Shown here: positions 1 to 64,000 of the stretch, one piece after another | Layout: each line of letters starts with the position of its first letter | Position numbering within the stretch: position 1 is the stretch's first letter | DNA from: Limnanthes douglasii subsp. nivea | Lineage: Eukaryota; Streptophyta; Magnoliopsida; Brassicales; Limnanthaceae | DNA length: 64,000 bases | Direction of reading: 5' to 3' | Assembly (NCBI GenBank): GCA_036936605.1 | Contig: JAUPFV010000004.1 | Location: 136,967,473 to 137,031,472 of the forward strand | Translations under genes and position numbers: made by a program | The notes under the pieces: model-generated | Told to the model about the DNA's origin: nothing | Database searches by the model: none | The model's input: the letters and a program-made list of their open reading frames with translations, nothing else

Positions 1-401
1 TGTTTAATAAATATTTGATTTTAATTTTATATAATTTTTACATAAAATTTTGATTTTATCTATATGCATTTAAAAAATATTTTTTTATAAAAAAATTGAA
101 TTTATTTCCATCCATTTTTCAAAAATATATTTTATACATTTATCTTTTATATATTAAATGATTTTGTTATTTTTTTTTTAATATCTTTTAAAGATAATAT
201 ATTAATATTTTCATTAAAAATTTGTTGTATATAACAATTGTATTTATTTTCATCTATTTTTGAAAAAAATATATTTTTTATAACAAATTTTATTTACTTT
301 TATGTAAATTTTAAAATATCTTTTTTAAGATATTAAATTTGGTTTTGTTATATTCTATTTTATTTTATATATCTTTTAAAAATAATACATTAAGATTTAT
401 T

Positions 402-404
402 GTT

Positions 405-438
<34 letters not shown>
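402..438. repeat. (TA)n microsatellite
   Basis: An almost uninterrupted TA dinucleotide run of about 35 bp. It creates an artificial tyrosine/isoleucine stretch in any reading frame across it. The 400 bp to its left are AT-rich, with several variants of a 'ttttgttatattc' and 'atcttttaaag' pattern repeated about every 150 bp, and no gene is visible there. Confidence 0.9.
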
Positions 439-442
<4 letters not shown>

Positions 443-447
443 AAACA

Positions 448-670
448 AGGAATAGTGTTTCTTCAAGCAGCTCGAGTAATAATAATAATATGATTCATCC
501 TAATCTGATTGCCTCTGTATCAAGACCTAATGATGATAGTGTAGAATTTCATTTGAATGGATATATAGTGAGTGATCCAAACTACGCCAACTTATTGAAA
601 ATTCTGATAGTAATGTTAGAGATAAAATTCGACGAGAATTTTAGCCCCCCCTCCCCTTACTTCAATTCTT
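448..670 (+). pseudogene. hAT transposase N-terminal fragment (TTF-type)
   Basis: A short coding remnant. A serine/asparagine-rich leader and SVEFHLNGYIVSDP are followed, in another frame, by SNVRDKIRREF. Plant hAT transposases with a TTF-type zinc finger have an SDP...NIRDKVRRAY...KGPCQP segment near the N-terminus, and this fragment fits the SDP and NVRDKIRREF parts. It ends at a C-rich stretch followed by 'gatccgccactgg', a sequence I associate with hAT element ends. No zinc finger or catalytic domain follows, so this is a scrap. The family call rests on one short motif and a frameshift. Confidence 0.35.
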
Positions 671-739
671 AGATCCGCCACTGGGTGTGGCTAGTCTTCA
701 GTATCGTGTCCTCCTATGATAGGACTCGTATTTTATTTT

Positions 740-880
740 TATTACTACTAAATTACACCGACAATATATGATTTATACACTGCGAATGTGATATTACGCT
801 GTCAGTTTTTAGTTTTTACACCGGCAACGTGGAACTCCCCCGTTAGTGTAAGCATGTACACGTCGGCGATGCTTAAGTGC
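740..880. repeat. Left hairpin-repeat cluster of MULE-C
   Basis: A short cluster of 'tttatacac..gcg', 'ttttacaccggcaacg' and 'gtgtaagcatgtacac' modules just upstream of the transposase remnant. The same TTTACAC/CACCGG modules recur at 5640-6340 and 8130-8390, so this appears to be the left member of an element-specific repeat set. No coding sequence is evident here. Confidence 0.4.
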
Positions 881-955
881 TCCAAATATATATTCTTATT
901 TTACGGATTTGATTTCTAATAATTGTGATTTTATGAGGTTAAAGATCTCGGATTT

Positions 956-2000
956 GTGGGAATGGATTCTGGTGTTAAGGATATTGGATTTTCAGTAGTG
1001 GATTCTGGTGTTAAGAATATCGGTTTAGCGGAAAAGGATTTTTGTGTTAAGGATATTGGTTTAGCTGGAGGGGATTTCGATGTCAAGGATACCAGTGAAA
1101 TATTTAAGGTTCTTCATGTCGATTATAGTGATGTGTTTACTACTAAAGCCAATTATACACAAAAAGAATTATTTAATTGAGTTTGGGATAACGCAACAGA
1201 TAACGGGCTAGTAGTTGTAGTACGACGCTACGACAATGTGAAAAGTAGGAAAAATTGAATGTGAAAGATCTGGACGTACACGAAAGTGATAAACTGAAGG
1301 ATCTTAAGAGGAATTCTACCGAAACCAATAAATACAGATGTCATTTTAAGTTTAGAGGATAAATGGTAAAAAAATGATAAGTGATCCTTAAAGATCTTAT
1401 GTCATTTTAAGTTTAGAGGATAAATGGTAAAAAATGATGAGTGATCCTTAAAGATCTTATGCGGGATTCACAATCTTTGCAACACGGCATATAGTGAAGG
1501 TCATTCTTAATTAGGACGATTGTAAAAAAAATCAAATTTGTAATTAGTTCTATCAATATGAGCAAGATGAACACTAAGAATGTGTCTTGCTTGCACACTG
1601 TATACAATGTTCAACTAAGACAACGCAAGGTCAATAAAGGCGATCGTTCGTAGATGCAATATTTGTTAGGTGAACTGAAACGGTTAGGCTACCTTGAATT
1701 GTATAGACCGGCCGTAGATGAAATTCCCTGATGTATTTTTAATAACATGATGTTGTCAGACACGAAACTCTTGTTCAATAATTATCGGGCCGAAATGCCC
1801 AACTACTTCAAAGATTATCCGAAAGAAATTGAATATACTGAAAATTGGTTAAATTCATACGATGATAATTTTATCACGTGGAAAACTAACAAGTTCTTGC
1901 ATTTCGGTAACCAGATCACTAACCGCATTAAAGCACTCATTACAACCTTAAATGGACCTTTGGTACCAGAAAATACAACTTCGAGTTGTTTTGGTTGAAG
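956..2000 (+). pseudogene. MULE-C transposase remnant (FAR1-like N-terminus to transposase core edge)
   Basis: This is a decayed MULE transposase. The first 75 codons are open and contain four imperfect 12-residue repeats (SGVKDIGFSVVD, SGVKNIGLAEKD and two variants), then FTTKANYTQKELFN, a stop, and VWDNATDNGLVVVVRR. That matches the FAR1-like N-terminus of these transposases. Further on, NVQLRQRKVNKGDRS, a stop, then MQYLLGELKRLGYLELY (about 1600-1730) aligns with the MQYLFGKLKEHEYYVW block of MULE-A and MULE-B. The block with the first two catalytic acids (MDxTYK and TDREL) is missing, so an internal deletion lies near 1735. Residues 1747-1998 resume with IEYTENWLNSYDDN and KFLHFGNQITNR, the segment just before the third catalytic acid. 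It cannot encode a functional enzyme. Confidence 0.7.
1338..1460. repeat. 61-bp tandem duplication
   Basis: Two adjacent, nearly identical copies of a 61-bp unit beginning 'atgtcattttaagtttag' at 1338 and 1399. They differ by about one base plus one A in a poly-A run. The duplication lies inside the transposase pseudogene and adds to its disruption. Near-identity of the copies suggests it is recent relative to the element. Confidence 0.85.
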
Positions 2001-2064
2001 GTGCATATTTTCTCGATTTGAAACTTGGAGTAACTAAAGGCTCGTTCGAGATAGTCGAGTTTTA

Positions 2065-2885
2065 GTCGTACATAAGGTTTAACTGTATCTTCCACTTTTT
2101 TAGCATAGATGGGGATGAATGATCTTAGTTACACTTATTCACTTTTAAGAAGAGCACCCCCTCTGATATCATAGAGGAAAGAAATTGGGTTGAGTTGGGT
2201 GAATGACAACCATTTTATCAATGTAAGTGTTTAATTTCAACAAAAACATTATGTTGAAATGAAAACAAATTTTAGATATATATATATATATAGTACTTTC
2301 TGAATGTTTTCTTATGTTGCATACAATTATGGTTAACGGTCCATGTAATAAGATACATTCTTTTTATATGAAATTGGAGAAAGAAGATGAAAAATCTTGG
2401 GCTTGGGAATTACCGATTATTCATTACAATAGATATTTAGAAATTCCAAAATGCAGTTTTGATGTAACTCATCTAGCCATTTTTGTTTAATTTACGTGCA
2501 CTATTTTCATCTCACTATTTGTTATTGTAATCTAGATGCTATTTTCCACGGATAAACCCTATATTTTATGAATATTATAAGAAAGGACTATTCAGAACGA
2601 TAACATTAGACATAAAGTTATTCTAAATATATTGTTATGACTACTATGTTATGTACGAGTTTAGTAGTTTTATGAATTTTATTAAGCTCGATATCATTAT
2701 GATATATATGGAATATAATAGCATATTTAAATTTCTTTATCAAGTAAAATTTAAGATAATTTTCTAGGATTGGTATCCACGATCTACAAGTATTTAATGT
2801 TGATAGGTCTATTATAATTGGCGTATCAAGTAAATTTTAGGACAATGCTTTATCTCAACCCTTATAAATTTTAGCACAAGATGTA
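2065..2885. repeat. MULE-C duplicated segment, copy 1
   Basis: This roughly 800-bp segment matches 3935-4690 along its length, in the same orientation. Both copies carry 'ggtttaactg.ttcttccac', 'gaattaccgattattc', 'agaaattccaaaatgcag', 'gataacattagacataa' and 'ctaggattggtatccac' in the same order. Copy 1 has more indels in the coding part. It contains a broken repeat of the OTU-like gene end and its 3' flank. The duplication is old: the copies differ at many sites. Confidence 0.8.
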
Positions 2886-3371
2886 CAAATATCTAAGCGA
2901 TAACATCTCTCACAAATCTTTAGAATTATTCTCTATAGAATTATAATGTTCTCAAAATATGGAAGTTAATAACGTTTAAATTGCTCATGTCCTATACAAA
3001 CTACACTTAGTATACATTGTTCGCATAACAACTTTGATTTTGTAAGTAAAGGCATAACGGTACCTTTAAACTCTTTCCATAATCATTGGATGAGGTTATC
3101 TTTAGTTAACCATACTAATCTAACTATAGAAGAGCTATTAAAATAAAAACTAAATAAACTAGTTCATGTTGTTATGCAAAAAAAAACGAAGTACGCATAG
3201 AATATGTGTACAATAAATAGTTTGGCATAGTCCATCCGCAAACATCTTCCATTTTAGAGCTTGAAGATAAACTAAAATCACGTGGTTGTCCAAATATGAA
3301 ACTTAAATTATCTATTTATGCATCGAATTCGTCCACTAAAAGAGACAAATTATATCATGAACATGTGCTAG

Positions 3372-3600
3372 ATGCGGGGAAAGCGAGTTAACCATCATTA
3401 CATCAAACTTTCAGAACTTCATCGACCAATATACGAGGGAATAGAACTCTGCCAATCAAACTATGGAAATGGAACGGAGTTCCTATTAAATCAAGTGGTC
3501 ATATTTCTCCTCGTAATAAACCGTCTAAAGTTGAGCTATTATTTGGAACTCGTATGATGCATTCACTATCAAGTGGAATGGTTGGTCGTAACTCAAGATA
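3372..3600 (+). pseudogene. MULE-C linker region between transposase and OTU domain (uncertain)
   Basis: Upstream of the OTU-like domain, 3300-3600 reads as a basic, serine-rich stretch (TKRDKLYHEH, then HHYIKLSELHRPIYEGIEL and KSSGHISPRNKPSK in shifting frames). The better preserved MULE-A and -B have a basic linker here, between the SWIM finger and the OTU domain. No motif identifies it on its own, so position is the main argument. The stretch 2885-3300 before it shows no recognisable coding sequence. Confidence 0.3.
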
Positions 3601-4330
3601 TACATGCCTTCTAATGTACAACGAGATTCTCATATGGATGGTTACTTATAAAATTCCTTATAGTGTATAGGTCTTGCATAATTTCCATCAATGGTGTTAA
3701 ATTAAACGAGCATTGCGGGTATCGATCGATCGCGTTTGGCTTGTACGGACAACAAGATGGATAGATGTCAATTAGTAATGGAATCTACCATGGGCTTATG
3801 AACTATTCGGTCGATTACATATGGATATGTGATAGTATATATGAGTTATTGAAGACTACAGATCGTGTAAAGTTCAAAAATGGTATTGGTACTTTTGAGT
3901 ATTATATGACAATGCCGGAGATGAGAATTACGATCACGTCAAGGTTTAACTGTTTCTTCCACTTTGTAGCACAGTCGGGGATGATTGATATTAGTTACAC
4001 TTATTTACCTGTACGAAGAGAATCCCTACGATGTCATAGAGGAAATAAACTGGGTTGACTTGGGTGAATGACAACCACTTTATTAATGTAAATGTTTAAT
4101 TTCAACGAAAATATTTCGTTGAAATGACAACAATTTTTAGGTATTTATATTGTAATTTTATTAAAGTTTTATTATGTAGCTTACCATTGCGGCTGACGAT
4201 ACATGTAATAAGATACGTTCTTCTTGTATAAAACTGGGAAAGAATATGACAAAGCTTGGGCTTGAGAATTACCGATTATTCCTTATTGCAAGAGATATGT
4301 AGAAATTCCAAAATGCAGTTTTAATGTAAC
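3600..4330 (+). pseudogene. MULE-C OTU-like cysteine protease domain remnant
   Basis: Translation gives EHCGYRSIAFGLYGQQDG, an in-frame TAG where the family has Trp, MSISNGIYHGLM, then ICDSIYELLKTT, YYMTMPEMRITITSRFNC, SYTYLPVRRES, and after a frameshift WVNDNHFINV. The OTU family has a DGxC-G-x-R block with the catalytic Cys and a C-terminal NHF block with the catalytic His. Both are recognisable here, the Cys near 3718 and the His near 4078. The tail ADDTPCNKIRSS ... ELPIIPYC matches the end of the fused gene in related elements. Stops and a frameshift make it non-functional. It corresponds to the 3' part of the transposase-OTU fusion. Confidence 0.65.
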
Positions 4331-4690
4331 CGATCTAGCCATTTTTGTTTAATTTGCATGTACTATATTCATATAACTATTTGTCATTGTAATCTATATA
4401 TTATTTTCTATGGATAGTTACCAAATGTTATGAATTTTATAAGAAATGACAATTTGCAACGATAACATTAGACATAACGTTTTTCCAAATATTTGTTATG
4501 ACTACTATATTATGTAAGAGTTTAGTAGTTTCATAATGGTATATCTAAATTTTTTTTATGAAGTAAAATTTAATACAGTGTTCTAGGATTGGTATCCACA
4601 ATTTACAAGTATCGAATATTGATAGGTCTACTCTAATTGTCTTATCAAGTAAAATTTAGGACAATGATTTATCTCAACCTCTATATTTTA
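3935..4690. repeat. MULE-C duplicated segment, copy 2
   Basis: Partner of 2065-2885, and the better preserved coding copy: it still encodes the C-terminal part of the OTU-like domain and the gene tail. It ends near 'tagg.caatg.tttatctcaacc', shared by both copies. The 1.05 kb between the copies (2885-3935) contains the linker and the front half of the OTU domain. This suggests that the 3' end of the gene was duplicated upstream. Confidence 0.8.
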
Positions 4691-4937
4691 TTATCTCAAC
4701 CCCACTAATTTAACTTGAACTCAGCACGTGGGTTTATCCTTACATACCCTTGGATGGGCGTCAATCTTATCTGATAGGTGTCCCAAGTAGATTGGTTAAG
4801 GGGATTACGATATCCCCAACTTATACATGTCCAATTTTGATAGATTTATTTGGATTAAGTTATATTTGGATAAAATCTGAATAAATAGACTATGAACTCT
4901 TATAAGAATTTAACCTTGAAAACTCACAAAATAAAAA

Positions 4938-5375
4938 AACGTATGTGTGGACTGCTCTAGAATATGAATATTTGAAGAAAACCTCCGTAGAAGTGATAAT
5001 ACATTATAGTGAGGAATGTGCTAAACTATATGAGGAGGCAATATTATGATAATTGTTCTATCTCTATGGTAGGGATCACGTATAGCCGCCTAAAATTTCA
5101 AAATATTTTGATAGGTTAAGACTAGGTGGACATATCTAATGACACAACACGTACACTTGGTTTTCAACCTCAATGACGAGCAATGTCATACAAATTTTTA
5201 GTTGTTTAACTGCTCAGTCACCGATATTATAACAGAGAAACAACTTGATTATTTACATTCTCAAATTCTAACCAAGAGAGAGGAAGCTGAGATCAAGGCT
5301 CAGATAGAGGCCGAATGAGAAATGAAGAAAAACACCGTTAAAATGGAATTGGCATGCCAGATAAACAGTGGGGGG
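4938..5375 (+). pseudogene. MULE-C small SANT/Myb-like gene, decayed
   Basis: Reading through stops gives WTALEYEYLKKTSVEV, LFYLYGRDHV, PPKISKYFDRLR and finally ITEKQLDYLHSQILTKREEA. These blocks align with the third small gene of MULE-A (27071-27487): WTELEDQYLMMTSAEV, FLYGRDDVQPPRI, DEVKGRW and ITQDQLDSVRADI. The order and spacing are the same. Several stop codons and frameshifts make it a pseudogene. Its position after the OTU domain matches the other elements. Confidence 0.6.
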
Positions 5376-5639
5376 GATTATCATTAAGTTATCATTGTTT
5401 TAGTTTCTAAATTAAGAAGTTATCGTATTTCATTGTCTTAAGTCCTAATATGTTATTTTTTCATTAACTAAAGCCGTAAGTTGTCGTTGTTTTAGTTTCA
5501 GAACACCTAAGTTGTTGTTGTTGTCCATATCTAAAGTCAAATTTAAGTGTTTTTTCTTACGTTAATTGTCGCATCATGTGTTTTTAAAGACTTAACTTGA
5601 CGATAACTTATTTCAAATTCCAGTTTTACATAGCACAAC

Positions 5640-6340
5640 ATATTTTAACTTGATTATGAGTCCACCGGTTTTACGTGATTTTTTCATCGTCGGTGGTTCC
5701 AGTATGCTATGAGTGTATAATTTATACAATGGGAGCGAGAAATTCCACTAATAGTTTACACATGATACACTACTAGTGTAAACCTGAAAATGTTATGAAT
5801 TCAGTTTATTTGTTATAGCAGTCCACCGGCATTACGCGTTTTATACACCACTGGTCGTTTTACTACGCCTTCAGGGCATAACTTTTACATTGACATTGTA
5901 GTATTCAACTGTGAAAGCCTAATTGGTCACGCCATTTGTGTAAAGAAAAAATAATAACTTGAGTTAGATATCATTCTTATAGGTGTTCGCTAACAGTGCA
6001 AAATTTATACACCACCGGTGGTTTTACTACGCCTCTGGCGACTAATTTTTACACAAATAGTGTAATATTCAACCGTTATCGCCTAATAGTTCACGTTGTC
6101 AATGTAAAAAAGACAAAAATACTTAGAGTAAGATATGTTTGTTATATTTATACGATGTCGGGGTGTTAACTACGCTGTCGATATTAAATTTTTAAACCGT
6201 GAATGATTAATTCGACTAACGATGTATAATTTACACACCGTCGACTTGAAAGTATACTACTAGTGAGTAATTTATACACCGGTAGTGGGATAATTCCATC
6301 AGCAGCGTATACATGCTTACGCCGCCGGTGCGGACCTGGT
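5640..6340. repeat. Central hairpin-repeat cluster of MULE-C
   Basis: This is a non-coding stretch built of short inverted repeats such as ACCACCGGTGGT, TTACAC...GTGTAA and CCACTGGT. A block at about 5840-5960 is repeated in direct orientation 164 bp later at about 6004-6124. Within each block the CCGGTGG-type and TTACAC-type hairpin centres are about 41 bp apart (5852/5893 and 6016/6057). It lies after the plus-strand genes and just beyond the 3' end of the minus-strand PMD gene, comparable to the arrays of MULE-A and -B. It is less regular than those. Confidence 0.6.
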
Positions 6341-6579
6341 ATTTTTAAAAATAAAATAGAATTCTCATCCAACTTAAACCAGTGTATATTGACAACATCT
6401 GACAAAAAATAAAAAACATCCATCAAACTTAATCCAACATAAAAAAAATATCATCCAAACGTTATAACATAAAAACAATAGTTATATGGTGCATACAAAG
6501 TACATAATATAATGGTACGATAAGAACCTATGGACTGTCGATTGTACGAACTCAGTTCCTGAAGGTGAGAATTTTCCAT

Positions 6580-8031
6580 TATCTATCATCAATATGAATA
6601 ATACAAATTATGTTTTGTGTGCCTCTAAAATGTATTGTTCGCCTAGAACACAAGAAGCGATATGGAACAAATTGAACTTCACCATGTAGGCTTTGTATTG
6701 AGTCGTAACCATCCTAGGATTTGGCATAAGAAGTTGGTTGTACTTGTTAACGCATAAAAGATGTGTTTGCCAATCATTCCAATGCGACCTGTTAAATGGA
6801 TAACACTAGTGGGTACCTTTTTTTCCAGATCCGTTCGAGCTAAAACATATCCAATAGTTTCTTCTGGATCCAACCGAACTGCCACATCACTCGATCCGGC
6901 ATATACATTCCGGTTACATGCATAATCCGAATAGGATTTTGATATAACTCCATCGTTTGCTCTGGAAAACTATCCCTCAAATCGGCATACAGTTGGGATA
7001 TCACATGAACAAACACATATAAAACTAAAAAACAATTCAGAACTTTAGTGAAAGTAAAAAAATAAAAATAATATTATTTACGTCTTTTTTTCTCGAGACT
7101 ATCAATGAATTTGCGTTAGTTAGTTTTTGGTCTAGCATTTTCTCTTGCGGTGTGTAAGACCATCTGACCGATAAGTTCCAAATTTACATCACAATACTAG
7201 AGTGCTGAAAAAGTATTCATGATCCATTTTATACCAAAACTAACCCCATCATGTTGCTCCATCTCATCTTGAGTCACTACCTCCGTAACTCCAAACAACG
7301 CAACATTATACGTGTAATGTTCACCAAAAGTTCCAATCTATTTGGTTTGACTATTTTCCCCATCATCGGGAGGTCAGTAATGATGAACACGTTATCTAAG
7401 ATGATGCTCATCTTGGCAAATGAGAACTAGAAAGTGTTGGTCTCATGATGCCAACGTTCGAGGAAAGCCTCGCTCAAATAAGATTTTGAGTTGAACTTGC
7501 TCAAATGTCTAATAAGAGACCAAAATAAAGTCACTTAATAGTCTACATAGCCAACTTCTTGTTAAGGTCCCACTGACTTAACAGTAAGTACTTGGCATGA
7601 CTGTTAATACTCAACGCAACTGAAAGAACACATAAACAAAACATATTTTTATAATCTTATTATCGGGTGATATGAACCAAATTATATATATACTTAGCAC
7701 TAGGTTATAAAAAATCATATTGCAACTGAATCTGTTGTAATCTTCGTGCTGTTGGTAGTCGAGAAACAGTTCACCATTATTCTGTATTAAGAAAACAATT
7801 CTTGAAACGGTCGGAATGATCGAGTAAGTTCGTCGACATGCGACCCATTATTTGTCCTCTAACGATTTCTAACTTGTGATGGTATGCAGACCACTCCACG
7901 TGCTTTGAACGCTGGGTTGTGGTTAAAAGGGAACTGATTTCAATTTTATCGTTACACCCTCGTCCGAAAAGATTTTTCCCCGCCTCTTTTGCCCGATCTT
8001 CCTCATGCCAAGGATTTTGACCATGCCTCAT
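6580..8031 (-). pseudogene. MULE-C plant mobile domain (PMD) gene remnant
   Basis: On the minus strand an open N-terminal block (8031-7777: MRHGQNPWHEEDRAKEAGK ... HVEWSAYHHKLE) is followed near 7500-7370 by LSEAFLERWHHETNTF, FAKMSIILDNVFIITDLP. This is the signature of the plant mobile domain (FLERW..ETxTFxxxFGEMTxTLDDVxxIxxLP). Farther on, near 6990-6880, IRIMHVTGMYMPDRVMWQFG corresponds to the C-terminal YPLRVARQLG block seen in MULE-A and -B. The remainder, including 6885-6679 (VRLDPEETIGYVLARTDLEKK), has no recognised motif. Multiple stops and frameshifts are present. PMD proteins include host MAIN/MAIL1 and many transposon-encoded relatives. Confidence 0.6.
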
Positions 8032-8129
8032 TTTTATCGGGCTGTTTCATGCGACCAAAAGCAACAAAGCTATTTAATAATTCTCCAAAAAAAAGTTATA
8101 AAAGCCAATACTATATCTAAAATATAGTT

Positions 8130-8390
8130 TTCTACGTTACCGGTGTGATGTAGTTATGCTGAAAACATAAATGCATTACACGGCCATCGCTATACTTTGG
8201 CAGCGATGCAGCACTGCTAGTGTTATCTACGGCGACAATGACTAGTTTTAGTAAAAAAAAACTCAAAATAGTCGCCGCAGAGGCATAAAACACTGGCAGT
8301 GCAACATTGTTGCCACCATAAAGCGCTGACAGTCTATACAATTACGTTGCATGTGTAACTCCATCACACCGGTAGCATCAATGAACATGA
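8130..8390. repeat. Right hairpin-repeat cluster of MULE-C
   Basis: GC-richer modules in an AT-rich setting: 'taccggtgtgatg', 'gcagcgatgcagcactgc', 'gccgcagaggc', 'cactggcagtgc', 'catcacaccggta'. The outermost modules near 8137 and 8370 are inverted copies of each other (ACCGGTGTGATG and CATCACACCGGT). The cluster lies upstream of the PMD remnant, where MULE-A and MULE-B carry their arrays inside a 5' intron. The 400-500 bp beyond it (8390-8900) are AT-rich with no gene seen. Confidence 0.55.
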
Positions 8391-8899
8391 GTGAAACCCA
8401 AAATCTTATTTTTCTACAAACCCCCTCTAAAATCTTTAAATCAAAATCGACACTAATGTTCTAATACAAATCAAACACAAGAATACTAATATATCATACC
8501 GAACTCGATTATAAAACTACAACCAACTCATTTCACAATCTAAATAAAAATCTAGCAACAATCAACACAAAACTAAAAAATGAAATTTAAATATTAAATA
8601 AAATAAAATTTACTCTTTCCCATTTCTCACTCATTGAAGAAGATCTGGGTTTGTTTTTTGGAAAAAATAATAGATTTTGGCTAAGAATTGAACATCCTTG
8701 TATTTGTGTTCTTGGAAGGTTGGTGGAAGAAAAAAAAGCTTGAGAGAAATAATATGAAGTTTAAATTTGAAGTGACTTAGAAGTTAATCTGAGTAAACTT
8801 AGGGTTTTAACTAAGTGTATTTTTTAAAAATTTGGAACAACTTATAAAGTTTTTTGGATGAACTTAATTTAGAGCAAATTATAGTTTCAGGAAACAAAA

Positions 8900-9770
8900 T
8901 CTATCGAATAAAACTCTAAACATACTTGTGTAAAATAAAACTAATAAACTATCCATATTTGTTAACTTAAAATAATTCCAATTCTATCGAATATATAATT
9001 ATGGATACATAAGGTAACAAATTAACCTATACAACTCAAAGTTAGCCCAAAGTTTCGATTGACAAACTGAAAAACTATTATTTGTTAGTAGCTTTATTTG
9101 TTTTCAAAATTTAATATAGAACCAAAACAAACAACGCAACTAAGCATCATGGAATATGTATAATTAATTTTATATAACTTTTTATTGGAAAAAAATGATT
9201 TGTAAATTAAGATAATAAAGAAGAATATGATTTTCATCACCAACGGTTGGTGAATAAACTTGTCACGTTACTTGCGAAACATGTTATAGAAATGTTGCAA
9301 AACATAGTATCATTACGTTACACAACCTATAATGCGAGATTTTACATGTCAAACATTAGGAATATTTCACAAATACATGTTGTAGAAGAGTTGTAAAACA
9401 TAAAACGCGTGGTTTTCTAGGCCAATTGTTATTAATATTTTGTAAATACATTTTTTAGATTTCAAATTTAAAAAATGTTGCGAAACATAGTGTAATTGAT
9501 TTGTGAAACCTGAGTTTTTTTATATATAAAATACATTTTGTAGTATATTTTATCCCATGTTTCACAAAATCTATGGAATTAGCCAAAATATGGCAAAATC
9601 TCAAAAGTATTGAAGTATTTGTTAGCGAATAAACCGCGAAAGTTATTCACTCTTGGAAAATTATATTTACTTTCTATATTGGTGAATTATTTCCAAATAT
9701 TTCACCAAATATCTAGCGTAATCTAGTTGGCACAATAAATCACTAATTCATTAATTTTTACCTTTAACAT
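8900..9770. other. AT-rich stretch, no gene seen
   Basis: No reading frame of interest. From about 9240 the sequence contains scattered 'gcgaaac', 'ttgcaaaac' and 'tggtgaat' words that continue into the tandem repeat beginning at 9770. It may therefore be a more decayed part of that repeat. Confidence 0.4.
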
Positions 9771-10880
9771 TCGTTTTTTGTAGTAGGAAACTTTTGGTGA
9801 ACGTTAGCTGTTTGTTTTTAATGTTTTGTAGCCTAACCTATGAATATTATATTTTATGATAATATTTGCAAAACATGGTCTAAAATGCATGCAAATCTTT
9901 ATATAACATATTTTCAAAACATGTAGTGTATATAAAACATAATATATGTGAAAGACACCTTGCTTATTTTACCACATATTTGAAGAATAGAATTTACTAT
10001 GTCACCAAAACCCTGGTGAATTATTTTTTATCATGCTAACCACTGAACTATTGGTTTTTCCATGAATCATTTGTTGTTTTATGTTGTTGTAGGAAGATGT
10101 CGGTGAAACATTAATTTTCAATATTTGCTATAATGATTTTTAAGCTTACATACTAACATTATACTTTATGCCCACATTTGTGAAACCAAGTTTATTGCAC
10201 ATGTGAAATATTATATAACTTAATAGCAAAATATATAGTTGATATGTTGTGAAACGTGATAAACTAAAATCTTCGAAACCTAACTTGATGCACATACTTG
10301 CGAAACCTACCTTGTTTATTTTGCCACATATTTGGTAATATAATTCATTAAGTCCTGGAAAATTATTTTATACCTTTCTAAACACCGATCTATAGGTTTT
10401 TTATGACCTAATTGTTGTTTTTGTGTTGTGGTAAGAATATTTTGGTGAAACATTAGCTTTATATGTTTGTTCTTATCATTTTGCAACCTAACGTAGGCAA
10501 TATTATAATTTATGATATATTTGCGAAATCTAGTATAATGCACATGCAAAGCCTTATATAACTTATTAACGAAACGTGTAGTTGGTATGTTATTAAATGT
10601 GACAAACCAGAATTTTTGAAACCTATAATTGATGCACATACTTGTGAAACCCACTCTCAGTATTTCTCGACATATGTGGCAAATAGAATTCAGTAGGTCG
10701 TCGAAGCCCTGTCAAATTAATTTTGGTGGCCCTAACCACAAATCTATTGGTTTTTCCATGATCTATTTGTTTTTTTTATTGTGATAGAATGATTTTGGTC
10801 TAATATTAACCATATGTGTTTATTCTTATCTTGTAACATAATCTACTAATAATATAGTCTATGAGAAATATATAGTTGTC
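9770..10880. repeat. Four-copy degenerate tandem repeat, about 310-350 bp unit
   Basis: Four successive units can be aligned by 'tgttgt.gtagga.....tggtgaaacattagc' at about 9784, 10092, 10433 and 10786. Each is followed in order by a 'gcgaaa/gtgaaac' word, 'atgcacatg', 'cttatataactta', a 'cacatatttg..aatagaatt' block and a 'ctattggtttttccatga' block. Unit lengths are about 308, 341 and 353 bp. Divergence between units is high, so this is an old array. An open frame on the minus strand at 10654-10316 crosses a unit boundary and has no recognised motif. Confidence 0.7.
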
Positions 10881-12050
10881 ATATTGTTAAGCTAATCGTC
10901 GTTATGTTGCTAAATCTAACCTCCCCTAAACTTTTGTGTTATTTTCATGTTGAATGAGAAAAATAGTGATCAAATATTTGAGGGAGTAGATTATGATCAT
11001 CATTTTCTAACGCACAAGTATTAAAAAATAGATTTGGTGACCGCGTGGCTAAAACAGGTCGGTAAACAACTCGGCTTTATAATTATACTGGAAATGTGTG
11101 ATCCATATCATAAAGGTAGAACTCTTAAAGTTGTGTACCGATAAATGAGATATGGCCACTATAACAAAGTTTTAGAGTACAAAAATTGAAAACGAAAATT
11201 AACTAATACCAAACTAAAAATAAAAAAGGTTGTTCTTTTAAATCACTTAGTCGGTCGGTCGTTAAGTGTGATTTTCGTCCGACACAACCATGCACCGACC
11301 AAATATTTTAATGACGCGCACCCAAAATGAGGATTAATTCGACTTAATTTTTCATTAGATTTCACTTAAAATTTCATTAAATAAAGCAGTACAAAATTTT
11401 ATTGTGTTTTATTTCAATTTTGATTCAACAAAATACTGATAAAATTAGGAGTTTTTCTCAGCTTAATTGGATTCCATCAAGGTTTGATTTATATTCATGA
11501 ATGAATCCTGGTTGCATATTTCATTGCAGGTCAAATATACGAATGAACACAAAGATTTGCACAAAAGACTTCGCAAATTTCCACAATTAAGGAGGTAATA
11601 TTATTTAACTAGACAAGTTAAAAGGGTTTGATTAAGAAAATTATTGTCATTAGAATATTTTAGGATATTTTGTATTGATTTATTTATTTAAACAAATTAT
11701 TTTATTGCTTTTTTAAAGCAAATTAATTTGAAATAGAAATTATTGTATTGATTTTTTTCATTAAACGTTTTTATTGAATTTTTACATGAAAATAATATTT
11801 TGTATATGAGAATAATTAAGAAAATTATTGATTCTTTAGCATATTTTGTAATATTTTTATTTTTTATTTTTATTAATTGATCTACGATTCTTTAGCATAT
11901 TTTGTATTTATGAATTTATAATATTTTTTATTTTGTATTAATTTATTTATGATTTTTGTAATATTTTGTATGGAAACAATATTTTATATTTAAGCAAATT
12001 ATTGTACTAATTTTTAAAGCAAATTATTTTCTTGTTCGTAAGACTCTTGT
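10880..12050. other. AT-rich stretch, no gene seen
   Basis: Low-complexity AT-rich DNA. Around 11600-12010 several degenerate copies of a 'attttgtattaatttatttatg' type sequence follow one another, and 'tctttagcatattttgta' occurs twice. No coding sequence or terminal repeat is recognisable. Confidence 0.4.
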
Positions 12051-12059
12051 TTAAAAAAC

Positions 12060-12310
12060 ACAAGATATTTAAATTTCTATACACACTTTTGAAGCTAGTT
12101 TTTTCATTATCGGTTGCTAATGCAAGTGTTGAGCTAGTATTTTCTAGTTGAACCAGTATTTTCTGGTATGAAATATATGAAGAATGAATTGAGAAATAGA
12201 ATGGTCAATCCATAGCTTAATGATTGTTTAGTGACATTTATGGAGAGATACATGTTTTTTATGGTTGATGATCTAGATATTAACAAACGCTTTTAAGACA
12301 TGAGTAAGAG
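12060..12310 (+). pseudogene. hAT transposase C-terminal (dimerisation domain) remnant
   Basis: Across frames this reads LLKLVFSLSVANASVELVFS, then MKYMKNELRNRMVNP, a stop, LNDCLVTFMERYMFFMVDD, DINKRF, a stop, DMSKRR. This is the conserved end of hAT transposases: a hydrophobic LPVATASVERxFS block, then MKxIKNxLRNRMGxxxLNDCLV, then IxxRFQxMxxRR. The segment has at least one frameshift and two stops and lacks the upstream catalytic region. About 120 bp downstream, 'gtcgtggatctgtcactga' resembles the 'gatccgccactgg' near 680, possibly the 3' terminal region of the same type of element. Confidence 0.65.
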
Positions 12311-12537
12311 GAGAATACATTTATAAAAATATTTACATATTTTTACTATACGATATACAAATACTTATCTTTTATTGAAGTTTTTTACATTATATTTTTT
12401 CACCATACCCTAAATTTTAGTCGTGGATCTGTCACTGACTCCAACCATATGTTTTCAATTCATCATATTTTAATATTATATTAAAATCTTATTATCTTTT
12501 TGACTATTCATCTCTATTATTCTATTTAAACTCATTA

Positions 12538-12583
<46 letters not shown>

Positions 12584-12600
12584 TATAAATAATAATAAAT
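12538..12600. repeat. (TA)n followed by (TAA)n microsatellite
   Basis: A TA run of about 16 bp is followed by about ten TAA/AAT trinucleotides and then degenerates into AT-rich sequence. No gene is associated with it. Confidence 0.9.
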
Positions 12601-12808
12601 TTATTATTGCAAAAAATAAACCATAATATTTTTAATAAAAATACCAGTCGTTACAGAGTTTAAATAATGTTTTCTTAAACTAATGTACATAAACATAAAA
12701 TGGTTTGACATTTAAAATATATTATTAGTCCATTTGTCATCATTGTGTTTTTAAAATTTTCTCTGTATTAGAGAATATTGTGATAAATCCATTAACATGA
12801 CTTCCCGA

Positions 12809-13263
12809 TCAAGTTCTTCTTGTTTTAGAGTGAAATATTTTTATTTTGTTTCTTGAATTTCCACGAGTTTTTTTTATCTGATTGATGTAACTTTTATTTT
12901 TACATGCACGAGGTATTCTAGATGGTCGACTTTGACTCTCTGGAGTTGGAGTAGTTTCATCTACAGTTGGATTAGTTTTATCTAGAGTTGGAGTAGTTCC
13001 ACATCTGCTACTTTGTGTTCCTAAATTAAGATCGTTTAAGTTTAAAGTTGAGTTTGTTGGATAAAAAAAATATAGACTTAGTGGATTATGAAAGACCATG
13101 ATGAGAACGGTTATGAGGTTCAATCAAATTTTAAAAGCTTATCCAACATTGATAAATAGCCCAATAATGATGCAGCTGAAATGCTTTTCGATTAAGTTGG
13201 GAAGCTCGATATAAAAGTTTAGTTTGATTTCACAAAAACAAAACAGTGACTTTAAATTTAATA

Positions 13264-13331
<68 letters not shown>

Positions 13332-13507
13332 TATATTTTTATATTTACCTCGTCTAATGGACTAGTCCCCTTCATGTGTATCGCTGAAGATTTTATCAAT
13401 GCTATATTCCACTTGTTCATACTAGGTATTATATTTCTTCGCCGTCGTGCTTGAATACCCTCTCGAGTTTTAATAGATGATGGATCAAGATTATCATCTT
13501 TGAACAT
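12809..13507 (-). other. Unrecognised minus-strand coding-like segments split by a TA microsatellite
   Basis: Two minus-strand segments look protein-like rather than random. One is 13507-13330, with SSIKTREGIQARRRRNI, MNKWNIALIKSSAIHMKG and SPLDEVNIK. The other is 13035-12870, a Thr/Pro-rich part with TTPTPESQSRPSRIPRACK. A long (TA)n tract lies between them. The Pro/Thr/Ser-rich piece resembles the low-complexity region between integrase and RT in Ty1/copia polyproteins. I see no catalytic motif and do not assign a family. Confidence 0.25.
13266..13329. repeat. (TA)n microsatellite, about 31 units
   Basis: A perfect TA run of about 62 bp, the longest in the window. It makes both strands appear open as Tyr-Ile repeats, and those frames should be ignored. 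Confidence 0.95.
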
Positions 13508-13754
13508 ATCATACCATTGATGTACAAATCTTATTTCAAAACCTTTTCTGACTTTGATTGTTACCTATTATGGGATCTTCCAAAATCAAGTTGAAGTATT
13601 CGCCTTCTCGAATGGACCACGATAATGTTTTTGAATTCAATCCTAAAATTTTCTAAGGAAAGAATATATAAATGAAGAGTGGTAATTTGAATGAGAAGAA
13701 GATAATAATTTATGTTTATATGAAAATTGAATTGTATAGAGGTTTGATTAAAGG

Positions 13755-13960
13755 TGGTGTTTGTGGGTATGTGTATTACAAATTAAATATGGTAGTTGTG
13801 AGTGTGGATGTGACGAATTATATATTTTGGTTGTGGATATGGGTATGGGTATTACGAATTAAATATGTTGGTTGTGGGTGTGGGTATTACAAATTAATGT
13901 GGTAGATTGTTGGTGTTACGAATCAAATGTGGTGGTTGTGGGTGTTAAGAATTGAAAATA
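13755..13960. repeat. GT-rich minisatellite
   Basis: A strand-asymmetric, G/T-rich tandem repeat. Units run 'ggttgtgggtgtgggtattac(a/g)aattaaatatg' with lengths of about 35-50 bp, and there are about five degenerate copies. It stands out against the AT-rich flanks by its GGT/GTG content. No function is evident. Confidence 0.7.
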
Positions 13961-14789
13961 TTATTTAGTTTTTAATTTTTATTTTTTATTTTTTATCAAA
14001 ATATATCAAAATAACTATTCATTATGATCGCTAAAAAAATTGGTGATCATTTAATTTTTTTTATGGCATATAACGAACAAAATACCAATAAAATGCAAAA
14101 ATATAAAAATATTGGTGGAATCGATTTTTTTTTCCGACGAATATTATAACATATATAATAAAATTTGAAAACTTGACAATGAAGGTTTTAAGCTTTATCA
14201 AATGGATAGTTTTCCAAGTGAGAGTCGTCCAATGTATTAGGGAACTTGAAGAACAAGATCATGAGCGACGGAAATCCTCACTCCCGTCCTCACTGTGGGC
14301 ATTTTTTAGTGCTATGACCCACCAAAATATATCCTTCCCCTCATTGTTGGGTATCATACACGGGAAAATGGCCCATTTCCTATGTATGGTCGGAGTTGGC
14401 CTAACCAGTAGTTTAATACACTTTAGATCCGGATAAGAAGTGAACACATAAACATTGTAAAAAATATAGTATTCTTCTTCATCCGTATGATAATAGTTAT
14501 ATTATTGAGTATGCACTAACAAAGTAGGAACTAATAACAGAAATAATAATAAAATATGATCTTAATAAATCAACTTTCAAGTTTGGTATAACATATGTTA
14601 CACTAAAATGGAAAGATGTAATGGTTATTTTGGGAATCAAATCCAAAAAGACAAAGATCAACTTACACAAAAAATATACGAGCTCAGTTCGAATGAATAA
14701 GAAGAATATAGAATCGTTCTATTTAGCATTTATCTTTCTGAGCACAAAAATAAGAAAATTTCCTTCTTAAATAACAAAAAATTAAACTA

Positions 14790-17700
14790 AGGTAAAAAAA
14801 CATAGGTTTTTGCAAGTAAAATTACCTACTTTCGGATGTAAACATTCATAGATTTCGTTGGTATCGATGTATATGTTTTGCAAGTAAAAATGTATGGGTT
14901 TTGCAAGCATAATACATAAAATTATAAATTATTCAAACTAACATCTAATTATTATTATTTATTGTAAGATGTCATTAAGTTAGCGGTATCAATAGAAGTA
15001 AAATAAGTTGTTAGATATTTAGTTGTGGTCCTAATTATATATATATATACTTAATATTTCTTTTGACTCAATCTAAGGATGTCATGGATGCTTAAATGTT
15101 TATACTTAAAAATTCTAAAACATCCATGACTATAATTGGGCATATACAATATGAGAAAACTTAATGAACTCTATGAGAAAGTGATGCACCAACAGATAAA
15201 AAAACAAATGGTTGTGCACTGATGCTTGTGGCTAATATACTACAAACTTAACGAAAAATAAAGTAAAGTTAATTCCAAGTGATGTATAAACACAATTTTT
15301 ATTAATGTGCATTCGTTTTTCCTTGAATACGCAATCTATGGAATACGAAAAACATACGCATAAAATAAAGATATAATGATGCTTCAGGTGGTTTTTATGG
15401 AAAAATAATTAGGTGGTTGATATGTTTAGATATCTCAAAAGAGATCAGGTATGCTGAATTGTGATTTAGCACCTAAATTAAATTTATTTTCGCTAATTAA
15501 TTTATGTATAAATTTAATACAAAATATTTTTAAACTATAGTTATGCATCATTTTTAATAGTACCTTACACAAACATATAAGACTAATTTTGCAAAAAAGA
15601 AATCCAATTTCAGTTAAATTAAATTTCACAAGTTTTCTTATGAAAGCATGTTTTTTTGAATGTTTATAGCTTACTAATGTCGAAAGAGTGATATTAGTAA
15701 GTAAAGAAGGATCAACTGAATGTGAAGCTGATACACGAGAACAACAAGAAGTTCCAACAGAACAATAAGGACAACAAAAAGAAAATTGGTCATAATATGA
15801 CATGGCAGAATTTAAAAAATAAATAGAAGATTTGAAACTTGACTAATCAATCAACAAATAAATACATTATTATTATTATTATTATTGATGATGTTGAGAA
15901 CTTATTTAAGATGAAGAAATGGAGTAACATTTATGATCTAATTGTATGAAATTTAATTATTTTGTCACTTTCTTAAACATGTTGGAGATATCAAATGCAA
16001 AAGGATTGGACTACAAGGTAATATATTTTAAATTTAATATAATTGGTCCACTTGTTGTGTGTCTTGTTATTTAATTCTTATGTTTTGGTTGTTTTAAAAG
16101 TGTTTATATTTAATGTTGTACAAGGTTTTGCAAGATAAAGTAAGTTATAATCTTTAAAAGTAATATGTAAGGTAAGATTTCACAAGTAGAAAAAATTGAC
16201 ATTTGCAAGTAAAAATACATTCGTTAATAAGATTATAAATAACTTTAGTAATAATTACATAATCAAGCAGATGGGTTATTTTCTTCGTCGCTAAATTTAT
16301 ATGCTTTGGTCTGAAGACGAATTTGTTCGTCTTTTAATATCATTTGGTGAATAGCTTCAAATGAGCATAATTAATAGTATTATAAGAAATCTTATACATG
16401 TATTTCACATTGTTATATGTATGTATTTTGTAAGTTATATGTTATTCAAATGTTTGTATTTTCCAGATGATTTTAAAATAAGGCTTGATATAGGCTATTT
16501 GAAAATATAATCAAACAAATATCATGTTTATTTCACAAGCGATGAATGTTTACATGTTCCGCAGCTACATAATTACTCCATAATTTATATGTCACACAAA
16601 CGATGATATCAAATAAAAAATATAATAGTATATATATAACATATTGTAGCCATAGTGAAAAACAAACAAACAAGAAATAGAAAATCAAAAAGTGTAAATT
16701 ACTACCAATGGTTATCGAAGATGTCATAAATAATAAAGGGACACGACTAAAAGATCATAATAATTTTCATGGAAGTCTCGAGGGGTCATAACAATTGTTT
16801 GGTCTGCATCTCTCAACTTTCATGTGACTGAATTGTCACTATCATTGTATAAGTATGACTCAAGGCCTACGAATGTATGGGCTACAACTTCCAACTAATC
16901 TATTTTGATGATCTAATCGACATAATTTAGAGTACATAAAATTGTCTATTGAGAGAGAAAATACCCCATATTTTCCTCGTGCAAACTAAACAAGTCCATG
17001 ATTCTCAAATTGTATCACTTCACTAGTAAATAATCATCATCGGATTCTGTTTGGTTTTTAGGATCTTATCACTTGCAACAAGTGTCAGAATGCCTTTACT
17101 TGTTCTAATTGGTGAACAATTTGTTTCAGATAATATGCATGCCCATGATTTAACCTGGTTTATTTCTATGGTACCATTCTACTTCTTGAAAAGGAAAAGT
17201 GTCGTTGATGGCTAAATATGGTTGGAACACAAGTTGACAACCATTAAACACAATTGAAAAATAAGTCTTTATTTTGCAAGTTCGTTTCCTAACATTTTGC
17301 AAGTGAGTAAAACTATGTTTCGCTAATACAACATGATTATATTTTCAAGTTAAACTCATATAATTTTGCAAATATGTTTATTATAAATTTGCAAATATAC
17401 TTATTATTAATTCAGAAATATATTTCTACTCATTTTGCAACCAAATTGTCCAACCTCCTTTTAGAAAAAAAATGAAAAAGTAAGTAGTGAAACTTATGTT
17501 AGAGTTGTCCTTGTAACTCAGCTGAATCCTTCATTTCATGCCCTATAGTAAGGATTTATGTGGCACATATTGCACCTCTTTATGGATGGAATCTCATATG
17601 TGTAATCTAAACGTATAACGAGATGATAAATAGGAAAGTGGCAGATGATCCATGTATCTAGCATAACTATAATTCATACATGGTATTTGTTTCGTATTTC

Positions 17701-18365
17701 GATGTTTTTTCTAAATGATTGTAAATATGTTCCAATACACAAACACCTCATACGTATGATTTCATACCATCAATATCTTTGAGGAGTAGTGCATACTTAG
17801 ACTTCATGTTCATGTTTTTTTGGAAAATATTGTTCATATGAATAAGTACAGTAACTACGATCGTGCCACACGGGTCATGTAGTCAATGGTAAGCTCAAGG
17901 TTAGTGGTATCTAGGATTGAGAAATATCATACATGATAATTCAAACTAATTCCAACACCTTTCAAATTTCAATATACTCATGTAATTATTTGTAATCTAA
18001 ACCCAACATATTGATATCCCAAGGATAAAGCTCCGTTTTGGAGATATCATCTAAAATATTCATAATATTAAAAACATTATAAATTAAATGTATTGGTCTC
18101 TATATGTCAACTCTCTATAAAAAAAACCTTAGTAATGAGAGATTTTGCACTAAAAATAACCAATATGGCGTTAAGCCTCCCATATGGCATTGTATCCAAA
18201 TGATATGCAATTACTTATAATATACGAGACTTTACAATTTCGAGGCGATATAATGAGCGTATATGCTTCTCTTCAACATAATAAATAAAATAAAAATTAC
18301 ATATGTTATAATAAAATTAGCAAGTTTGATATATATGATAACTTGTTTTGCAAGTGTAATATACT
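14790..18365. repeat. Region with dispersed TTTTGCAAGT-type words
   Basis: Apart from this pattern the 3.6 kb region holds no recognisable gene. 'ttttgcaagt' or close variants occur near 14809, 14875, 14899, 16125, 16201, 17273, 17297, 17377, 17432 and 18344, often followed by 'aaaa' or an AT-rich tail. They are clustered (about 14.8-14.9, 16.1-16.2, 17.27-17.44 and 18.3 kb) rather than evenly spread. This could be a degenerate element-specific repeat set like those of the MULEs, or chance in AT-rich DNA. Confidence 0.35.
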
Positions 18366-18939
18366 ATATATCGTAAATATAAAACTTAACTTGACTATTA
18401 CCTCACATTTCCATATTTGGTAGGTCACATGTGTTTTGAACTCAAAAATTGAGGTGTCTGAGTCGAAGACGGAGTCATTATTTTGTCGTTACTCTAGTGC
18501 CTGACTCGGGAGACAGAGCCCTTGTATCTTGGAGTGGAATGATCTCATGGTCAAATCATGATTGGTGTTATCTAGCGGTTTTGATTATGCGGAAGTACTA
18601 ACCTATTATTGGATCAAGCTCACTCACTTGATCTGTCTAGTACGAGATCCATAATTTACAAAAATAAATTTATACAATAAACTTAGCTCCAAAATACACA
18701 AACATGCTAAGGTTAGTACACACATATTTATTTGTAGAAAATAAAGGAAATATGGATTGTTAATACTGGTAAATAATAATTAAAATAAATGAACAATCTT
18801 ATTGATGGTCATTAGGTCTCTATTTATAAAATTTAGAATTAGAGAATATATCTCCAAGATATTAGGAAAATTTGATACTATCTTATTTTAACTATTTATT
18901 TAAGTTAGATATCTTACATTTAATATAATTTTACTATGT

Positions 18940-20900
18940 CTTTTAAAATTTTAAGTACATAAATGGCCGATGAGATAATATTTTCGGGTCAAACTATTTA
19001 CACCCTTATGAGTAGTCCCCTTAGTCATTGCACGAGTAATAAGTAATGTGTACTTTTGACTGCCCAAATTATCTTGACATTGGCCGAAGCTTGTACCCTT
19101 GAATTTGTTATTTATTGAAGTTTTGTTTTTACATACAAACAATTATATACTAAAAATATTATGTCATCCATCTTCGGCTACACTCTTCAAAGCCTTAAGG
19201 TTGTTTATGATAATTTACCTTATCCAAAATGTTACTAGCACGTCTCTTATTTAGTTTGTATTTAATTATTCATGCTTCATTAAAACCCCTTTTCCATTTT
19301 AAACCTCCCTTGCAGATTAAAAGCTTTATTTTGCTGAAGGGAAATAGTACATCTAACAACTAATAGGTTGTTGGGTATTACCTATTTCTTATTGATTAAC
19401 TTATTTATATTATTTACTAAACGTTTTGATTATTTTTTTTATAATGGTTGAGTAAGCCCCTTAGTCTGTGATGAAGGATAAAGTAAGGACTGATAATGAC
19501 CCAAAATGTTTATATTTCTTAGAGAGCTTCAGATGCCTGAAGATGTTAGTAATTTGCACTTGCCCAAAATTATCTTGAAGGTATTCAAGTATCCAATCTA
19601 GCCATTGGTAAATGATGAGGAAAAAGCTATATAAATTGATCGTAAACTTCAAGAATTCTTGAACACATAAGATGTTGATATAAATATTCTTTTTTGACTT
19701 GTTTTTGAAATGTTTTGAGTAACCCCTTAGTATTTTATGAAGACTATAGTAAGGGCTTAACATTGCACGAAAACATCTTTGACTTTTTTAATTTGCCGAA
19801 GTTTGCATTTTATTTTGGTGGTTTTGACCAAGGTTGTATGGGTCTAAATGTATTTAAATAAAAATTATTTTACTTAATTGAAGGTTGTATTTGTTTCGTG
19901 TTTTTATAGAAAAAGTTCATTTTTTATGTTTTGGTAAATAGGCAAGTTGTTGGTAGAAGGTTACACATGTGTGAAAGTTTCCTCGTTTAGGTAGATGCAT
20001 GTACTCTCTTTGTACTCTTTAATCATGGACTTTCATAGCTCTTTTAATTTTGGTCATTCTTCCCGAAAACAAATCCAAGACCTAGAAATTTGAAGAGATC
20101 GAATGTTGAATTTCTTTTTACCTTTTGGCATAAATACTCATTTTTGTTTTTATTCTGCTCATTTTACTTCCCTTAATTTATTATTCGAAATTCTATTTGT
20201 CTTACATTGTCTTATTCATTTTCTTAATTTTGTTACTTTCTTGTATTTTTGTTACAACAAATTTTAGAGTTCTTCGTATAAATGGGTAAGAAATGTGAAG
20301 GTAGTGATTTCTCAAATAGTCACGATAATTATATTAGTAATTCATTTTCTATTTTTTCTTATATTCGTTATGGTATCGAAGAAATTACTAAAGATACTTG
20401 CCCAACTCGTCAATCACGCTAGAAAAAGAAGGTCGTATTGAATAAAGATAAATATTTGAAAGATGTTGTTCCTTTTAAAATTGTTTCTCTTGCTCCTTCC
20501 ACTCTCTATGGTACGACTATGTCCACAACATGAGGTAGTAGCAGAGAAAATTCTTGTAGTCGTAAAGACACATAAGAATTTTATGATATTTTTTAATGCA
20601 ATTCAGATAAATAGTATTGTTGAGGATTAGTATTGCTATCTCACGAATACTGAATGTGTAAAGATGCTCATTGATTGGGCGAGTCGTGATGCAACTATAT
20701 AGTTCCATGTAATTAGGAAAAATACCTTTAACACTTTTCAAGGTAAGAATTCTTTCTTTACTTACTCTTTTGATCATCAAGTTTGATTTCCTCTTGCTCC
20801 AGACCTTCTCAAACTCTTTCAAGTTACAACAAATTTTCCTAGCCAACCAGTTCTCAATTTTTGAAGTATTTTATTTTTTACTATAATTTTATTGAGGAGA
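18940..20900 (+). other. Remnant of an older repeat, possibly LTR-retrotransposon LTR and gag; MULE-A insertion site
   Basis: Three blocks beginning 'gagta..ccccttagt' occur at about 19010, 19449 and 19714, each followed by a 'tgccca.aattatcttga' or similar block. They suggest tandem-repeat structure as in some long LTRs. At 20282 an ATG begins MGKKCEGSDFSNSHDN, and after several stops and frameshifts FPLAPDLLKLFQ (near 20790) can be read. This weakly recalls the gag-like region of plant gypsy-type elements. MULE-A interrupts this sequence at 20927, and sequence of similar character continues at 31658. I do not recognise a definite family. Confidence 0.3.
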
Positions 20901-20918
20901 GTCTTTAAATATTTCTTT

Positions 20919-20927
20919 ATGAAAGAA
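20919..20927. repeat. MULE-A target-site duplication, left copy
   Basis: The 9-bp sequence ATGAAAGAA directly abuts the left TIR and is repeated exactly at 31649-31657 after the right TIR. Nine-base duplications are typical of Mutator-like elements. Confidence 0.95.
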
Positions 20928-20974
20928 GGGCAAGGCTATATTCGGACCCCATTTGGCTATAATGAGACCCCAAA
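20928..20974. repeat. MULE-A left terminal inverted repeat
   Basis: Starts GGGCAAGGCT. The reverse complement of 31602-31648 matches it at 44 of 47 positions. Within the TIR the module GGCTATA(A/T)T(G/C)(A/G)GACCCC occurs twice, about 22 bp apart. The same module, as GGTCTCRTTATAGC on the other strand, reappears inside the element at 25384-25448 and 26808-26863. Confidence 0.95.
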
Positions 20975-21110
20975 TTCAGATTTTTTTCTTCAATATGAAA
21001 TGTCCATTTTGTCCTTCATTTATAAGACCAAGTTTCTAAGAAAAAACCAACTTCCCCCACTTCTCCCTCAATCTTTCTCTCTCTAAAATAACTAAAAACT
21101 TTAAAAAATC

Positions 21111-24100
21111 ATGGATTTGAGTGATTGGAGTGAAGGTTTCAGCTGCAACATTGATGATTTTGCATCGGAGGAAGAAGATCCGTTAACGGACCATTTGCAA
21201 ACCTAAAATGAGGTGATTTTCGTGTTTTTAAAGTTTCTGTGCAAATATAGCGGTGGTTGCGCTACAAAATGGATGAACTGCGAACCCAGGGTTCGCATTT
21301 TTGCATGAATTTTTTTGCAAAATCGCGAACGTGATGTTCGCGAATATACCAAATGGGCGAACAACTTGCTCGCGATTTTGCCAAAATTACGAACATCTCC
21401 TTCGCACTAATACCAAATGGACGAACGACCACTACGTAATTTTTCCAAATACACGAGTACGCTGCTCGCAATTTGGCCGAATAGTCGTAATGGTTGTTCG
21501 CGATTTGGCAGAAAAATTGAATTCCGTCTTCGCGAATATGACCTGTTTTCTAAATTAAATGATCAGCTACAATTAAGTATGTTTTCATATAATTGCATCA
21601 ATCACATATGTAGGAACCCGATCAACCGCCATGTTCGATGGCCGATAACACGAAAGTGTTTACGAACACCTTTTACACCAAAGCCGATTTGATTGATTGG
21701 GTCGAGTCCGAAAGCATAAAACTAGGATTCATTTTGGTCCGTAGTAAAAACGACGACGGTAGCAAAAGCATGAAAACTCCTAGGATATATTTTAAGTGCG
21801 AGAGGCACGGGGTTTACAAACCTAACCCCAAACCAGGGTATGTTAAGAAGCGCCGAGAATGTTCATCGAAAAAATACGGGTGTCCGTTCTATTTAAGGGG
21901 GAGTCCGGTCTTAGAGCTACCCGGTTATTGGAAAGTGGTTGTGCTAAACGAGAAACACAACCACAAACCATTTTTTGCACTTGGATGGTCATTCACGGGC
22001 CGCTAGACTAAAAGTCGAAGAACAATTATTCGTTCGTAGTCAAATGGAAGTCGGTTCTCGACCGAGAGAGATATATCGCGGTTTGAAGATTAAAGACCCG
22101 CAAAATGTATCAAACATGCGCACGATATACAACATGCGACAAAAATATGATTTGGGTATAAAGCGGGCAAGACCCAAATGCAATACTTGTTTTCTAAGTT
22201 AAAAGAACATGAGTACTATGTTTGGGAGCGAAGTTGTGAAGCAACGGATGAGTTCCTCGAGTTGCTTTTTGCACACCCTAAAAGCATCGATTTCATGCGC
22301 ACTTTTCCTCAAGTTCTTATAATGGATAGCACTTATAAGACTACAAGGTATAAGATGCCTTTACTTGAAATAGTTGGCCAAACTTCGATGAAGAAGACAT
22401 TTTGTGTTGCTTTTATTTTTTTGAGCTCCGAGAAACAAGAGAACTACACTTAGGGATTGAGCGTTCTAAAGAAGGTGTTGACGAACAACAAGTGCGCATT
22501 ACCTAACATTATCGTCACCGATAGGGAGTTGGCTTTAATGAATGTTATCGATGATATATTTCCGGACGCAACTCATATGTTATGCAATTGGCATATTGGT
22601 AAGAAAGTCACCTCTTATGCCAAAAAAGTTTTACCGAATTCGGACATGGCCGAAGATTTCGCCGAATATTACCAAAGGGTAGCCTATTCGACCACGCTCG
22701 AAGATTATAACAAAAACCTTGCCGAATTGCACCACACGTACACATTTTTTCCATTGGTTATCGAGTAGGTTATGAAGCAATGGATTGACGAATATGGACA
22801 CAAATTTCTCAATATTGACACGAACAAATTTACACATTTTGGCAACCAAACTAGCAATCGGTGAGTTACATTTCCATCTCCACACAATATTTTTTAATAT
22901 CAAGTGTTAGAAATCTAATTTATTTTATCTCATGTTATAGGGCGGAGGGTGCTCACTCTAGCCTCAAGCGGGCGATTGGTAGTAGTCTATGCACGTTCGA
23001 GCAATTTTAGAAACATGTTCATGCATTACTAACCGCTCAATACTCTAAGGTGAGCTTTCATGTAAAGCTATAGAATTAATAGAGACAAATCTCGCAACGA
23101 CCTTGAAAATATGGTTCACTCCCGGAATGTGTGGGTGTGTTATTAGGACAACTCATAATTTACCATGTGCATGCGTATTAGCTTTGATTTATAAAGAACG
23201 AAGGCCGGTTAGAAAAGATGAGTGTGATGTCTATTGGAGTACGTTAAAGATCAAATCTAATGAGGAGTTTGATACCGAAGACGAGCTCACTAGAAAACTC
23301 TCCTTAATAGATAGCACCATCCGCGGTTACGGGCAATACGTCCAAGATCACATTATAAATAGGATGATGCAAATCCTAGATCCCGCTAGAAGTCATGTTT
23401 TGGAACCTAAGGAGCCGGTTGTTACTAAAGGTAGGAAAAAAGTCGGCCGAGACTAATCAAGTCAACGGGACCCTAGTGAATGGGAATACGATGGTAGTCT
23501 AGGCGCTAGCACTCCCGACACGATAGGCAGCACGGCCGCCTCGGTAGATAATAAAACATTTTTAGCGCCAAAAGCCAAGGAGAAAGAAAAAGCGAAAACC
23601 AAGGCTCAACCGAAGAAAGATAAAGTGCCTCGATCGAAAAAATCATCAAAGGGAAAAGATTTTAGCGGCTACGAGAGTTGGTTTCCTAACTATTTGCATG
23701 ACTACATTTCTAGCGTCAAAGACATCTCTCCCGACGGTAATTGCGGATTACGGGCCGTTGCTTTGACGGTAGACGGTAAATCTGATTCATGGGACCAAGT
23801 TAGACGGGATTTGATCGGGGAATTGCAAATGAACGCGAGCTATGGGAGATAGTGTTTGATGGTTCACAAGGTGTAGATAACCTAGTGAGAAGGTTGAACG
23901 TTTTTTATTGTATGGTGCTGGTACTAGGCATTGGATGACGTTACCTGATTTAGGCTTAGTGATAGCCACTAGATACCAATGTATCGTATACCACATTTCA
24001 CTCCACCAATCATACACTTATCTACCTCTACGCGGTGTGCCTCCTCGATCGTGTCCTAACCTGGAAGTTGGTATAGGTTTTGTGCACGGTAACCATTTCG

Positions 24101-24367
24101 TGAAAGTAAGTATACAAATGAAAGTTTCAATTTTATATATTATTGTGTGACCAAATATTTATCTTACTTTGATTTGTGTAGGTTGTGTTGAATGGACCAC
24201 TTCCGGAAATTTATCCTACTTGGTTTCCGTTTCGCACAGAAGATGCCGTCACCGGTTGGGCAATACCGCTCGACAAGAGATTGAACAAACATAACCAAAT
24301 CAAGCCCGCCGAACCATCGACCGCACACGAAGAGCCACCACGTGTCTTCGATTTGGGTGAAGACTAA
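21111..24367 (+). pseudogene. MULE-A transposase-OTU fusion gene, disabled
   Basis: The gene would encode the MULE transposase fused to an OTU-like cysteine protease. Inferred exons: 21111-21212 (acidic MDLSDWSEGF...), 21614-22860, 22941-24105 and 24182-24367, with GT-AG introns of 401, 80 and 76 bp. Domains: FAR1/WRKY-GCM1-like zinc region (21638-21970, CPFYLRG..KHNH); DDE core with D at 22325 (MDSTYK), D at 22520 (TDRELALMN), a CNWH motif and E at 22945 (AEGAHSSLK); SWIM-type finger CGC..THNLPCAC near 23130; basic linker; OTU block DGNCG (Cys 23742) with GNHFVK (His 24094). Lesions: stops at 21204, 22451, 22766, 23008 and 23454; frameshifts near 21970, 22158, 23835 and 23905; and a deletion near 23040-23100. 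Catalytic residues are still present. Confidence 0.85.
21280..21545. repeat. MULE-A hairpin array 1 (32-bp period), in transposase intron 1
   Basis: Seven or eight units of a GCGAAC-N5-GTTCGC hairpin plus a 'gaTTTtgCCAAAt' spacer. The right stem (TTCGC-type) occurs at 21336, 21368, 21400, 21432, 21464, 21496 and 21528, exactly 32 bp apart, with a first unit 45 bp earlier at 21291. The loops vary. The array lies entirely inside the inferred first intron (21213-21613). Similar arrays with the same motif occur at 24590-24760 and 31060-31210. Open frames crossing it are by-products of the periodicity. Confidence 0.85.
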
Positions 24368-24589
24368 TAATTTGTTTATGCATTACTTGTTTTTATCCCG
24401 TTGTGTTTACGAATACTTTTTTTTACTTTCACCTCGGTTTGTTATCGATAATCCCACGTTTTATTTATTTTGAAAATTCCATTTCATAACTTTATTGTAA
24501 AATTAATAACCACCTTAAATTAAATTGCAATTTGCGCAAAAAAATTAAAATTTTATCCAAAAAAATGGAAAAAATTTCAAATAATCGGC

Positions 24590-24760
24590 ACAGTGGCGAA
24601 TTTACGAATAGAGAACGTTTGATTGTGGCCAAATTGCGAACGCCGAGGGCTACAATTTCGAAAAATCGTGAACGGGCTGTTTGCGATTTTGGCAATCCAC
24701 AGCCTCATGCGTTCGCGAATCTGACAAATTACAGCATCCCGTGTTCGCGAAAATCTTTGT
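24590..24760. repeat. MULE-A hairpin array 2, after the transposase-OTU gene
   Basis: The same GCGAAC/GTTCGC-type units as array 1, about 220 bp past the stop codon at 24367. Right stems at 24679, 24711 and 24743 are again exactly 32 bp apart; the units further left (about 24617 and 24649) are more degenerate. The position between the gene end and the small-gene region matches the MULE-B array at 37011-37086. It could also overlap the 3' UTR or terminator region of the gene. Confidence 0.8.
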
Positions 24761-24769
24761 AAATTTAGT

Positions 24770-25380
24770 ATTTTCACCATTTTGTGACTTTCCCGACTCC
24801 AAAACTGATTTTTCTTTTTACCAACATTATACATTAGTCATTTGGCTCGAATGATTCGAATTTTATGGAAAAAAAAACTCAAAAAAGTTGAATAAACTAC
24901 TTCAAGGTAGCCTAAAATGGTCACAATTTTGACATTTTCACGTTTATTTACTTTTTTAGTCCGAAACGTTTTTTAAACCATCATTATTAGTTGTGATTTG
25001 AAGTATCATATATGAACCGAAACATGAAAATATACAAAATAGTATCGTACATCAACCATTTACAATAGCACCAAAATATAGAAAACAGTATCATATAAAA
25101 TGGTCACAATTTTGACATTTTCACGTTTATTTACTTCTTGAGTCCAAAATTTTTTATTTTTTAACCATCATTATACGTTAGTCATTTTCACTGTAATGAT
25201 TTGAAATTTTTGGGAAAGAATAATAATTTAAAAACACCCTAAAAACTACTTAAAAGTAGCTTACCGTTGTCAGACATGTAAGGATAACGTAATCTGAATA
25301 GGCGACTAATGTTGTGACACATAATATATACAAAAATACACACATATCGAAGATCATTATTACGACCCACGTGGTTTAAA
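24770..25380. other. Spacer between array 2 and the small-gene cluster
   Basis: No gene is seen. A segment 'aaaatggtcacaattttgac' plus 'attttcacgtttatttactt' occurs at about 24914 and again at about 25098, with 'ccatcattat' blocks following each. This is a local direct repeat of about 184-bp spacing. Confidence 0.5.
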
Positions 25381-25383
25381 GCA

Positions 25384-25448
25384 GGGTCTCATTATAGCTA
25401 AGGACAACACTGCATTCGAAAGGGTATGAATTTCGCTATAATAAGACC
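25384..25448. repeat. Inverted pair of TIR-like motifs upstream of the first small gene
   Basis: GGGTCTCATTATAGC at 25384 and GCTATAATAAGACC at 25435 face each other across about 36 bp. Both are versions of the module found twice in each MULE-A TIR. The downstream gene starts at 25578, with 'cctataaaatagg' as a likely TATA box near 25490. A mirror-image pair at 26808-26863 lies upstream of the second small gene. The pair could be an internal transposase-binding site or a promoter element shared with the TIRs. Confidence 0.7.
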
Positions 25449-25577
25449 TTATCCAAATATTAAACGCCCACCAAAATTGACTCGCCCCCTATAAAATAGG
25501 ACATAAAATCTAGAAAAATACGACACTTGGGCAACCTATAGCATTCACGAAAATATAAAACTCGTTAACGTTTACAT

Positions 25578-25946
25578 ATGGAGTTTACGACGGACGAAGA
25601 CTACCTCATGCTTCAAGCTGTGAAGATTGCACGCCAGATACTGGGGGAAGATACTAGCGATCAGTTTTTCAAACCTGTCCTATGTACGATGTATATAAAC
25701 TATGGCCGTTTAGGTACAAGAGGTATCGTTATGCGTACTCGTGAGCAGATCAAACGCAGATACAATTTTTGCAAGCCAATACAACATTTGTGTTTCTTGC
25801 CATTGCTAATTAAGCAAGAAGCAGTTGTCGTTTGGAACCTGAGCTTGATAGACTACATCACAAGGGATATGGTAGCATTTCTAGAGGACAGAATTATTAC
25901 AAGGGGTGGAGTGGATGATGTGGAATACAAACTTAGATACGACTAA
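25578..25946 (+). CDS. MULE-A small protein 1, SANT/Myb-like (tentative)
   Basis: An uninterrupted 122-codon ORF starting MEFTTDEDYLMLQAVK. Features shared with its three neighbours: an acidic-aromatic N-terminal (E/D)D-x2-L-x2-A block, an LCxMYxxYGR block near residues 37-46, RTREQIKRRY near residues 54-63, and ITRDMVAFL near residue 95. The DED...A...RxxxQIKxRY pattern resembles the start and third helix of SANT/Myb-like (trihelix-type) DNA-binding domains, but the assignment is tentative. It is about 55% identical by eye to the protein at 26322-26699. The start is the only ATG ahead of the conserved block. TATA-like 'ctataaaat' and the TIR-like motif pair lie upstream. It is intact although the transposase gene is dead. 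Confidence 0.6.
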   Translation: MEFTTDEDYLMLQAVKIARQILGEDTSDQFFKPVLCTMYINYGRLGTRGIVMRTREQIKRRYNFCKPIQHLCFLPLLIKQEAVVVWNLSLIDYITRDMVAFLEDRIITRGGVDDVEYKLRYD

Positions 25947-26321
25947 GCCTTCCACTTATGTTATTTTACGTTGTTATTTTATTAGCGGTTATTATTTGAA
26001 GTTGTGATTTTTCTTATTAGTTGTTGTTTAAAGTTGTGATTTTCGTATTACTGGTTGTTAAGTTAAGTTGTGATTTTTTAATTAGTCGTTGTTTGAAGTT
26101 GTGATTTTCCCGACCTGGTTGTTAATTTAAGTTGTGATTTTTCATATTAGTTGTTGTGTTAAGTTGTTATTGTTCTTATTAGTTGTTTTCTTAAGTTGTG
26201 GATACCAAATAATGTCTACAAAACATGGTAATGGAAACTATAACAAGTTATAGCATTAACTTAAACAAACAGACAATATAAAACCTACAAGATGCAAACA
26301 ATTACAAACATAGCATAATGC

Positions 26322-26699
26322 TCAATCTTCGAAGTCATATCCCAAGTTGTCGTTAGATTCAATCCCCTCTTCCCTCTCAGTAATCCTATTCTGAAGATAC
26401 GCTACCATATCCTTAGTGATGTAGTCTACCACCGTCATGTTCCAGACGACAACTGTTTCTTGCTTAATTTTAAATGGTAGAAACAACAAACGATACATTG
26501 GTTTGCAAATAATGTACCTCTCCTTGATTTGGTCACAGTTACGCACAACAAAACCTTCAGTTCCCAAACGGCCGTAGTTGTAGTACATATTACACAAGAC
26601 CAGCTCGAAAAATGCATCGTTACTATCTCCCCCCAACTCTCGGAGGGCAAGTTTCACTGCCTCGAGCAAATGGTAATCTTCATTAGGGGTAAACTCCAT
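26322..26699 (-). CDS. MULE-A small protein 2, SANT/Myb-like (tentative)
   Basis: An intact 125-codon ORF on the minus strand, paralogous to 25578-25946: MEFTPNEDYHLLEAVK, LCNMYYNYGRLG, RNCDQIKERY, VVWNMTVVDYITKDMVAYL and an acidic tail NLGYDFED. The promoter side (to the right) has 'ttataaataga' on the minus strand near 26740 and the TIR-like motif pair at 26808-26863. Proteins 1 and 2 and their upstream motif pairs form an inverted, convergent duplication with 375 bp between the stops. MULE-B carries a truncated copy of this gene at 37576-37835. Function is unknown; a DNA-binding or co-factor role is inference from the basic RxxxQIKxRY segment. Confidence 0.6.
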   Translation of the reverse strand: MEFTPNEDYHLLEAVKLALRELGGDSNDAFFELVLCNMYYNYGRLGTEGFVVRNCDQIKERYIICKPMYRLLFLPFKIKQETVVVWNMTVVDYITKDMVAYLQNRITEREEGIESNDNLGYDFED

Positions 26700-26739
26700 T
26701 GGTTAAACTGTTTATGTTCGAGGAGTGCTTAACGTCTAT

Positions 26740-26748
26740 TTATAAGCT
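26740..26748 (-). promoter_or_regulatory. TATA box of small gene 2
   Basis: On the minus strand the sequence reads TTATAAATAG about 40 bp before the ATG at 26699. This is closer to the ATG than usual, implying a very short 5' leader. It is downstream of the TIR-like motif pair at 26808-26863. Confidence 0.4.
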
Positions 26749-26807
26749 CATGGTTGTTTGGGCGGGAACTACATTAAACGCGGGTGTTTTTGGCGGAAAT
26801 TTTTGTA

Positions 26808-26863
26808 GGTGTCTCGTTATAGCGAAAAACCTGGTAATGGAAGTTATGCTATAATGAGACCCC
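26808..26863. repeat. Inverted pair of TIR-like motifs upstream of the second small gene
   Basis: GGTGTCTCGTTATAGCG at 26808 and GCTATAATGAGACCCC at 26848 form an inverted pair. The arrangement is the mirror image of 25384-25448 and is conserved in MULE-B at 37852-37907. The second member matches the TIR module GGCTATAATGAGACCCC almost exactly. Confidence 0.75.
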
Positions 26864-27070
26864 TACTATTATTGCACTACAACATTTGAGTACTTTTGTA
26901 AATATTAGGTGTCGCATAATCATTCGTCAACTTGGATTACGTTATCCTTATCTTACAAGTGTCATTTATTGATAGGGCTACTTGGATTACGCTATCTTAA
27001 GCATAAAAATGGTACAAAAAGATGTTTTTTTAGGCAGAACAAATAATAGCCAATATACCATTTGCAAAAA

Positions 27071-27487
27071 ATGTGTCCGTGGACTGAGTTGGAAGATCAA
27101 TATCTGATGATGACATCAGCTGAAGTTGGTAACACGAACATGATACAAGGGGGTAGAAACTACTGGGAGGCATTGCAATGCAAGATGTAATTCCTATATG
27201 GAAGGGATGATGTTCAGCCGCCTAGAATTTTAAGGGGTGTTGATGAGGTGAAAGGTAGGTGGTCAGTCCTAGTCATATTCCGCCAACATCCAGTTTCTGG
27301 CCTCACCGAATTGGAACGTCGTGTTGCGTGTAACCGGTTCAACTGTAAAGTCACGGATTATATAACACAAGACCAGCTGGATTCGGTCCGCGCTGACATT
27401 ATCGACATCCGGCTAGAGGAAATGCGTGACTAGCAGGATGCGAAAGAATAAAGGAAGTTGATGAAATGGAACTGGCCTGATAGATAA
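27071..27487 (+). pseudogene. MULE-A small protein 3, SANT/Myb-like, with in-frame stops
   Basis: One reading frame from ATG 27071 (MCPWTELEDQYLMMTSAEV) to TAA 27485 (ending LMKWNWPDR), interrupted by TAA at 27188, TAG at 27431 and TAA at 27449. Conserved blocks follow the family order: WTELEDQYL, YWEALQCKM, YGRDDVQPPRILRG, DEVKGRWSVL and ITQDQLDSVRADI. DEVKGRW corresponds to REQIKRRY of proteins 1 and 2. MULE-B has an internally deleted copy at 38108-38254 that keeps the same C-terminal tail without the stops, which supports the assigned end. MULE-C has a more decayed copy at 4938-5375. Confidence 0.6.
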
Positions 27488-27539
27488 ACTCCGATTTGGA
27501 TTTATGTTAAAGTTCATGTTCTAGACTATGTTTTAGCGT

Positions 27540-27670
27540 GTGTTTTATTTTATGTTTGAGTTTCTGATTCCATTCATGTTTGAGATTATGTTTGAATTTC
27601 TGGTTCCGTTCATGTTTGAGTTTATGTTTGAGTTTCTGATTCCGTTCATGTTTAAGCATATGTTTGAGTT
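27540..27670. repeat. GTTTGAGTTTMTG minisatellite 3' of small gene 3
   Basis: Tandem 'atgtttgagtttctgattccgttc' modules of 12 and 24 bp. MULE-B has a related 12-bp-module repeat at the same place, 38290-38425. The repeat keeps both strands open and produces spurious reading frames (about 27507-27887). It probably belongs to the 3' untranslated region. Confidence 0.8.
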
Positions 27671-27927
27671 TATAAAAAAATTTGAGTTTCCGCACTTTAC
27701 TGCTGTTATTCATAAAAACAACACAAGGTACAAACATAAAAACATAATAACAAGAAAACATAAAAACAGCAAAACATATAATAATCGTCCGAATATTATA
27801 ATATTGCATTTTTTATGGAGGGAATGGAGTGAAGGTTTCTTGCCTAAAAGAGATTTACGCGGGAACAAAAACAACATTTCCCACTAACGATTTTAGAATT
27901 GAACCACTGACTTTGAGTCTATAAATA

Positions 27928-28277
27928 GGCATTGAACAGTAAATCGTCCCTCGACTATCGCGTTTGGTGGCAGATAGTCCCTTGACTTTTAAATGTCCGT
28001 TGACGGTCCTTGGACTATCGCGTTTGGATAAAGTTAGTCCACCAGATCCTCTAATCCATGAGAGGCTGCCACCTGTCACCATAGTCCCCAGATTTTTGTA
28101 TCACCACTAGCCCCTTGAGTTTAGGTCAAACACAAAATGTAGAATATTACGGAAAACTAAACTCAAGGGACTAGTGGTGATACAAAAATCTGGGGACTAT
28201 GGTGACATGTGGCAGCCTCTCATGGATCAGAGGATCTGGTGGACTAACTTTATAGGGACGATGTATTGTTCAAAGCC
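27928..28277. mobile_element. 350-bp fold-back MITE with 9-bp target duplication
   Basis: The ends are inverted repeats: GGCATTGAACAGTAAATCG at 27928 and, as reverse complement from 28277, GGCTTTGAACAATACATCG. The 9-bp sequence CTATAAATA flanks both sides (27919-27927 and 28278-28286), consistent with a Mutator-type MITE. Inside, roughly 28035-28128 is repeated as its reverse complement at 28153-28252, giving a near-perfect palindrome with a short loop. The left part also has two 'actatcgcgtttgg' direct repeats. It lies nested in MULE-A just upstream of small gene 4, and its target is that gene's TATA box. Confidence 0.9.
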
Positions 28278-28286
28278 CTATAAATA
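28278..28286 (+). promoter_or_regulatory. TATA box of small gene 4, duplicated by MITE insertion
   Basis: CTATAAATA, 42 bp before the ATG at 28328, is both the likely TATA box and the right copy of the MITE target duplication. The same sequence lies on the far side of the MITE at 27919-27927. The insertion therefore left a TATA box next to the gene but replaced all upstream sequence with MITE DNA. Confidence 0.5.
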
Positions 28287-28327
28287 CTAAGAATCTGACT
28301 ATGAAACTAAACATTTAAGTTATAACA

Positions 28328-28795
28328 ATGGGTGATTTAGGCTGGAACGTGCACGACGATGCAAGCCTCCTAAACGCATTTGACTTCGTCAGAGGTACGA
28401 TGCAAGAGGAGATTCCTGGTTTCATCGATGCGGTTTTGTGCAGAATGTTCTTCAAGCACGGTAGGGAGGCATCCTGTCTAGGATGTTTGATGCCCCGACT
28501 ACGCGGACGCGAAGAAGTGTTCGATAGGTTAGCTTATCTTAAAACGGTTACTATACAGATTGAGTCGCTAGCTTACGAAGTCCGAAGCAAAGTCCGAAAT
28601 GTATTCAACATGGGATTCCAAAATACAATTACGCAGGAAATGGTGACATATGCGATACAGCAAATGAAGCAAGAAATAGCCGATGCAATAGCCAGCGCCG
28701 TTGATACTAACTCAACTCCCGAAGGAAGTAGTGATGAAGAGGAATATTCGTTCGAGAAACGCTTTGAGTATGAAATGAACTATCCGACTCCATAA
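28328..28795 (+). CDS. MULE-A small protein 4, SANT/Myb-like (tentative), longer member
   Basis: An intact 155-codon ORF: MGDLGWNVHDDASLLNAF, then IDAVLCRMFFKHGREA, LRGREEVFDRLAYLK, and NTITQEMVTYAIQQMKQE. It ends with an acidic tail (SSDEEEYSFEKRFEYEMN). Blocks, order and spacing match proteins 1-3 (HDDxxLLxA, LCxMxxxxGR, RxREEVxxR, ITQEMV), so it is a diverged family member with an extended C-terminus. No MULE-B counterpart was seen. A MITE sits immediately upstream. No function can be assigned; the region after the putative SANT part could form a helix. Confidence 0.55.
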   Translation: MGDLGWNVHDDASLLNAFDFVRGTMQEEIPGFIDAVLCRMFFKHGREASCLGCLMPRLRGREEVFDRLAYLKTVTIQIESLAYEVRSKVRNVFNMGFQNTITQEMVTYAIQQMKQEIADAIASAVDTNSTPEGSSDEEEYSFEKRFEYEMNYPTP

Positions 28796-28799
28796 AACT

Positions 28800-29150
28800 A
28801 AGTGTGCAATGCTAACTGAGGGTTAGCTTATCCATCGTTTGCTTTAAGTTATTTGCTTATGTATTTCTAATTATGCAATACTTTTGATTAAAGTGTAATG
28901 TTTTAATAGAATCGACATATTAAGAAGTTTAAGTGTTATTGTTTTTAAGATACACATCCAAACAAAAGCAACTCCATAAAATCATATCAACGAAAGCAAC
29001 AACTTAAGTAAAACAAAAGGTAAACATCCAAACAAAATCAATAACTGAAGCAACAAAAGAAATTCCATAAAATCATATAAACGAAAGCAACAACTGAAGT
29101 AAAAAAAAAGGTAGTACCAAAAAATCATCCTAGTAGTCATATAATACACA
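28800..29150. other. Spacer between small gene 4 and the PMD gene 3' end
   Basis: No gene is seen. Two imperfect copies of 'aattccataaaatcatat.aacgaaagcaacaactgaagtaaaa' (about 28970-29020 and 29060-29108) form a direct repeat about 90 bp apart. Confidence 0.5.
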
Positions 29151-29155
29151 TGCAG

Positions 29156-30970
29156 TCAATCGACTTGGCGGTACTCGTGCGCCAAAAGCAAAAACTCGTG
29201 CATCTCCCGACGCATCTCCTCCATACTCATCTCGTCCGCTCTAGAATATCCATCAATCACACGATCGCAAATGTCATACAGTCGTGCCTGATAAGTCATC
29301 GCACTCGGGGTCTCTGGAACATGTGAACCAGATGGACCGACCACACTAGGATCAAGTAGAATGTACCATAGGTGGTCACGGATCCATACATCATACAAAG
29401 AGGTCGTGCCATGACCACCTATAACATATGTATCACCACGAATCCTTGCGTCAATAACGTGTGACTGCCAGCCTATCCATGTGGCCTCATCCCACAAAAG
29501 CGCGTGTTGACACGCCTCCTCCTATCTGCCGGTAAAACAGCCCGCAACGCCGGTGGTATGTCCTGAATGTGCCCTAGCTGTCGAGCAACCCGAAGTGGAT
29601 AGTACGCCTCAACTATGTCGAACGCCTTCAGTGTGTGGTCAATCCAAGCCACAGCTTGGAAAGGGAAATCATCACGCATCGTAAGATAAGGCATGAACCA
29701 AACCTAAAATATGTAAGTTAATAATGTTTTAAAATCTATAAGTAATAATAAATTAACGATACATAAACAAATGTAACAAATCATCGTAACTCACGTTGTT
29801 CTCTGTCAACGAAATCAGTATCTGTCGGATGTTGATACGAGTCTCATCATCCGCACGAAACAGTGTCGGTACATATCGGCGCATAGTCGGCATAGAAGAC
29901 TCGTAGAGAGTGTTCAGTGTAGTCAAATAGGGGTGGAAGTGATCGTATATCCACGTCTCCAACAAGGCAACAAAACCTGCAATCCCTAAAGTGGAGTGCA
30001 ACGACGACTTTCCTAGATGGTGGTACAACTGAGCTAGTATATGCTGGCCCCAGTTATATCTAACGGACGCCCTATAATGCTCTACAACCTGCAAGTAATC
30101 TAACGATATACTATTCCCCGTCTTGTTCACCAAAATACAACAACCCAACATGTGAAGCAGATAACCCCTAGTGACACACTCTACAGTACTATCAGACATG
30201 GTATCATCCATAAAATGGGGCTGCATGTACTGCTCACGTAAAAACTGTAAACGAACAGATCTAGCATTACCCCCCTGTTACGCCCTAACTTAGTCCTAAA
30301 TGCATCCTCGGGTATACCTAATGCCCTAGAATACCATGCCAAACGCTGTCCATTACTAGGAAATGTCTGAATAATAAAATCATCACCTGGGACCGGGAGA
30401 CCAGAAATAACGTGGACGTCGTCTAACATCACCGTCATCTCACCGAAACAGAAGTAAAAGCTGTTGATCTCCGAATGCCACCTCTCAAGAAAAGCATCTA
30501 CCAGGTGTACGTTGGTACTCCAACGCTCCAAGACATCGGTGAGGGGACCGAAGCAAGACATCATAACCTGACGTCTGACCCTGCTCTGCCCAGCAAGATC
30601 CCATACACGATGGGTACCGTATATTGACTAGTACCGCGACGACCGACGAGCCTACATAAAACATCAATAACTTATAAATAATACAAAAGACCGTACGTCA
30701 TACTTTAAACCAATCATTACTTACCTCTCCTCCAAAGACGCTGTATGCCTTGTGCTGTGCGTAGTCTGGATATAGATTAGGCACATGCGGATTCAGCTTC
30801 CAAAATTGCTGATCCAGTGTCCCAAACGCATGGGATATAATAGGGTCCAGAGTCGAAGCGCTAGGCCTACGCCTTACAGACCGTGACCCTGACCGTGATA
30901 CAACCTCCTCATGCTCGCTATCACTGCTCGAGCCTGAATTTCGAACAAGTGCATGCTGTGTGCGAGGCAT
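29156..30970 (-). pseudogene. MULE-A plant mobile domain (PMD) gene, disabled
   Basis: Inferred exons on the minus strand: 30970-30725 (MPRTQHALVRNS..., Ser/Glu/Arg-rich), 30651-29795 and 29703-29156, with GT-AG introns of 73 and 91 bp. Exon 2 holds the PMD signature: NVHLVDAFLERW, FCFGEMTVMLDDVHVISGLP, then YLLHMLGCCILVNKTGN, YNWGQHILAQLYHHLGK and LLETWIYDHF. Exon 3 has FDIVEAYYPLRVARQLG. Known PMD proteins (MAIN, MAIL1 and transposon-encoded relatives) act in the nucleus in gene and transposon silencing. Lesions: TAG at 30630-30628, a one-base loss in a G run near 30275-30270, and a frameshift near 29505. A CT-rich leader and further 5' intron lie upstream, toward the right TIR. Confidence 0.8.
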
Positions 30971-31059
30971 GCTGAAATACAACAAATAAAATCATTAATA
31001 AATTTGGGAATAAAAACATCATAATTTGACAAAACAGCCAAAATTGGGCATCTCCTGTT

Positions 31060-31210
31060 TTTGTGAAATTGCGAACAGTGAGCTTGCAATTTAACCAAAA
31101 TTGCGAACAAGTTGTTCGCAATTTTGGTTAAATTGCAAGCTCACTGTTCGCAATTTCACCAGTCCTTGAAGTGCAAAATCGCGAGCTGCTTGCTCGTGAT
31201 TTTGCACTTC
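31060..31210. repeat. MULE-A hairpin array 3, in the PMD 5' intron
   Basis: Units of the same type as arrays 1 and 2: GCGAACAGTGAGCTTGC at 31071, GCGAACAAGTTGTTCGC at 31103, GCAAGCTCACTGTTCGC at 31135 (32-bp steps), and GCGAGCTGCTTGCTCG at 31181. On the minus strand a splice acceptor (tatttcag) abuts the PMD ATG at 30970, and 'aag|gtacg' near 31459 could be the donor. The array therefore probably lies in a 5' UTR intron, as array 1 lies in intron 1 of the transposase gene. Confidence 0.8.
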
Positions 31211-31573
31211 CAACAGCCTTTAAACCCTAAATCTACAATCGAACCCAAAACCTACAAACATAATCCAAATTCAACAAAAATGGTACCAAAACGTGCCTAA
31301 TGCATAGACTAACACAAATCTACAACTATTTTTTCAAAAAAAACAACAGCATATACATGAAAATCAGACTTTTGAGGCGGAACCCTGAACTCTAAATATC
31401 ACTAAAAATACTGAAGTAAATTGCTTAAAAATTACATGAATAGGTAAAGGATTCGTACCTTAACGTGTTTGTAATGTCGGATTTGAGAAATCTTGCCTTT
31501 TTTCGGGATTTTGAGAGATTTTGGTGGAGAGAAGAGAGAAGAGAGAAGAAGAGAGTTGTGGCTGAAAATACAG

Positions 31574-31582
31574 CTTTTATAT
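31574..31582 (-). promoter_or_regulatory. TATA box for the PMD gene inside the right subterminal region
   Basis: On the minus strand the sequence reads ATATAAAAG, followed by a CT-rich stretch (tctcttctctcttctctcc) typical of plant 5' leaders. It lies about 65 bp inside the right end, so the TIR region probably acts as promoter, as is usual for MULE genes. Confidence 0.45.
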
Positions 31583-31601
31583 CAGGAGTAAAAGGGTCTT
31601 T

Positions 31602-31648
31602 TTTGGGGTCTCATTATAGCCAAATGGGGTCTCAATTTAGCCTTGCCC
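31602..31648. repeat. MULE-A right terminal inverted repeat
   Basis: Reverse complement begins GGGCAAGGCTAAATTGAGACC and matches the left TIR at 44 of 47 bases. It contains two GGGGTCTCA(T/A)T-type modules. The target duplication ATGAAAGAA follows at 31649-31657. Confidence 0.95.
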
Positions 31649-31657
31649 ATGAAAGAA

Positions 31658-33640
31658 TTTATCAGTCATTAGCCAAAATACAAATTTATTTTTATGTTTC
31701 TTGATGAAGTTATATTCTAAAACTTTTAATCACCTCCCAATTTATAATAAATCAATGAAGGATATATTTGATTTATTATATGACAATTAGGAGACCATTC
31801 ATGGTAGATGACTTCCTCCCATTAGCCAAAGTTGAGTCTCAAATGGTAAGTTTCCATCTTTCTCACATTCTGTTTTTCAGTTTTATTTTTTTTATATATA
31901 TGATTGTTGTTATCTTTGTTAGTCATATCCAACTGTTGTTGTTAAGATGCCTTTTGCAGGAAATAGGGAAACATGAACTTGTAAGAAGTATATTGATTTG
32001 GTCGATGAAGCTTTTAGTTTTTTTTTTCATTCTAACTCTTTTATTTTGGTACTCGATAAGTTTTTCTCTAGCAGGTTATGGTCGAGTATTATTGCTCGAG
32101 GCAGATTTTTAAATCGTGCTTCCTCTAATGAGGATATATTGGAAGCGCATTATCCAGTGAAAAATGATTTGGAGAAAGAATCTTCAAGGAAAACAATTAT
32201 GGAAAAACAACCTTTATAAGAAAATATTTTAAAGAAGTGTTCTCGAAGAATAAAATTATGTTGCAAGTTAAAAGGTACAAGTTTAAAAAAATATTTCTTG
32301 CAATATTTTATTACTAAAAAGGTTGAAAGAGACTCGTGTTGCTTGTAAAGTTATTGTGGTAAGTGTTCTTGGCTTGGAAGGTTGCGAATGAACCTTGTCC
32401 CAGTATAGATGAACAAAAGGTTGAGGTTGAAAAAGATTATATACTCTTGATTAAGTGTTGTAAAACCTTGGTGGCTGAAGGTAATGTTTTTGCTACCTGT
32501 AGAGACAATTTAATCGTTAAAAATAAATTTTGCACACATTTGGCTTCCAAAGTTGAACATCGATGTACTCTACTACTTTTTTTTTTCTTTTCAAGCTCCT
32601 AAATCCTATTCTACCTTAAATCTTATTGTTGGTACAAGTATTTCAAAGGCTCAAACTCTTGGAATTTCTCTTTCAAAGCATAGTGACACAAAATTTGTAG
32701 CTTCGTGTGAAGATGTAGCTAGTCCATATTTGATGGCTATGGGCGTCCTTTCTCATTATATATTAAAATAAGTTGTTATATCTAAATATTGTATGTTGAA
32801 ATGAGTCTCTAATTTTAATATGAAAGGTAAATAGGCTTTGGTAGAGGTTAACCTAAAGCATAACTTTAAATCTATGAGATTTAAGACAATTTTTGAAGCT
32901 AAGAGAGAGTGTAAGTGGGGCTGTGCTGAATATTTTCATCTTAAATTACGATATAACAACGCCAAATATATTTCTAAAGTTGTAAGGTCTCCATCTAAAA
33001 AAGTTACGTTTCCCGTTAATAGGAAAATGTTTGTTGGATTTTCTAAGACAACTGGTGTTGTAGTAGATGATCCTACTGACTTGATAATTACTTTGGTTTT
33101 CTATTCAATTAACCAATAGATTAGGATGAAGGATGATATGGTTTTACTACTGGAGTTTGTGTTAACTCCTAAATGACTCCACAACCCCCATTCATCGTTG
33201 CTGATAATCATTCAAATTCCTGGAAAACTATTTTAGAAGTACGTGGTATTGTGTATGCGGATGCTAATAATGTCATGGTTGTGGATCCAATCTTTGGATT
33301 ATTTAACATATATGTTTCTTCGACGAAGGCTACTACTAAAACATCATCTATTTAGTACTATGCTTCAAAAATGTCATATTCATCATGGAACTTTTTTTTA
33401 TCTTGTGACACTTCTTGATGGTGCTACATAACTTTTTGAAGATATATCCAAATTGAGAGATGTTCTTTACGTTAAAATTAAGAATGAGAAACATCTAAAG
33501 GACGAACTTAAAATTTCACAAGAGATATAAAAGATTTTGAGGCTTGAACTATAGTTCAAGATTGAAGTCGAGGTTGTGTTGCATGTAGAACTAAAAAACA
33601 AGTTATTTCCTTTATCTGAGTTAAGTTGGGAAGTGTGATC
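31658..33640 (+). other. Continuation of the repeat interrupted by MULE-A; unrecognised broken coding segments
   Basis: Several plus-strand segments look like fragments of a larger protein. They include 32363-32600 (KVANEPCPSIDEQKVEVEKD), 32838-33119 (FKTIFEAKRECKWGCAEYFH ... VTFPVNRKMFVGFSKTTGVVVDD), and 33173-33355 (QPPFIVADNHSNSWKTILE). Near 33460-33560 there is an alpha-helical, Lys/Glu-rich stretch (KIKNEKHLKDELKISQEI). They are separated by stops and frameshifts. A coiled-coil stretch fits a gag-like protein of a plant LTR element, but no diagnostic motif is present and I leave the family open. Confidence 0.3.
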
Positions 33641-33977
33641 AAAAGATAGTTATCCTGGATTTTAAATCCCTTTAATATTAATTTAATTATTACTTCTAAT
33701 TATGGAAACCCTCAACTGACAGCCATTTTCCCTCTTTTTTGGTCATTTAAACCATTCTCCGATCATCTCCTCCTGCTCTTTGCCGTCATTAAGATGACAG
33801 GATGCGAGCCTCCACTTTCACTTAAGATCTGGCCATCCGCCACCTTACCCATCATCCTCCTGAACATACCCAAAAATACCCACCAAAAGAAAAAGATTCT
33901 CTTAAACTGTTAAAAATTTCATGCCTTTCCAAACAAAAAACCCATATCAAACAACAACAAAATGGGCACTATGTAAC

Positions 33978-36795
33978 ATGGCCGATTATAGCCAAATTTT
34001 TACTACGAATAATTTCTACACCAAGGAGGAATTGATAGCATGGGTTGATAAGGAAAGCAAGAGTATAGGATTCATTGTTGTGGTCGATAACGATGACGAT
34101 GGTAGTAATAACAGTAAAACTCCGCGGCTATATTTCAAGTGCGAGAGACACGATGTTTACAAGTCGAGGCCGAAACCAGGGATTGTGAAGAAGCGACGAG
34201 ATTCTTCATCCAAAAACAATGCGGATGTCCGTTCATGCTTAGGGGAAATCCGGTGTTAGAACTACCCGGTTATTGGAAATTGGTAGTTAGAAATGGAAAA
34301 CACAACCACCAACCCTTCTTGCACTTGGATGGTCATTCACGGGCCGCAAGGTTAAAAGCGGAAGAGGAGGAGTATGTTCGTAAACTCACAACAATCGGTT
34401 CTCGGCCAAGAGATATCTACCGTGGATTGAAGTTAAAATATCCGGAAAATGTATCTAGTATGCGTACCATATACAACATGCGCCACAAGCATCAATTGGT
34501 TGATAAAGCGGGAAAATCCCAAATGCAATACTTGTTCGGTAAGTTGAAGGAGCACGAGTACTATGTTTGGAAGCGAACAAACAAAGAAACTGACGAGATC
34601 CTTGAATCATTTTTCGCACATCCTACAAGAATCGATTTGTTGCGCACTTTTCCTCAAGTGCTTATAATGGATAACACGTACAAGAATACAAGGTATAAAA
34701 TGTCTTTGCTAGAATTAGTTGGCCAAACTTCGACGAAAAAGACCTTTTGTATAACTTTTGTTTTTTTGAGCTCGGAGAAAGAAGAGAACTACACGTCGGC
34801 AATGAGCGTTCTAAGGAGAGTGATGGTGAATAACATGTGCGCGTCACCAAATATTATCGTCATCGATAGAGAGTTGGCTTTAATGAACGCTATCGATGAG
34901 GTATTTCCGGATGCAAGTCATATGTTATGCACTTGGCATATAAATAGGAACATTAGCTCCTACTCTAAGAAATTTTTTCCTAAAGCGGACATGGGTGAAG
35001 AGTTCTTAGAATTTTATGCTGCGGTTCAAATTCGGTGACGATCGAAGAGTATAACAGAAACCTAGCCGAGTTGCACCAAGTGTACACATATTGTCCCAAG
35101 GTTCTCGAGTACGCGATGAAACAATGGATAGACCCTTACGGACACAAATTCCTTTATATCTACACGAATAAAATTAAACATTTGGGCAACCACACTAGCA
35201 ACTGGTGAATTATATTATCATATATATACATTACTTTATTTAAATAATTGTTAGACTTGTAACTAATTTAAGTTTATGGTTTAGGGTGGGGAGTGCTCAC
35301 TTTAGTCTAAAATGGGAAATCGACACACGCCTATGCACGTTTGAACAATTTTGGGATAAAGTTTATGCATTTCTTCGCTTTCAACACTCTACCATCTTCG
35401 AAACGTTTGAACGGAGTTTGTTTCGTCCTAGACAAGCATCTTGGAGAGCTATCTTTAGCGACTTCAAAGGTAAATTTTCATGTACAACCATTCAAATATT
35501 AGAGGAAACTATTAAAATGGCCTGGGATTTTATGGTTCACTCCCGCAAAGTGTAGTTGTGTTATTAGGACAACACACAATTTACCTTGTGCGTGTGAGTG
35601 TGCTACGATCGCGAGAGAAGGTAGGTCGATTCAAAAGAGTGAATGTGATGTTTATTGGAGTACTTTAGAGATCAAGCCTATGGATAACGTTGGTACCGAA
35701 GATGTGCTTACAAGAAAGCTATCCTTAATAGATAGTACCATCTGTGGTTACGGTCCACAAGTGAAAGATCACATAATAAATAGGATGATGCAAATCTTAG
35801 ATCCCGTTAGAAGCCATGTTTTGGAACCTAAGGAACCGGTTGTCACGAAAGATCGGAAAAATCCGGTCCCGACAAGTCAACTAAGTGGAACCCATCCGAG
35901 TGGGAATACGGTAATAGTTTAGGCGCTAGTACTCCCGATACGATAGGTAGCACGACCGCGTCGGCGGTTAAGAAATTTTTAGTACCCAAAGCCAAGTTCG
36001 AATCTAAAGCCCCACCGAAAAAGGAGAAAGCGGCTCGATCTAGAAAAACAAATAAAGGAAAAGGATTGAGTGCGTACGAGAGTTGTTTTCCCGAGTACTT
36101 CCACAACTACATAAGTAGCGTTAAAGACGTTTCTCCTGACGGAAATTATGGATTTAGGGTCGTAGCTTTGACGATTAAAGACAATGTTGATTCATGGGAT
36201 GGAGTGAGAAGGGATTTGATGTATGAACTTTCAAGTCAACGTGATATTTGGGAGAGGGTTTTTGATGGTGCACAACATGTTGATAACCTATTGCGGAGAT
36301 TGGATTGTTTCAAAATGTACGAGAGCGGTCGTAGGCACTGTATGACATTACCCGACTTCGGGTTAGTAATAGCCACTCGGTATCAATGTATAGTGTACCA
36401 TGTATCTCTCCAACTATCATACACGTATCTTCCTTTGCATGGTGTGCCTCCAAGATCATGTCCTATTGTAGAAGTTGGAATTGGTTTCGTACACCATAAT
36501 CATTTTGTGAAAGTAAGTAAACTAATATATTATATGTATACTTCATTTTTATTTTATCATTAAATCCGCTAGGTATTTAATTCTTCCATATTATGGAAAT
36601 TTTCAGATTGTCTTAGATGAACCGTTGCCGGATATATACCCAAGCTGGTTTACGTTCCGCAATACCGATAAGGTTACAAATTGGACCGTACCACTAGGCG
36701 AACGTCTCAACAAGTATCACCAAATTAAACCAGCACAACCACCAACATTACACGATGGGGATGATCAGTTCTATGATTTGTCCGGGGATACATAA
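33978..36795 (+). pseudogene. MULE-B transposase-OTU fusion gene, disabled
   Basis: This is homologous to 21614-24367 and better preserved: 34139-35038 is open for 299 codons. Exons: 33978-35204, 35285-36512 and 36607-36795, with introns of 80 and 94 bp at the same positions as in MULE-A. It has the FAR1-like zinc region (CGCPFMLRG..KHNH), D at 34670 (MDNTYK), D at 34865 (IDRELALMN) and a SWIM-type CSC..THNLPCAC near 35555. The OTU domain spans about 36070-36650 with NHFVK (His 36501). Lesions: single-base losses near 34213 and 35030 and a frameshift near 35857. The third catalytic residue is Gly (GGG at 35289) instead of Glu, and the OTU Cys is Tyr (TAT at 36147). Both enzymes would be inactive even with frames restored. 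The acidic first exon of MULE-A was not found. Confidence 0.85.
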
Positions 36796-36989
36796 TGCGA
36801 TGTAATAGTTTTATTATTTTGTGTTGCTTATTTTCTTGTTTAATCCTTTCCAAACACATTTCGCTACCTCCGACTACTATTGTTTTGGTTTCTATTAATT
36901 TAGAATTTTATTTATGTTTGATCTTAATTATGTTTTATAGTTTGGTATAAAACTTTGGGGTAAAAAGGGTTGAAAACCCATTTGTTTAG

Positions 36990-37090
36990 AAACAAAAAAT
37001 GTCGTTTTTGGCACTCGCACGCGTGGATTTGTACATGCACAGGCGTGCGAGTGCGTGGATTTGTACATGCACAGTCACGCGAGTGCCAAA
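36990..37090. repeat. MULE-B hairpin array 1, after the transposase-OTU gene
   Basis: Two exact copies of GCGTGGATTTGTACATGCAC begin at 37021 and 37053, 32 bp apart. They are bounded by an inverted pair TTTTTGGCACTCGC (37004) and GCGAGTGCCAAAAA (37079). The motif is unrelated in sequence to the GCGAAC motif of MULE-A, but period and position (about 200 bp past the gene stop) are the same. Confidence 0.8.
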
Positions 37091-37211
37091 AACTGTACTG
37101 TTTTTTCCAAAAAAAAGGTTTAGGCTTATTTATTAATTGTTGAGTGGGCGTAAAGTGTTTGTAATGTTTATAAAACATAATTTAAACAACATTTAGAGTA
37201 AAAAAACATTA

Positions 37212-37480
37212 AAAGAAGGAATTTTTTTTGGACTTCAACACAAAATCATTGTAAATGGATACAAAATAAAACATTTGGAAGGAAATCTTTTTTTGGACTT
37301 CAACACAAAATCATGGTAAATGGATACCAAATAAGGCATTTAGAAGGAGTTTTTTTTAGACTCCAACACTAAATCATGGTAAATGGATACCAAATAAGAC
37401 AATTGAAAGTAATTTTTGTTGGACTTCAACACTAAATCATGTTAAATGGATACCAAATAAGACAATTGAAAGGAAATACA
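37212..37480. repeat. 63-65-bp tandem repeat, four copies
   Basis: Copies of 'ggacttcaacac.aaatcatg.taaatggatac.aaataa..cattgaaagg' have their GACTTCAACA block at 37231, 37296, 37359 and 37422. The period is 65, 63 and 63 bp. The last two copies are most alike. It lies between array 1 and small gene 2 of MULE-B and has no counterpart in MULE-A. Confidence 0.9.
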
Positions 37481-37575
37481 TAAAAACTAAAACAGCAAGT
37501 TCAAACAATAACTTAAACAAACAAAAAAAAAATTAGTAAACTACAACATGCAAACAACCAAAGGAATCATAATGA

Positions 37576-37835
37576 TCAATCGTCGAAGTCATATCCTAAG
37601 TTTTCATTAGAGTCAATCATCTCTTACCTTTCCGTAATCCTATCATGAAGATACGCTACCATATCCCTAGTTATGTAGTCTACCACCGCCATGTTCCAGA
37701 CAACGGCTGCTTCTTGCTTAATTTTAAATGGTAGAAACAACAAACGATCCATCGATTTTCAAAAAAGGTACCTCTGCTTGATTTGTTCACGGTTGCGCAC
37801 AACTAAACCTCTCATTCCTAAACGGCGGGATTTTT
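37576..37835 (-). pseudogene. MULE-B small SANT-like gene (copy of small gene 2), N-terminus deleted
   Basis: On the minus strand: RLGMRGLVVRNREQIKQRY, a TGA, KSMDRLLFLPFKIKQE, VVWNMAVVDYITRDMVAYL, then ITER, a TAA, and NLGYDFDD before the stop at 37578. It aligns end to end with residues from about 44 of the protein at 26322-26699. The first 43 codons and proximal promoter are missing: sequence jumps directly to 'ggcgggattttttggcgggaat' and the TIR-like pair at 37852. A deletion of the 5' end plus two stops make it a pseudogene. Confidence 0.75.
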
Positions 37836-37851
37836 TGGCGGGAATTCTTTA

Positions 37852-37907
37852 GGGGTCTCGTTATAGCGAGACACCTAATAATGGAAATTCCGTTATAATG
37901 AGACCCC
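37852..37907. repeat. MULE-B inverted pair of TIR-like motifs
   Basis: GGGGTCTCGTTATAGCGAGA at 37852 and CGTTATAATGAGACCCC at 37891, the counterpart of 26808-26863 in MULE-A. It is preserved even though the adjacent gene lost its N-terminus. The flanking text 'gtcgca.aa.cattcgtcaacttgg' also matches MULE-A (about 26911-26935). Confidence 0.75.
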
Positions 37908-38107
37908 TATAATTGCACTGTAATATTTGCGTACTTTTGTAAGTATTAGATGTCGCAAAAGCATTCGTCAACTTGGATTACGTTATCCTTATCTTACAAG
38001 TGTCGTTTATTGATTGGTCTACTTGGATTATATAATCTGAAGCATAAAGGCCTTTAAGTAGACGTTTTCGAGGCAGTAAAAATTATAGCAAATATACAAT
38101 TGCAAAA

Positions 38108-38254
38108 ATGTGTCAATGGACTGAGTTAGAAGATAAATATCTGATGAGGGCATCAGTTGAAGTTGGTAACAGGAACATGCTACAGGAAATGCATGGCTAC
38201 CAGGATATGAAAGAAGAAAGAAAGTTGATGAAATGGAACTGGCCTGATAGATAA
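38108..38254 (+). pseudogene. MULE-B small SANT-like gene 3, internally deleted (48-codon open frame)
   Basis: ATG 38108 reads MCQWTELEDKYLMRASVEV, then jumps from the N-terminal part to the C-terminal QDMKEERKLMKWNWPDR, and stops at 38252. Compared with 27071-27487 about 270 bp are missing. The joint lies near 'acaggaaatgc', where both flanks share a few bases. The frame is kept, so a 48-residue protein could be made, but the GRxxVxPPRI and KGRW blocks are lost. The C-terminal tail lacks the stops of the MULE-A copy. Confidence 0.7.
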
Positions 38255-38289
38255 ACTCCAATTTGTACCAGTGGATGGCTTATGTTACC

Positions 38290-38425
38290 GTTTATGTTAT
38301 TGTTATGTTTTAGTTTGTGTTTTAGTTTATGTTTGAGTTTGTGTTGGAGTTTGTGTTTCTAAAAATGTTTGAGTTTGTGTTTCAGCTTATGTTTGAGTTT
38401 ATGTTGCAGTTTGTGCTACTTTGAT
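38290..38425. repeat. GTTTGAGTTTRTG minisatellite, MULE-B counterpart
   Basis: 12-bp modules 'gtttgagtttrt' and variants in tandem after small gene 3, corresponding to 27540-27670 in MULE-A but with the plain 12-bp unit instead of a 24-bp higher-order one. Confidence 0.8.
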
Positions 38426-38586
38426 GTTGTTTTTAAAGTTAGATTTTGAACAAATATTTGGGAGAGGTTACAAAATGATTATATCTTTAAAGTTTAATAT
38501 AATATCAAAATTATATCATTCAAATGTAACAAAATGCCATAACACGTAATTAAAAAATAACACAATACCATAACACAAAATTTAAA

Positions 38587-40812
38587 CTAATCGTAAAGTA
38601 AATAACACATAAAAAGTCTTAAACTGTAAACCCGGTAGCACTCGTCCAGAGGCTCATGAAGGTCCTCCAAACTAATGCCATGGTGGCTCTGCTCGAATGC
38701 CTGTAAATCCAGTAGGTGCGTAGTCAGCTCGTGCAATCTGGTGGCATGTGTGGGTGCGGAAGGGTTCACCCCTAACTCTGCATAAGCTCGGTGAGCCTCT
38801 GGATCAGATATGATGTATCACAAGTTCTTCGTAACCCATGAAGATTAGATCAAAGTGGTACCATCCTCCTGGCCAGGAATATACTCTCCACCTTTTAAAC
38901 TCTGGTGAATACAGTGTGACTCCCAGTTTCCCCAAGTGAATGCATCCCAGTTGTAGAGGGTGTTCGCACGACGAACCCTACTAAAACCGGTAAGAATAAG
39001 ACGCAGTGCACCAGGAACCTGTATTTAAAAAAAATCTATAACACACATGTGCAAAACAAACAATATTAATATTTCGAGTATCCCAAAATATTACCTGCTG
39101 GATGCGACCCAACTGTCTAGCCACCCGTAGCGGATAGTATGCCTCGACAATGTCCGACGCCTTCAGTGTCACATCTATACAAACTACATCAGAGTGACCT
39201 CGAACATCCATCATGCTCGTATACGGCATGAATGATACCTACAAAATATTAACAAATCATTTAGCATTAGCAACTTATATTAAATTTAAATATCACGATA
39301 ATTAAAAATGAAACTAATTATAACTTACATCGTGCTCGGTGAAGGTAGCCAGGTAATCTCGAACACCGTTTCGAGCTTGTTGGCTTTGTCGAAACTGTGG
39401 AGGCTCATACTTGCACAAAGTAGGATGTGCGATACTAAAACTCGGGTACTGATGAGCTGAAAATAACGAGAAATGGTCGTAAATCCATGTCTCTAACAAG
39501 CCCAAAAATCCAGAAATACTGGAAGTAGCGTGTAGGCATCCTTTGCCTAGCTGGTAGTAGAGTTGCGCGAGTATCATCTGTTCCCAGTTATACCAGCCTG
39601 AGCTATTGTAATCATCTATGAACTGTAAGTAGTCGAGGCTAATGTTGTTGCCCGACTTGTTGGACAATATGGTACAACCAAAGAAGTGCAACAAGTAACC
39701 CCAAGTAGCTCAGCGAACATCCGAATTAGTAATATCATCGTCGTAATACTGATCAGTGCAGAATCGTCTCTTCAGCCATCCAAGGCGAACATGCCTCTTA
39801 CCCCCCTCCCCCCTTTGTTCTCCCCAAATCTCTACCACAAGTTCCTGAACACTGCACCCAAGTAAGCGAGCATATGCCACATTACGCTCATCAATAGTAG
39901 AGTACTCATATATCTCACAATTGGCACCCACAACTGATAGCCATGTGATCATGTAGACATCATCGAGGGTGATTGTCATCTCCCCGAAAGAGAAATGAAA
40001 TATGTTCGTCTTAGGATTCCATCTCTCCAAAAATGCCTCTATCAGATGAACATTTGTAGCCCATCGACCCAGAGCGTAAACAATGGGTCTGAAACATGTG
40101 GCCATCACCTGCTCATGTACTCGTGTCTGGCGGACTTTCAAGTCCTAACCACGGTGAGTCTAGTACATAGTATAACACCGCATATGTACCCTCGGCTGCA
40201 TAAAAAATATAATATAAACATATATGCAATCTAACATTTAAGATAAACCAATAACCAATATGTTCAATATATAAAATCTAACAACTAAGATAAACCAATA
40301 ACTTAAATCATAAGTATAACATATAAGATACACCAATAACCAATAAATCCAATAACAAATAAAACATATAAGATAAACTAATAACAAATAAATTCATTCT
40401 AACATAAACTAATAAATTCTATAAGAAATATAAGTTATAACACAAACCAATAACCAATCCAATGCAATAGACAATGTTTTAAACATAAAACTATAACTAT
40501 AACACATGCCACATTACATCTAAAAATAATAACTTTAACAAATAAATTAAAACTAAAAAACTTACATCGCATTTGAATACGCTATAAGACTCATGCTTTT
40601 TGTAGGCATGGAATGTCGAGTATAGGTTGATCACATGACAGTTATATCTACGGAAGCGCTGGTCCGTAGTGCGACGACGGCGAACAGGGGCGACCTGTAA
40701 GTCCCCTCTAGTACATTGACGGACGCTCTAAGACGTCTCGCCTTGTACCATCTCTTCGGTCTCATCAGCTGTATCTAGGTCCGTAGTGGGAGAACGAGGG
40801 CGTGGAGGAATC
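38587..40812 (-). pseudogene. MULE-B plant mobile domain (PMD) gene, disabled
   Basis: Inferred exons on the minus strand: 40812-40566, 40195-39329, 39238-39095 and 39018-38587. Exon 2 carries NVHLIEAFLERWNPKTNIF, FSFGEMTITLDDVYMITWL, YLLHFFGCTILSNKSGN, LAQLYYQLGKGCLH and LLETWIYDHF. Exon 3 carries LKASDIVEAYYPLRVARQLG. This is a PMD protein like that of MULE-A, at perhaps 50% identity. The codon matching the MULE-A start reads ATT, so the start appears lost. Stops include TAG at 40162 and 40147 and TGA at 39712. An extra 76-bp intron (39094-39019) splits what is one exon in MULE-A. The last exon (LHELTTHLLDLQAFEQSHHG) has a short heptad-like stretch. Confidence 0.8.
40200..40565 (-). other. 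Long first intron of the MULE-B PMD gene, filled with AT-rich tandem words
   Basis: Between donor GTAAGT at 40565 and acceptor TATGCAG at 40197-40196. It consists of many short 'aagataaaccaataac' repeats of about 30-40 bp. The equivalent MULE-A intron is only 73 bp, so this intron has expanded by internal repeats. Confidence 0.6.
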
Positions 40813-40956
40813 CTACACGAGACAAAAAAATTACTCAAACGGATTTCAAATTTAAAAAAAAATGTAAAAAGATAGAAAATATGTATCATAACACGCGAAA
40901 AGTTTAAAATAATCAAAATCGGGGGAAAAGGCTCAATTACATAACAACACACTCAA

Positions 40957-41150
40957 ATGCATGGATTTGGACAGATCCACACATTGCAGATTTGTCAAAT
41001 CCACGCAGCGTGGATCTGTCCAAATCCATGCTGCGTGGGTTTGTTATTTCCTCGCACGATTTCGTGCGAAGAAATACCGGATGCACGCGTGTTCTTGCGT
41101 GCATCCGGTATTTCCAAGCACGAAACCGTGCGAGGAAATACCAATCCCAG
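40957..41150. repeat. MULE-B hairpin array 2, upstream of PMD exon 1
   Basis: The right half has three consecutive 32-bp palindromes centred at 41060.5, 41092.5 and 41124.5. Arms include TATTTC..CGCACGA, TACCGGATGCACGC (14-bp perfect arms, 41075-41088 and 41097-41110) and TTTCC..GCACG. The left half (40959-41040) consists of shorter modules 'gtggatctgtccaaatcca' about 25 bp apart in alternating orientation. Position matches array 3 of MULE-A, in a likely 5' intron (an acceptor lies at 40814-40813). Confidence 0.8.
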
Positions 41151-41515
41151 CAGCCCCTACCCATGTTCAAAAACCTACCCTAAACTACCCAAAATCTCTA
41201 AAAAAACACTCCAAAACAAACCTAATCTCCTAACTAAACACATACATGCATTTATACTTCAAGAAAACACCTGCAAATACATGAAAATCCAATTTTTTAC
41301 CCGAAACTTAAACTCTAAATATCTCTAAAACAAACCATGGAAATTTAAAAAAAACATACACCAACAAGTAGAGAATGATTACCTTAACAAGTCTTGGGTG
41401 TTGGATTTGAAATAACGTCGCTTAAAAATTTGAGGGTTTAGAGAGGTTTAAGGTTTAAAAGAGGAGAAAGAACTAAAATTTGGGGTTTTTTGTATTTCTA
41501 TCAGTGGCAATTTCG

Positions 41516-41601
41516 TTAATAATGGAGGTCTCGTTATAGCCAAGCCGGGTCTCACTATAACCGGGTCTCGTTATAAACGGGTCTTGAATTAGCCTAGCCC
41601 C
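41516..41601. repeat. MULE-B right terminal region with repeated TIR modules
   Basis: Contains GGTCTCGTTATAGCC, GGGTCTCACTATAACC, GGGTCTCGTTATAAAC and GGGTCTTGAATTAGCC in a row, ending GCCTAGCCCC at 41601. The reverse complement begins GGGGCTAGGCTAATTCAAGAC, comparable to GGGCAAGGCTAAATTGAGAC of MULE-A. This shows that the two elements belong to one family and that the TIR is built from tandem modules. The left partner is missing. Confidence 0.8.
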
Positions 41602-41889
41602 AATAAAATACCAACATAAGCCCCATACACACAACCAATATCTCATTATAAATCATCATCACACTATGTTAACATCATCTACAGATCTTACAAAAAATAA
41701 CCAATACTCTGTTAAATATCAAAACATATGCATAAACCATCACTGGAAAACCAAAAGAATATATAGAAAATAACGTCCCTATCTAGAAATCAGGAGAGAG
41801 TCTCTCAATCTGCTTTTCAATCTAAGACAATGAAAGATTTCAGTCCACCATAAAACATACTTTAATTTCTAAATTCTCCTATAATAGAC

Positions 41890-42393
41890 CACATTTGGAA
41901 TCAACCTATCAGCTCCTAATAAAAATAGGGACTATAGGTAAAGTGAATTTTCCCTTTGGGACTCAAAACATGTCCTCATAGAATTCCGAAACATTGACGA
42001 TTACAAAAGACCATAGAAAACGAATATTTGGACATTGAATCAGTATTCAATAAGGTTAAAATAGAACTCTCACTTTAACTCTAGGTTTGAATCACCAATT
42101 ACGTTGGTATGGATTTATTACCTAACTTGTCTGAATTCATGTACAATGAGGAGGTGATTCTGGCTATTTCTAAAGCTATTGGGAAGCCACTTATAGTTTG
42201 GATACCATACAAGAATAGGGCAAGATTCAATGTCTGTAAATCTTGGGTTGAATTGGACATTTCTATAGATGTGATATCTAAATTATGTGTAGGTTTTGGA
42301 GAGTCATATGACTTTTGGAAGCAGATTCATTATGATAAAAAGCCATATATTGCCAAAAATTTATCACATTTCTCACATTTCATCTACTTGTAA
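41890..42393 (+). pseudogene. LINE-1(+) ORF1 remnant (gag-like, DUF4283 type)
   Basis: Reading across frames: HVLIEFRNIDDYKR, ESPITLVWIYLPNLSEFMYN, then an open stretch from 42109 with ILAISKAIGKPLIVW, ARFNVCKSWVELDIS and QIHYDKKPYIAKNL. Plant L1-type LINE ORF1 proteins have a DUF4283 region (VWI.LP.LP ... IG.PL) followed by a zinc knuckle introduced by ..Y..KP. Here the knuckle cysteines are not evident. Frameshifts are present upstream of 42109. The 5' end of the element is not defined; 41610-41890 has no recognised coding sequence. Confidence 0.65.
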
Positions 42394-43049
42394 AAAATTA
42401 CTCCATCTTAAGCCAAATAAAATGTAATATCTGTATCCTTTAAAGCCTCAAACTACTCATACAAAATTTGGTAAAATTCCTAACAAAAAATAAAATTTGT
42501 GTCCCTAAAGTGAAATCAATCATCATAAATGAGAAAAGATTGAGGATAAACAAAAGAAAATAAAAATAAAACTCTAATGTTCTATTCACTAGTAAAAAAA
42601 GTGAGATAAAACAGACTACTAAAGAGAGAAGCCACGATATAGAGAAACCCATTAATCAAAACATAGAGATAAACAGAAATACCAATGAGAACTTTGTCTC
42701 TCAAGAGATAAATTAAATTAAAGATATAACAAAACCTGGTATATTATCTAGTTGATGATATTTGAGAAGAAATCATTGAGGCTTCATACACTATTGAAAC
42801 TGGTACTCTATTTACCTTTATTGGATGAGATGGATTGACGAATGAATTATCCTAAATCTCCTTTAGAAGAAACTATTGGTAGTTTAACACAGTTTCCCAT
42901 CAAAGTTACACTTGAGTAAGATCAAGAATTTATAAGGAGGAGAAAGAAGAAGACTAAACCTAACACAAAAAATGATAGTTTCTAAAAAAGCTTGGAATTA
43001 TAAGGGCCATTATGACTCTTCATCAAAATATTGTAAATGATTATCATAA

Positions 43050-46000
43050 TCCTTAGTTGGAATGTGAGAGGATTTCAGAAGAAATAAACAATTAGACTAT
43101 TCCGATATTAAAAAAATGAAAATTTAACTTTTTTGCTATCCAAGAACCAATGATATTTATATCCAAATTATAGGATTTTACTAGGAAGATGGATTTTCAC
43201 ACTGGATTTGATAAATATAAGTAATAAGGTATGGGTATTTTGGAAATAAGAATTTAGGTTGACGTGGTTATAAACAATGAACAATATCATCATCTAAACA
43301 TCAACCACTCTTCTTTAGACAAAGAATTCATCGCGACAATAGTATATGCTAAAATATTAAAGGATCAAAGACTTGACCTGTGGAATAGACTAAGAGAGGT
43401 ATCAGATTCTTCCAGGGAATGGATCATTATGGATAATTTCAGTGCAATATCAAACTCACAAGAACAATAGCCTACACTATTTTTTGTTTGAGAAGTATGG
43501 AATAATTCAATAATATTATACATGATTGTCAATTTAAGGATTTAGGGGTTTTGGGATCAAAATTACCTGGACAAACAACAACAAGTGGAAACGACTGGAC
43601 ATAGTATTATACAATTAAAAATGGCTAGATTACTTTGATAACACAAAAGTAAGGATTTCGCTATAATAGGCTATGACCAAAATCACATGTGTATATTAAT
43701 ATCTATTGAAAAATCCAGTTTTAAAGTCCCCTTTCAAATTCTAAAACATGTGGATTCTACATCCAGATTTCTTAAAACTTATGGAAGAAAACCTGAATGT
43801 TAAGATGCAAGGTCCATATATACTTGTATTTTGGAACAAATTAAAGAGGTTGAAATCAAAATTGAAAAAATGGAATTGAGAATCTTTTAGAAATATCTTT
43901 AAACCATTAGCTTAGTCTAAAGTAGAAGTTCAACATTTAGAAAACTGTCTTGAAGCAAGCAAACCATTAGAAGATTAAATATTACTCTTTAAGGCTAAAA
44001 ATAATCATCTGCAACTATTGGTTACGGAAGAAATGTTTTGGGAACAAAAATGTAGGGCGAATTGAATGAAAAATGAGATAGAATTACCAAAGCCTTTCAC
44101 AACTATGTGAAGAAAAGAATAAAAAGAAACAGCATACATGTTATTAAGGAGGGGAATACTTGGTTAACTGATCAGAATGAGATAGGTAACTCATCAGTTC
44201 TAGACTTCAAATTTTTTTAGCTAAGCTACCAATTTTATCAGAAACTGATGAATTACAAGATATTATCCTTAAGATTATAGCAAATCAAGATAATGAATTA
44301 TATTAAAAATACATGAAGAAAAAGAAATACATAATATTGTGAAAAATTTGAATGCTAATGAAGTTGCAGGGGTTGGTGTTTTAACGCCAGATTCTTTCAA
44401 TATTGGTGGCTCATAATAGAAAACGATATTTGTGCAGTATTGAAATCATTTATTCAAGGTCAGAACATACCTCAAGGTGTCTTCGCAACTGTAATTTCCT
44501 TTATACCTAAAGTAGATGCACCAAAAGCTAGAATGAGTATAGGCCTATAACTCTATGCACTTTTTTTAATAGAACTCTAAAAAACGTTATGAATGTCAAA
44601 ATGTCTAATCTACTTCCCAATATGATATAAATGGAACAATGAGGTTTTGTGAAAAAAAGAAACAAACATGAGAATATTTTATTGACACGGGAACTTTCAA
44701 AAGATCTTAACAAAAATGTCAGATGTGGTAGTCTAATGACCAATATTGATATGTCTAAGGCTTTCAATATATTATCATTCAATTTTTTTCTAAAGGTCAT
44801 GAAAGATTTTGGTTTTAATCATAGATGGATAAAATACATTAGACAATGCACCATTACTCTAAGTTATTCTATTATAGTAAATTGACAACTTAAATGGTAT
44901 TTCAAAGCCACTAAAGGAGTTAGAAAATGAGATCTCATATCTCTAAGTCTATTTATCATTACATAAGAATACCTCATTAGAGGTATAACAACCTTTATAA
45001 TGATAACCATGGAATAAGATTCAAAACCAGAAGCCAAATTGTCATACCGTGTCCTGCTTTCGCCATTGACTTCATTATATTTGGAAATGGTTCTTCCTCA
45101 AATCTTAAGAGAACTCTAGAATTCTTGGAACATTATAAAAGGAGATCTGGTCAAATTCTAGACAAAGAGAAAACAATAATTATAGTATCATCTAAAATCA
45201 CTGAAGCAAGGTTAAACAACATCAAAACATTATCTGGTTTCGAACAAAATCTTCATTTTAAGTACCATGAAATATAGATTCACTCAAAGAAAAGGATTGG
45301 TCCATTTGATGATCTGGTTACAAAAAAAAGATCTAAGATTCAAAAATGGGATGGTAAAAATATTTTCTTTAGAGGAAGGCTAATCCTTACTTAATATGTT
45401 CTCAATGTTATAGATAATTACCACCTATAAATTTTTACACTTCCTAAAACTATCATCTGAAAAATTTAAAAAATGTGTAATAGATATTTGTGGGGATCTA
45501 CCGAGGTTAATAAGACAATAAATTGGTCCAGTTGAACAAGATTTGTAAGCCGTATAGTGAAGGAGGTCTCAACATTCAAAAATTGGAAGAGATGCAAAAT
45601 TATTTCTCTTGTAAAGTGTGGTTTAATATTAGAGAAAATAACGCTCTTTGGGAAAAATACATGCTCTCTCTATATTGTAAAAAAACATACCTTTCGCAAG
45701 CTACACGAATCTCTAATTGCTCGATTACATGGAAACAAATCTTAAAAATCAGAGAAAAAACTGAAAGATATTTATAATGGAAACTAGAGAAGGGTGAGAT
45801 AGGTTTTTTATTAGAAAAATGGAGTGATAAGAATGCTCTTATTCAATTCTGAAGAAGTCCCATCGTAGAAGAAACAGTAAACATCTTTTAGATATACAAG
45901 GACCAAAATATTGACAAGCTCAATAATGTTGTAATATCTTCTAATATTGCGAAGATAAAGAAACTAAAAATAAATCCAGACACTGATGATCAAATAAAAT

Positions 46001-46980
46001 GGTCTCTATCAAAATCAGGGGAATTCAGTACCAAAAATAACATGGAACGAGATAGGAGAGAAAGAAACTAGATCTTACATTTTCAAGAGAATTTTGAATA
46101 ATGTTGTTCCTAAAAAATTCTCATGTCTGATTTGGAGAATCTTGAAAGTCTTTATACCAACTGACTCTCATCTGTAAAGGAAAGTTTTTTTATTAGCATA
46201 TAAATATCAATACTGTAATGCATGGGAAAAAATAACCATGTTTTTGTTGAATGTAAACTGTCTTGGGAAGTTTGGATACATTTTGCTGGTATTTTTAGGC
46301 TATATATTTCAAAACACATGACTCTCTCTCACATGATTCGAACATGGTTTTGGTCTACTGAAAAAGAAGTCTACATAAGAAAAATACTTCCACCTCTCAT
46401 ATGCTGGTATCTATGAAATGCAAGAAATCAATCTATATACTAATATCAAATCATCACTATAAAACCAGGTTTAGATCATACTTACAATCTATTAACAAGA
46501 ATAATCATAGCTGGTCTTTTTGAAAAAACTCATTAGCAAGGTGATATTAACATTGGTTATGAACTTGGTTGTTATCAATTCAAAAGCATGTCTAGGAATT
46601 ACATTTCTACAAAATATAATAAGCCTATTGCTAATAGGATGAAACTCAACACATGTGTGTCATGTTCACAAATAAGAGTCAACAAGTGGAGGAATTATAA
46701 TAGTTCATTAAGGGAATATTTCCTTGCCTGTGGTAGGATTTATGGGAAATAATTCTCCAATTTTAGCATAATACAGAGCTTCACTTGATGGTCTTTAAAT
46801 TTGCAGAGACAATAATATATATCACTTGGATATTGAAATAAATTCTGTTGAGTTGATCGAAAGAGGGAAACTATCATGGTATCTATCTCGATTAATAAAG
46901 TATTACAAGAAACTTATTTTTAAAATTAAATCAATACATCACATAAAATACGTCATATCTGATTTTAAATTCCATGCTAT
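43050..46980 (+). pseudogene. LINE-1(+) ORF2 remnant (endonuclease, RT, zf-RVT, RNase H)
   Basis: Domains appear in the expected order. Endonuclease start LSWNVRGFQKK at about 43053, then ATIVYAKILKDQRLDLWNRL and IIMDNFSAIS (GDFN box mutated) up to 43470. RT from about 44530: RPITLC, GFVKKRNKHENILLTREL, IDMSKAFNILS, and CPAFAIDFIIFG (FADD box changed) near 45055. NRYLWGSTEV near 45480 and GLNIQKLEEM follow, then the reverse-transcriptase zinc-finger region with VFVECKLSWEVW near 46245. An RNase H-like tail lies near 46770-46980 (ASLDGLN, LDIEINSVELIERGK). Stops and frameshifts are scattered throughout. Together with ORF1 it forms a roughly 5 kb L1-type LINE of old age. Confidence 0.8.
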
Positions 46981-46999
46981 TATGATTTAGATTTGCGCC

Positions 47000-49430
47000 T
47001 AAAATTTTGTTTGACCTACTTTCAAGATTCTGAAATGAGGCTCAAATTTTTTAATCCTATTTCAAAGCTTGTAAATTTTCATTATTTAATAAATATTTTA
47101 TTTTTTGTTAAAAAAATAATTATAAATAAAATACTTTAATTTGCTTACTTTTGAGTTATTAATGAATTAAGAGCAAAAAGGAGAAAATAAACGAAGAAGA
47201 GTGGATAAGAAGAGACAAACAATTAAATAAAATTCAAATGAAATTAATAAGGTTTCTTAAAAATAAATTATAATTTCTATTATTTAATTTAAAAGAATAA
47301 ATTAATTCATTTATTTTATTTGATGATAATTTTAATTAATTGTTATGAAGATTAGTTTTATTTGTAGGAGCCAATGGTTCCGAAAGAAGCCAATAACGTT
47401 TCTGATTAATAAAAAGCAAACACCAAACACAAAACATCGAGAAAGTGAAGACATATACCAAACATAGTCTTTTTCACATTTTATTATCTTTTATCATCGG
47501 TTTTTATGTTTTTTTGTTTTGTGATTAGGATTATACTCAGTATGAGCTGAAACATTTGTGTTCTATGGTCATAAAACCTTGGTTTATACATTTATTCATG
47601 AATTATATTTTGGAATTTAATTTCTTTTTGTACATATTTATTTTCAGTATGAGTAGTAATCTTAATGCTTTTAATTTCCAACAGGTTAATTGAATGATAA
47701 TAAGATTTAGGTTGAGACCGAGAGGTAGAATCTACTTCAGATCTATAATAATATCACTACGTTGAATGAGTAGTATGCTACGGTCATGATTTTATAAAAT
47801 CCAAACTATGTTCATAGAGTTTTATGACCTAATTGTAGGAGATATGAGATGAGATATATAACTAACTAGTCATACAAAATGGTTAGTTATATGAGATCGA
47901 GAGATGATTATAACACTCTGAAAGAGAACCTGACTTTGAAAACAATAAGTACATATTAAATTTAATTAATTATCAAAATTCTAAATAAGTTGTATATCAA
48001 TGTTCCAAAAACACTAGAACAACTTTCTCTCATTGTTTTCAAACTTTATGTTTAATTTCAATTTTATTCACTTTTCTTTCATTAAATTTTATAGTTTACT
48101 ACACCTAATCTTGATCCAAAATATGACAAACGAAACTTCTATGTTTTATTTTTTAATTAGAAATGTTATACATTAGAATTTAGATTTAATTTAAATTTAA
48201 AAATAAATCTCTAGGGTTTGATAATTCCCGAGTTTAAATACTCATAAAAACTATAACATAATTGTACGCTTGCGATTTTTTATCAAGTCATTTGTTTTAT
48301 CTGAGTTATGGAGTGTATTTTTTCATAACCATAAAACTCTCTTGGCTAGATGCGGATTTAATAATACTTTTACAAAATATTACATTTATTCAAGATAATA
48401 TCCCATCTTCTTGCAAATAAAAACTAACTACTTCCAAAACCAAACTGACTGTTGTTGAGTAATTTTGGTCATTTCTTGACAAAAAGCTTCTTGACACTAA
48501 GGCCGAAGCCAATATTGTAAATCAAAGCTCCAAAAAAATTTGGATGATTTGAGGTTGAAAAATAATTAATTTCAGGAACTTCTGCTTGGTGAACGTCATG
48601 CTATGACCCATGATTTAATTGTTTAGCATGCAGAAATGATTGAGTTTGCTCGTGTAGTTTTTATAGAGGCTCCTTCCAATTTAGTCCTAGACTTTCACGA
48701 CTAATATGCCAATGTTAATTAAGATTTATTTTGGTATTATATTAATGCCCAAGCAACTGATGACTCACATTGTCCCATCCAACGATGTGTATGCCTTTAT
48801 TAACAATGTTTAGACTTGACCTCTTATTTTATTTTATTTTTTAATATTGAAGTTTTTTAATGTCTTTTTATGTATGTTTGTACTAAGACTCTTATTTTAT
48901 TTTGGAGTACTCTTATGTTATATTTTTGTTTGACGTGTCTTTGGGTTTTTTGTTAAACACTTAAGGTGCACTATTTTTTCTATTGATTGATCAATTTCAA
49001 TAGAGCAATAATTTATTTTTAAACATGTAAGTTCTTTGCTTGGAGTTGTTTTAGAATTTTACAAGCAAATTTAGGGTGCATGAATCCTGTTAGGATTTTC
49101 CCCTATTTTTGTTTGAAGAAATTGAAGCTTATTTTTTGTATAATAATGGATTTTTAATCATCAGAGTATTGTTATCAAGTTTTTTTTAACCTTTGAGTGT
49201 TTCCGATGGAATACTTTATTATATAATCACTACTTTTTTAATCGTCTGAGGCTTGTTTTTGTTTCTTTTTTAGAGAATTTTGGAAAGCCTTCGGTGTTCA
49301 TGATGGAGTCCATTTACTAGCTTCTTGGAATCTTATGCTTAAAAGTACGCTTCTTCTTCAAAATATAAAATGAAAGTTATCTTTTTGTAGAAAAAATATA
49401 ATATTAATGTTGAATTCCTTCTTAAAACCT
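47000..49430. other. AT-rich stretch without a recognisable gene
   Basis: Begins with the probable 3' end of the LINE (A/T-rich tail around 47090-47130). A helical-looking broken coding stretch at about 48450-48560 (FWSFLDKKLLDTKAEANIVN) has a Lys/Glu pattern like the fragment near 33470, which may indicate a shared gag-like repeat. Nothing else can be supported. Confidence 0.35.
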
Positions 49431-49439
49431 TCACGTGCC

Positions 49440-51165
49440 ACGAATGTAGGAAAGCCTAGATCTCTTTGGTTTAGTAAATATGTTTACAAATAGTAGTAAG
49501 TTACAAGCTTAAGTCTTAAGAATTATATTGGAGTTTCAAGTGTTATATAATTCAAGGGTGCCAAACTTGGTCTCCTTCTTCATCTAGTAATTTGTAAGTT
49601 GATGGTTTCACTTTGGCTTCAACCATGAAATGATCATCCAATTTTGGAACCAATTTATCGAGAATGTTGTCTTTTGTGTGAAGAAAAATGCTTCATAATA
49701 CCTTGTATCCGGATTACTAACTCTTGAACGACATATTAGAATTCTATATATTCTTTATTAATGTCTTGTAATGTTCTGATCGAAGATGCGCTTTGACTCT
49801 TCTTTCTTGAATTACACACGTGGAGAAGAACTTCGAGTTTTTGTTTTACTTGCTATACCATACGCTACAATCCTATGAGATGACAAACATATTTCAGTTG
49901 GTACTACTGCATTCATTCCATATGCCATGATAAATGGTATTTCTTTTATTGTGGTTCTGTATGACCATAAAACCTCTTGTATGAAATCCATCAAGGCTCA
50001 TAATGCTCCCTCCATTATCTTCTTAATACCCTTCTCGTATTGTCTAGTTAGTTACTCCAATGTGTCCATTGGTTTGAGGATGAAAATGGAGAAGGAAATA
50101 TTTACTTTATTCCTTTATGAGCGCACAACTTTGTGAGTTTTTCATTTTGAAATTAAAATTCATTATCCATAGTAACGACCCTTGTAATACTAATTCTGAA
50201 ATATATATTTATATTAAGTAAGTTATTACCTCTATTGACGTGATGTTTACTAATGATTGTGTCTCCAACCGGTTAAAGAAGTAATCTATGGTGACTAGTA
50301 TAAACTTTCTTCCACTTGAAGCTATTGGTGAAGGTTTCACAATATCTAAACATCATATGCCGAATGAGATTGCTTTGTATAAAATTGGCGAATCGTTGAC
50401 ATGTGTCACATTTCTTTACATTTTTCTTCACATCCTTCATTATTGTTGGCAAATAATAGTATAGAAGAAGTAGTTTTTGGTAAAATTTACTGTGTCCAAT
50501 TTCGTTCTCCATCATGTAGTTCTTCCATGAATAAATTTTCTTTATCTATGCTGACTCACCAAAGTAGGATCTCAATTAGCCCTCTTTTTTATAATGTGCT
50601 TAATTCTCAGACGATCTTGTTAACTTCATATTTATCTTTCTTGAGTTTCCTCTTTCTTTGGGGAGCACACCTTCAATAATATATTTTTTTATGAGAGGTC
50701 TTCAATTTTTTTTTCTTATCCTTCTATTATAATTAATTATTTTGATATAGATAATGAGAGGAAATGGTTGGCTAATGTAAAAGATCTTTTTTCCTAACGG
50801 ATTATTCTTGGGGCCAAAGATGAGCAACCTAAAAATATGAGTTCATCAACTGCAGAATTCTTAGATCTCGTGACTTTTTTGAATTTAACATGCTCAAACT
50901 ATGCAACTAATTATTATAGCTCTTTGAATTAATGAACAATGTTGTCATTGTTTCCTTCAGCTTGCGTTGATGCCTGATTAACGACTAATTGAGAGTCAGT
51001 AATAAGTCGTACTCTTCTAGCTCTGCAGATCTTTGTCAGCTGAAGTCCAACGATTGTGGCTTTGTACTCAACTTCATTATTGGATGCTTGAAATTCGGAC
51101 TTGGTGTATTGGTTTAGGATATCCCATGTTGGAGATATAACTGGACAATTCCAAAAGATCACTAA
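49440..51165 (-). pseudogene. Ty3/gypsy pol remnant (RNase H to integrase C-terminus)
   Basis: Reading leftward on the minus strand: 51162-50929 is RNase H (FQASNNEVEYKATIVGLQL, RVRLITDSQLVVNQ), matching the SNNEAEYEALIAGLxLA..TDSQLVV box. 50515-50273 is the integrase zinc-binding region (LYYYLPTIMKDVKKNVKKCDTC, i.e. YWPxM..D....VKxCDxCQ). 49994-49812 is the late integrase (EVLWSYRTT, FIMAYGMNAVVPTEI). Near 49630-49560 is the chromodomain-proximal tail (VKPSTYKLLDEEGDQVWHP). The order is RNase H then integrase, as in Ty3/gypsy. The integrase core is mostly missing and frames shift between blocks, so this is an old fragment. No LTRs were recognised. Confidence 0.8.
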
Positions 51166-51899
51166 GTACGCAATAAAGACTAAACAAAGTTTGTTTCATT
51201 TTTGTTTATGAACCATAAAGGGACAAGAAAATATATATTAAACAACACAACAATTTAGATGGAAATATTTCCAAGTAAAAGTAAAAAAACTATAGAGCAT
51301 CAAAAGTATAAATACTGAAAAATAAACATCAATCAGAAATAAATACATAATATTTGGAACAAACTCACAAAGTATGTAATGAATTCATATCTTAACATTC
51401 AACCGTAAAAATAACAATCTTGTCGTCGGCATATAAATTTTCTAGATCTTGAGATTCACGTCTCTTATTTTGTTTGATATAATTTTCTCACTATATTTCT
51501 TCTGTGTTTTTTTTGTATATTCATTTCTACTCTTCAATATCCTTTTATAGAAATTTAAAAGATAAATACAAGAGTTCATTGAATATCGATTTAATGCAAA
51601 AATATGTGAAGACGCACCTAATTCACTATTGCAAGTTATTCAATTCATTTAATTTTTTGTTCATATCACCATCACATTGATTATGATTCTAAATATGATG
51701 AACCAACACCACAAAACTCTCACTTCCAAATTAGTTGGGAAGAACTAATACCCCAACCTTCGAAAAACATATCTTAATTTTTTATAATGAGAAGTTATTC
51801 ATTATCTCGAACCCATTCTCGTCGAAATATATTTTTTCAAGTTGTCACAACTTGGAATCTAGTTTATCTTATATCCAATGAATTCTTACGTTAATATGT

Positions 51900-53050
51900 T
51901 TGGTCTGAGAATAATAAGCATAAGTGAATTGCACTTTAATTGTCATAATAAATGATAAAGTTTTCTTGTGTATAACAAAATTGTTTAATTTTATCCATAT
52001 TAAATTTAGAGATTTAGATTCTTATATATCCACTCATGTGGTACTTAATTATACTATAGAGATTTTACAAGCTTCGGTTATATATATGTTATAAATCAAC
52101 ACATTTTTGTAGCTTTGATTGCCACAATATGTCATCTTACAAAAATTTCATGTGTCCTGACATGGATTTGCAATATTCTTCATTCTCAACAATATTAAAG
52201 TTTTGTGACAGTCTAACACGGTTTCTTTGGAGCTAAAACTCAAGCACAATTTTGATGTACCTCGAAAATACTTGAGAATATATTTAACTACAATCCAGTG
52301 TGATTTTCCTAGATTTGATGGGTACCGACTTACAACTCTTACACTATAATATAATTCGATTCTCGTACAGACATCACATAAATCAAACTACAAATGACAG
52401 ATGCTACGAGATATTATTCTTCTCTAATTGATATATTTTATCTATAGGAAATCACTTCAAACTTAAATCGAAATTTTGTGCAAGCGAAGAACTAACTGGT
52501 TTTACCGTGTCAATGTTGAATCTTTGCAATATTTTCTTGAAGTATCTCTAATATGATAGAAATTAGTTTTTGCGATCTTAAAAAATATTTATACAGAATA
52601 TATGTCTAGCTGGTCATAAATCTTTCACGTTAATATATTTTCTTAAGATATTTGTTAAAATAGTTATTTTTGTTTTGCCACGGCCAATGACTAACATGCG
52701 AGCAACATAAAATAAATAAAAAATCAAAAAATCATTATTGTCATACCTGTTTATAAATACGCATTGGTCAGTTAAAGCCTTGTTCAACCCATAATCTACC
52801 ATGAGTGCCTCAAATGTTTTATAACACTACCGAGGTGCTTGTTTTAAGCCATACAACCTATTCTTTAGTTGACATATCAATTATTTTTTATCTTTAACCT
52901 AGATTTCCTCAGTTTGATGTAAATTTCCTCATCTAGATCATCGTATAAGAAATTCATTTTGACTTCCAGTTGTTTGATTTTGACTTCGAGTTACTAATTA
53001 ATCCACTTATTTATTTATTTTTTGGCTCATTTCACTTTCACATTAGTTAT
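51900..53050 (-). pseudogene. Ty1/copia reverse transcriptase/RNase H remnant
   Basis: On the minus strand, from right to left: DDLDEEIYIKLRKS near 52940-52900, APRCYKTFEALMVDYGL near 52850-52790, then 52802-52614 open with TDQCVFINRYDNNDF, YLFYVARMLVIG and LRKYINVKDL. Near 52370-52250 are SVRVVSRYPSNLGKSHW and VVKYILKYFRGTS. These match copia RT (LYGLKQAPRxWY, CVF, LLYVDDMLIxG, FxMKDLG) and the region before RNase H (VSRFMSNPGKEHWxAVKxILRYLRGT). The catalytic YVDD reads YVAR. Multiple stops; no LTRs seen. It is unrelated to the younger copia element at 54157. Confidence 0.8.
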
Positions 53051-54151
53051 GGTTTCAAAATAAGGATATCTATTTAATTTATTAGTATTATTTTAATATA
53101 TATTAATTCAATTCTTCAAAAAAAATTATGAGTAGATAAAATATTTGGTGTTACTATGATGAATACATAATAGAAAAAGTTAAGCATCTTATAAACTCAA
53201 AACTGAACTTATTCACCTTTTATTATCTCAAAATGAGATTAATACCATCTACCATCCATTTAAGTTTGGAAACCACCATTTAATCTCCAACTTTGTTTTA
53301 ATATTTCACGTATCATTAGTTACCATATAAGGCTTTTATTAATTTACCAAACACTTTTTATTTTATATATATTCTCTCTTATTTCTATATCTTCTCTTTT
53401 CATTTTTTTTTCAAATCAAGAAAGAAATAGCAAAATCTATTTTTGTAATCTCGTAACTTTATTTATGTATAGTCTACGGGGTTCAATTTATGAGAATTCC
53501 TGTAGTCACTTTTAGCCATCATACATTTATCGTAGGTAAGAAATTCCAGTGCATTCAAGAGTTTTTTTTTTTCGAAATAAAAAAAACAGAGTTATCATTG
53601 TCTAAAATAATATTTGAGTATGAATGAGTACGCAAAATCTCTTACACAAGATTCACAAGTCTCTAGTAATATGTATAATACCATATTTGAATCTTTCTGT
53701 GTATTTACTTCTTATCTCTTTTTGTTTGAAATGGACAATTTCGGATCTTTAAAAACTTGTGAACGTAAACAACAATCGCAAATAAAAGGTAAAAATAATG
53801 TGATTCGTGATTTTTTATTTAACTATGAAATGTGAACTATATTTTTTATGCGAATAGGAATCAAGAATGTATATACAAAAATTTGTGAACGTAATGGAAA
53901 TGTGAATCGCGGATGTAATGTTTTTTAGAACCTTTAATTTGCGATTCACATTTAAACCAAAAAAAAATATTGAAAAAATTAACCTCAAAATCTAGATTCT
54001 CATTTCTTTCGATCCGTTTCACAATTTGCGTGATATTTTTTATCTTTAATACGTGAATCGTTATATAAAAAACAATCTTTTTTAATTTTGCGATTCATAT
54101 TTTGATATAAAAAAATATTTTTAATTCGCAACTCACATCCGCATTGCAAAT

Positions 54152-54156
54152 CAAGG
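54152..54156. repeat. Target-site duplication of the copia element, left copy
   Basis: CAAGG immediately before the 5' LTR, repeated at 58051-58055 after the 3' LTR. Five bases is the normal length for LTR retrotransposon integration. Confidence 0.9.
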
Positions 54157-54507
54157 TGTTGTGAATGAGTCGAATAGTGCCTTGACAGTGTACTGTGTCC
54201 GGCAGTACAGTTTTGTTGTTGGATAGTGATATTGTCCAATTACTTGAGTTAGTCTTGTGGTATGAGCCCATTAGGCCCATAGTCTAGTAAGTCTATTAAT
54301 TCCCTATAAATAGATTACTAGGGCGACACAAAACACAATCTGAAATCTGTAACCTTTTCTATCATAGTGAAACTCTTTTCTCTGGCGGCGCCCGTGGACG
54401 TAGACAATTGTCGAACCACGTTAAATCCTGTGTTTCATTTAAATATTTCATTCGCATATATTCTGTGCTTGAGCCATTTTGTGATAATTGCATAGTATTT
54501 TATAACA
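54157..54507 (+). repeat. Copia 5' LTR
   Basis: Begins TGTTGTGAATGAGTC and ends TTTTATAACA. A TATA box TATAAATAG lies at 54305, with the transcribed region probably starting near 54335. The 3' LTR carries TATAAATTG at the same place. Confidence 0.95.
54305..54313 (+). promoter_or_regulatory. TATA box in the 5' LTR
   Basis: TATAAATAG about 150 bp into the LTR, the only good TATA box there. It would drive the genomic RNA from the U3/R boundary about 30 bp downstream. Confidence 0.6.
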
Positions 54508-54511
54508 AAAT

Positions 54512-54524
54512 TGGTATCAGAGCC
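54512..54524 (+). other. Primer-binding site (initiator tRNA-Met)
   Basis: TGGTATCAGAGCC starts four bases after the 5' LTR. This is the standard plant copia primer-binding site, complementary to the 3' end of initiator methionine tRNA. Confidence 0.95.
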
Positions 54525-54563
54525 ACGTGGTGAAATTAGGGCTTTTGCAATTAGGGTTTCACA

Positions 54564-57500
54564 ATGGCGTCTACAGCAACAAAATACATGATTGAAAAAT
54601 TTGATGGGGGATCTAGCTTTGCGTTGTGGAAGATTAAACTGAAATCTTCATTGGTACTGCAAGGGCTGTGGAAGGCTGTGGAGAATAAGTTACCAGAAGA
54701 GATGAAAGAAGAGGAGAAACAAGATCTTCAAGAAAGGGCTTTGTGCTGGATTTTAATGAGTGTGAAAGACAATATGCTTCGCGAGATTAGTGGTGAGAAG
54801 ACTGCTGCCTGCGCATGGAGAAAGCTAGGAGATCTTTACTCAGAGAAATCAGTAGTAAACCGATTATATTTGAAGAAACGTTTGTATGATTTCAGATTGA
54901 AAGAAGTTATGTCCAAAACAGAGCACCTAGATAATTTTAAATCAATTATAATGGACTTGGAGAACATAGATATCAATATTGAGGATGAGGATCAAGCTTT
55001 GTTTGTATTAAGATCGTTACCAGCTCCCTATGAAAACTTCGTAGATACCATTATGTATGGTAAGGATAAGTTATCGCTAGAAGATGTCAAAGGGGCACTG
55101 AAATCAAAAGAGATGAGACAGTTGCAGCCAGACAATCAAGCTGAAGGGGAAGGTCTTATGACTAGGGGAAGATCTAAAAGCAAAGCGAGTTCTTTAAGAA
55201 GGAAGAACTTGAGGTCCAAGTCAAGGGTGAAGCACTCAAACTGTTATGAATGCGGTGAGCAGGGTCATTATAGGAGAGAATGTCCGAAACTGAATGGTAA
55301 GAAGGGAAATCAAAAGGAAAATGCAGCAAACATTGTTGAAGGTGTGAACGATTCCGACGATAGTGAAAACAGTGGTAAAGGAGATGTATTGTCCGTGAGT
55401 TCAAACTTCGGGCAAAACTCTTGGGTACTTGATACTGGCGCTACATATCACATGTTTCAGTTCAAGCAGTGGTTTGATACGTACAAGCCAATGCAGGGAA
55501 CTGTCTATTTAGGGAACAATCATTCGTTGACTGTTGGTGGTATTGGTAACGTCAGAATCAGAATGTTTGACGGGGTTGTTAGAATCTTAACGTGCTGGCA
55601 TGTTCCTGGGTTAAAAAGAAACCTGATTTCTCTTGGGACTCTAGACTCTCGGGGTTACAAGTACCATGCAGAAAATGGTGTAATCAAAGTGACAAAAGGC
55701 TCAATGGTATGCATGAAAGGTAGTTTGCAGAAGGGTCTTTACATTCTCCAAGGGAGTATTGTTATTGGCGATGCTGCAGTAGAATCATCAGGGAGTAATA
55801 GCCAAAGTAGGCAGAATCAAAATAAGTTGTGGCATTGGCGTCTTGGTCACATGAGTGACAGAGGATTAGCTGTTTTGGGAAAGAGAGATTTGTTGAAAGG
55901 GTATAAAGCAGAATCATTGGGATTTTGTGAGCACTGTGTGTTTGGTAAACAAACTAGAGTCAAATTCAGCAAATCGGCTGTAAGAAAGACTAAAGGCACA
56001 GTGGACTACATTCACTCAGATCTTTGGGGTCCAAACAGAATTCCATCCAAGAGCGGAGCCAGATACTACATGAGTTTGATTGATCATTAATCAAGGATGG
56101 TGTGGGTTTATTTTCTGAAAACGAAAGATGAGGCATATTCAATCTTTGTCAAATGGAAGACGATGATTGAGAAGCAAACAGGAAGAAAAATCAAACGTCT
56201 TAGGATAGATAATGGGTTAGAATATTGCAGTCGTGTGTTCAGCGAGTTCTGTGAAGCTGAGGGAATAGTGCGCCATCGCACTTGTTCTAGAACACCACAA
56301 CAGAATGGAGTCGCAGAAAGAATGAACAGAACGCTTTGTGACAAGGCACGAAGTATGCTCTCACATTCCGGTGTGGGAAAGGATTTTTGGGCTGAAGCTA
56401 TCAATACAGCGTGTTACTTGGTGAATCGGTCTCCATCAACGGCTATTGATTGTAAAACTCCTTTTGAGATTTGGTCTGGATCGTCGGCTGATTATGAACA
56501 TTTGAGGGTGTTCGGTTGTCCTGCGTATGCTCATGTGAGAGATGGTAAGCTTGAGCCGAGGGCAAAGAGATGCATATTTCTAGGATATGCTACTGGAGTG
56601 AAGGGATATAGTTTATGGTGTACCTCTCCAAAGTCTCCAGCTTTTCTCATCAGTAGGGACGTTACTTTTAATGAGTTTGCTTCGATAGACAGTTAGAAGG
56701 AAGTAGGAGAAATGGTCGAATCAGGATCGGTTGTGAGTGAACAAGTGGAGCTTGAAGTAGAATCAATTCCTAGCAGGTCCAATAATTCAAGTGGTTCTAA
56801 GGTGGATTCAGAATCAGGAGGTGAAGCGTCAGCATCAGATGATAGTGACGATGATGCGCCTGAACCAGAACAACAACCTTATAGCATAGCATTGGGCAGA
56901 GAAAGAAGAGATATTAGACTTCCAAAAAGGTATGCGAATCTAGTTGCATATGCTCTGTCAGTTGCAGAAGAAGTTGAGATGCAGGAACCTAGTAGCTACA
57001 TAGAAGCTATAGCGAGTTCAGAGGCAGATCGATGGATTGGTGCTATAGGGGAAGAGATTGAATCTCTTCAAAAGAATACTGTGAACGTTGGCTTAACTTT
57101 TAACAAAACCGATATTGGTGAATCGCTGAATGATGTTGTAGGATCATTGGTTGGTTTTGTTGATTCTGATTTTGCAGGTGATATGGATAAAAGAAGATCT
57201 CTGACAGGATATGTATTTACTCTAGCTGGGAGTGCGATCAGTTGGAAAGCACAGTTGCAAGCTACTGTAGCTTTGTCTACAACAGAGGCAGAGTACATGG
57301 CGGTAACAGAAGCAGTTAAATAGGCAATATGGTTGCAAGGTTTGGTGGCAGATTTGGGCTTGGATAAGACTACCACAAAAGTGTTTTGTGACAGTCAAAG
57401 CGCCATACACCTTACAGGGAACCAGATGTACCATGAGCGTACAAAGCACATATATGTCAGGTATCATTTTATTCGTGATATAATATCAAAGGGAATTGTT

Positions 57501-57614
57501 GATGTGAAGAAAGTGTCTACACACGATAATCCAGCAGATATAATGACCAAGGCAGTATCAGTTCGAAAGTTTAGGGAATGCCTAAACTTGATCGGTGTTC
57601 GCAGTATAGAGTGA
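54564..57614 (+). pseudogene. Copia gag-pol polyprotein gene, three nonsense codons and RT core deleted
   Basis: One continuous frame from ATG 54564 to TGA 57612, interrupted by TAA 56088, TAG 56694 and TAG 57321. Gag: residues about 1-180. Zinc knuckle C227-x2-C-x4-H-x4-C240 (CYECGEQGHYRREC). Protease DTGA at 290-293. Pre-integrase zinc region HWRLGH near residue 422. Integrase D (56019), D (56208) and E (56316), with the first stop between the first two. After EEIESLQKN (near 57075) the sequence jumps to VNVGLTFNKTD, so the RT domain including YVDD is absent, probably about 1 kb. RNase H follows: VDSDFAGDMDKRRSLTGYVF, LSTTEAEYMA, and DSQSAIHL. Codon structure is otherwise well kept, fitting the young LTR age. 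Confidence 0.95.
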
Positions 57615-57688
57615 ATGCCTTAAGGGCATTTGGTGAGTCAGAAGAAGAGAATATTCTTTGTTGATAGTGAAGAAAGGATATTCGCCTC

Positions 57689-57698
57689 AAGGGGAAGA
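57689..57698 (+). other. Polypurine tract
   Basis: AAGGGGAAGA, two bases before the 3' LTR, the expected plus-strand primer site for reverse transcription. Confidence 0.8.
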
Positions 57699-57700
57699 TT

Positions 57701-58050
57701 TGTTGTGAATGAGTCGAATAGTGCCTTGACAGTGTACTGTGTCTGGCAGTACAGTTTTGTGTTGGATAGTGATATTGTCCAATTACTTGAGTTAGTCTTG
57801 TGGTATGAGCCGATTAGGCTCATAGTCTAGTAAGTCTATTAATTCCCTATAAATTGATTACTAGGGCGACACAAAACACAATCTGAAATCTGTAACCTTT
57901 TCTATCACAGTGAAACTCTTTTCTCTGCCGGCGCCCGTGGACGTAGACAATTGTCGAACCACGTTAAATCCTGTGTTTCATTTAAATCTTTCATTCGCAT
58001 ATATTATGTGCTTGAGCCATTTTGTGATAATTGCATAGTATTTTATAACA
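57701..58050 (+). repeat. Copia 3' LTR
   Basis: 350 bp, matching the 5' LTR except for eight substitutions and one missing T. Ends TTTTATAACA and is followed by the target duplication CAAGG at 58051-58055. Confidence 0.95.
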
Positions 58051-58055
58051 CAAGG

Positions 58056-59198
58056 TTTAACTGTTTTATTCACATAAAATGTATTTAAATAATCTATTCG
58101 AAAAACTATTTTAACGAATATTTTAAAAAATTATATAAAAATTTAAAATGAATTACATGTACCCTAATCAATGATCTGATAACTTTTTCTTTCTTTTTTA
58201 TAATAAACAATATTTGAGTTTGATTTTACATATATTGCTATCTAGTCCTAATAAAAGTGACATCAATATTTCACCAAAAAAAAGTGACATCAATATTAAC
58301 CGTACCCTTACTCTTTTTTTAAAGTAGTTTATTGGGCCTTCTTTCAAACTTAAACTCTAAAGTTCATGGGTGTGAATTTTCGTTTTGGGTCTCACATTTT
58401 TTAGATTTAGATAACTATTTATTTATTTATCTTTTTACCTCTCCTTTCTAACACGCCTAATTTCAGTAAATATATGAGAAAATATATTTTGCATAGAAGG
58501 GATACAAAAGGACTAAAACTTTGATTAGTCATCAAAATTGATCTGGAAAAAAATAATCTTAACGTTCTTTTTTATCTACTAACCAATTTCGAGCACTAAT
58601 CAGAGTTTTTAGTCGGTAGGAATGCCATGGTAATATGGTATTATTGTTATGCACATGTCTTGTGAGCTTTTAAGCTTAAAGTTGCCAATCGTATAAACCA
58701 TTCAACTTTTTTCTATTACCAAAGTTAGAGACCACACACATACAAATAATGTACAAAGACAAGGGAAAACCAACCCCAATACTACTCAGCTTTCAGTGTC
58801 CCATCAGCAAAGAGAAATCTAAACAACGATGTTAGAACAAAACACGTAGTGTGAAATGTATTTAGTTTTTACTCATTTTTCTTAGGTTAAAAGGAACCAC
58901 AAACTCAGATATAGAATAAAAGAGAAACTAGGCAACCATAAACGACACGGATACGCTTTACAAGCTCTGCATTTTTATTCAAAGTTTTGATTACTGTTTT
59001 ATTTTTTTCTCTTTTCTATTGGCCGGTGGAGAAAATGACTCAGTTCTTGTCTTTGTCTTTGCTCTTGGTCGGCTCTATAAGCATTTAATTCTTCCTTTTT
59101 TCATAAACTCTCAAAGTTTATATAAGCATTATTGATAAAAGTATAACTGGTTGGGCTGTCCTTCGGTTTTGGATATACCAGTATATAAACAAATTATA
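58056..59198. other. AT-rich spacer, no gene seen
   Basis: Between the copia element and the small MULE. It contains a short duplicated 'aaaagtgacatcaatatt' (58253 and 58282) and otherwise no recognisable coding sequence or terminal repeats. Confidence 0.4.
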
Positions 59199-59207
59199 TA
59201 AAATTAA

Positions 59208-60171
59208 GGCCAAAGCTATTTCCTTCATGTTATTTTTTATTTCCTCGTCATTTAAACTTTTAAAAACACTAGTGACTTGCTTTTACCAAATTACCCTTAT
59301 TTTTATTTCAAATTTAACGCTAGATGTCATTGATCTAATAGATAGTCTTATATGAAAAAACACACCAATAACCTAACTTTAATCCAACATATATGATTCT
59401 ACTTCTAAAATTAACCCTAAAACAAAGAACTTCAATTTTATTGAAGATTAATCATGGAAAAGGAAGAAACCCAAACTAAACCGGAACGAACAAGGTAATT
59501 TAATCTTTGTTTTGTAATCTTTGTTTTTATGTTTTACCATTTTGAAACTTTTTTTTTCAGCCAAACCTGATTTCTACAGTTCTGAACGAAAAACAATTGA
59601 TTCCGAGACGGTATCTCGGAATCAGTTGTTTTGTTCAGAAGCAACTATTGCTAGCCAAAAAATTTAAACATTAGCGAAAGCATGTGATTCCGAGATGGTC
59701 TCTCGGAATCATATGCTTTTGCTAAAAAAACAGAATATAAAAGAACAACCATATGGTCACAAAATCAAACAAAACTCGAAAACAGATCCAACCAAAAGCA
59801 TAAACCCTAATCGAACCCTAAATCCACCAAATAATAATCCTAACCTAACAAGAAGAGTCATAGCCAAAAGAAACTGGAAAACAAAAGACAATAGAAAACT
59901 GAAGAGATTAGGGGTTTGAAAAGAAACTCGGAAACAAAAGAAAGTAGAAAACTGAAGAGAGAGATAAGTATGATTTTTTTTCTTTGAATTTGTTAATGGG
60001 TAGGATAATAGAATAAATGGGTAGAATAATGGCGTTCTTGAAAAGGAAAGAGATAGAATAAATAGGTAGAAGGACAAATGTGTAATTTCCATTATGGAGG
60101 AAATAACAAGATGGGGTTATTTTCAAATTATGGAGGAAATAAAAATTATCATGGAGGAAATAGCTTTGACC
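59208..60171. mobile_element. 964-bp non-autonomous MULE (MITE-like)
   Basis: Terminal inverted repeats: left GGCCAAAGCTATTTCCTTC, right (reverse complement) GGTCAAAGCTATTTCCTCC, extending imperfectly for about 40 bp. The 9-bp sequence TAAAATTAA flanks both ends (59199-59207 and 60172-60180), as expected for Mutator-type elements. Inside are two hairpins TGATTCCGAGA...TCTCGGAATCA starting at 59599 and 59685. Near the right end there are three tandem 'atggaggaaata' modules. No transposase is encoded. It may depend on a related autonomous element, but its TIR does not resemble those of MULE-A or MULE-B. Confidence 0.9.
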
Positions 60172-60372
60172 TAAAATTAAACCAATAAAGATATTGTGAA
60201 CTAATGAGCACAAATTCATTTATCTATTATAAATTCGTTCATCATTGCGATTAATATTTTATTTATTATATTGATAAAAAGAATTATAAAACATCTAATA
60301 TCTCTGAGTAATAGTTTAATTTGATTGAGCTAATAGATTAAAAAATAAAGCTTGATTAGTGTTATTTCAAAA

Positions 60373-60375
<3 letters not shown>

Positions 60376-60410
<35 letters not shown>
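60376..60410. repeat. (TA)n microsatellite
   Basis: A TA run of about 34 bp, 100 bp left of a second, longer one at 60511-60554. Confidence 0.9.
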
Positions 60411-60507
60411 TAGATAAAAAATTAATGATGTGGATGATTTAAAATAGGTTTAGTACTATTTAAAATCGAAGGTAAAATTATTATTTTTCGTTATAAAAAG
60501 CTGTAAA

Positions 60508-60510
<3 letters not shown>

Positions 60511-60554
<44 letters not shown>
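60511..60554. repeat. (TA)n tract, possibly the 3' tail of the minus-strand LINE
   Basis: A perfect TA run of about 44 bp. It lies about 100 bp beyond the last recognisable LINE codon (about 60660) on the LINE's 3' side, where some LINEs carry a simple-repeat tail instead of poly-A. An independent microsatellite is equally possible. Confidence 0.8.
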
Positions 60555-60558
<4 letters not shown>

Positions 60559-60559
60559 G

Positions 60560-63500
60560 TTTACATGAATGTTTGGTGGGTTTGGAGTACATTGATGAGC
60601 AAAATTTTTGAAAAAATTAACCGAAGAATAACATACATATTATATTAATTGAAAGCCAATTGCATAGGAAATGTGGCATTTGTTTAGTGAAAGCGGTAAC
60701 AGAGGTCAGAAAGCACATGATGAACAATACTGGAGTTTAACGCATGCTTGTTTTTGAAGATACGAGTGTTTCTTTCACTCCATATGTGGTATATGATCGA
60801 GCAATAAGCAGTCCGCCAGATGAAACCTTTTCCATAGTTAGAAGGAGACCAACCGCAAGTCTCCTCAAGCCAAGAAGCCCAGGATGTGGGACTTGAAGGG
60901 ATACAGAGCTTACGAGAGATGATCTCCCAGATAAAAGAGGAATATGGACAGAGTATGAGGAGGTGTTCTAGAGTTTCCGGGCAGTTTGAACAAAGAACGC
61001 ATTTAGTTGGGGAGTCTAGTCCTCAGTTAATGACCTTATCTCGTGTAGTGAGCTTGTTATAGATGGCAATCCAGGTGATACAAGATGTATAGAGATAGAG
61101 TATTTGTACCAGATAAGGGAAGTCCAAGCGACTTTGTTTCTCGTATGTCGGCGAGCGGAGTAGATGCTAATGATGGTGAATTATGGTTTGAACTTGTTAG
61201 GAATCCAAAGAAATACATCGCCAGCCTCAATGGCGGGAGGAAGGACACATAAGGCGATTCTGATTTCAGTTAGGTGAGAAAGCATGTGCCTATTTGGGGC
61301 CCAAGCATGAGAGAGCCAAGCCCAAAATTCATTGCAAAGGAGGTCCGAGACTCGAGGGATATTACGCAGTCGAGCCAGATTTGTGTAGCTATGACCAAAA
61401 CGGTCGATGATGGAAGATGGAAAAAGCCATGGATCATGCCATATGGAGGTGTTATTTCCATTTACAACAATAACTTTATATAAGCCCGCAGCCCGATGCC
61501 GAAACTTTAGAATTGTTTGCCATCCTCAACTAGCATTGGAATGAGAGGGAATAGTCCAAAGGCCTTTATTTATGATTTTTTCTGCAAGAGTCCATTGGGA
61601 CCATATAGATCTTTTATTTTTAGTTAATATAGACCAGAAAATCTTTAGGGCAACCGGCGGATTCTAAATTTTTAGGTTTGGGATCCCAAGGCCACCCTCA
61701 GGTGTGGGCAAAGTTAGCTTATCATAGACGACCTTTGCCGCTGAAATCTTCATCTCCGAACCCGACCAAAGAAATCTTCTGAGCAGCTGCAAGAGCTCAT
61801 TTAAAACTCTAATCGGGAGAATGAAGATCGAGGACCAGTAGACCTGGCTAACGTAGATGACTGATTTGATAAGCTGGATTCAACCGGCGTACGAGAGATG
61901 TTTAGGAGTCCATGAGTTTATGCGATTTGTAACTTTTGTAAAAAGAGGCTTGTAGTCGTTGTAGGTAAGTGTGGAAGTGATTAGTGGGACACCCAGGTAT
62001 CTGACTGGTAGCGTACCTTCATTGAACCCAAGGTAGTTCAGAATGACGATCCTCGTGCTTTCTGAGGTCCTTGAGAGGTAAACTTGGCTTTTATTCGGGT
62101 TAAGATGGAGGCTCGAAAAAAGATCAAATTCATTGAGACCCTCTTTTATAAGTTTAATTGAGGGTGCATTAGCACGTCAAAATCTCACGAGGTTATCCAC
62201 AAAGCATAGGTTGATGATCTTGAGCTTGTGGCATTTCCAATGGTATCCAAAAGATGGGTCCTGACTTTTTTCCAAAATGATGCTTGATAGAAGCTGCATG
62301 ATAATGATAAAAATCTACAAGGAGAGGGGATCTCCTTGATGGAGGCCCTTCGAAACCTAAAAAGGGTTGGTGGGCGTACCATTTATACAAACAATGAAAG
62401 AGGGGTGGTGATACATAGAATGATCCAATTGATCATCTCGATAGGGAAATCCATAACATAGAGAACATCCAGGATTAGATTCAATTGAACATTATCAAAC
62501 ACCTTCATTATGTAAATCTTGAGGGCACATCTGAGGCCATTACGGTTGGTATGGTAGCCATGCATAATGTCTTTAGTGAGGAGGATGTTATCAAAAATTG
62601 AGCGACCATGAACAAAAACTGACTGGGAGGGATCAATCAGGGTGGGCAGAGTGGTTTTGATTCTAGTCGCTAGAAATTTTAGCTAATCTTATAAATGTCG
62701 TCGCAACATGAAATAGGCCTAAAGTCAGAGGTATAGGATGGGGAATCAATTTTGGGTATAAGGGCTACGAGGGTTTTGTTCCATTCTCGGTCCATTTTTC
62801 CTATGCAAAAGAAATTCTTAACACCATGGTCATATATCAGGCCCAACCTTGGGCCAATAGGTCTTCAAAAAACCAGCACTAAAACCATCAGGGCCCAGGG
62901 ACTTATCGCTATCAAAATTAAATAAGGCTTTCCTAATTTTATCGGCCAAAACATATTTGATCATATTGGACTTATTAGAGAGGAAATCGAAGATTTTATG
63001 AGGACCCTAATTGTATCAAGTCCTGGGTACTTTCTAGGGCTTGGGGTGCTAATGAGGTTTTTGATATTCTTAAGGAAAGTGGTCGAGATCACTCTAGGGT
63101 TGGAACTAGAGGAGCCATCAGGGTTAACAACAGACTTGATTTTAGTACGGTCCCTTCGATCCCTTATACTGTTATGGAAACATTTCGAGTTTTTGTCCCC
63201 TAACTTGAGCCTGATTTCCCTTGATTACTGCTCGAGGAATGATTCCTCAGCACCACTATAAAAAATGTAGGTTTGGAGGCCTCATACTCACTAAATATGC
63301 GGGAACTATTAAACAGGTTGGTGGCAAGGTTAATCTGAACCTAAGGAAGGGCAGATTGGGCCTCTTCCACCTTATGGCTAATGTTACTAAATTCGCGCTT
63401 GTTGAGGGAAGTGAGGGTCAGGACGAGTCGAGCTAATTTGATAACAATATTCTTCATGAGGTATTTGTCGCATGGGGGGTTCCAGCTTGCAGAGACAAGG

Positions 63501-64000
63501 CTTTGGAAGGTCGGGTGAAAGTGCCACATATTTAAATATTTAAAATGCTTAGAACTCGAGACAAAAAGGGTCGAAAGGTATAGAATAATAAGGGTATGGT
63601 CTTAGGTACATGCGAGGTCAAAGTGGGCAAAGAAATTGGGGAAAGTGTCATCTCAGGGGCCATTGACGAGAGCCTAATCAATCTTAGAGGAGATAGGGTT
63701 ATCAATTTGACGGTTGAACCAAAAATATTGGAAACCGGAGGACCGGAGGCCATCAAGGCCACAAGTGCAACAACAATCATTAAATAAATAGATAGAGTTG
63801 TTCCAGCATTTTTCAGTATTGGAACGCTCCAAGGGGTTGTAAATCGTATTGAAATCACCAATGACAATCCAGGGATTCAAAGCATTGGTTTGAGCGATGG
63901 TGGCAATTTCTCTCCAAAGATGATGGCGCTCTGATGGCTCATTGAAGCCATAAAAAACGGTGAGGTTGAGGGTCAAGTTCTTAGCAAGCCAAATTATACT
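60560..64000 (-). mobile_element. L1-type LINE, minus strand, 5' part outside the window
   Basis: The element reads from the window end leftward: endonuclease at the far right, RT in the middle and RT zinc-finger domain at the left. ORF1 and the first part of the endonuclease would lie beyond 64000. No target duplication can be checked. It is more recognisable, and probably younger, than the plus-strand LINE at 41.9-47 kb, but its frames are also broken. Confidence 0.85.
60660..64000 (-). pseudogene. LINE ORF2 remnant (endonuclease, RT, zf-RVT), 5' end beyond the window
   Basis: Endonuclease: 63976-63674 reads LTVFYGFNEPSERHHLWREI, NPWIVIGDFNTIYNPLER and FWFNRQIDNPISSKID, the standard GDFN and late EN boxes. 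The link region SHVPKTIPLLFYTFRPF, HPTFQSLVSASWNPP follows to about 63340. RT: IYIMKVFDNVQLNLILDVL near 62510, KGLRQGDPLSPF near 62345 (different frame), and LCFVDNLV near 62200, where the FADD box reads FVDN. GGLGIPNLKI and later blocks lead to the zinc-finger region and RTAYCSIIYHIWSERNTRIF near 60800-60740, a typical LINE ORF2 end. Several frameshifts and stops; no activity expected. Confidence 0.85.

Follow-up and report, generated by a model that had tools for sequence, protein, structure and literature searches.

The window, by which we mean the whole 64,000-nucleotide stretch of DNA analysed, holds two MULEs, here called MULE-A and MULE-B. PF10551 and PF10536 were found together in each of them, that is, transposase and plant mobile domain (PMD) occur in one element; the two genes lie on opposite strands, kilobases apart and unfused. 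The features are as follows:

20928..31648, no strand: the complete MULE-A element, with inverted ends of 47 bp
21111..21212, plus strand: MULE-A transposase exon 1, donor GAG/GTGATT, placed from the sequence
21280..21540, plus strand: array A1, lying within the first transposase intron (21213-21613) and made up of a palindrome at 21288 together with seven 32-bp units that begin at 21325
21614..24367, plus strand: remainder of the MULE-A transposase gene, with Pfam PF03101 (FAR1 DNA-binding domain) and PF10551 (MULE domain), frame broken
24590..24760, plus strand: array A2, half-sites of TTCGCG type repeated directly at 32 bp, some 220 bp beyond the transposase stop
25578..25946, plus strand: small protein 1, a candidate reader and paralogue of small protein 2
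26322..26699, minus strand: small protein 2, its N-terminal half predicted to be three-helix and weakly like Myb/HTH DNA-binding domains
28328..28795, plus strand: small protein 4, a more remote relative within the family of small proteins 1 and 2
29156..30971, minus strand: coding portion of the MULE-A PMD gene, which is broken; Pfam PF10536 matches it in two pieces
31060..31205, minus strand: array A3 in PMD intron 1 (intron 30972-31458), block 1 of three units and block 2 of one
33978..41604, no strand: MULE-B, 5'-truncated and beginning at exon 2, right end set by eye
37010..37095, plus strand: B2, a long hairpin in altered form, some 220 bp beyond the transposase stop, as judged against the sequence of other copies
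40958..41031, minus strand: B3a, GTGGAT-type palindromes in PMD intron 1 (intron 40813-41382), 25-bp register
41032..41149, minus strand: B3b, alpha-beta-alpha palindromes in PMD intron 1, 32-bp register, folding as one long hairpin

The ends of MULE-A (20928-20974 and 31602-31648, inverted repeat I8) are 94% complementary, and its termini are corroborated by sibling copies, which end at about the same places. Exon 1 of the window copy carries an in-frame stop; it aligns at 65-78% with the corresponding region of MULE-B relatives. By eye the tail of the transposase had suggested an OTU domain; this was rejected, no Pfam match to it being present among the pieces scanned.

The arrays of MULE-A and MULE-B are genuine, and an earlier note that described them needs correction. 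Its GCGAAC..GTTCGC units, stepping by 32 bp at 21336-21528, were recovered as seven units whose starts, 21325 to 21517, are spaced at 32 bp; those further along are degenerate. The array it placed at 31071-31135 also keeps this step, with palindromes centred at 31079, 31111 and 31143. Between 24679 and 24743 the 32-bp step holds, but what had been called a hairpin array is a direct repeat of half-sites (fold z -1.5). All 13 GCGAAC/GTTCGC hexamers of MULE-A fall within A1, A2 or A3, while none of the six in MULE-B lies inside its arrays. Genome-wide, GCGAACN5GTTCGC occurs 1008 times, as against 63 for the reversed-pattern control.

The palindromes of MULE-B centred at 41060.5, 41092.5 and 41124.5 were found as described. 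GCGTGGATTTGTACATGCAC is indeed present in the window at 37021 and 37053, but the direct repeat it forms there is no feature of the family: this 32-bp repeat is absent from the 11 other copies read and was seen in the window copy alone (1 of 12). In those 11 copies the B2 motif occurs once directly and once inverted, forming a single long hairpin. The window copy of MULE-B lacks its 5' end and with it B1, the counterpart of 21336-21528, which was read from other copies, where transposase intron 1 contains a 32-bp array. Both this intron and the PMD intron contain the alpha and beta motifs of MULE-B, with beta found in 9 of 12 loci for the former and 31 of 41 for the latter; the distance from alpha to beta is 33 bp in the transposase intron and 32 in the PMD intron.

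Other copies were drawn from three DNA searches, the first with 40 scored of 339 candidates, that for MULE-B with 40 of 498 and that for exon 2 with 40 of 1490. They gave 24 rows for A1 (two from the single locus L017), 16 for A2 and 12 for A3, among which L034 is cut by its start and L030 has a deletion beside the array; the fetched locus L035 gave none. Twelve MULE-B 5' regions were fetched, of which three are without beta and one (L085) failed the boundary parse, leaving eight for the lag test. A further 12 B2 regions were taken, the anchor being missing in five, and the PMD-intron loci comprise 20 places from the 40 scored for MULE-B and a further 20 out of 954 anchor matches; beta within five mismatches is lacking in ten of the latter 20.

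The 32-bp autocorrelation proposed for the family is general in A1, A2 and B1 and partial elsewhere. The best self-match lag is 32 or 64 in 24/24 A1, 16/16 A2 and 8/12 A3 sequences and in all eight B1 sequences analysed, but B3 copies show a mixture of 64, 49 and 25. A strict 32-bp step everywhere was therefore not borne out, the PMD intron of MULE-B having a 25-bp register as well. The number of units varies between copies in steps near 32 bp, or 25 bp in L053. Palindromes number 26 in 12 MULE-A PMD introns, the window included (shuffle mean 1.0), 88 in 20 MULE-B PMD-intron loci (3.1) and 42 in the 20 further anchor loci (3.8; zero in seven loci); by the same count the window copies of A2 and B2 have none.

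That the arrays occupy equivalent positions was confirmed: the MULE-A and MULE-B sequences can be aligned on either flank of transposase intron 1 and, for the PMD-intron array, on its donor side. The remainder of transposase intron 1 likewise fails to align between the two elements, so the array is not alone in having lost its alignment. Nor are the array sequences wholly unrelated, as had been claimed: the longer motif does differ, but GCGAA is common to the MULE-A arrays and the transposase-intron array of MULE-B. In the window copies, which were used for this comparison, 9-mers are shared within an element by four of four pairs of arrays (A1-A2 12, A1-A3 12, A2-A3 4, B2-B3 5) and between MULE-A and MULE-B arrays by none of six. 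The A2-A3 value equals the largest of 200 shuffles, and 7- and 8-mer sharing for A1-A2 and A2-A3 is no higher than the largest of 200.

Directly seen in the sequences are where the arrays lie, their register, a motif common to the arrays of one element but divergent between lineages, the gain and loss of units and the shortage of indels in A1 relative to its non-coding neighbours. We tentatively suggest that the arrays are recognised by a DNA-binding protein which the element itself encodes, on a logic like that of VANC, although we would not be surprised to be wrong. Recognition arrays would act in cis from three equivalent non-coding places: transposase intron 1, just past the transposase gene, and PMD intron 1. 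Each is built of a lineage-specific half-site (in MULE-A GCGAAC; in MULE-B relatives CTTCGCA, CTCGCACG and CCACGC) that recurs at a spacing of mostly 32 and sometimes 25 bp and is mostly paired head-to-head into palindromes. A dimeric DNA-binding protein of the element may read these half-sites and spread along the array, perhaps cooperatively, sites 32 bp apart being on the same side of the helix. The element's own genes would thereby be marked and turned on, probably through protection from silencing of the kind that VANC proteins provide. Candidates for this reader are the PMD protein, which diverges fast, the transposase by way of its FAR1 domain, and the small helix-turn-helix-like proteins.

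Substitutions and indels bear on another explanation, namely that an ancestral 32-bp GCGAA repeat, lacking any reader, has turned over through slippage and through template switches from one palindrome arm to the other. Indels in A1 (one event in 221 bp) are fewer than in the rest of the intron (6 in 125 bp, p 0.01) or the 5' sequence (13 in 184 bp, p 4e-4), these p values assuming independent bases in 19 rows with homopolymer indels omitted. Divergence at A/T sites is higher in A1 (0.061) than in the rest of the intron (0.023), and a shortage of indels alongside more substitutions is not what neutral repeats would be expected to give; nor is the sharing of one lineage's motif by arrays kilobases apart. 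On the other hand, A1 indels are no rarer than those of the exons (15 in 1541 bp, p 0.71), and the half-site letters of A1 (mean variability 0.065), while less variable than the inner spacer (0.128), are not below the inter-unit linker (0.070); for these two reasons we rate recognition lower and neutral turnover higher. The unit-number steps and the GCGAA common to both elements would also suit turnover, as would the ability of template switching to perfect palindromes. B3b shows a borderline depletion of indels (3/114 vs 28/374, p 0.08) and B3a none (7/74, p 0.63), the B3 substitution and indel counts being based on 16 rows with L042 and L052-L055 omitted. On balance we consider turnover without a reader unlikely.

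Equally, the units might act as structured RNA, that is, as stem-loops in the first introns and the downstream transcript that are bound by an RNA-binding protein or cut to small RNAs. The folds of A3 and B3 are very strong (z -17.5 and -16.2), and the long hairpin of B2 recurs in every other copy read. The beta core of MULE-B stands in sense orientation in both introns, even though the two genes run oppositely, and its outer arms, which differ between the introns, include three compensated pairs. Double changes modestly exceed shuffles in B2 (10 vs 6.4, reached by 22/1000) and A3 (7 vs 4.1, 44/1000), and in each of the three sets tested the share of paired cells is reached by very few shuffles (4 to 6/1000). 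Against this, relatedness alone can beat such shuffles, and double changes in the PMD alpha-beta-alpha unit are at shuffle level (13 vs 11.9, 379/1000, in 26 of 31 sequences, L036, L048, L054, L055 and L070 being omitted). The shared sense direction is in effect a single evolutionary observation, and of the 14 beta pairs compared, the transposase intron allows only 9. Changes that keep a G-U pair are not favoured (B3 28 vs 33 events, A1 34 vs 34), in a test left with little power by post-insertion decay. Since A2 keeps its 32-bp half-sites without a hairpin, we infer DNA rather than RNA as the target, and a structured RNA seems to us improbable.

CACTA elements have subterminal repeat arrays bound by TnpA, with short sites near both ends that are partly inverted. 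The present arrays resemble them in having short repeated, partly inverted sites by both ends (A1 lies about 350-610 bp and A3 about 440-590 bp from the respective MULE-A ends), and the transposase has a FAR1 DNA-binding domain. One might thus suppose that they bind transposase for transposition, as in other DNA transposons, and that their location in introns is a by-product of proximity to the ends. Here, however, arrays with a 32-bp step lie within introns, and A2 and B2 lie mid-element yet each share the motif of the other arrays of their own element. Nor does distance from the end by itself account for an array that sits close to the splice donor in one gene whereas in the other gene it is closer to the acceptor. 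We give this proposal little credence.

To return to recognition by an element protein, the best-described case known of transposons countering silencing in a sequence-specific way is that of the VANDALs of Arabidopsis. The VANC target repeats of these MULEs are reported as short tandem motifs in introns and other non-coding parts, the motif varying among related families and the repeats expanding and contracting (Hosaka 2017, PMC5735166). The comparison with VANC made in the earlier note stands as regards non-coding location, a longer motif that is common within an element and differs between lineages (but with GCGAA spanning the MULE-A arrays and B1), and the gain and loss of units; it finds no support in its strict 32-bp step, its wholly unrelated sequences and its use of 37021/37053 as a family feature. 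Compared with what is reported for VANC targets, the arrays here, as read from sequence, are mostly palindromic and set in a 32-bp (or 25-bp) register. No Pfam match to the VANC-type DUF1985/DUF287 was detected in the 20 open pieces scanned from MULE-A and MULE-B, a subset of pieces from broken copies. VANDAL ends are given as degenerate terminal inverted repeats (PMC10398659), unlike those of MULE-A.

MULEs that encode a PMD protein have been described, with a speculated use in anti-silencing and with PMD fused to the transposase in grasses and Amborella (Ikeda 2017, PMC5418596). MULE-A and MULE-B agree in encoding such a protein but differ in having PMD as a separate gene on the other strand; the available portion of PMC5418596 makes no mention of arrays, and the titles and abstract openings found by literature searches gave no description of arrays of this kind in PMD-carrying MULEs. 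The fuller proposal would be that these MULEs evolved a self-recognition code of their own apart from VANC, in which a lineage-specific palindromic half-site, present at three fixed regulatory places and recurring there with a period of roughly three turns of the helix, is read by an element protein that keeps its own copies active, length being selected while sequence changes. This we regard as rather doubtful. Were it true, a second MULE lineage would have VANC-style array logic and self-recognition codes would seem to arise repeatedly; the published guess about MULE-borne PMD proteins (PMC5418596) would become directly testable with defined target sites.

As to the putative readers, PMD is the protein most diverged between MULE-A and MULE-B (45-47% identity in the main pieces vs 54-76% in in-frame transposase pieces), which is compatible with motif change tracking a protein and carries no information on binding. 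Small protein 2 has no homologue at E 0.001 in a large protein database, and the small-protein profile matched no solved-structure sequence at E 1. FHY3/FAR1 are reported to bind as dimers to the site CACGCGC (PMC6000157), which is absent from A1, A2 and A3 of the window and from the eight B1, four B2 and 17 B3 sequences counted. The FAR1 domain of the transposase provides a likeness to that system, and so does the shorter CACGCG, which is absent from MULE-A arrays but abundant in those of MULE-B.

Arrays of short motifs stand at the same three non-coding sites in the neighbouring Mutator-like elements MULE-A and MULE-B, as the earlier note had proposed, the first MULE-B array (B1) being read from relatives of that element. 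We regard these arrays as a real and orderly feature which is probably functional. MULE-A carries on its plus strand a transposase gene whose product combines FAR1 DNA-binding and MULE domains, and on its minus strand a gene for a plant mobile domain (PMD) protein; both are broken in the window copy. MULE-B has lost its 5' end and begins at exon 2 (33978). The following features were delimited, the splice sites by eye:

20928-31648, MULE-A, with ends consisting of 47-bp inverted repeats
21213-21613, transposase intron 1 of MULE-A
30972-31458, PMD intron 1 of MULE-A
40813-41382, PMD intron 1 of MULE-B

The placement of transposase intron 1 is supported since MULE-B relatives (genome searched, 1.78 Gb) align to MULE-A over the exon-1 and exon-2 regions and nowhere in between.

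Array A1 of MULE-A lies within transposase intron 1, A2 and its MULE-B counterpart B2 some 220 bp beyond the transposase stop, and A3 and B3 within PMD intron 1. When 303 windows of 120 bases from both elements were folded (plus strand), 12 gave z < -4, and ten of these overlap A1, A3, B2 or B3; of the other two, one falls on a nested inverted repeat (28068) and one on a stretch resembling an internal terminal repeat (37818). No such window was found at A2, which had been described as a hairpin array and instead consists of half-sites (TTCGCG type) in direct repeat with no hairpin. Nor could the direct repeat at 37021/37053 be upheld as a feature of the family, for it is missing from all 11 other copies read; each of these has one direct and one inverted copy of the B2 motif, 30 bases apart, giving a single long hairpin with a folding energy of -52 to -89 kcal/mol. 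Behind B2 in MULE-B is a 63-bp tandem repeat of about four copies (37215-37475).

The strict 32-bp step that had been claimed proved dominant but not universal. The best self-match lag was 32 or 64 in 24/24 rows (aligned sequences) of A1 (64 in 20, 32 in four), 32 in 16/16 rows of A2 and 32 in 8/12 rows of A3, whose length between fixed anchors ranges from 305 to 426 bases, mostly in steps near 32. B1, which is found in MULE-B relatives and not in the window copy, gave 32 in seven of eight arrays and 64 in the other. In the MULE-B PMD intron the lags are mixed (64, 49 and 25 leading in 18 rows); among 20 loci its palindrome centres show a spacing of 32 in 21 cases and of 12.5 or 25 in 17. A long run of 25-bp units was seen by eye in one MULE-B copy (L053). 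The argument that 32 bp would set the sites on one helix face does not cover the 25-bp block. An AT-rich, non-palindromic tandem repeat whose period is likewise close to 32 (or 65) bp occurs behind small protein 1 (25959-26200).

Motifs are shared within an element. In the window copies the four within-element array pairs have 12, 12, 4 and 5 9-mers in common, while all six pairs between elements have none; shuffle means were ≤1.25, the A2-A3 value merely equals the largest shuffle, and with 7- or 8-mers the A1-A2 and A2-A3 sharing is within the shuffle maximum. All 13 occurrences of GCGAAC/GTTCGC in MULE-A are inside its arrays. In MULE-B relatives two motifs, alpha and beta, are common to the transposase and PMD introns, in each case in the sense direction of the gene concerned, at a distance of 33 bp in the former (9/9) and 32 in the latter (31/31). 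The beta core is identical in both introns; the outer arms differ, three pairs having changed on both sides. The A and B sequences, earlier described as unrelated, are not entirely so: GCGAA, the top 5-mer of A1 and A2, occurs 39 times in eight B1 arrays (shuffle mean 7.7).

Among 19 MULE-A rows A1 shows one indel event in 221 bp. Indels are more frequent both in the remaining intron (six in 125 bp, p 0.01) and in 5' sequence (13 in 184 bp, p 4e-4), whereas exons, with 15 in 1541 bp, have a rate not different from that of A1 (p 0.71). Its divergence at A/T sites is 0.061 versus 0.023 in the remaining intron. Length is therefore kept about as well as in coding sequence, while sequence changes faster. 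At CpG sites divergence is lower in the array (0.067 versus 0.095). Mean variability within the A1 unit is highest in the inner spacer (0.128), with 0.065 in half-sites and 0.070 in the linker; the half-sites are better protected than the inner spacer but not than the linker. Of the two blocks of B3, the one in 32-bp register (B3b, alpha-beta-alpha) shows borderline indel depletion (3 in 114 versus 28 in 374, p 0.08) and the one in 25-bp register (B3a) none (7 in 74, p 0.63); in B3 arrays A/T divergence is below, not above, that of the intron. A MULE-A copy elsewhere (L017:4336-8632) has its 5' part, including A1, duplicated in tandem.

A3 and B3 fold into extreme hairpins (z -16 to -19), and B2 forms a long hairpin in most copies. 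Since covariation over shuffles is modest in B2 and A3 and absent in the PMD alpha-beta-alpha unit, the wobble test gave no signal, and A2 keeps its half-site step without a hairpin, we lean to DNA as the target, RNA being a possible but less favoured one.

Among candidate proteins that might recognise the arrays, PMD is the most diverged between MULE-A and MULE-B (identities of 45-47% in its main pieces, with 33% in one piece and 65% in another); transposase pieces that are in frame are 54-76% identical, and small protein 2 is 73% identical over 82 residues. Small proteins 1, 2 and 4 belong to a single family. The small protein 2 model has a three-helix N-terminal half weakly resembling Myb and other DNA-binding domains, just one of five models exceeding pLDDT 52. 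The likeness to VANC targets drawn earlier may stand as regards logic, by analogy; no VANC domain was matched in the 20 open pieces scanned.

PMC5418596 describes fusions in which MULEs have captured PMD and speculates on anti-silencing, PMC6000157 gives the FHY3/FAR1 site as CACGCGC, and PMC7156037 links a promoter motif with PMD proteins of the host. The literature searched, largely outside subscription journals, yielded no account of arrays like these in MULEs that carry PMD, nor of the register-bound palindromic design; the term palindrom- is absent from both main texts checked for known work.

At 27928-28277 lies a nested hairpin insertion of 350 bp, its 97-bp inverted arms near-perfect, which several sibling MULE-A copies lack between the parts that align. 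Terminal-repeat sequence (GGGTCTC..TTATAGC) recurs between the genes of both elements (25380-25450, 26806-26870 and 37850-37910), as if the element were built from units or each gene had a terminal-repeat promoter. A Copia-like retrotransposon, named by eye from translations, lies at 54564-57323 with its open frames in pieces.
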